Shown here piece by piece: positions 1 to 23,508 of a stretch of DNA of 23,508 bases. Origin of the DNA: a virus. A model generated the notes under the pieces. The model was not told where the DNA came from. It was given only the letters and a program-made list of their open reading frames with translations, and did not search any database. Position numbers and translations under genes: made by a program. The DNA lies in the IMG/VR virus record IMGVR_UViG_3300009149_000291, positions 1 to 23,508 of that record; one strand, written 5' to 3'. The first letter of the stretch is position 1; each line of letters opens with the position of its first letter.

Positions 1-769
1 CTCTTTGTGGCACATCAGGTACAATATACCCATACATATTAATGTCAAAGCTAGACTTAACTACTCTTTCACTACCTTCACTTAATTCTACTGCAGTAGT
101 AAACGAATCAATTCCGGCTTTAAACTTAAATCTTTCAGGGTTACCCCAGTACGAATCAGCAGCATAGTTTATTGCTTCTACTATCTTATTCATCTGTTCA
201 ACATAATATGTGTATATTACGCAACTATAGGTTATATTAACATAGTCAGGTACAGTTATACCATAGAGTTGTTTTTCTGGAATTCGGTTGTTTAGTAAGT
301 TGAATTTATCGTAAGCATTTCTAGTAGTGTATTTACTTTGAAAGTAGTAGTAGTTAAGTGGGTGGTTAGCATCTAATTTGTTAGTAAGTTTAACACGACT
401 TATACTATCTCTTTTAAACATTAAGATAGGAGCCATGATTTTACCATTTTTATCTCTGTAAAATCCATCTTTTTGGACTGACTTCCATCTTTCAGAATTT
501 CCATAAATTATAGGTACATTAATACGTTGACCATTTTGTATTACATAAGGTTTTATAACCTCATTGAAGTAATACATAATAGACTCATCAACATCTTTAA
601 TACTTACTGTTAAGGGTTTTGTAGTATCATCTCTAAAAGAAGTTTTCTTACCTCTATTTAATTCTTCAGTAGTATTTGGGTTACCTCTTGAAGCATCATA
701 GGGATCAATAAGAGAATTACTTATCTCTTTTTGTGTTTTTGGTATTGGTTTTCTTCCTTTAGTTGCCAT
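1..769 (-). CDS. gp15: gp15-like tail completion / proximal sheath protein (3' end outside window)
   Basis: The frame stays open from an ATG at 769 to the window edge, so about 256 residues are visible and the C-terminus is missing. The start overlaps the stop of the gp14-like gene as TAATG, which fixes it. Visible features match T4 gp15, the hexameric tail terminator that caps the tail tube and sheath: an N-terminal segment with QRINVPIIYG (gp15 has a similar RVPITY segment), then IMAPILMFKRDSISR, then a segment reading ITYSCVIYTYYVEQMNKIVE, then a late INMYGYIVP stretch. In T4 the corresponding region reads YELSIFTRYEDDMFQIVE. The position directly after gp13- and gp14-like genes agrees with T4 order. 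The assignment is by remembered motif resemblance and gene order, not alignment. Confidence 0.7.
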   Translation of the reverse strand, partial: MATKGRKPIPKTQKEISNSLIDPYDASRGNPNTTEELNRGKKTSFRDDTTKPLTVSIKDVDESIMYYFNEVIKPYVIQNGQRINVPIIYGNSERWKSVQKDGFYRDKNGKIMAPILMFKRDSISRVKLTNKLDANHPLNYYYFQSKYTTRNAYDKFNLLNNRIPEKQLYGITVPDYVNITYSCVIYTYYVEQMNKIVEAINYAADSYWGNPERFKFKAGIDSFTTAVELSEGSERVVKSSFDINMYGYIVPDVPQR

Positions 770-1278
770 TATAATCTTTCTTTAGTTATTCCAACTTTAT
801 CTGCTGGTATTACGTGAGTGTTACATATAATTGATACACTATATCCAAATTGATCTAATCCTGGGTTTAATGGGTTAGTTTCATAAGGATAATCAGGATT
901 CTTACCTACAAAGTATTGGTTAGCATTTGTATCATGAACTTCATAGTATGAGTCATAGTACATAATAATATCTCCTACCTCAGGTACTACACTAGCATCT
1001 ACTAAGTCATCTCTTAAAAACATAAAAGTAGTATTCCAAGCAAAGTCAGGACCAAAGTCAGTTTGTGGTTGGGTTTGATTATCTCTTTCTACTCTACAAT
1101 TTAAAAGTACAGGCTCAGCAAACATATAACCTTCAGGAGACTCTCCATAGAGATTAGTGAAGGTTTCTTGAATTTTAATTTTATAATACGCAATTTGTTG
1201 GGTAACAATACCCCCTAACAACTCTCGGTTGATGTGTCTAAAAACACTAATATCTCTTTGTCCTCCAAAAAGACTCAT
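769..1278 (-). CDS. gp14: gp14-like neck protein
   Basis: 169 aa. It begins with MSLFGGQRDISVF and has a conserved C-terminal half: VPEVGDIIMYY, then YYEVHD, then GKNPDYPYETNPLNPGL, then FGYSVSIICNTHVIPADKVGI. T4 gp14 has a comparable GD-[LI]-I-Y ... [YF]E[IV] segment followed by a GxNxxxK region. With gp13, gp14 closes the filled head and joins it to the tail. It is shorter than T4 gp14 (about 256 aa). The start overlaps the preceding 45-aa ORF by four bases (ATGA) and the stop overlaps the next gene as TAATG, so it is translated inside a coupled chain. Family assignment is moderate: motif resemblance plus position between gp13- and gp15-like genes. Confidence 0.62.
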   Translation of the reverse strand: MSLFGGQRDISVFRHINRELLGGIVTQQIAYYKIKIQETFTNLYGESPEGYMFAEPVLLNCRVERDNQTQPQTDFGPDFAWNTTFMFLRDDLVDASVVPEVGDIIMYYDSYYEVHDTNANQYFVGKNPDYPYETNPLNPGLDQFGYSVSIICNTHVIPADKVGITKERL

Positions 1279-1412
1279 AATTTTTCTTCTTTAAATTTCC
1301 AATTAAAACCTCCTGCTGATTTAACTTTACCATGACAGCAACTATTTATATTAGTAGATTGTCCTATATAAATTCTCCCATTAGGGTTTGTTATTTTGTA
1401 AATTCCTATCAT
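1275..1412 (-). CDS. 45-aa GIY-YIG / NUMOD1 mini-ORF, probable homing endonuclease relic
   Basis: A small ORF tightly inserted between the gp13- and gp14-like genes. It starts one base after the gp13 stop (TAATATG) and its TGA overlaps the gp14 ATG (ATGA). Residues 3-17 hold a full GIY-x10-YIG core (GIYKITNP ... IYIG), the N-terminal strand pair of GIY-YIG nucleases. Residues 28-40 read GKVKSAGGFNWKF, like the NUMOD1 DNA-binding helix found at the C-terminus of phage homing endonucleases. Everything between, including the catalytic Arg and Glu regions, is absent, so it should have no nuclease activity. The simplest reading is a large in-frame internal deletion of a free-standing endonuclease that left the coupling signals intact. 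It could also be a functional DNA-binding micropeptide. Confidence 0.7.
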   Translation of the reverse strand: MIGIYKITNPNGRIYIGQSTNINSCCHGKVKSAGGFNWKFKEEKL

Positions 1413-1413
1413 A

Positions 1414-2562
1414 TTATCCTACATAAATTGGGTAAGGTACTTTAGCTAACTCCTTTTGCACGTTGTCTCCTTCATTTGCTCTCTTTTCTAAAAGTTTACT
1501 TCTAGAAGTTTCATCTAAGTATCCTCTTAATCTTTCTAATAAAGCTGCTTTTTCAGTTCTTGCATCTGAAATTAAATCAGCATGGTTAAGAGTTATATCA
1601 GCATTAGGAATAGGTACTGTGGTGTATTTACCTCTAACATATCCTAACATTTCCTTACTTAAAGCTAATGTGTACTCAAATATCCACTGTCTACCAATAG
1701 AATTAATTAATGCATATGTTGGGTTATTGTAAGGAATATTAGAAACATTAGTTGCAACTCCATTATACACACTTCCACTAGCAAATGGGTTATTTCTATC
1801 TGACTTTAAAATATAATCAAAGTATAAAGTGTAATTTTTAGTTGGAATTGGGAAAATTCTTAACTGGTTATTTATAAGTTCAAATGAGTAATTTGATTTT
1901 CTAATAGTATCATTAAACTCAATGGCTTGAATTTTCTGTAAATCATAATTAATTGGCATTAGTAAGAAATTAATACCAGGGGAGTAACTACCAAATCCAA
2001 ATGAATCCATTAATCCTTGAGCATCAGTACCTGTACCTGCATATGGATCGAAGTATCTTACAATAGGTGGATCTTCTCTGTAGAATACTCTTCTAACTTC
2101 TAAATCTCCAGAAGCAATACTTTGAGAAGTAGCCCATGCATTTAAATCATAAGTTTGAGTATTAACAGACATAGAAATTTCTCCTCTTCTCCAAGTAACA
2201 TTTCCCCCAACACCTGCTTCTGTCCCATACTCTTGAGACATTCTTATAATAGTACTTAAATTAGGTCTAATAAGTTGGTTGTTCACAGCTGAACCTGTGT
2301 CCATACCCTCTAGAGTTAAGTAATTTTCTGAGAGTTGGAAAGCATAAACTTCATTTCCATATGTAGTGATAGCTTCTTCAAATGCTGTGTAGAAGTTTAT
2401 ATCTTGTAATTCAATCTCCATTAGAGGATATCCTAATCTTCTAGCACAGAAGACAGATACCTTACCAGCATCATTCTGAAATTGAGCATCATAATCATAG
2501 AAACCGAAAGGAGTTTCTCCTGGTTCAAATGAGGAAGATCCGGGCCAAATAGGTACGTTCAT
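1414..2562 (-). CDS. gp13: gp13-like neck protein
   Basis: 382 aa, beginning MNVPIWPGSSSF. Early residues (about 36-85) include FCARRLGYPLMEIELQDINFY, here noted only as a motif area, and FEEAITTYGNEVYAFQLSENY, a helix pattern of head-tail adaptor or neck proteins. The middle is rich in Tyr, Asn and Pro as expected for a beta-rich virion protein. The C-terminal third has helix-forming SDARTEKAALLERLRGYLDE. The neighbours are gp14- and gp15-like genes, which in T4 follow gp13. It is longer than T4 gp13 (about 309 aa). A 9-nt gap separates it from the upstream 143-aa gene, and no promoter-like motif lies in that gap, so it is probably co-transcribed. The call leans on gene order and partial motif resemblance. 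Confidence 0.58.
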   Translation of the reverse strand: MNVPIWPGSSSFEPGETPFGFYDYDAQFQNDAGKVSVFCARRLGYPLMEIELQDINFYTAFEEAITTYGNEVYAFQLSENYLTLEGMDTGSAVNNQLIRPNLSTIIRMSQEYGTEAGVGGNVTWRRGEISMSVNTQTYDLNAWATSQSIASGDLEVRRVFYREDPPIVRYFDPYAGTGTDAQGLMDSFGFGSYSPGINFLLMPINYDLQKIQAIEFNDTIRKSNYSFELINNQLRIFPIPTKNYTLYFDYILKSDRNNPFASGSVYNGVATNVSNIPYNNPTYALINSIGRQWIFEYTLALSKEMLGYVRGKYTTVPIPNADITLNHADLISDARTEKAALLERLRGYLDETSRSKLLEKRANEGDNVQKELAKVPYPIYVG

Positions 2563-2571
2563 AGTTTGTTA

Positions 2572-3003
2572 TTAAGTAGTAGCAATAAAATATTCAACTT
2601 TAGCAGAACTTCCTGATGGTTCAAGTTTTAAATCTACAATATTATCATATCCTATTAAAGGATTAGCTCCTACACTTCCAGTTATCTCACTAGTAGAAAG
2701 CATAAAAGATCCACCAGCTGCTATTGAGAAGTTCATATTTTCAGTTGAAGAAGATACTCGTAAATTAACAGGAACTGAGGTAGAATGATTTGTAATTCTA
2801 GCATATTTTAAACTACTTGTTACAAATTGACCTGCCCCATTAGTATCCCCTAATGAAAATATTGTAATTTCTGATCCAGAGGGGATATTAAATATCCTAT
2901 TATCAGAATAAATTATATCTGAAATTGTTAAATTATAGTCGGTTCCTCTTTCTGTACCTTCAAGGTTTACTCTTTCTCTAATAAGAAGTGTGAAGTCTGC
3001 CAT
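2572..3003 (-). CDS. unknown beta-rich, probable virion-associated protein
   Basis: 143 aa with no family I can name. The sequence has short hydrophobic/polar alternation, many Ser, Thr, Asn and Gly, no Cys, no signal peptide and no membrane segment. That composition is typical of a beta-sandwich decoration or fibre-like virion protein, for example the segment SLKYARITNHSTSVPVNLRV. It sits between PhoH and the neck genes and has its own late-type motif (TATTTATA on the coding strand) 13 nt before the ATG. A head or neck decoration role is an inference from composition and context only. Confidence 0.55.
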   Translation of the reverse strand: MADFTLLIRERVNLEGTERGTDYNLTISDIIYSDNRIFNIPSGSEITIFSLGDTNGAGQFVTSSLKYARITNHSTSVPVNLRVSSSTENMNFSIAAGGSFMLSTSEITGSVGANPLIGYDNIVDLKLEPSGSSAKVEYFIATT

Positions 3004-3016
3004 GGCTATGTTTTAT

Positions 3017-3024
3017 TATAAATA
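3017..3024 (-). promoter_or_regulatory. late-class promoter-like motif (TAATATTTATAAT) before the 143-aa gene
   Basis: On the coding strand the gap reads TTTAATATTTATAATAAAAC and the core TATTTATA ends 13 nt before the ATG. The same core recurs upstream of six other genes here. Confidence 0.5.
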
Positions 3025-3029
3025 TTAAA

Positions 3030-3695
3030 TCATTCATAACCTTTCAACAACTCAAAAATCTCATTTAAAGCTTCATGTCTGTGATTTTCTCTTAAAATAA
3101 TTTTATTAACAAACTGTGATTTATCTAACTTTGCTACTTCATGAATAGCAGAGTTATTTTTATATTTTAAGTCAATTTGTTGGCTATCTCCTGTAAAGAT
3201 CATAAATGAACCTTTCCCTAATCTTCCTAAACACATTTGAAGTTGCTGTTTAGTTAGGTTTTGAAACTCATCTACAATACAAATAGCATTTTCAAATGTC
3301 CTACCCCTAAAGTGAGTTAAGGAAACCAACTCAATGTTTTCTTCACTCTCCATTTTAGTTAGAATATCAGGTTTATTATACACTTTACGCATATTAGATC
3401 TGATAGGTACTAGCCATGGTTCTAACTTTTCTTCTAATGAACCTGGTAAGAAACCATTGTCTTCATTGGAAACTGTTGGGCGTGTTATGACAATTTTGTT
3501 GATTTGCCTTTTAAAAAACATATCAAGGGCAACTTGTACCGCCAATAATGTTTTACCACTTCCCGCCTTTCCTATCACAAAGTTGAATGGTCTTTGATAG
3601 ATTAGCTCTTTTGCTAATTTTTGTTCCCCATTCAACGTTATTGAAAACTTAATATTTCCCTTTGGCGGAACTTTCTCAATATTCTGCTTAGTCAT
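3030..3695 (-). CDS. phoH: PhoH-like P-loop ATPase
   Basis: 221 aa single-domain PhoH. The Walker A motif is GKAGSGKT at about residues 42-49. The ITRPTV and LPGSLEEKL segments follow, typical of PhoH. Walker B is CIVDEFQN and sensor-like motifs are IFTGDSQQIDL and LRENHRH. PhoH is a cytoplasmic ATPase related to helicase superfamily I; it is widespread in marine phages, and its role in infection is not settled. The gene lies between the decarboxylase-like gene and the neck genes, with its own late-class motif in the 23-nt gap upstream. This suggests expression with the virion genes rather than with replication genes. Length and motifs are complete, and the family assignment is secure. Confidence 0.93.
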   Translation of the reverse strand: MTKQNIEKVPPKGNIKFSITLNGEQKLAKELIYQRPFNFVIGKAGSGKTLLAVQVALDMFFKRQINKIVITRPTVSNEDNGFLPGSLEEKLEPWLVPIRSNMRKVYNKPDILTKMESEENIELVSLTHFRGRTFENAICIVDEFQNLTKQQLQMCLGRLGKGSFMIFTGDSQQIDLKYKNNSAIHEVAKLDKSQFVNKIILRENHRHEALNEIFELLKGYE

Positions 3696-3710
3696 AAAAC
3701 TACGTTTGTT

Positions 3711-3718
3711 TATAAATA
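3711..3718 (-). promoter_or_regulatory. late-class promoter-like motif before phoH
   Basis: The coding strand reads TTAATATTTATAAAC. The core TATTTATA ends 15 nt before the phoH ATG, and the motif starts right after the stop of the upstream gene. Confidence 0.5.
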
Positions 3719-4438
3719 TTAACGAAAGTTAATTTTCACAAGCTTATCCAATCCAGCCTCAACATGCATTTCATCATCTAGTAATACTTCAAAGTCAAAT
3801 CTTGGATCTAGTGGTAATACTAAGTCTACTTGAGAACCCCATCTTATTAAACTAAACCTTTCATTTTGACACATTGGTTCTTTCTGGAAGTTAACAAAGT
3901 GGGCTATAACATTTACATCTTCATCTGCGATTTGGACTAGATGGTACTTATAATCTAACTTAGCAGAGTATATAGTATTTCTCATTCTTTGATTATACTT
4001 AAGATACTCCATATTGTTAGGATTAATAGCCATATCTAGAATGTCTTTTTCCGTTGCTAACATTGGTCTATTCATAGACTCTATAGGATCTAACGGTTTA
4101 TATGAAAGAGTACCTGCATATGGTATACGGTTTATATGAACGTCATAAAATGACATAAATATACCAATTACTAGAGATGGTTGATTGTATTCTTTATCCT
4201 GTAGTACATCTTGTAAAGTGTAGTTTACACCTTTGATTTCAATAATAGGATCATTTGCATCTTCTACAAACTTTTGATAGAGAATAGTTCCATCTGCTGG
4301 GGAGTAGAAGTGTTGATAATCTATAAAGTTAGGACGAATAGGATCTCTAAAGAAGAAAGTATTTGATAACTCACCTACAGGTAATTTAGCTAACTCTTCT
4401 ACATCTGATTCTAGCCAATCTTCTAATGTTTTAGCCAT
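3719..4438 (-). CDS. psd: phosphatidylserine decarboxylase-like pyruvoyl enzyme
   Basis: 239 aa with the full motif order of short, soluble-type phosphatidylserine/archaetidylserine decarboxylases. SPADG (46-50) carries the Asp of the Asp-His-Ser autocleavage triad. KGVNYTLQDVL (69-79) is the conserved KG..Y.L..LL segment. DVHINRIPYAG (99-109) supplies His101. NERFSLIRWGSQVDLVLP (192-209) holds the Gly201-Ser202 site at which such proenzymes self-cleave to give a beta chain and an alpha chain with an N-terminal pyruvoyl group. Known members convert phosphatidylserine to phosphatidylethanolamine at the inner membrane. No membrane segment is visible. The ATG overlaps the stop of the amidinotransferase-like gene (TAATG), so the two are coupled. 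The substrate in the phage context is unknown; a free amino acid or a protein is possible. Confidence 0.85.
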   Translation of the reverse strand: MAKTLEDWLESDVEELAKLPVGELSNTFFFRDPIRPNFIDYQHFYSPADGTILYQKFVEDANDPIIEIKGVNYTLQDVLQDKEYNQPSLVIGIFMSFYDVHINRIPYAGTLSYKPLDPIESMNRPMLATEKDILDMAINPNNMEYLKYNQRMRNTIYSAKLDYKYHLVQIADEDVNVIAHFVNFQKEPMCQNERFSLIRWGSQVDLVLPLDPRFDFEVLLDDEMHVEAGLDKLVKINFR

Positions 4439-5352
4439 TACAGTAAAGTTTTATTTTGATCAACATAATTAAGATGCATTACCATACAAGATAGAAGAGC
4501 ACCTGACTTCATATACTCTGAGAGATTAAAGATTACAGGTTCTAAACCTTCATTAGAGCAAATTTTTTCTAGAGTATTAATTTTATTTCTTTCTAAATCA
4601 TAATTTTCATCTTTTATAGAAAGTTCAGATATATTAGAAGCACATAAAATCATGTTACCCATTCTTACAGAGTTAGTAATACCTCCAAAAGCATCACCTT
4701 CATTTATATCTATAACCCCAGTATGTTTTTCTATTTCAGCTATCTCTGAAGGGTCGAACATTTCGGTGCAAACTAGAGTTTTGTTTTTAGTTAACGGGAA
4801 AATTGAACAATCTAAGTGGTAGAGATAGTCTTCAACCATTTCTACTTTAATAATATTCATGTCAAAATTTTCTTCCATCCACTCATATGCTTCATACTCT
4901 GAGCGAATACCATACCCACCAATGTAAACATTATCATGTAAGTATTTAAGATCTGCTTCTCCTTCCCATTTATGAGGACACATATGAGTCTCATAATTCA
5001 TCATTTGGAAAAATGGTTTTCCTACTTTTTCCTCACCTCTTCTAGGTTCTGAGGTGAAGTTAGATAAGATAATATTATTTGAGTCTTTAATGTGAGGTAA
5101 GTAGATTCCTAAGTTAGCTACATAAACCAAATCTTGATACTCACCATAAGAAGGTAAAGTATACACTAATGAATCTCCTGCCATGAAATTATAGAGATCC
5201 ATAAACTGTCTGTAAGCTTTAGGTTTGTTAACTTTTAAATCTTCTTCTGATAACTCTTCCATCCATACATTATTTGGATTAGAAGTATCCAGCGAGAAAG
5301 GAAAATTCATTACAAAAGCTGGAAAAGGTAACTGTGATGGGGTTTCTTTCAT
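4438..5352 (-). CDS. amidinotransferase / dimethylargininase-like pentein-fold enzyme
   Basis: 304 aa with the guanidine-group-modifying (pentein) signature. QDLVYVANLGIYLP (73-86) is the first conserved strand pair. FTSEPRRGEE (99-108) resembles the PERRGE segment. EGEAD (130-134) corresponds to the EGxGD motif. YHLDC (178-182) gives catalytic His179. SGALLSCMVMHL (283-294) places the nucleophile Cys289 in the usual C-terminal position. Known relatives (dimethylarginine dimethylaminohydrolase, glycine and inosamine amidinotransferases, arginine and agmatine deiminases) form a covalent amidino-Cys intermediate. All catalytic elements seem intact, so it is probably active. The exact reaction cannot be read from the sequence. 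A late-class motif lies 27 nt upstream, just beyond the capsid terminator, and the stop overlaps the start of the decarboxylase-like gene. Confidence 0.82.
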   Translation of the reverse strand: MKETPSQLPFPAFVMNFPFSLDTSNPNNVWMEELSEEDLKVNKPKAYRQFMDLYNFMAGDSLVYTLPSYGEYQDLVYVANLGIYLPHIKDSNNIILSNFTSEPRRGEEKVGKPFFQMMNYETHMCPHKWEGEADLKYLHDNVYIGGYGIRSEYEAYEWMEENFDMNIIKVEMVEDYLYHLDCSIFPLTKNKTLVCTEMFDPSEIAEIEKHTGVIDINEGDAFGGITNSVRMGNMILCASNISELSIKDENYDLERNKINTLEKICSNEGLEPVIFNLSEYMKSGALLSCMVMHLNYVDQNKTLL

Positions 5353-5379
5353 TTTTATTTAGTTATTTATTTAAACAAC

Positions 5380-5387
5380 TATAAATA
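5380..5387 (-). promoter_or_regulatory. late-class promoter-like motif before the amidinotransferase-like gene
   Basis: The coding strand reads AGTATATTTATAGTTG. The core TATTTATA ends 27 nt before the ATG and lies just downstream of the capsid terminator, where a new transcript would have to begin. Confidence 0.45.
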
Positions 5388-5407
5388 TACTAGTCCCTAC
5401 TAGGAAT

Positions 5408-5436
5408 AAAAAAGAGCCTAGATTTCTCTAGGCTCT
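5408..5436 (-). terminator. strong rho-independent terminator after the capsid gene
   Basis: On the coding strand there is a perfect 10-bp stem, AGAGCCTAGA / TCTAGGCTCT, closed by a GAAA tetraloop and followed directly by a run of T. It begins 24 nt after the capsid stop codon. Confidence 0.93.
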
Positions 5437-5459
5437 CTTTCTAAGACATTATCTCTCTA

Positions 5460-7100
5460 TTAAAGAGTATCAAGTCCTGCTACGTAAATCTTACCGTAGA
5501 ATTCTGGTCTTAACATCTTCTTAGCGTAACGAGTTAAGAGACCTTTTCTTGGAGTGAAGGTATCTGGATCGTATACAAGAGGAGTCATGATAAGAGGAAT
5601 GTACGGAGCAAATGCAGCACCAGCTTCAAGGTATTGTGTACCTTTAAGACCCATTAAGATTGTATTACCATTCATGTATGGGTTTTTGTAAACTTGATAT
5701 CTGCTGTTAAGCTGACCTACTTTCTGAACACCGAATGCATAAGACATCTCAGCGGCATCACCATTATTAGCTGAAGCAAATCCTGGGATTGACTCAAGGA
5801 TAGTTGCAACAGTTGGAGAACATACTAAGAAGTTAGCACCACCTCTAAGAGTTTTCTGGTGAATGATGTTAGATACTTTTTGGATTTTAGTACCTAAAGT
5901 TTGGAACCACTGACCTTGTGAGTTGTAGAAACCTAAGTCAGTAGCTACACCTGAAGAATTTAGAGATTGGTTGTTCTGAGCTGACCATCTTTCAGTTGTT
6001 AAAGCATCATTGATTAACATATCAAGAATTTCTAAATCAACTTCCATTGAAATGTACTCACTCATGATTGAAGTTAATTCTGCTTCAGCATCTAAGTTTT
6101 GGTAAGCATTAAGGTCTTGTGCGAACTCAGGAGTCCATACTGCCTTAAGCTTTTTAGTTTTAGCTACGATAGCTTCTGACTTAAGCTTAACGTTAATTTC
6201 TGGGATTGAAATTGTAGAGTTATTAGCATTAAGAGAAGTATTACCATCTTCAAAATCACCTCTTGCATTATCTACAGGAGCTAACTGGAATGAAGCAGTA
6301 ACATTTGAATAAGAACCCTGTTCAGCACCTAATGAACCTGTTAAAACAAAAGTCACAGTGTTACCACTTACTGAGGTAAATTCAGGTAAATTATTAGCTT
6401 CATTGAAATCAGAACCTGAAGCGATTAAGAAACCTCTAGCAGCTTTTAAATCAGCATTTGTTCCAGTAAAGTCAATAGCAAGGGTTTTGTATGAATTAGC
6501 TGCTGCTGAAGCTGAGTAATTTGAGTCAAAGTTAAAATTAGCCCATGATGCAGTTGCTACTGTAGCAGTAAAGTAAGATGAGGTGTTTTGAGTAGAGTAA
6601 GTAAATCTACCAGCTCCATATAAACCATCAGTTGGGTTACCTGTAGCATTAGTTACACCATAAGTAGATCCTGATCCAAATACATCACCACCTACAGGGA
6701 ATGGAGTGTTAACACCTCCTCTAGCCTTATCAGTACCATATTGGTAATCAAGGAAGAATACAAGACCTGAAGGAAGAGACATTGGTTGAACTGAAACGAA
6801 GTCTTTCGCTGCAATTTGACCAAATACCTTTCTTACAAGTGGAAGAGCTACACCAGCCCAATTCTCACCAGTTCCTACTGTAAATGAAGCACCTGCTGTA
6901 CCACCACCAGTTTGTGATGATTCTACTACTAATTGTTTTGCTTGATTTTCAAGCATCAGAGCCATATTGGATCTGTCGTTTTTGTTTAATCCTTCTAAGA
7001 GACCTGTCTTTTCCCACTTTTTCGCAAGTCTAACAGCATCAGACTGTACGTTTTTCCACTGGGCAGAGCTCTCAAGGAGAGTTTGTAATTGATTTGCCAT
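5460..7100 (-). CDS. gp23: major capsid protein (gp23-like)
   Basis: 546 aa, close to T4 gp23 (521 aa). A charged N-terminal helix (about 1-60) ends in QLVVE60, followed by a flexible SSQTGGGTAGASF stretch. This resembles the segment removed from gp23 by the prohead protease after a [LI]xE-type site. The mature part starts with GENWAGVALPLVRKVFGQIAAKDFVSVQPM, a hallmark of T4-type capsid proteins (long segment at about residues 78-107). The Ser/Thr/Ala-rich region at about 150-280 is an insertion or surface domain. The C-terminal part carries KTLRGGANFLVCSP, then TPLVYDPDTFTPR, as in other gp23 proteins. It follows the scaffold gene after 14 nt and is closed by a strong terminator. No Shine-Dalgarno sequence precedes this highly expressed gene; the upstream bases are A/T only. 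Confidence 0.93.
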   Translation of the reverse strand: MANQLQTLLESSAQWKNVQSDAVRLAKKWEKTGLLEGLNKNDRSNMALMLENQAKQLVVESSQTGGGTAGASFTVGTGENWAGVALPLVRKVFGQIAAKDFVSVQPMSLPSGLVFFLDYQYGTDKARGGVNTPFPVGGDVFGSGSTYGVTNATGNPTDGLYGAGRFTYSTQNTSSYFTATVATASWANFNFDSNYSASAAANSYKTLAIDFTGTNADLKAARGFLIASGSDFNEANNLPEFTSVSGNTVTFVLTGSLGAEQGSYSNVTASFQLAPVDNARGDFEDGNTSLNANNSTISIPEINVKLKSEAIVAKTKKLKAVWTPEFAQDLNAYQNLDAEAELTSIMSEYISMEVDLEILDMLINDALTTERWSAQNNQSLNSSGVATDLGFYNSQGQWFQTLGTKIQKVSNIIHQKTLRGGANFLVCSPTVATILESIPGFASANNGDAAEMSYAFGVQKVGQLNSRYQVYKNPYMNGNTILMGLKGTQYLEAGAAFAPYIPLIMTPLVYDPDTFTPRKGLLTRYAKKMLRPEFYGKIYVAGLDTL

Positions 7101-7114
7101 TTTTGTTAATTTAA

Positions 7115-8134
7115 TTATTTAATAATTCCTGCTAATTTTTGCATTCTTGTAAATGCTTCATTTGACTCAACAATCTGACGCTTAGGAGCGACACCTGCAG
7201 CTTTAGAAGCCATACCTAATGATTCTTTAATTGGAGTAGCAGTTTTTGCTTTTAGTGACTCACTTAAAGTTTCATATACAAGTTTAACTTCTTTTACTGT
7301 TTCTGCTTTATCAAATGTAGATAAAACTTTTACTTTTTGTGATTCAGTTAAGTTTTTACTTCTGAAGATTTTGTTGGTATAAAGAAGTTTAGAATTTAAA
7401 AGATTACCTTCTTGAAGTTCAGACTTAAGAGTAGCTACAGCTTCATAAGCTTCTTCTAATTCTTTGTCTTTTTTCTTCATTTCAGCTTTCATCTTTTTAG
7501 CTTCTTCCATTTCTTTCTTGTAGCCTTCTTCTACTTCAGCTTCATCATCTAAAGACTCCATTTCAGCTAAAAGCTCATCAATAGAAATTTCTTCTTCATC
7601 TTCCATTTCTTCACCAGCTTCATCATCTTCAATATCAAGGTCGATTTCTTCATCTTCCATATTATCTCCGAATTTTTCACCAGCTTCAAGTTCTCCAGCT
7701 GCAACCATATCTTCGATCACATCTTCAATAAGATCTTTTAATTGTTCTTCAGTCATGTCTTCAAGTTCAACATCACCAAAATCCATTTCAAAATCTTCTT
7801 CTTCTTTTAAAGAATCTTTATCTTTAGCTTCATCCATTTCGTCTTTAGCTTCAGACATTTCTTCTTTTTCTAACTCAGCTAAGATCTCATCTAGATCCAT
7901 TTCATCCATCTTGTCTTTTCCATACCCTTCTTCCATTTCTGCCATAGAGTCGTCATAAGCTTCTTCCATTTTGTCTTCAGCTTCTTCAACATCCATTTCT
8001 TGAAGTTTTTGAGAGAGCATAGATTTGAGATGAGGGGTGAAAGCTTCTTCTAGAGCTGCCTTAGCGTTTGCAATAGCCATTTCCTTAACAGCTTTTGCAT
8101 CGGCAATAGCCTCTGTCAATAAATCTCTGTTCAT
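7115..8134 (-). CDS. gp22: prohead scaffold/core protein (gp22-like), hyperacidic
   Basis: 339 aa. The N-terminus MNRDLLTEAIADAKAVKEMA and the predicted helices up to about 60 are Ala/Glu-rich. Residues about 55-210 are extremely acidic, with long runs of Asp/Glu and Met. Residues about 210-250 form a Lys/Glu coiled coil. The C-terminal 90 residues (LLYTNKIFRSKNLTESQKVKVL and onward, ending FTRMQKLAGI) match the gp22-type tail. In T4 the gp22 core shapes the prohead and is then degraded by gp21. Position between protease and capsid genes is canonical. The acidic insert makes it longer than T4 gp22 (269 aa). The coding strand is rich in GAA and GAT, so plus-strand open frames across it are artefacts. 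Confidence 0.88.
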   Translation of the reverse strand: MNRDLLTEAIADAKAVKEMAIANAKAALEEAFTPHLKSMLSQKLQEMDVEEAEDKMEEAYDDSMAEMEEGYGKDKMDEMDLDEILAELEKEEMSEAKDEMDEAKDKDSLKEEEDFEMDFGDVELEDMTEEQLKDLIEDVIEDMVAAGELEAGEKFGDNMEDEEIDLDIEDDEAGEEMEDEEEISIDELLAEMESLDDEAEVEEGYKKEMEEAKKMKAEMKKKDKELEEAYEAVATLKSELQEGNLLNSKLLYTNKIFRSKNLTESQKVKVLSTFDKAETVKEVKLVYETLSESLKAKTATPIKESLGMASKAAGVAPKRQIVESNEAFTRMQKLAGIIK

Positions 8135-8263
8135 TTGTCCTAAAATTTTGTTTGGGAAATACGTTTATTAAGAAACGTAATAAGAATTAATTATTTGAGA
8201 AACACCATATAGATGATGGTGTATTGGGTCGGGGGATACATATATGAAAAATTTGAAAAACGC
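8135..8263 (-). promoter_or_regulatory. leader region of the scaffold-capsid unit with two hairpins
   Basis: The region lies between the protease terminator and the scaffold start and holds no gene. Two inverted repeats are present: ACACCAT / ATGGTGT at 8202-8208 and 8216-8222 (7 bp, 7-nt loop), and ACGTTT / AAACGT at 8161-8166 and 8173-8178 (6 bp, 6-nt loop). A C-rich patch (coding strand ATCCCCCGACCC) stands out from the AT-rich surroundings. A promoter for the scaffold-capsid unit is expected here, but neither of the two motif classes seen elsewhere in the window is present. Confidence 0.5.
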
Positions 8264-8293
8264 AAAAAAAAACCCTCCTTTTTAAAGGGAGGG
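8264..8293 (-). terminator. rho-independent terminator after the protease gene
   Basis: The coding strand has CCCTCC / GGAGGG (6 bp) around a 9-nt A/T-rich loop, followed by nine T. It lies about 26 nt past the protease stop and separates the prohead-core genes from the scaffold-capsid unit. Confidence 0.9.
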
Positions 8294-8318
8294 CTTTAAA
8301 TTAAATATTTTTAAGATT

Positions 8319-8930
8319 TCAAAATATAGGACATTGTCCTTGAGCACATAAAATTTCCGTTACAATTGAATTTACTTTAGCATACTTATTTTGAGATTGG
8401 AAAACTTGTTTTCCTTCTCTAAGAACATTCATATAAGAGCCTGGGTTTGAAGGAGTTGAAACAAAATCCCAACATAATAATTCAAAATCATCTTGAACTT
8501 CTAATACTTCTCCTACTTGCTGCAATGAACCCATACCTCTAGAAGACACACCTACTGTAATATTATTTTTTAGAAGTTCTTTTAATATATTTCCTGATGG
8601 GGTAGGTAGGATCTCAATCATACCCATAATATTATCTCCTTCCCAAAATACTTTTCTAATATTATGGGATACATTTTTTAAATTAATAATAGTTGAGTCA
8701 GGGTGGTCAAGTTCTCCTAATGCTCTATTTTCTTTGACACAAGGTAAATAATTATTTATTTCTCTCTGCCATAATTCTCTAGAATAATACCTACCGTTAC
8801 CATTTTTAACCTCAACAGTGGCTAATATACCTTCAACTAAAGGATTCCCCTTATCACTAAGTTTTCCTTCAGAAAGTGTTACTCTATTAGGAGTAAAGAG
8901 TTGGGTTTCTATAAGTAATTCTTTATTCAT
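8319..8930 (-). CDS. gp21: prohead maturation protease (gp21-like)
   Basis: 203 aa, similar in size to T4 gp21 (212 aa). Motifs of the T4-type prohead serine protease are clear: [12 protein letters not shown] (43-54), then GELDHP with catalytic His76, then [10 protein letters not shown] with the nucleophile Ser129 or Ser130, then [13 protein letters not shown]. This enzyme, inside the prohead, cleaves core and capsid proteins after [LI]xE-type sites before DNA packaging. Its own N-terminus MNKELLIE8|T contains such a site and resembles the scaffold N-terminus MNRDLLTE8|A. The start overlaps the upstream 394-aa gene by four bases (ATGA). The gene ends the prohead-core unit and is followed by a terminator. 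Confidence 0.9.
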
Positions 8931-10111
8931 AATTGTCTTCCATTTTCAAATGAAATTATAGTCATATCATCATCATACCAATCTGATATTTTGTAAGAAC
9001 CATCAGGTAATTCATTTACATGTTGAACTACTCCTTGTTTTTTAGATATTTCTTGAGCATATTTTACAGCTTCATTATAAGATTCAATATAATCAGAAGT
9101 ACCATATTCATTCAATCCTTGTTCTTGATTTTTTCTATTTGATGTATGATCTTCATTTAACTCTTCTTTAATTATACTTCTGATAGCTTTTCTAAGTTTA
9201 GATTCATTTTGTTCCTTTATCATAGATGCTCTTTTTTCAATCTCATCTAATCTCATTTCTAATTTACCTCTCTTAGTGATTAACTTTTGAATTTGATCAT
9301 CAATCTTATTTAATTTATCACCATACTCATCAGCAATTGGACCACCTTCTGGCTCAGCCTCTTGTTCCATATCGATTAGCAACTGATCTCTATCAGAGTA
9401 TAGATTCTCTAGATCTTGGCTAATTTGCCATATATCATCTTCAACCTTTTGTCTTTGTTTACCATAAAGTGGTCTACGTTTTGGTTTTGCAAGTTCTTTT
9501 TCACGCTCCATTTTAGCAGCTCGTGCTTTTACTAAAATAGGATCATTATAATCTAAAGCCTCTTTTAAATCACCATACCCTGAAGATTTATACTTACCTG
9601 TAATTTCTTTAGGAGTTAAACCAGGTGCTTCATCTGTGTATCCTATACTATCTACTTTAAAAGCAGCATTTTTAGTATAATAGATTGGATCTGAGGCTAA
9701 GTTTTTGGCTACAATTTCTCGAGCTTTTTCCATAGTTAATTCAGGATCCTTTTTTAACTCTACATATAGACCATTAAGGTATTGATCAAATATTTGATTG
9801 TCTAAATTTTTCTTATCAGCATTATCATACCCATGGGCATTAATGTCTTCTACTTCTTTTTCAGGTTTAGTATTTTCTTCAAATACTTTAATCCAATCTT
9901 TTTTAGACTCATCTTTTAAACTACCAAGAGCAGGAATTCCTACTATATTTTCAGAAATTACCCCTTTGTTTTTTAAAATAGTTTCTGTCTCTTTAAAGTT
10001 TGAAGAGTTAGTAAGTAGATTAGGATAAAGACGTTTTGCTTCTTTAAGAAAAACACTTTTTTCACCTTTACCTTCTGATATTAGGTTATATTGATTCTGT
10101 AATGATTTCAT
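8927..10111 (-). CDS. probable prohead-core or internal head protein, unknown family
   Basis: 394 aa, strongly charged (Lys/Glu/Asp), with long helices and a coiled coil at about 220-310. I do not recognise a named family. The N-terminus [14 protein letters not shown] looks like a T4 capsid-targeting peptide (T4 internal proteins begin MKTYQEFIAE|A), including a terminal [LI]xE-type cleavage site. Residues 305-320 carry [15 protein letters not shown], a helical motif also seen in neighbouring proteins. The last 35 residues ([20 protein letters not shown] and on) look like a small beta domain. Position between portal and protease corresponds to the T4 gp67/gp68 core genes. The start overlaps the upstream gene by four bases and the stop overlaps the protease start. 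Confidence 0.65.
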
Positions 10112-10419
10112 GGTTTTAATACTTTTATAATATCTTTAAAATAATCTTTAATTAAGTCTGTAGGATATAGAATAGCTTTATTAGGTTTAATTTCATACTT
10201 TTCTATAGTATCTGTTTTAGCAGCTTTTAACATATTCTGTACTTGAATGAGTTGTTTTTGAATATCATCAAACGCCTTAATTCTATCATTAATAAATTTT
10301 TGAGTGTCAGGATCAATCTTCTCTTTTTTAGGAGCATCTTGAATCTCTTCATCTTCTTCTGTTAAAAGTTCAATGAAGAGTTTTTTAAGCATTGATTTTT
10401 TATTATTTTTCATCTTCAA
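10108..10419 (-). CDS. small charged prohead-core candidate
   Basis: 103 aa, Lys- and Glu-rich, mostly helical. No family recognised. After a basic start it has [18 protein letters not shown] (10-27), an amphipathic helix followed by an acidic patch and containing an [LI]xE site. By size and place it could be a gp67/gp68 counterpart. The longest start overlaps the upstream gene by 17 nt; Met3 (10413) or Met10 (10392) are alternatives, the latter with no overlap. The stop overlaps the next gene by four bases (ATGA). Confidence 0.6.
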
Positions 10420-10939
10420 ATAAGTCTATATAGTCAATACCTTTAGATTGCTTACGTAATTTATCTTTATCAACTAACTCATATCCCATTTTTAGATATT
10501 GGGGAATAGGAGGTTTAGTATCTTTTTTTCTAAAAGCATATTTAGTTAAATAATCTCCTCCAGCTGCAGTAGTTGAAATTTCTTTAACTTTATTTCTAAT
10601 TAATTCTCTTAAATTAGCCTCATTTATTGATCCTCCTCTTTTGATTCTTTCATAATCATTAGGGTATTTTTTTCTGAGGTGGGTTCTATATTTGTTAAAT
10701 ATATTATTTAAGTCATTGGCTATTTGATCTAGAACTTTGTCTTGGGATATGAGAGCTTGCATAGAAGGTTCACTAACACCTTTTCCACTAGCTACTTCAT
10801 CCATAGCATCTCTAGCTTTTTCTAGGTTATCATACACTAAATCAAAGTCAGGTAAATAAATTACCTCTGACTCTGAAGATCCAATTTCTGGGTTTAATTC
10901 TGTATCTCTAAATTCAAATCTAGCCATTTGCTTTATCAA
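10403..10939 (-). CDS. conserved-looking head-core protein, unknown function
   Basis: 178 aa, helical and charged. Residues 62-101 form a helical stretch rich in Lys, Arg and Asp. Residues 107-121 hold NEANLRELIRNKVKEIS, the recurrent LRxxIR helix motif. After it comes AAGGDYLTKYAFRKKDTKPP. I cannot name a family, but this C-terminal segment resembles proteins I associate with the portal-protease interval of other marine T4-like phages. Starting at Met1 gives a 20-nt overlap with the preceding gene; Met5 (10927) gives an 8-nt overlap (ATGGCTAG) and is a good alternative. Confidence 0.6.
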   Translation of the reverse strand: MIKQMARFEFRDTELNPEIGSSESEVIYLPDFDLVYDNLEKARDAMDEVASGKGVSEPSMQALISQDKVLDQIANDLNNIFNKYRTHLRKKYPNDYERIKRGGSINEANLRELIRNKVKEISTTAAGGDYLTKYAFRKKDTKPPIPQYLKMGYELVDKDKLRKQSKGIDYIDLFEDEK

Positions 10940-11780
10940 TTTCTTCTATTAAAGCATAATATTGAAGTAAGTTTACAATATCATCATTTTTAATAAAAGT
11001 ACCTTTAGGAATTTCTTTAATTAAATTTACAATCTCAGTAACCTTAATACGAGTTGCTTTATCTCTAACTTTTCTAGATCTTTTAGTCAACTCTTCTTTA
11101 ATTTCTACTACTTTTTCATTGTGAAAGTCTTTTAATTTAGCAGTAGAGTCTACTGAGTTTATGTAGACTTGAAGAACTTTCTTTTGACTCTCATTTAAAT
11201 TAGCATACTTACCATTAAATTTATCCATCATAATACGGTAAGTAAGAATTTTAGTGTCTCTGTCTTCTTTAGAAAACTCCTCCATCAATTTATCTTTAAC
11301 TTCTGCTTTGTCAGGAGTTTTATTAGATATAATTTCTAGAAGAGTAAATTTATTATTGATGATTTCATCAGTGTCTAGTAATTTTTCTTCATTACTGTAG
11401 GCCTCTATTAGAGTATAGAGAGCAGCATACCCTTTGTAATTTGCTATCTTGGTTTTAAAGAAATCATCTAAATCATAATGACTTTTAATTTCATTAATTA
11501 AGTTATACTTTTCCCTTTTTAGTTTACTTCTGCTAAGTTTTTTAGATGACTCTAAAATAGTATTAAGTAAAATATCAGCTTTAGTTTCTGAGAGAGTAGT
11601 GTTTTTGAATACAGTCTCATAGAGTTTATATTCTTTACCCAACTCAGTGTTAGTAAAAGATGATTTTAAGATTCCAATAGCCTGTGATTTCCCTCCAGAC
11701 AATGTCTCAGCAGTAATTTTACGGACTAAAAGTTCAAAAATTAATCCGGTATTTTTATACTTTGAGTGTTTAATTTTCAT
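10920..11780 (-). CDS. conserved T4-like marine phage head-assembly candidate
   Basis: 286 aa, helical and Lys-rich, with no enzyme motifs. The N-terminus reads KHSKYKNTGLIFELLVRKIT and is followed by FTNTELGKEYKLYETVF and LKREKYNLINEIKSHYDLDDFF, with an ANYKGYAALYTLIE motif at about 118. I remember a very similar KNTG[IL]LFELLVRQ ... TELGKE ... KYNLIKEIK pattern from proteins next to portal genes in marine T4-like phages, but their function is unknown. It lies directly after the portal gene in a 38-nt gap that holds a late-class motif, so it starts the prohead-core unit that ends at the protease. Confidence 0.68.
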   Translation of the reverse strand: MKIKHSKYKNTGLIFELLVRKITAETLSGGKSQAIGILKSSFTNTELGKEYKLYETVFKNTTLSETKADILLNTILESSKKLSRSKLKREKYNLINEIKSHYDLDDFFKTKIANYKGYAALYTLIEAYSNEEKLLDTDEIINNKFTLLEIISNKTPDKAEVKDKLMEEFSKEDRDTKILTYRIMMDKFNGKYANLNESQKKVLQVYINSVDSTAKLKDFHNEKVVEIKEELTKRSRKVRDKATRIKVTEIVNLIKEIPKGTFIKNDDIVNLLQYYALIEEIDKANG

Positions 11781-11799
11781 TTTACAATAAGGGTATATT

Positions 11800-11807
11800 C
11801 ATAAATA
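11800..11807 (-). promoter_or_regulatory. late-class promoter-like motif before the 286-aa gene
   Basis: The coding strand reads GTAATATTTATGAATA. The core TATTTATG ends 19 nt before the ATG, with one mismatch to TATTTATA. Confidence 0.45.
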
Positions 11808-11818
11808 TTACAAAACTT

Positions 11819-13702
11819 CTACTCCTTAATTTGATTTTCATCTAATAAGGACTCTTTACCTTTATCTGATTCAAACACAAGCTGTTTTTTATTAACAGGT
11901 AATTTATCTAGAAACTTTTTATGTTTAAGATATTCAAGTTTTGCATTTATACTAGGTTGTTTAGACTCCTCTGTAGTGTCTTTCATTCTACTAACACCTA
12001 ATCTATCTCTTCCTAATGGGTCATTTTGAGTGTTTATAAATGAAGCTTTTTCTTTTGGTCTACCTAATTTCTTTTCATCATACCCTTCTGGCACTTCTGG
12101 CTCAGAGTAATATCTACCTTTACCATACTGAGATGCTAAGTCATGAGGTGTTCCATAACTTACACCTGATTCACTTGGATCATTTCCTTCACTTCCAATT
12201 TGAGATAATCTAAACTTACGTTTAGCATCTTCTCTAATTAAGTCTCTATACTCAATATACTCATCTTCACTAAAGTCAAACAGTTGATCATAAACCCAAT
12301 CTGAAGGGAGTAAATTATTATCTAGAATAGTAGTAGCTAAGTCTACTTTTTCTTTAAGTAAGGCTACTTTTTCTTGTTCGAAGATAATTGATGGGTTAGT
12401 TAAGTCAATTTCAAAGTTTGTTAAACTTTCACCCTCATATCCTTGTGTGTATAAATGAACTAAAGCTATTTTATATAACTCAGACAATATAATCTTTTGT
12501 ATTCTTTCTACGGTTCTAGCAAATCTAATATCTTGTGCTGCTAATGTAGCTTTACCTTCTAAGTTTTCATCATAACCCATGAAAGCTTTAGGTACTTTAA
12601 GTGCAGCAAATAATTTGTCTCTTAGATACTCAACATCTTGAATCCCATCCCACTGTAAACCACTTAAATTATCAATTTTAGTTGCAGAGTCATTACCTCT
12701 AATAGGAATGTAAAAATCCTCAAGTAAATTCTGCATGTTGTATTTTAGGTTGTAGTCTCCTGTATTTTGATCAATGTAAGGGGTACGCTTCATAGTAGAT
12801 ATAGTCTTTTGAATGAAGTTATCTACTTCTGAAGGTGGGATTGAACCAATGTTTATATAGAAAATACGTTTTTCTGGGGCTCGAACAATTCTATGAACTA
12901 ACATAGCATCTTCCATCAGAACGTATTGTTTAAATAGTTTACGAGCTGGTTCTATGTAAGAACGCCCGTAAGGTAAATAATTAACATCTGAAATTAAGCG
13001 GAAATGAGCAATTTCATAATTATCAAAGATAATTTTACGTCCAGTATCAATAGTTTGAGAGGAAGTAATTAATCCTCCATAATATCCTCCATACTGACCA
13101 CTACCTGCTAAACCATCAGGATCAAATATAAATCTTACCTCATTTGGATTTTCATGGTTAAATCCTTCTTCTCTAACAATATTGTATGCGGTGTAAGGAA
13201 TGACATTGTAAACACCAAATTTTTCAGCAATTTCTAATTTTAAGAAGAAGTCACCATACTTACACATTTGACGAATCCAAGACCATAAATTAAACTCAAT
13301 ATTCAATACATCATAAAATAAGTTATAAAGTATCTTTTGAATATTTTCATCTGTGGATTTAATTTGTAAAACTTCTCCTTGTTCATTTTTTAGAGTAGCT
13401 TCATCTGATACAATATCTAAAGCAGATGCTATAATTGCATCTGTATCCATTGCTTCATAGTCAGAGTAAAGTTGAGTTCTTAATACTTGGTAGTTAAGTC
13501 CTGGGTTGTATATAGGGGCTACATTTGTAGTATTTAGTCTACTATATCTGTCAATTAAAGAGTTAGTTTGGATTTGTCCTGCTCTTTGTACTTGGTTAGA
13601 ATCAACTAATTTAAGTTGATTACCTCCCACATTTCTAATGATTACATCAGTAGAAAATAAACGTTTTAGTCTTGAGAATACGTCTTTATTTACGCTTGCC
13701 AT
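11819..13702 (-). CDS. gp20: portal vertex protein (gp20-like)
   Basis: 627 aa; T4 gp20 has 524, and the extra length is mostly a C-terminal extension. Diagnostic segments are YSDYEAMDTDAIIASALDIV near residue 80, then the central RSYIEPARKLFKQYVLMEDA and MLVHRIVRAPEKRIFYI stretches, then KVPKAFMGYDENLEGKATLA and QDIRFARTVERIQ. These occur in T4-type portals, which form the dodecameric gate for DNA entry and exit. The C-terminal 100 residues (after DEYIEYRDLIRE) are polar and charged, probably disordered. The gene follows the terminase after an 18-nt gap holding a late-class motif only 10 nt before the ATG. Function is secure. Confidence 0.95.
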   Translation of the reverse strand: MASVNKDVFSRLKRLFSTDVIIRNVGGNQLKLVDSNQVQRAGQIQTNSLIDRYSRLNTTNVAPIYNPGLNYQVLRTQLYSDYEAMDTDAIIASALDIVSDEATLKNEQGEVLQIKSTDENIQKILYNLFYDVLNIEFNLWSWIRQMCKYGDFFLKLEIAEKFGVYNVIPYTAYNIVREEGFNHENPNEVRFIFDPDGLAGSGQYGGYYGGLITSSQTIDTGRKIIFDNYEIAHFRLISDVNYLPYGRSYIEPARKLFKQYVLMEDAMLVHRIVRAPEKRIFYINIGSIPPSEVDNFIQKTISTMKRTPYIDQNTGDYNLKYNMQNLLEDFYIPIRGNDSATKIDNLSGLQWDGIQDVEYLRDKLFAALKVPKAFMGYDENLEGKATLAAQDIRFARTVERIQKIILSELYKIALVHLYTQGYEGESLTNFEIDLTNPSIIFEQEKVALLKEKVDLATTILDNNLLPSDWVYDQLFDFSEDEYIEYRDLIREDAKRKFRLSQIGSEGNDPSESGVSYGTPHDLASQYGKGRYYSEPEVPEGYDEKKLGRPKEKASFINTQNDPLGRDRLGVSRMKDTTEESKQPSINAKLEYLKHKKFLDKLPVNKKQLVFESDKGKESLLDENQIKE

Positions 13703-13712
13703 TATATTTTAT

Positions 13713-13720
13713 TATAAATA
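13713..13720 (-). promoter_or_regulatory. late-class promoter-like motif before the portal gene
   Basis: The coding strand reads TTTAATATTTATAATAAAA, nearly identical to the copy before the 143-aa gene. The core ends 10 nt before the ATG. Such a short leader raises the question of whether it is a promoter or a translation signal. Confidence 0.5.
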
Positions 13721-15307
13721 TTAAATGAGCCAACTAAAATCCTCAGTTCCTCCTTTTCCATTATCCATATGATAAGGATTGTCTGAACCTTGGGAGAATG
13801 GTGATGCTGATCTAGCACCTATTCTATTAGCGGTCATATTACTTAATGCTTTTCTTGTTAAATCTACGCCCTGTTCTTTAAATCTCAAAGCTGTATCTCT
13901 AATATACATACCTTGAGCGAAACTCATTACTAAGTCATCATTGTATCCTGACTGAGCTTCTGCTCTTCCATTTTTCCATATAAAAACTCTCATTTCCTCA
14001 ATCAGTCTTTTTGATTTGATAGTAACTCCTCTGTCACCTATGTACTCTACAAATTTAGATATTACCATAGGTCTAGTTCTAGAAGACATAGTAAATCCAG
14101 GAGTCATATTTTTTGTACTATCATACCCTCCATTAAGATAAGAATCAACTGTGAAGGAGTCACTCTTAGGTGAGTAGTATAAATTTTTATATTCTCTGTC
14201 TATTGCGGTTTGTATAGATGCCCAACCAATGTTTGCATTTTCTATAACTAGTAAAGCATTATTATACTCTGTAGCTATACCAACTAATAAATTACCAAAG
14301 TCTTTAGTTGAAATTTGACCTTTATACTCAGCCACTTGAGTATTACTTTCTAAATCCATTACATGAAAAGCAGAAAAGTCTTTACTGTCCCCTCTAGCTA
14401 CGTCAGCAGTTACCATATAACTTCTTGAGTAGTCAGGTGACTCCCAAACCCATAAATTTTTGTCTACTCCTCTTCTTTCTAGAGGATCACAAACATAAGT
14501 TTTATTGTAAAATTCTAAGTACTCATTGTAGAATACTATATCGCCTGATGTGGAAAAATCACAATCACACTCTTGAGCTGCAATTCTAGGATCACCTAGT
14601 AAAGTATCTTGCTTATTTCTCCATGCTTGATCTCTTTCAGGATGGACATACCAAGGTAGTTTAATAGGTAAGAAGTCATTTATTTGTTCTTCAGCTTCAA
14701 CCCATGTTTTATGGAACCAATTACCTGTACCATAAGGAGTACTTAATACAATTGAACCACCACCAGTGGCTAGGGTTTGTTGAGATGAAGCCCATATCTC
14801 ATTAATACCTTCAATAAAAGCTGCCTCATCAATTAATAGCAAAGACACTGCTTCTGATCTACCTGCATCAGAAGAGGCTGAAGATGCTTTAATTTGAGAT
14901 CCATTTTTTAGTCTTAGAGATAATTTGTTATTTTCTTCAAAATCTACTCTTAACCAAGAGGGTAAACTGTCGTACATGAACTTTACTTTAGTTACCATGT
15001 TTCGAGCAGTTTCTTGTTTAGTTGCTATACATAAAACATTTTTGTCTTTATGAAATAACATTAACCATAAGGAGTATCCTGCAACTAGAGTAGAAATACC
15101 TAACTGTCTAGATTTATTAATTATACAGTAGCCATTATTTTGAAATAAACTTAAAACTTTTTCTTGAAAAGGATAGAGTTGGAAATGTATTCTACCTCTT
15201 TGGGGGTGTTGTATCTGGCAGTATTTCTTCATGAAGTGTATAGGATCTGTAGCACATCTTAAATACTCCTTTTTAATTATATCCTTTATAGTTTTTTCTT
15301 GATTCAT
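13721..15307 (-). CDS. terL: terminase large subunit (gp17-like)
   Basis: 528 aa. The ATPase domain has an adenine-binding FQ region (HFQLYPFQ), a Walker A variant SRQLGIST (66-73), Walker B LLLIDE (156-161) and coupling motif STPYGTG (189-195). The RNase H-like nuclease has Asp302 (VTADVARG), Glu356 (LLVIENANIG) and Asp457/Asp458 (YNDDLV), giving the usual acidic triad. It packages DNA through the portal and cuts concatemers. T4 gp17 is 610 aa; this protein lacks the N-terminal extension. The ATG overlaps the upstream spanin-like gene by four bases. No small terminase is evident in the window. Confidence 0.96.
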   Translation of the reverse strand: MNQEKTIKDIIKKEYLRCATDPIHFMKKYCQIQHPQRGRIHFQLYPFQEKVLSLFQNNGYCIINKSRQLGISTLVAGYSLWLMLFHKDKNVLCIATKQETARNMVTKVKFMYDSLPSWLRVDFEENNKLSLRLKNGSQIKASSASSDAGRSEAVSLLLIDEAAFIEGINEIWASSQQTLATGGGSIVLSTPYGTGNWFHKTWVEAEEQINDFLPIKLPWYVHPERDQAWRNKQDTLLGDPRIAAQECDCDFSTSGDIVFYNEYLEFYNKTYVCDPLERRGVDKNLWVWESPDYSRSYMVTADVARGDSKDFSAFHVMDLESNTQVAEYKGQISTKDFGNLLVGIATEYNNALLVIENANIGWASIQTAIDREYKNLYYSPKSDSFTVDSYLNGGYDSTKNMTPGFTMSSRTRPMVISKFVEYIGDRGVTIKSKRLIEEMRVFIWKNGRAEAQSGYNDDLVMSFAQGMYIRDTALRFKEQGVDLTRKALSNMTANRIGARSASPFSQGSDNPYHMDNGKGGTEDFSWLI

Positions 15308-15720
15308 ATAAGTAATATTGCTATTATTACTAAAATAGCTCCCCCCAATCCTAACTTCTTTCCTCTAACATGACGTTCAATCTCTTCATCTTTTTCTTGA
15401 ATTTGTTTAATATAAAGAGAGTCTACTTGTTGGTAGGTTTTAATCTGGGTTTGGTAGATTGTTTCTTTTTCTTGATAAGAAGAAATTAGAGTATCTTTAT
15501 ATTGGATATTCTCTTCAAGTAGTAAAATGTTATTTTCTAATACTTGATTTTCTTTTTCACATGCTTTTCCTTCTTCTAAATCAATGATTATTTCTTTGGC
15601 TACTTTTATAGGCAGACATATTAATGTATCATTGTTGGATGTTATACTCACTTGCGAAATACAAGTAAACGTCATTAGAAGTAAAACTGTTGATATCGTC
15701 AATTGTTTTATCAAGATCAT
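15304..15720 (-). CDS. exported coiled-coil protein with C-terminal membrane segment, u-spanin-like
   Basis: 138 aa. Residues 1-23 form a signal peptide (basic start, TISTVLLLMTFTCISQ). Cleavage after SQ-type residues by signal peptidase I, or lipidation at Cys20 through a non-canonical lipobox (TFTC), are both possible. Residues about 50-115 form a Gln/Glu-rich coiled coil. Residues 123-138 (KLGLGGAILVIIAILLI region) form a C-terminal membrane anchor. Signal or lipid at one end, coiled coil, and inner-membrane anchor at the other end is the layout of unimolecular spanins, which fuse inner and outer membranes at lysis. Its first 92 nt overlap the preceding gene in another frame, as spanin genes often do. 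The function is an inference from topology. Confidence 0.6.
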   Translation of the reverse strand: MILIKQLTISTVLLLMTFTCISQVSITSNNDTLICLPIKVAKEIIIDLEEGKACEKENQVLENNILLLEENIQYKDTLISSYQEKETIYQTQIKTYQQVDSLYIKQIQEKDEEIERHVRGKKLGLGGAILVIIAILLI

Positions 15721-15979
15721 CTTTTATGGTTGATATCCTTTTATTATTATCTTCAATTCTACTTGAAACTTGTATGAGTGAGTCTTGAACACTAACTATA
15801 TTGGTGTTAATAGTTACTAAAGTTTCATTACTCAATTTAATTGACTGCTTCAGTGAATCTATTTCAGCTTGAGTTTTAGAATATATATCACTTTTATTAG
15901 AGAAATTAATATAGCCTCCTAGGTACAGAGAAAGAAATCCTAAAATTAGGATAGCTAAATATAAATAATCTCGCTTCAT
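15629..15979 (-). CDS. membrane-anchored coiled-coil protein, i-spanin-like
   Basis: 116 aa. A positively charged start (MKRDY) precedes one membrane segment at about 5-25 (YLYLAILILGFLSLYLGGYI). The rest is predicted periplasmic coiled coil (DSLKQSIKLSNETLVTIN, then repeated DSL/SRI heptads). This is the topology of an inner-membrane spanin (Rz). Its last 92 nt overlap the next gene in a different frame. The start overlaps the upstream gene by four bases (ATGA). There is no endolysin or holin nearby to confirm a lysis cassette, so a structural or other envelope role cannot be excluded. Confidence 0.58.
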   Translation of the reverse strand: MKRDYLYLAILILGFLSLYLGGYINFSNKSDIYSKTQAEIDSLKQSIKLSNETLVTINTNIVSVQDSLIQVSSRIEDNNKRISTIKDDLDKTIDDINSFTSNDVYLYFASEYNIQQ

Positions 15980-16776
15980 TTTTCTAATTGAAACCTAAGA
16001 GTTTCTAACTCTTTAATTTGTTTTTTTATATTATTAATCTTAACACTTAAATCATCTGCTTCTTCTTTTTTACTTTCATCAGTCATTATTTTAGATAACT
16101 GATTTTGGTTTGATTTAAGTTCTTTTCTAAGTCTAACTAATTCTTTTATTGTAAAGTCTAATTTCTCCTCAGAGTTTTTTTTTTTAGATTCATCAAGAGT
16201 TTTATAATCTGTGGGTTTAGCTATAGGTTGTAATTTATATCTAAAAAGAAAACCTTCAAATTGATCATACCATTTATCACTTTTGTTAGTAGGTACATAA
16301 ATTACTTTAAAAGGATTAACTTTATTAGTAGGATCCATTTCGTATTTTATCCCTAATTGATCCAATTGGATTTGAATAGCCTTAACGTGATTATTTATAT
16401 TAAATTTAGGTTTTTGGTTTTCATCAGTTCTGCTTAAAGCTTTAAGTTTTTGAGAACGTTTTTTAAGTTCTGTTTTGGATTGGTGTATAACCCTATCTAA
16501 CCTAAGAATTTCATCATCATTACTTTTTTGAAATTCTTTTTCTCTTTGTTTAATAAGTTCTTGAAGAAAACCTATTAATTCATTATTAGAATAACCTTGA
16601 AACCTATCTACATTAAATTTAGAGTTTTTATTTTCTTTAGTTAAACCTAATTCATCAGATAGTTCTTTAGTTTTTTCAAGTTCTTTATTAAGTTCTTTAG
16701 CAGACTCAACATCTTCTTTAGATACTTCTTGGAGAATTATTTCTTTGATATACTCTTTAAGGTCTTTTTTAGTCAT
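15976..16776 (-). CDS. coiled-coil protein of unknown function
   Basis: 266 aa, very rich in Lys and Glu, with no Cys. Three coiled-coil stretches lie at about 1-45, 65-115 and 205-266. Between them is a small globular part at about 123-190 (HVKAIQIQLDQLGIKYEMDP, then FEGFLFRYKLQP). The N-terminus MTKKDLKEYIKEIILQEV carries the amphipathic motif seen in the head-core proteins. No known family recognised. Its ATG overlaps the stop of the P-loop gene, and a late-class motif lies 15 nt upstream inside the end of that gene. Proximity to terminase and the shared motif suggest a virion or assembly role. Confidence 0.6.
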   Translation of the reverse strand: MTKKDLKEYIKEIILQEVSKEDVESAKELNKELEKTKELSDELGLTKENKNSKFNVDRFQGYSNNELIGFLQELIKQREKEFQKSNDDEILRLDRVIHQSKTELKKRSQKLKALSRTDENQKPKFNINNHVKAIQIQLDQLGIKYEMDPTNKVNPFKVIYVPTNKSDKWYDQFEGFLFRYKLQPIAKPTDYKTLDESKKKNSEEKLDFTIKELVRLRKELKSNQNQLSKIMTDESKKEEADDLSVKINNIKKQIKELETLRFQLEK

Positions 16777-17321
16777 TTGATATGGTTTTGGTATAAATAT
16801 TGCATATCTGTAACTTCTTTAATTTGTTGAATTCTTTCTTCAGTAGTTCCTTTAATTGTATGATAAGTAGGAACATATTTAAATAAAAGCCTTTGAATAG
16901 TACTGTCAATTTCATCTCGATAAGAAGAGTTAGTTTCTCTTACCCCATTATCTTCAATAGCTACTCCTTCAGGAGAAACATAAAAGATGTAATCATATTT
17001 TTTAATAAAACGTTTAGCATACTCTGCAAAAGCATCATTGTCAATGTAACTTACTTTTTGAGCACATTGGGTAAATGACATCACATCTATAATTGTTCTA
17101 TCAGTTATTATATTGTCCTGCATTAACTCTGTAACACGTTCTGCCAAAAATATAGTTTGACCTTCTATAGTGGTTTGATGATTGAGAGGAATACCTAATG
17201 AGTTTAGATATTTACTTCTTTCACAAGCTATTTTATAATTTTTAAATTCAGGAAGTTTAGCTAATTCTTTAACTAGAGTAGTTTTTCCTACAGAAACTGT
17301 TCCACAAAAACCTATTTTCAT
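16773..17321 (-). CDS. AAA_28 / NadR-like P-loop NTPase
   Basis: 182 aa. Walker A is GTVSVGKT (7-14), followed by a CERSKYL segment and a second conserved stretch IITDRTIIDVMSF, as in NadR C-terminal kinases and AAA_28 proteins. KYDYIFYVSPE and a late YRDEID helix complete the pattern. Relatives are small nucleoside or nicotinamide-riboside kinases and phage NTPases. The substrate here is not evident. The gene sits between a 74-aa gene and the coiled-coil gene and overlaps the latter by four bases. The assignment to a kinase-like P-loop family is firm; the precise reaction is not. Confidence 0.8.
   Translation of the reverse strand: MKIGFCGTVSVGKTTLVKELAKLPEFKNYKIACERSKYLNSLGIPLNHQTTIEGQTIFLAERVTELMQDNIITDRTIIDVMSFTQCAQKVSYIDNDAFAEYAKRFIKKYDYIFYVSPEGVAIEDNGVRETNSSYRDEIDSTIQRLLFKYVPTYHTIKGTTEERIQQIKEVTDMQYLYQNHIK
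16792..16799 (-). promoter_or_regulatory. late-class promoter-like motif before the 266-aa gene
   Basis: The coding strand reads GCAATATTTATACCAAAACC. The core ends 15 nt before the ATG. It is embedded in the 3' end of the P-loop gene, so it is kept despite coding constraint. Confidence 0.45.
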
Positions 17322-17332
17322 ATTTCTTTATA

Positions 17333-17557
17333 TTAATGTTCAGAACAATAAAGAATAAAGTCATCAATAATGGCTTTACCTTCATCATTAAGTTTAGATT
17401 TATAATTTTCTAAAGTTAAGAAAGGATTTGTAGACTCCAAAATTAATGGTTTGCAATTTTGTAAGATGCTTTCACTTAATTTTATTTGTTCTGGGGATTC
17501 ATCTCCAAAAGCAAACATATCATCTAGGTAGTTTTCTATAAGGTTTAAGTATTTCAT
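17333..17557 (-). CDS. small hypothetical protein
   Basis: 74 aa at the longest start, acidic and helical, no family recognised. The Met1 start overlaps the end of the DUF6884-like gene by 38 nt. Met14 at 17518 lies one base after that gene's TGA (TGATATG), the same spacing used between the gp13 stop and the mini-ORF, and gives a 61-aa protein; it may be the true start. It is followed after 11 nt by the P-loop gene. Confidence 0.55.
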   Translation of the reverse strand: MKYLNLIENYLDDMFAFGDESPEQIKLSESILQNCKPLILESTNPFLTLENYKSKLNDEGKAIIDDFILYCSEH

Positions 17558-18005
17558 ATAATATAGATGTTAATTTAGTTGTAATTTCTTTGATTTGATT
17601 TTTAAGCCATTGTTTTTGTTGGCCAATTCTTTTACCTTTCATAGGTATTTCATAATTTCCAAGTTCTGGAATAATGTATTGGTTATAAGCATTTCCTGCT
17701 AGAATTATAAATTTGTCTTTTTCTAAATTATGACCTTTACTTTTAAGTTGTGATACTACTTTAGAAGCCCATTCTTTTCTTTCATCTGCTTTCATATCTT
17801 TTAGAGTCATATCATAAGGTTCTATCTTTTTATTCATAGGTAAAAGATGATGTTTAGCTGATAAGATATACATAGCAGATGGGGATAAACTTTCCCCATA
17901 AGCTAGTGATTTTTTAAATAAATCAGATTGATATAAGTCTTTAGCAGGTGCTGCTTTATCTAACTTTTGAGCCACACAACTCAAAAGAACTATTGTTTTA
18001 GCCAT
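17520..18005 (-). CDS. DUF6884-like protein
   Basis: 161 aa. The N-terminus VLLSCVAQKLDKAAPAKDLY resembles the S-C-x-x-K ... A-x-x-L-Y-x-S opening of DUF6884 proteins, followed by LFKKSLAYGE, ILSAKHHLLPMNKKIEPYD, then LAGNAYNQYIIPELG, then a final IGQQKQWLK. Such proteins look distantly like YaaA-type or nucleobase-handling enzymes, but their biochemical role is not established to my knowledge. Cys10 and His53/His54 could be functional residues. It has its own late-class motif 13 nt upstream, which suggests it is the first gene of the late-type half of the window. Confidence 0.7.
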   Translation of the reverse strand: MAKTIVLLSCVAQKLDKAAPAKDLYQSDLFKKSLAYGESLSPSAMYILSAKHHLLPMNKKIEPYDMTLKDMKADERKEWASKVVSQLKSKGHNLEKDKFIILAGNAYNQYIIPELGNYEIPMKGKRIGQQKQWLKNQIKEITTKLTSILYEILKPYRKLPR

Positions 18006-18018
18006 ACTACGGTTTTAT

Positions 18019-18026
18019 AATAAATA
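18019..18026 (-). promoter_or_regulatory. late-class promoter-like motif before the DUF6884-like gene
   Basis: The coding strand reads GTCATATTTATTATAAAACC. The core TATTTATT has one mismatch to TATTTATA and ends 13 nt before the ATG. It is the rightmost copy of this class. Confidence 0.42.
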
Positions 18027-18029
18027 TGA

Positions 18030-19076
18030 CTAATCTTTAAACTCAATATTTTTGATCGGTGATGATTTAAATATAAGTTCATTCAGTCGTTTAATTACAA
18101 GTAATTTAATTACTTCTTTTTCCTCAGGAAACATTTCTAACATTTTATTGAAGAATGGAATAAATTTTTCACCCCAACTATATTTTGTGTAAGGAAATGT
18201 CTCCAACAGCATTAGATGATTTTTTGTTCCAGAGTATGATTTCTTTCCAATTTTAGTTTTATATTTATTAAATAAAAATAGAAGGTAAATCTTACTTTTT
18301 TCCAAATCCCAATTAGCCATAGTTTCAATAGCTAATTTATGATTTTCTTCATCTGTACTTAATAGAATTTCATCTAAGGAGTCATAAATATCTTCATCAA
18401 TTACACTACCTTCAAAAATTTGAGAATTAAATACTTCATCAAAAATAAGATTTGGTCTTTCCTCATTAAAGAATGTAATCCATTTTTTAATTTTATCCTC
18501 TAAAGTTTTATTTCCATGAGAACCATTACAAACTAAAATTCGTTCTGGGGTAAGGGGAGTAAGAAGATGTTTAACTTCTTGGGGTAATTTGTCTTCTTTA
18601 AGAATCCAAGCTGGGAGTAGGAATGTAGTATTAGAAGTATTAGAAGTATTAGTTGAGATTATATCTAAACTATTCCAGTTACTAGATTTGAAATAAGGTT
18701 GTAAAGGTAGATAATCAAAAACAAAATACTCTTCATAATTGATAGGATTGAAGAGATAGTTTGAAATTTGTTGATGGTTTAAGAGATAATAATCAGTTTT
18801 TCGAGGAGTGTAAGTAATAGATACTTGTGGACCATCACCATCATTAAACATCTCAATTTTATTTTTTTCTAGAGTTGAGAGGGTTGTTGGGTAAATATTA
18901 CAATCTTTAGTAATTTTATTTGACTGTTGTTTGTCAAAGTAAGTTTTAAAACCCTCTATGTCAGATTGGCGAATGAATATATTAGAGAAGTAGTTTTTAT
19001 TTGCCCACTCATTAGCATATATACTAAATCCATTGTAGGTTCCGTAACTTAATACAATAACATTCTTTTGAATCAT
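18030..19076 (-). CDS. unknown 348-aa protein
   Basis: No family recognised. The N-terminal 100 residues look like a mixed alpha/beta domain that starts VIVLSYGTYNGFSIYANEW. A low-complexity STNTSNTSNTT stretch at about 141-151 is coded by a triplicated 9-mer and looks like a linker. The C-terminal half (about 190-340) is helical and acidic, with EKSKIYLLFLFNKYKTKIG and KLLVIKRLNELIF helices. There is no signal peptide or membrane span. It is preceded by an early-class promoter-like element with a hairpin, so it is probably expressed with the MoxR/VWA region rather than with virion genes. Confidence 0.6.
   Translation of the reverse strand: MIQKNVIVLSYGTYNGFSIYANEWANKNYFSNIFIRQSDIEGFKTYFDKQQSNKITKDCNIYPTTLSTLEKNKIEMFNDGDGPQVSITYTPRKTDYYLLNHQQISNYLFNPINYEEYFVFDYLPLQPYFKSSNWNSLDIISTNTSNTSNTTFLLPAWILKEDKLPQEVKHLLTPLTPERILVCNGSHGNKTLEDKIKKWITFFNEERPNLIFDEVFNSQIFEGSVIDEDIYDSLDEILLSTDEENHKLAIETMANWDLEKSKIYLLFLFNKYKTKIGKKSYSGTKNHLMLLETFPYTKYSWGEKFIPFFNKMLEMFPEEKEVIKLLVIKRLNELIFKSSPIKNIEFKD
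18628..18654. repeat. three tandem copies of a 9-mer inside a coding region
   Basis: GTATTAGAA is repeated at 18628-18636 and 18637-18645, with an imperfect third copy at 18646-18654. It is in frame and encodes the Ser/Asn/Thr linker of the 348-aa protein, a possible site of length variation. Confidence 0.8.
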
Positions 19077-19096
19077 AACTTTTTTCTTTTACATGA

Positions 19097-19128
19097 TAAA
19101 GATAAGAAGACTTGACCCGAAAGCCAAG
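19097..19128 (-). promoter_or_regulatory. early-class promoter-like element before the 348-aa gene
   Basis: The coding strand has CTTG, 20 nt, then TATCTTTA. This fits the Bacteroidota -33 TTTG / -7 TAnnTTTG layout with one mismatch in each box. The downstream TATAAATA box seen at the other three copies is degenerate here. Confidence 0.55.
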
Positions 19129-19135
19129 CCTTCTT
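19104..19135 (-). terminator. terminator-like hairpin after the MoxR-like gene
   Basis: The coding strand has an 11-bp stem AAGAAGGCTTG / CAAGTCTTCTT (one G-U pair) around a 10-nt loop, followed by a weak T-rich stretch. It overlaps the -33 box and spacer of the next promoter-like element. Confidence 0.6.
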
Positions 19136-19161
19136 TATCATAACACACACACAATCTCCAA

Positions 19162-20331
19162 TTACTTGGTGATAAATTTAATTACATCTTTATTCAAAGT
19201 CAACATCTGGAATTTGGTTGGGTTTCCATTGTAAATCTTTTTCACAATATTATATTTTAAGTCATTTGTGAAGAGATTAGATGTTGTAAGTTTGATAATT
19301 CGGTTAATATACTCTTTACTAATCTTATTTTCTTTAGAGTAATTCAATGAGTAGTTAATAATTCGAGTTGAAAGTGTTGAGGCAATGTCTGCTCGGTATT
19401 TATCATCTTCTCCAATTGAAGACTTCAAAGCACCCATCACATAATCCTCATTTTTATCCAACATAATCTTCTCAGGTGAGAGTAGTTTGTCAAGTTTATT
19501 ATTAATAAACATATTAAACATTGAGGCAAATTCTGCTCCTACACTACCTTCCCCAATCATTTGAATTAGACTAAGTTCTTTTTCAAACATAGGAATTGAT
19601 GAAATTGAATTAAAGAATGTGGTAATACTTCGTGAGTTAGTATCTTTACTTACCAACTCCTTATTCATCAGTAGAAAGTTAATACATCGGCTGTCAATTC
19701 CATTTTCTTCAGCCCACTCACCCCAACAATTGATATCAAATTTTAGATTAACATTAATAAATCTTGTTTTCTGGGCGTTATCAATACTATTTACAATATA
19801 ATCTCCATTGTCAGGATTACTTGTAAGAATAATATGCCAATCTTTAGGTAAGGACCAACTAATATATTGTTGACGATCAATTAGCTCCATAATAGCTTGA
19901 ATAAATCTAAGATCAGCTCTATTCCAATCATCTAAAAGTAAAATTCCACCTTTTCCTTTTCCACTAATCCACTCAGGTGGGCAATAACTCATTTGATTTT
20001 TCCCAGTTGATTTATAACCAAGTTCTTTATACTCAGAAATATGATTTTCATCAACCATTTTAATATCATTTCCCTTTACCATTTCAAATTGACGGATTGG
20101 AAAACCTACCAAATCACCTAACTCCTCAATTTGAGCAAGATTCAATTTAACAAAATTTAAATCTAACTCTTGAGCTAGTTGAATAATAGAACTAGTTTTA
20201 CCAATACCTGAATCTCCTACTACTTCTACTGCAACAGGTGTTTTACCTTGTTCTTGTAAAACTCTATTATTTGAAATAATATGGTTAAGGAATGATTTAA
20301 CATCTTTAATACTAATTTGTGATTGTTGCAT
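19162..20331 (-). CDS. MoxR-like AAA+ ATPase
   Basis: 389 aa. Walker A is GDSGIGKT (39-46), Walker B is GGILLLDDWNRAD (128-140), and the sensor-1 segment is ILTSNPDNGDY. LVGFPIRQFE lies between them, a feature of MoxR/dynein-related AAA+ ATPases. Family members act as hexameric chaperone-like ATPases with VWA-domain partners. The expected partner is about 0.9 kb upstream (the 395-aa VWA protein), although an AbiEii-like gene and a 59-aa gene lie between. It has a clean early-class promoter-like element just upstream, so it can be expressed on its own. The substrate of the pair is unknown. Confidence 0.87.
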   Translation of the reverse strand: MQQSQISIKDVKSFLNHIISNNRVLQEQGKTPVAVEVVGDSGIGKTSSIIQLAQELDLNFVKLNLAQIEELGDLVGFPIRQFEMVKGNDIKMVDENHISEYKELGYKSTGKNQMSYCPPEWISGKGKGGILLLDDWNRADLRFIQAIMELIDRQQYISWSLPKDWHIILTSNPDNGDYIVNSIDNAQKTRFINVNLKFDINCWGEWAEENGIDSRCINFLLMNKELVSKDTNSRSITTFFNSISSIPMFEKELSLIQMIGEGSVGAEFASMFNMFINNKLDKLLSPEKIMLDKNEDYVMGALKSSIGEDDKYRADIASTLSTRIINYSLNYSKENKISKEYINRIIKLTTSNLFTNDLKYNIVKKIYNGNPTKFQMLTLNKDVIKFITK

Positions 20332-20347
20332 AACTATTTGTGTTTTT

Positions 20348-20390
20348 TATTTATGATTTAAAGATAACATCATTAAACTATGAAGTCAAA
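20348..20390 (-). promoter_or_regulatory. early-class promoter-like element before the MoxR-like gene
   Basis: The coding strand has TTTG (20387-20390), exactly 20 nt, TATCTTTA (20359-20366), 3 nt, then CATAAATA (20348-20355). TTTG begins two bases after the upstream stop codon. No strong hairpin overlaps this copy. Confidence 0.65.
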
Positions 20391-20391
20391 C

Positions 20392-21084
20392 CTAAAATGG
20401 AAAAGATTCTTGATGTCCTTTTTCATAAGAATATAAGGAAAATTGAGATATACTACCTACTTTATCTATGTAGTTTTTCTCTCCCATAACACCTTTGATT
20501 ATATCATAGTAATGTTTTCTATGTTCCTTCATTTGAGGATCAAATGCTAGTCTAGCTTTGTGAGATAGAGTAGTAGGTGGGTAAGTTACTTTACAAGGAA
20601 TTACTGTACCATCACTAAATTTAACATCTAAAAGAAGAATTTCTTTTTTAGATAAACCACCTTTAGTAAAAATATCTATTTTGTAAACTTTATCATTTGG
20701 GTTCCAATTATCTTCTTTAGATTTAGGATATTTTTTAAACTGAATGAGGAGTGGGTTTTCAAGGGCTTTTTTAGCTGACCATATTTCTTTGGCTTTTTCT
20801 TCTTTTTGTTTAAGATTATACCCATGCATTCCTAAAGAAGGAGTTAATTCAAAAAAGTCTTTAAAAATTAAAACTTCATCTTCAGTTAGAGACTCAGTTA
20901 AGTTAAAGTCTAAGTCTCCTACTTCTCTTTCTTCAAATAACCCACATAACTTCAAACCTAAAGTGCCAGTAATAATAAGTTTAGGTTGAATGTTAAGAGC
21001 AGTTTTTAGAAAATTTTCATAGTAAGGATCAATTTTAGGTAAATCTACTTGGTATCTATTATGATCTTTGTATTTGTCTATCAT
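20392..21084 (-). CDS. AbiEii-like nucleotidyltransferase-fold protein
   Basis: 230 aa. The segment ITGTLGLKLCGLFEEREVGDLDFNL (at about 38-62) matches the G[GT]xALxLxG ... R...DLDF pattern of AbiEii/MNT-type nucleotidyltransferases, with Asp57 and Asp59 as likely metal ligands. A later KIDIF strand supplies a third acidic residue, and LSHKARLAFDPQMKEHRKHYYD resembles the helical region after the catalytic core in AbiEii relatives. AbiEii is a toxin in a type IV toxin-antitoxin system, but no AbiEi-like antitoxin is visible, and phage homologues need not be toxins. Its start overlaps the 59-aa gene (ATGA), so it is coupled to the VWA gene. Confidence 0.7.
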   Translation of the reverse strand: MIDKYKDHNRYQVDLPKIDPYYENFLKTALNIQPKLIITGTLGLKLCGLFEEREVGDLDFNLTESLTEDEVLIFKDFFELTPSLGMHGYNLKQKEEKAKEIWSAKKALENPLLIQFKKYPKSKEDNWNPNDKVYKIDIFTKGGLSKKEILLLDVKFSDGTVIPCKVTYPPTTLSHKARLAFDPQMKEHRKHYYDIIKGVMGEKNYIDKVGSISQFSLYSYEKGHQESFPF

Positions 21085-21260
21085 TTTGTTCCAATATTTT
21101 TTGTAAAAATAAAAAATTCAAAAAATTTAGAAGTATTTAAATCTTTAAATTCTCCCTCTATATTATAGAGAATTTCTAAAGCTAAAAGATAATCTTCTTT
21201 ACTTGATCGAAGCATTAATTGTATGTTATCAGCTTCATCTTTAGTAAAGTAATTTTTCAT
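21081..21260 (-). CDS. 59-aa small protein coupled on both sides
   Basis: A short gene that fills the gap between the VWA gene and the nucleotidyltransferase-like gene. Its ATG overlaps the VWA stop (ATGA at 21257-21260) and its TGA overlaps the next ATG (ATGA at 21081-21084). The protein starts MKNYFTKDEADNIQLMLRS, is helical and acidic in the first two thirds, and ends in a Phe-rich stretch (KFFEFFIFTKN). No family recognised. The exact double coupling supports a real gene; a partner or antitoxin-like role for the following protein is a possibility only. Confidence 0.72.
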   Translation of the reverse strand: MKNYFTKDEADNIQLMLRSSKEDYLLALEILYNIEGEFKDLNTSKFFEFFIFTKNIGTK

Positions 21261-22444
21261 TTATGTTGCATTTGAATTACTAAACCAGGTAACTCCTCAT
21301 TTTTATACCTTCCAGAAGCCAATAACCATAAAATAGGTTTTTTAGGGTGTTCTGGGGCTTGAGCTTCTCCATCAGTTAGATAAACTAATGAGTCATACTT
21401 TCTTGAATTTTCTTTGTAAAAATCAATTACAGGATGAAATGAAGTTCCTCCTCGCCCATGAATTGTAATGTCTTTTTTAGGATCATAATCATAGACTTTA
21501 TGAATTTTAGTATCACATTCTATAATAGTGATTGCTACACCTGATTTATGCATGTGTTTAATTTCTGCAAAAAACTCTTGTAAGTCTCTATCACTAACTG
21601 AGCCTGAAGTATCAATGGCTGCTAGGATGTTTTGTTTTTGTTTGATTTTTATACCAGGATTTTCATAGTAACGTTTATTGAGTTTTCTACGAGACTTTCT
21701 AGTATAAATCTTATTTGAGTTAGAAACAAAACGTCTAAAGTAACCTTTCCAATCAATTACAGGTGGAGTTTCTTCATAAAGCTTTTCAATAATACCTTTC
21801 AACTCACCCGGTATATTACCTGGCTCTTTACCTACATTATTTTCATAAACTTCTTTAAGTTGATACTCTACTTGTTTTTTAATCAACTCTTTTTCAGCCT
21901 CAGATAACCCATCAAATTCCTTCCAAGAACTATGATCAAATGGATGACCTGATCCTTGCTCAGTCATTTGTTTATGAAGATTATCTAAAGCTTCACTCTT
22001 TCCTGTTCCTAAGCCTTTTTGAAGAAGTTTGTAATAAGTTCTAGACCCAGCTTTAAGTGGAAGATTTAATTCTGGGAATGAAGAGGGTAGGAGAGCATCT
22101 TCAGTAGGTAACCAACTTTTCTCAATATATTGATTGATTTCAACATCACAAGCAATATTTAAGAGAACTTTATCTTCATACTCTTCTCCCATAGTAAGAT
22201 GTTCAAATGCTACATGAAGTAATTCATGTTTAAGCAAACCCATCTTCTTCTCAGGAGTATCTAATGAATCCCAAAACTCAGGATTAATCATCAAATCAAC
22301 ATTAATTCCATTTTTACCTACAGCTCCAGTAGGAACTTCTTTAGTAATACGTTTGTTAAGTTGACTTAAAAAATATCCATAAAATGGTTCAACAAGAATA
22401 AGTTTTTTTCCTATTTTACCAAGATCTTCATTGTAATCTATCAT
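21257..22444 (-). CDS. VWA-domain protein with metallopeptidase-like N-terminus (DUF2201/COG3864 type)
   Basis: 395 aa in two parts. Residues about 40-110 carry HELLHVAFEH (73-82), a zinc HExxH motif with a further His, as in the DUF2201 putative metallopeptidase domain. Residues 272-395 form a VWA-like domain with MIDAS elements DTSGSVS (278-284), GGTSF (332-336) and LTDGE (356-360). The linker is charged. Proteins of this type are encoded beside MoxR-like ATPases and are thought to work with them. Such an ATPase is encoded about 0.9 kb downstream. An early-class promoter-like element with a terminator hairpin lies immediately upstream. Confidence 0.85.
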   Translation of the reverse strand: MIDYNEDLGKIGKKLILVEPFYGYFLSQLNKRITKEVPTGAVGKNGINVDLMINPEFWDSLDTPEKKMGLLKHELLHVAFEHLTMGEEYEDKVLLNIACDVEINQYIEKSWLPTEDALLPSSFPELNLPLKAGSRTYYKLLQKGLGTGKSEALDNLHKQMTEQGSGHPFDHSSWKEFDGLSEAEKELIKKQVEYQLKEVYENNVGKEPGNIPGELKGIIEKLYEETPPVIDWKGYFRRFVSNSNKIYTRKSRRKLNKRYYENPGIKIKQKQNILAAIDTSGSVSDRDLQEFFAEIKHMHKSGVAITIIECDTKIHKVYDYDPKKDITIHGRGGTSFHPVIDFYKENSRKYDSLVYLTDGEAQAPEHPKKPILWLLASGRYKNEELPGLVIQMQHK

Positions 22445-22449
22445 AATGT

Positions 22450-22492
22450 TATTTATAATTTAAAGATAACAATAAAAGGCCCGAAGGCCAAA
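22450..22492 (-). promoter_or_regulatory. early-class promoter-like element before the VWA gene
   Basis: The coding strand has TTTG (22489-22492), exactly 20 nt, TATCTTTA (22461-22468), 3 nt, then TATAAATA (22450-22457). It is the cleanest copy, five bases upstream of the ATG at its downstream end. Confidence 0.68.
22474..22489 (-). terminator. GGCC-TTCG-GGCC terminator-like hairpin
   Basis: The coding strand has a 4-bp GC stem with a stable TTCG tetraloop and then TTTTATT, a few bases past the stop of the 81-aa gene. The hairpin lies inside the spacer of the next promoter-like element. Confidence 0.62.
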
Positions 22493-22494
22493 TA

Positions 22495-22740
22495 TTATGA
22501 TTTTTCTTTTACAGATGGATTTTTATACCAAGGCAACCCTGTTCTATTACTTTTTACCTCATTCCAACCATCTTCAGTATATTGGATACCGTAAAGGTAA
22601 TACTCTCTTTGTCTATTATTACCCTCTGGAATAAGAGCGGGCCCATCCCAATTATGAAGTTTACCATCCCAAATGTGGCGAATTGTTCCATCTGGTGATT
22701 TGTAACGTTTTGATTGTGGGAATTTTTCTCGATTTTGCAT
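22495..22740 (-). CDS. small WDGPA-motif protein
   Basis: 81 aa. The core reads YKSPDGTIRHIWDGKLHNWDGPALIPEG, here spanning about residues 13-40, followed by REYYLYGIQYTEDGW. The xGxLHNxDGPAxxxxxG ... YYxxGxxY pattern occurs in many small phage proteins of unknown function and resembles a short beta-hairpin repeat unit. The gene is monocistronic by appearance, with its own early-class element upstream and a hairpin after its stop. No catalytic residues are apparent. Confidence 0.65.
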   Translation of the reverse strand: MQNREKFPQSKRYKSPDGTIRHIWDGKLHNWDGPALIPEGNNRQREYYLYGIQYTEDGWNEVKSNRTGLPWYKNPSVKEKS

Positions 22741-22767
22741 AACTGATTATTTTTTGTATGTGTTAAT

Positions 22768-22810
22768 TATTTATATTATAAAGATAAGAAAAGGTCTGAC
22801 CAAAGCCAAA
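22768..22810 (-). promoter_or_regulatory. early-class promoter-like element before the 81-aa gene
   Basis: The coding strand has TTTG (22807-22810), exactly 20 nt, TATCTTTA (22779-22786), 3 nt, then TATAAATA (22768-22775). The ATG is 27 nt downstream of the last box. Confidence 0.66.
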
Positions 22811-22815
22811 CCTTT
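22790..22815 (-). terminator. terminator-like hairpin after the FAD-dehydrogenase gene
   Basis: The coding strand has a 9-bp stem AAAGGTTTG / CAGACCTTT (one G-U pair) around an 8-nt loop, then TTCTTATCTTT. It overlaps the -33 box and spacer of the following promoter-like element. Confidence 0.62.
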
Positions 22816-22839
22816 CTTGAAAAAGAGATTCTTTTTGAT

Positions 22840-23508
22840 TTAAAATTCAATATTATCTCCAAATGAGTCAAAAGCTAATTCTTTCTCATAGTTTTTAATA
22901 ATATTTTCAGCCACATAAGTTCCTTGTGCTCCACTTACAGTTATACCTCTAGCTGACAAAGCATCACCTACAAAGTGTACGTTTGGATATTTTGTGAGTG
23001 ATAGGTTATCATAATTTACAAGTGGTTCTGGGGAAAGATATTTTACTTCAGGAATATAAATTCCCCAATCATCCTTTAATGTTGGGAATACTTTTTTCAA
23101 ATCATTAATAAAATCTTCAATATATTGAAAATAACCCTGAAATGCTTCTTTTACTTCCTCCAATTGAGAACAATCAATAGATACAGCACTTACAGTACCA
23201 CCTTCAGAAGTGTTTGAGGGTTGACGAGAGGGACTATAATACAAACCAGTAGCATCTTTTTGAACCTTTGAAACCAACTCACGTGACCATTTGAATGGTT
23301 CTTCAATACCTTGAATTTCCATTAAAATACCAAAGTTGGTCATATCATTACGATATGCTTCATCTTTTTTAGCGTGGCCATTGTAACTGTGGTCACCATA
23401 TGTTTCTTCTACTGCAACATATGCTGCGTTATTATTTGTACAGAATGAACGTAACGAAACCCCTTCATTATCAAATTTACGATATAATTTAAAATCATAT
23501 GAAATATC
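22840..23508 (-). CDS. FAD-dependent dehydrogenase, C-terminal part (5' end outside window)
   Basis: The frame is open from the right edge to the stop, giving 222 visible residues; the internal ATG at 23343 is not the real start. The visible part has LRSFCTNNNAAYVAVEETYG, then SYNGHAKKDE, then TNFGILMEIQ, which follows the RTFCxCPxGxV ... NG ... N pattern of COG2509-type FAD-dependent dehydrogenases. Near the C-terminus, NVHFVGDALSARGITVSGAQ and GTYVAENI form the terminal FAD-binding segment. The N-terminal dinucleotide-binding part would lie outside the window. The visible part is unbroken, so the gene is probably functional. Its substrate is unknown. It is unusual as phage cargo, and sits upstream of the early-class units. 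Confidence 0.75.
   Translation of the reverse strand, partial: DISYDFKLYRKFDNEGVSLRSFCTNNNAAYVAVEETYGDHSYNGHAKKDEAYRNDMTNFGILMEIQGIEEPFKWSRELVSKVQKDATGLYYSPSRQPSNTSEGGTVSAVSIDCSQLEEVKEAFQGYFQYIEDFINDLKKVFPTLKDDWGIYIPEVKYLSPEPLVNYDNLSLTKYPNVHFVGDALSARGITVSGAQGTYVAENIIKNYEKELAFDSFGDNIEF

Follow-up and report, generated by a model that had tools for sequence, protein, structure and literature searches.

The octamer TATTTATA, together with the A-rich flank downstream of it, is very probably a -10-type late promoter of a lineage of T4-like phages of Bacteroidota, judging from the sequence of the 23 508 nt stretch analysed here (the window) and of its relatives. Its conservation, its position, its strand, its association with one gene class and the missing -35 element were observed. 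The T4-type late promoter is a known kind of element; the lineage octamer, with two changed bases, is new. In the accessible text of the open-licence PMC literature, neither a late promoter nor a late sigma factor was found described for these phages. The original prediction had named a late promoter that a diverged late sigma factor would recognise, and this is supported by the 8-mer rank, the tie to virion genes, the -10-only architecture and a gp55-like protein. In the proposed mechanism, host RNA polymerase with a phage-coded gp55-like sigma factor (the immuto gp118 family) would open the DNA at the octamer, transcription would begin about 6 nt downstream of it and the virion mRNAs would receive short leaders. 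The capsid operon would use the variant octamer TA[C/T]GTATA as its promoter, and early and middle genes, for example those on the right side of the window, would be served by host-type TTTG/TATCTTTA promoters. Late starts are predicted 5-8 nt past TATTTATA and early starts past TATATTTAGG. Viral-contig scans for the capsid protein and the sigma family indicate that the T4-like phages of Bacteroidota with TATTTATA are an abundant lineage, and a reliable late-promoter motif would allow late genes and operons to be labelled in its uncultured genomes.

Seven sites had been proposed on the coding (minus) strand of the window, 10-27 nt before an ATG. All seven were present at such distances, five of them as exact copies and two with one mismatch. 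The exact copies lie at 3017..3024 (13 nt upstream of gene 2572-3003), 3711..3718 (15 nt upstream of the PhoH-like gene 3030-3695), 5380..5387 (27 nt upstream of gene 4438-5352), 13713..13720 (10 nt upstream of the portal gene 11819-13702) and 16792..16799 (15 nt upstream of gene 15976-16776). The mismatched forms are TATTTATG at 11800..11807 (19 nt upstream of gene 10920-11780) and TATTTATT at 18019..18026 (13 nt upstream of gene 17520-18005). The flank TTTAATATTTATAATAAAA, reported to occur twice, was found before genes 2572-3003 and 11819-13702. A position weight matrix (PWM) was trained on IMG/VR only, and its threshold was applied to the window and to Flavobacterium phage immuto, a complete relative. 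The matrix gave five sites in the window (none on the reverse strand) and 15 in immuto (one reverse). The exact copies at 3017, 3711, 13713 and 16792 were matched and the site at 18019 scored 11.8; two of the seven sites were missed, 5380 (under the threshold) and 11800. The motif had been said to occupy nearly every gap of the left and middle parts. It was found in six of the eight gaps of at least 15 nt; on direct reading, the remaining two hold the variant described below (before gene 7115-8134) and no motif (before gene 769-1278), and site 16792..16799 lies within the end of the upstream ORF, outside any gap. The absence claimed for the right part held for the exact form but not for the one-mismatch form, which precedes two of the six right-side genes.

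For the 22 left-side genes, the exact motif was observed five times in the upstream 45 nt against 0.34 in dinucleotide shuffles, and none of 1000 shuffles of the same composition gave at least five. One-mismatch forms before these genes were not significant (7 against 4.25, a count that 41 of 400 shuffles reached), and the window as a whole has no excess of them (89 against 110 expected). One-mismatch counts in the window were set aside as evidence for lack of significance, and it is therefore the exact form that carries the signal.

The exact motif persists before the same genes in related phages. It was found in 11 of 16 orthologues of gene 4438-5352, in 30 of 48 orthologues of the portal gene, in 51 of 55 orthologues of gene 10920-11780 (the site that is mismatched in the window) and, for other genes, in 13/14 and 36/50. 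Motif discovery beyond the window, which had been suggested as a check, also favoured the prediction. Across 80 related IMG/VR loci, 289 coding-strand copies of TATTTATA lay no more than 40 nt upstream of genes against 2.1 expected; the octamer ranked second among upstream 8-mers, behind ATATTTAT, which is the motif itself displaced by 1 nt. It ranked first in immuto (24 against 0.26 expected), where 26 of the 30 exact copies fall in the 9.1 kb not covered by predicted ORFs, and was at or near the top in Mel-JY01. Rhodothermus phage RM378 has its own variant, TATTTAAA, with 9 of the 12 copies in the first 50 kb at most 60 nt from an annotated start. An RNA processing site, or the chance A/T richness of intergenic DNA, would fit the lack of excess of one-mismatch matches in the window. 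Such an origin has a negligible probability: the shuffles failed to yield the exact-motif count, the other A/T 8-mers listed for comparison were not enriched to a comparable degree and conservation ends abruptly past the octamer (see below).

The motif is also tied to gene class. In immuto, it precedes 8 of 24 virion/lysis genes and 1 of 49 other named genes (Fisher p = 3.8e-4). Two observations count against a late promoter here: 16 of the 24 virion/lysis genes have no exact copy, which fits operons without proving them, and one gene with a metabolic label (PduO) has the motif. The motif was not found before protease and terminase genes inside operons, nor in any of the 33 orthologues of the core gene or the 75 of the major capsid gene.

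The core had been noted to match the T4 late promoter TATAAATA in reverse complement. The match is exact, but its significance is that of a coincidence, because TATTTATA is near-palindromic and, read directly, only two positions off TATAAATA. The complementarity would agree with antisense T4 late promoters, in which TATAAATA on the opposite strand would fire away from the gene. In the 80 loci, however, only 51 copies of TATTTATA had the opposite orientation against the 289 on the coding strand, and no gene of the window runs in that direction. The conserved flank on the gene side would moreover fall upstream of -13, a region that is unconserved in T4, and antisense promoters are thus extremely improbable.

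In 279 contexts, conserved positions ran from -14 to +1 and formed the block A-TATTTATA-A-n-AAAA, with conservation stopping sharply 6 nt past the octamer. Downstream A frequencies were 91, 70, 90, 80 and 83% at offsets 8, 10, 11, 12 and 13. A -35 element was absent, no position 20-45 nt upstream of the octamer exceeding about 0.3 bit. The spacing analysis omitted one site, which was close to a contig end. The A-run kept its place beside the octamer, and not beside the ATG, over ATG distances of 7-45 nt; it was unaffected by this distance at 7-30 nt and partly weaker at 31-45 nt. These spacings bear on the second reading offered by the original prediction, a translation leader, i.e. an A/T-rich element recruiting ribosomes to genes without a Shine-Dalgarno sequence. 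The motif does lie mostly 7-45 nt before ATGs, the commonest spacings place the A-run near -11 to -14, and A at -3, -6, -12 and -13 is described as aiding translation in F. johnsoniae in the available text of PMC6847099. This reading was nevertheless left unsupported, and is very unlikely, because the motif keeps no fixed distance to the ATG, the A-run follows the motif and the capsid gene lacks it, as do the core gene, the protease and terminase genes inside operons and all but one of the 49 other named immuto genes.

Short spacings also count against a late promoter. The ATG lies only 2-4 nt past the octamer in 10 of 278 unique motif-gene pairs, and 1-4 nt past it in four immuto genes. With T4 spacing, the start site would fall within or after these codons, unless transcription began a few bases earlier and the mRNAs had no leader, which would resolve the main tension.

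The late-promoter reading was compared with T4 itself. As in T4 (PMC2988020, available text), an 8-bp A/T box with six of eight bases identical lies a single helical turn ahead of the predicted start, is followed by an A/T-rich segment, has no -35 conservation and stands before virion genes. Unlike in T4, the consensus at -13 to -6 is not TATAAATA but TATTTATA (in T4 numbering T-13 A-12 T-11 T-10 T-9 A-8 T-7 A-6), which differs at two positions, A-10 and A-9 being replaced by T. T4 gp55 flips three bases into pockets; the octamer here retains two of them, A-12 and A-8. Two further differences from T4, the use of the variant TA[C/T]GTATA by the capsid operon and, set against its gp55/gp33/gp45 system, the lack of a detected gp45-type clamp, are detailed below. 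The same 8-mer method ranked TATAAATA first in the T4 late region. As a point against the late-promoter reading, it also found TATTTATA upstream there (four copies, rank 5), so that a lone match is weak. Lineage-specific variants of the late octamer are described for the T4-like phages KVP40, S-PM2 (NATAAATA) and Aeh1 in the available parts of PMC2984593 and PMC2988020; there the outer bases -13/-12 change, whereas here it is the inner -10/-9.

Right-side genes of the window carry promoters of another type, all on the minus strand. CTTG-N20-TATCTTTA was found at 19097..19128 before gene 18030-19076, and TTTG-N20-TATCTTTA at 20359..20390 (before the ATPase gene 19162-20331), 22461..22492 (before gene 21257-22444) and 22779..22810 (before gene 22495-22740). 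On the coding strand of the window, TTATCTTTA occurs only at these four promoters. They agree with the flavobacterial sigmaA consensus, a TAnnTTTG -7 box with a -33 TTTG (PMC9723704 and PMC6847099, available text), the last base being A where the consensus has G. A gene cluster at 60-80 kb of immuto uses the same Bacteroidota sigmaA type. In principle a host sigma factor, instead of a phage one, could use the TATTTATA class as its -10/-7 box, since flavobacterial sigmaA boxes are A/T-rich too. This is highly improbable: TATTTATA fits neither TAnnTTTG nor the SM5/SM6 boxes given in the accessible part of PMC9723704, the -33 TTTG is missing, and these same phages have clear host-type promoters elsewhere.

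The late-promoter reading calls for a sigma factor, and a search for a gp55-like gene yielded a remote gp55 relative in the lineage. Immuto gp118 is the candidate late sigma factor, by profile comparison and fold prediction. No sigma gene was seen in the window, which is a fragment of its virus. The gp55 family phrog_234 matched in immuto with E 0.008, and the gp118 family, which has at least hundreds of relatives, aligned with nine gp55s by hhalign profile-profile comparison (E 3e-4, 102 columns, collinear, with a probability of only 40%). Pfam Sigma70_r2 was matched by 18 of 30 family members (best 0.0072) and phrog_234 by 12 of 30 (best 0.026); no individual member reached a strong PHROG or Pfam score. 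For the predicted fold, the top aligned chain was 7d7c_F, T4 gp55 in a promoter complex (127 residues, rmsd 6.0, with Z 9.9, a value within the range about which the tool warns for helical models), and 47 of the 50 matches listed were, judged by their titles, sigma/RNA-polymerase promoter-recognition chains. Foldseek with the full model gave nothing below E 0.001 (best 0.31), and a PDB sequence search with the gp118 sigma profile gave no match. Homology to sigma region 2 is thus suggested across hhalign, Pfam and fold, each single test being weak. Relatives of gp118 were found in RM378 (E 8e-8), Mel-JY01 and LR756508, and one contig (G005/L032) combines such a relative with the motif and with a related capsid gene. 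The second late-sigma family, phrog_12791, matched only T4 and was discarded as a source of the late sigma.

T4 gp55 Y97 stacks on A-12 (PMC7892883, available text); it aligns with Y95 of the gp118 family, invariant in 30/30 members. At H95 and T99, the pockets for A-9 and A-8, the family has mostly F/Y and Q/G. Unlike T4 gp55, gp118 has about 100 C-terminal residues without a recognised fold. Folded alone, this part reached a pLDDT of 87. Its best match had E 1.7 in Foldseek and, with an unrelated protein, Z 5.3 in VIA; neither match is useful, nor does either speak for or against a region-4 fold. By eye, the hydrophobic/acidic clamp-binding tail (LDFLYE-like) is present in five of the nine gp55 rows of the comparison alignment and missing from the gp118 family. 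Near the clamp-helix contacts E70, D74 and E77 of T4 gp55, gp118 has the acidic residues E66, D67, D/E71, E78 and E79, in a gapped alignment. No sliding clamp of the gp45 (phrog_223, PF02916), DnaN (PF02768) or PCNA (PF00705) type was matched in immuto, Mel-JY01, RM378, G010 or G011, although a very diverged clamp could escape such a search; T4 gp45, the control, was detected by phrog_223 and PF02916.

Tentatively, the system could be related to T4 late transcription but work without a clamp: a gp55-like sigma factor, with a new C-terminal domain replacing the clamp-binding tail, would read TATTTATA (TATTTAAA in RM378). The capsid operon would then differ in having a separate promoter variant and a conserved 5' leader with two hairpins, which would probably stabilise or tune the most abundant mRNA. 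In the window, the variant octamer of this core/major-capsid operon, TATGTATC, lies at 8235..8242 (minus strand), about 100 nt upstream of gene 7115-8134. The variant was surveyed in 81 loci, 10 of which were left out for too little upstream DNA. ATA[CT]GTAT was found in 65 of the remaining 71, once (L043) within coding sequence; of the six loci without it, three (L015, L020 and L023) have TATTTAT at the corresponding position, 108-109 nt upstream of the ATG. Downstream of the variant, two RNA hairpins with strong covariation, each with a 7 bp covarying stem, lie at 8202..8222 and 8160..8179 (minus strand). Fifty-five distinct leaders were delimited, L043 being excluded for its match in coding sequence. 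Pairing was 99.5% over the first alignment of 47 rows, which omitted four mis-delimited and four divergent leaders, and 97.8% over all 55. No Rfam family was matched in the window. Directly upstream of the variant promoter, a terminator-like hairpin followed by a T-run was read from the sequence at 8264..8295 (minus strand).

All larger ORFs of the window, a 23.5 kb IMG/VR fragment with a GC content of 31%, lie on the minus strand. PHROG matches were obtained for portal, large terminase, prohead protease, major capsid, neck protein and PhoH, and by these matches the virus is a T4-like myovirus. By terminase, the closest isolates were Flavobacterium phages (immuto, ~60% identity), followed by Microcystis phage Mel-JY01 (53%). 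Related loci were selected by capsid identity (60-90%) among the matches listed, which gave 80 loci with 1122 predicted genes on the matching strand.

The octamer TATTTATA, read as a late promoter, was present at all seven sites of the original prediction (3017, 3711, 5380, 11800, 13713, 16792 and 18019, minus strand), five being exact and two having one mismatch. The exact form was commoner before left-side genes than by chance: for the 22 genes of this side, five copies lay no more than 45 nt from a start against a shuffled mean of 0.34, and 0 of 1000 shuffles reached five. One-mismatch forms showed no significant excess over shuffles in the window taken alone. The claimed absence from the right part held for exact coding-strand copies before genes but not for one-mismatch forms, two of which occur there. 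In the 80 loci, 289 coding-strand copies were counted ≤40 nt upstream of genes (~2 expected), a figure that, like the other counts from related loci, overstates the number of events because the loci are not independent; the opposite orientation occurred 51 times and copies in coding sequence 55 times. Among all 8-mers of these loci TATTTATA ranked second, behind a one-base shift of the same motif. Motif discovery over a complete genome, as originally proposed, was performed on the relative immuto and placed TATTTATA first among upstream 8-mers (24 copies, 0.26 expected). There, 26 of 30 forward copies were outside predicted ORFs, and the reverse strand carried 15 copies altogether. As a positive control, the same procedure applied to the T4 late region returned the T4 late-promoter octamer TATAAATA first; TATTTATA came fifth there (4 copies).

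Immuto genes were classed in this analysis from the product labels of the record; among named genes, TATTTATA preceded 8/24 virion or lysis genes vs 1/49 others (p = 3.8e-4). The motif was kept before orthologues of the 286-aa gene (51/55), the 143-aa gene (13/14), the neck gene (36/50) and the portal gene (30/48). PhoH orthologues carried it in 15/48 cases. It was found before none of the protease (0/66), core (0/33), capsid (0/75) or terminase (0/41) orthologues, the immuto terminase, unlike the latter, having an upstream copy.

The block of conservation across 279 unique contexts read A, TATTTATA, A, n, A, A, A, A. Conservation stopped 6 nt beyond the octamer, and nothing comparable was seen at the -35 position. 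The A-run followed the octamer in every class of ATG distance from 7 to 45 nt and is thus tied to it rather than to the start codon. Numbered as in T4, positions -13 to -6 are the octamer and -5 to +1 the A-run; T-13, A-12, T-11, A-8, T-7 and A-6 are common to TATTTATA and TATAAATA. Gene starts in IMG/VR loci were longest-ORF calls made in this analysis; distances to the ATG were mostly 12-20 nt, with 0/325 at 4-6 nt. The 10/278 pairs spaced by 2-4 nt are in tension with the late-promoter reading. Several loci (L039, L041, L061, L077, L078 and others) have an ATG 2-3 nt after the octamer, before genes of ~80 codons and a few others. In Rhodothermus phage RM378 (first 50 kb), the top upstream 8-mer was the variant TATTTAAA, also found before the tail sheath and tail tube genes, which lie on opposite strands. 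This variant stood 5 nt before the ATG in 4/9 upstream cases, a spacing at which the predicted start is the A of the ATG. Leaderless late mRNAs are therefore a possible explanation for the genes with an ATG 2-3 nt past the octamer and for the 2-4 nt spacings generally. Leaderless mRNAs made up 5.5% of mRNAs in Flavobacterium psychrophilum (PMC9723704).

As candidate early promoters, the right part of the window carries four TTTG/CTTG-N20-TATCTTTA boxes with the same internal spacing, every one of them preceding a gene; on the window's coding strand, TTATCTTTA is confined to these boxes. The immuto small-gene cluster has GTTG with TAT[A/C]TTTAG boxes (23/30 forward copies in 60-80 kb). At 60-77 kb, GTTGC(y)...TATATTTAGGTATCAATAATTAAAAC stands before the majority of the small genes, e.g. 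genes 67665 to 76244, and this repeated box would be an early-type promoter. The window boxes and the immuto boxes both resemble the Bacteroidota primary-sigma promoter (PMC9723704, PMC6847099). With late-type sites on the left and host-type boxes on the right, the window contains a border between promoter types, located between genes 17520-18005 and 18030-19076. Three host-type promoters (19097-19128, 22461-22492 and 22779-22810, minus strand) have short GC-rich inverted repeats within the N20 spacer, so terminators and promoters of adjacent genes may overlap.

The suggested search for a gp55-like sigma gene yielded a weak match in immuto. The family of T4 gp55, phrog_234, matched KNV73_gp118 (gp118), labelled hypothetical, with E 0.008 within the immuto genome and 0.5 at library scale; no sigma gene was seen within the 23.5 kb of the window. 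At least 600 candidate relatives of gp118 were found in IMG/VR, and others in Mel-JY01, LR756508 and, remotely, RM378 (Rm378p020, E 8e-8); the gp118 profile had no match in T4. Compared with nine gp55s, the family profile gave E 3e-4 and a probability of 40%, collinear over 102 columns. Weak matches to Sigma70_r2 and phrog_234 were obtained for 18/30 and 12/30 family members, respectively. One IMG/VR member was modelled with AlphaFold (pLDDT 77), and a Foldseek search with the model returned nothing below E 0.001. In the VIA ranking of the Foldseek candidates, T4 gp55 in the promoter complex came first (Z 9.9, rows within 1 being tied), and nearly all rows listed were sigma or promoter-recognition chains by title. 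In T4 gp55, A-12 stacks on Y97 (PMC7892883); the aligned Y95 is invariant in 30/30 members. We consider gp118 a likely late sigma. The clamp-binding tail of T4 gp55 was not seen in the gp118 family, and no sliding clamp of the kinds searched was found in five relatives; as a late sigma, gp118 would work without a detectable clamp. Mel-JY01, recorded from a cyanobacterium, shares with the Flavobacterium phages both the sigma-family protein and an upstream motif of the TATTTATA type, and the host given for it may be worth checking.

The core/capsid pair was preceded by ATA[CT]GTAT in 65/71 loci with enough DNA, one of the 65 being in coding sequence. TATTTAT occupied the same place in 3 of the 6 others, which favours regarding the two forms as equivalent. 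In the register TA[C/T]GTATA, the variant has one or two changes relative to TATTTATA. In the window, a terminator-like hairpin stands before the variant octamer, and two 7-bp hairpins with conserved spacing lie between it and the core-gene ATG (5' leader, 8132-8243, minus strand; 55 related leaders in alignment A7). Pairing was retained in 99.5% of cells in 47 leaders, with both-side changes in 112 cells and 11/14 pairs, and in 97.8% of cells in all 55, with 121 such cells. In 500 shuffles of the 55 leaders, pairing and covariation never reached these values, and the signal was lost when the partner was shifted. These comparisons argue strongly that the leader RNA has a conserved structure. 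No Rfam family matched the window, and the leader appears to be a structured RNA element, so far undescribed, of these phages. Hairpin 1 starts near the predicted 5' end, a position that would fit a role in protecting the mRNA, as we infer for this structure.

Follow-up and report, generated by a model that had tools for sequence, protein, structure and literature searches.

The window analyzed here is the whole 23,508-nucleotide stretch of viral DNA (IMG/VR record IMGVR_UViG_3300009149_000291), and it carries on the minus strand two intact open reading frames that share a TAATG stop-start overlap. An earlier account made from the sequence alone (the sequence-only reading) had described both reading frames, and its coordinates and overlap were correct (Table 1). 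The catalytic residues it had listed were also recovered by script, namely His179, Cys289 and E130-G-E-A-D134 in the first protein (AMD) and Asp49, His101 and Gly201-Ser202 in the second, which resembles phosphatidylserine decarboxylase (PSD). The placement of the pair between the capsid gene and phoH was confirmed; the neighbors encode the T4-type major capsid protein Gp23 (PF07068, 1e-75) and PhoH (2e-49) and belong to a block of head genes. No obvious further pathway gene adjoins the pair in the phages. The motif ATATTTATA is indeed found before the pair, where a late-class motif had been claimed; it also precedes g2572 and the PhoH and portal genes, and all five copies in the window lie on the coding strand. 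Its recurrence at late genes makes late expression a plausible label for the pair, with the support being weak, as five copies were reached in 3 of 100 shuffles. Elsewhere in the window, a 167-aa reading frame (22840-23343, minus strand) weakly matches flavin amine oxidoreductases in their C-terminal part (PF01593, E 0.008) and apparently lacks the N-terminal one, and a NadR/deoxynucleoside-kinase-like AAA_28 protein (PF13521, 1.6e-10) is encoded upstream of the terminase gene (16773-17321, minus strand).

Table 1. Features of the AMD/PSD-like gene pair and its 5' flank, in window coordinates.
Feature	Position	Strand	Remark
AMD gene, 304 aa	4438..5352	-	ArgZ/AgrE-type arginine dihydrolase homologue, guanidine-modifying superfamily
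PSD-like gene, 239 aa	3719..4438	-	pyruvoyl-type decarboxylase proenzyme of a distinct subfamily; proposed ornithine decarboxylase
TAATG stop-start overlap, AMD/PSD coupling	4436..4440	-	
ATATTTATA, late-type promoter motif 5' of the pair	5380..5388	-	5 copies in window, 1.6 expected
Hairpin and T-run parting the capsid gene from the pair	5406..5436	-	located by eye
AMD Asn80 (ArgZ Asn71)	5113..5115	-	N71S mutant traps covalent intermediate (PDB 6juz)
AMD E130-G-E-A-D134 (ArgZ E118, D122)	4951..4965	-	invariant
AMD His179 (ArgZ H168)	4816..4818	-	invariant
AMD Cys289, nucleophile (ArgZ C264)	4486..4488	-	invariant in phages
PSD Asp49	4292..4294	-	invariant
PSD His101 (E. coli His144)	4136..4138	-	invariant
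PSD Glu130	4049..4051	-	subfamily-specific invariant acid; insert absent from canonical PSDs
PSD Asp172	3923..3925	-	Gly of IAG-xx-ARRI in canonical PSDs
PSD Gly201-Ser202, predicted self-cleavage site for pyruvoyl cofactor	3833..3838	-	invariant

The AMD protein matched the NCBIfam arginine dihydrolase family NF052232 (E 1.7e-23) with 83 bits, below the equivalog cut-off of 450 bits, so it is regarded as a homologue rather than a certified ArgZ or equivalog, and its substrate may differ. Pfam yielded only a weak DDAH match, and the protein falls in PHROG 12759, of unknown function. Among PDB sequences, ArgZ/AgrE was matched at an E of 1e-16, and at 2e-30 when a profile was used. The AlphaFold model (pLDDT 92.8) was searched with Foldseek, which placed all ArgZ/AgrE entries on top (best 6jv1, E 4e-21, TMt 0.88) and DDAH, SxtG, AGAT, HsvA and AstB under them. 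The equivalent residues of AMD and ArgZ are N80/N71, R104/R90, E130/E118, D134/D122, R150/R139, H179/H168, D181/D170 and C289/C264, the last pair aligning with the C264S mutant position of 6jv1; the roles given to ArgZ residues in this work follow PDB titles and general background on the superfamily. The retention of N80 favors dihydrolase over transferase chemistry. DDAH-type enzymes use two arginines to bind the alpha-carboxylate of their substrate, a group that agmatine does not have, and the conservation of R104 and R150 in AMD thus favors an amino acid substrate over agmatine. An amidinotransferase identity was considered and rejected, as AGAT and SxtG rank under ArgZ and DDAH and no Pfam or NCBIfam amidinotransferase family was matched; the label ‘amidinotransferase-like’ in the sequence-only reading was therefore a loose one, the specific match being to arginine dihydrolase. 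AMD resembles cyanobacterial ArgZ (Sll1336) and AgrE (Alr4995) in its fold, its catalytic Cys, His, Glu and Asp, the dihydrolase Asn and both arginines. It differs from them in being a stand-alone, single-domain protein without the C-terminal ornithine cyclodeaminase half, at an identity of about 22%, and in being coupled to a decarboxylase whereas ArgZ/AgrE are coupled to the cyclodeaminase. From the sequence matches and the model, we infer that AMD is an ArgZ/AgrE-type arginine dihydrolase homologue with a predicted activity of converting arginine to ornithine.

The second protein was recovered by PF02666 (E 4.1e-22, 79.3 bits against a gathering cut-off of 22), but its best score of 70 bits on the NCBIfam PSD equivalog fell below the cut-off of 183 bits; it belongs to PHROG 12670, of unknown function. 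It has in common with the PF02666 phosphatidylserine/archaetidylserine decarboxylases the Gly-Ser self-cleavage site, the Asp and DVHxNRxP motifs and the fold. Across its phage and actinobacterial relatives, Asp49, His101 and Gly-Ser are invariant and DVHxNRxP is present in nearly every one. We compared these pair-type PSDs with canonical PSDs from the bacterial genomes that carry AMD homologues. The hydrophobic N-terminal membrane segment is absent in all pair-type PSDs and present in the canonical copies of the same genomes. The canonical IAGxxARRI is replaced by IADxDVxxI, with the loss of two arginines and the gain of an invariant aspartate; an insert carries Glu130; and the cleavage context is GSQ, compared to GSR or LGST in canonical PSDs. 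In the tree the pair-type PSDs form a clade of their own, apart from the canonical PSDs, with 100/100 support, and in actinobacterial genomes with the pair they are a second copy, a canonical PSD being also present. The model of the protein is of moderate confidence (pLDDT 79) and aligned by VIA-align with E. coli PSD (Z 10) and with PsiD (Z 8.7). Foldseek gave no PSD match for the same model, probably because the solved PSD structures consist of split chains. In E. coli PSD, both membrane binding and maturation depend on the N-terminal helices, and serine analogues that lack acyl chains are not turned over (PMC7952604). Together with the model, these sequence differences lead us to infer that the substrate of the PSD-like enzyme would be soluble and cationic. 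PsiD, the L-tryptophan decarboxylase and fungal relative of PSD, decarboxylates a free amino acid and is a precedent for such a substrate switch on the PSD fold, although its substrate and lineage are different and its structural Z is only the 8.7 given above.

The viral set comprised 120 distinct AMD genes, 116 of which had at least 300 bases of sequence downstream. A PSD-like gene was the next gene after AMD in all 116 of these loci, with the exact TAATG in 103, and the order capsid-AMD-PSD-phoH was kept wherever those genes lay within the sequence. The dN/dS values of 0.05-0.13 indicate purifying selection on the pair. Of the 47 records in the phage collection that matched AMD, 45 matched PSD too; of the other two, one is a Xanthomonas phage with a remote DDAH and one has a partial match only. 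In Bacteroides phage DAC19 the two genes are adjacent and flanked by primase and HNH homing endonuclease genes instead of capsid and PhoH genes; in Campylobacter Fletchervirus phages the two genes are both present in separate positions, and AMD adjoins DNA replication genes in NCTC12673. The survival of the pair through these changes of context speaks against a role confined to the head or mere hitchhiking. The sequence-only reading had proposed that adjacency across diverged phages would support a pathway; adjacency was found to be conserved, also in Actinobacteria, and the active sites were intact, which marks a genuine functional pair. The AMD tree joined actinobacterial and most phage sequences (94/80) and set the cyanobacterial ones apart (97/91), with DAC19 and NCTC12673 on long branches of unsure placement.

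Several loci showed additional genes around the pair. At one viral locus an endonuclease-like reading frame, GIY-YIG-looking by eye, parts AMD from PSD (L017:5628-6629), and homing endonucleases directly follow the PSD gene in DAC19 and NCTC12673; the cassette may thus be a homing target. About 20 viral loci have 0.7-1.75 kb with extra genes between capsid and AMD. In one of them (L011:4769-5889) the insertion encodes a protein of 271 aa that contains long GTSG repeats and has a decoration- or fiber-type look.

One genome scan with the AMD profile returned 22 loci, 21 of them besides a single phage-like locus, L092. The latter (NZWA01000018.1) is a contig of a GTDB Flavobacteriales MAG and represents the same phage type, with portal, protease, capsid, AMD and PSD genes. 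In nine of the 21 loci, all actinobacterial, a pair-type PSD gene lies directly upstream of AMD, the reverse of the phage order. At four cyanobacterial loci the neighbor of AMD is a PLP fold-III decarboxylase, at a distance of 67-179 bases, and at a Spirulina locus it is an OKR-type Orn/Lys/Arg decarboxylase, 139 bases away; the remaining seven (Mesorhizobium, Rhodospirillaceae, Bauldia, Myxococcales) have no adjoining decarboxylase. The cyanobacterial fold-III enzymes score under the LysA cut-off and carry TCDSxD, which we take to be the ornithine/lysine decarboxylase form of the motif, compared to VCETGD in the true LysA of the set. The filling of one position beside AMD by three unrelated decarboxylases is typical of non-homologous replacement serving a single reaction, and since ornithine decarboxylation is the step after arginine dihydrolysis, we propose it as the reaction of the swapped slot. 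The bacterial pair is rare, as a search of 346 Actinomycetota genomes with the PSD profile (E<=1e-40) recovered nothing beyond the query genome and a single partial match; a plasmid search with both proteins recovered none. In Streptoalloteichus (L110:7947-8900, L113:7947-8918 and L257:2214-3113), the catalytic Cys of AMD is changed to Ser or Arg and other residues are lost too, with the adjacent PSD-like gene intact. By their residues, these AMD copies are decaying or non-catalytic partners, and the PSD-like protein can thus be useful without dihydrolase activity. The NCTC12673 record cites as similar AF210249, presumably a bleomycin-cluster record. A link of the pair to bleomycin or tallysomycin was not supported: the second Streptoalloteichus hindustanus pair (L258, L259) adjoins a MarR regulator and an MFS exporter, and none of the ten proteins scanned has a peptide-synthetase domain.

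We propose that the pair encodes a two-step route from arginine through ornithine to putrescine, a reading to which we assign a probability of roughly 55%. Cys289 of AMD would attack arginine at its guanidinium carbon, and hydrolysis in two rounds would free two ammonia and CO2 and leave ornithine. The PSD-like protein would cleave itself at Gly201-Ser202 to form its pyruvoyl cofactor and, as a PSD relative that has shed the membrane segment and the basic headgroup motif, would accept a soluble cationic amino acid and convert ornithine to putrescine. The support for a decarboxylating step on ornithine or arginine comes from the bacterial partner swap and the motif changes. Translational coupling would yield both enzymes together, probably late, and the putrescine and freed nitrogen may serve DNA packaging into heads and translation. 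A polyamine-like cation was among the products suggested in the sequence-only reading and is the one favored here; the proposed route is different, with an arginine dihydrolase and a decarboxylase in place of guanidine chemistry on an amine. The phage records searched yielded no spermidine synthase, AdoMetDC or PLP fold-III decarboxylase; without the first two, the pathway would end with putrescine, unless enzymes of the host convert it further. The heads of T4-like phages contain putrescine and spermidine, which neutralize DNA. Both polyamines are used in T4 packaging buffer (PMC8589836), but the polyamines of chlorovirus virions are too few to neutralize their DNA (PMC7019647), which leaves a translation role equally open for phage putrescine. 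When Campylobacter jejuni was infected with NCTC 12673, its argBCD had risen 2.7-3.3 fold by 120 min (PMC6024767). The rise is an independent hint, compatible with arginine consumption, and may be a general response.

A different small molecule is an unlikely product, though several observations point to it. AMD would then act on a non-standard guanidino compound, as an amidinotransferase or a dihydrolase, and the PSD-like enzyme on a dedicated precursor, the product being exported in bacteria as a natural product. Exporter genes (ABC, MatE, EamA, MFS) lie near bacterial pairs (L098, L094, L110, L259), with regulator genes also adjoining, and suggest a secreted small molecule there, perhaps other than putrescine. 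The amidinotransferases SxtG, HsvA and AGAT are structural relatives of AMD, and its score on the dihydrolase equivalog model is low. However, the best matches of AMD are dihydrolases and its dihydrolase Asn is kept, the swap is among three cationic-amino-acid decarboxylase types, and the phage pairs stand without an obvious further pathway gene. We consider it quite improbable that the steps run in the reverse order, with the PSD-like enzyme as an arginine decarboxylase forming agmatine and AMD as an agmatine deiminase or dihydrolase yielding carbamoylputrescine or putrescine. Arginine is accepted by OKR-type and pyruvoyl decarboxylases, phage pyruvoyl arginine decarboxylases exist (PMC9992855), and an agmatine deiminase-like gene was found near cyanobacterial loci. 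Against this order, AMD keeps R104 and R150, whose counterparts in this superfamily bind the alpha-carboxylate missing from agmatine, and the cyanobacterial partner has the ornithine/lysine-decarboxylase motif.

The sequence-only reading had also offered remodeling of host membranes, in which the PSD-like enzyme would make phosphatidylethanolamine, perhaps with amidination of the headgroup; in such a scheme AMD would modify the headgroup or else supply nitrogen. Membership in the PSD family and the full catalytic set speak for this, and we nevertheless disfavor it as very improbable: the protein has neither the membrane segment nor ARRI, E. coli PSD requires N-terminal helices and acyl contacts (PMC7952604), and in actinobacteria the pair-type copy is a second one beside a canonical PSD. 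A phosphatidylserine synthase of the CDP-alcohol phosphatidyltransferase type was not found in 12 phage genomes, and this reading gives no account of PLP amino-acid decarboxylases occupying the same slot. The least credible reading, modification of a virion or host protein by peptidyl-arginine deimination with an accessory decarboxylase, draws on the position of the pair in the virion block of this genome and on the fold that AMD shares with peptidylarginine deiminases, and it is opposed by the DAC19 pair lying away from virion genes, the NCTC12673 AMD beside DNA replication genes, the small-molecule dihydrolases that are the best structural matches, and a decarboxylase partner for which it has no explanation.

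Returning to the arginine-to-putrescine route, virus-encoded putrescine synthesis is already known from AdoMetDC-derived pyruvoyl ornithine/arginine decarboxylases, including phage enzymes, and from viral arginase with ODC; in the account of these systems, ornithine decarboxylation is given three folds and PSD is left unmentioned (PMC9992855). The likeness to the present pair lies in virus-encoded putrescine and a re-purposed pyruvoyl enzyme. The folds are unrelated, with a PSD and an arginine dihydrolase proposed here as one coupled two-gene unit, so that the pair would be new as a cassette of different enzymes in T4-like phages. In the literature searched, no paper on neofunctionalization of PSD to an ornithine decarboxylase was found, and the statement in the sequence-only reading that no phage pathway with this pair had been described stands within that literature. 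If the pair makes putrescine, ornithine decarboxylation would have a fourth protein fold, the phages would have re-purposed a pyruvoyl enzyme a second, independent time, and cultured Bacteroides phages would offer a clean way to probe the need of phages for polyamines. The broader claim, that a soluble pyruvoyl ornithine decarboxylase on the PSD fold and an ArgZ-type dihydrolase form a portable arginine-to-putrescine cassette that Actinobacteria share with T4-like phages from several bacterial phyla, is put forward tentatively, at slightly short of an even chance. In well-studied Campylobacter phages each of the two genes has its own annotation, one as a lipid enzyme and the other as an amidinotransferase, and both are listed under ‘unknown function’ in PHROGs; with the former annotation, pipelines may count the PSD-like gene as lipid metabolism.
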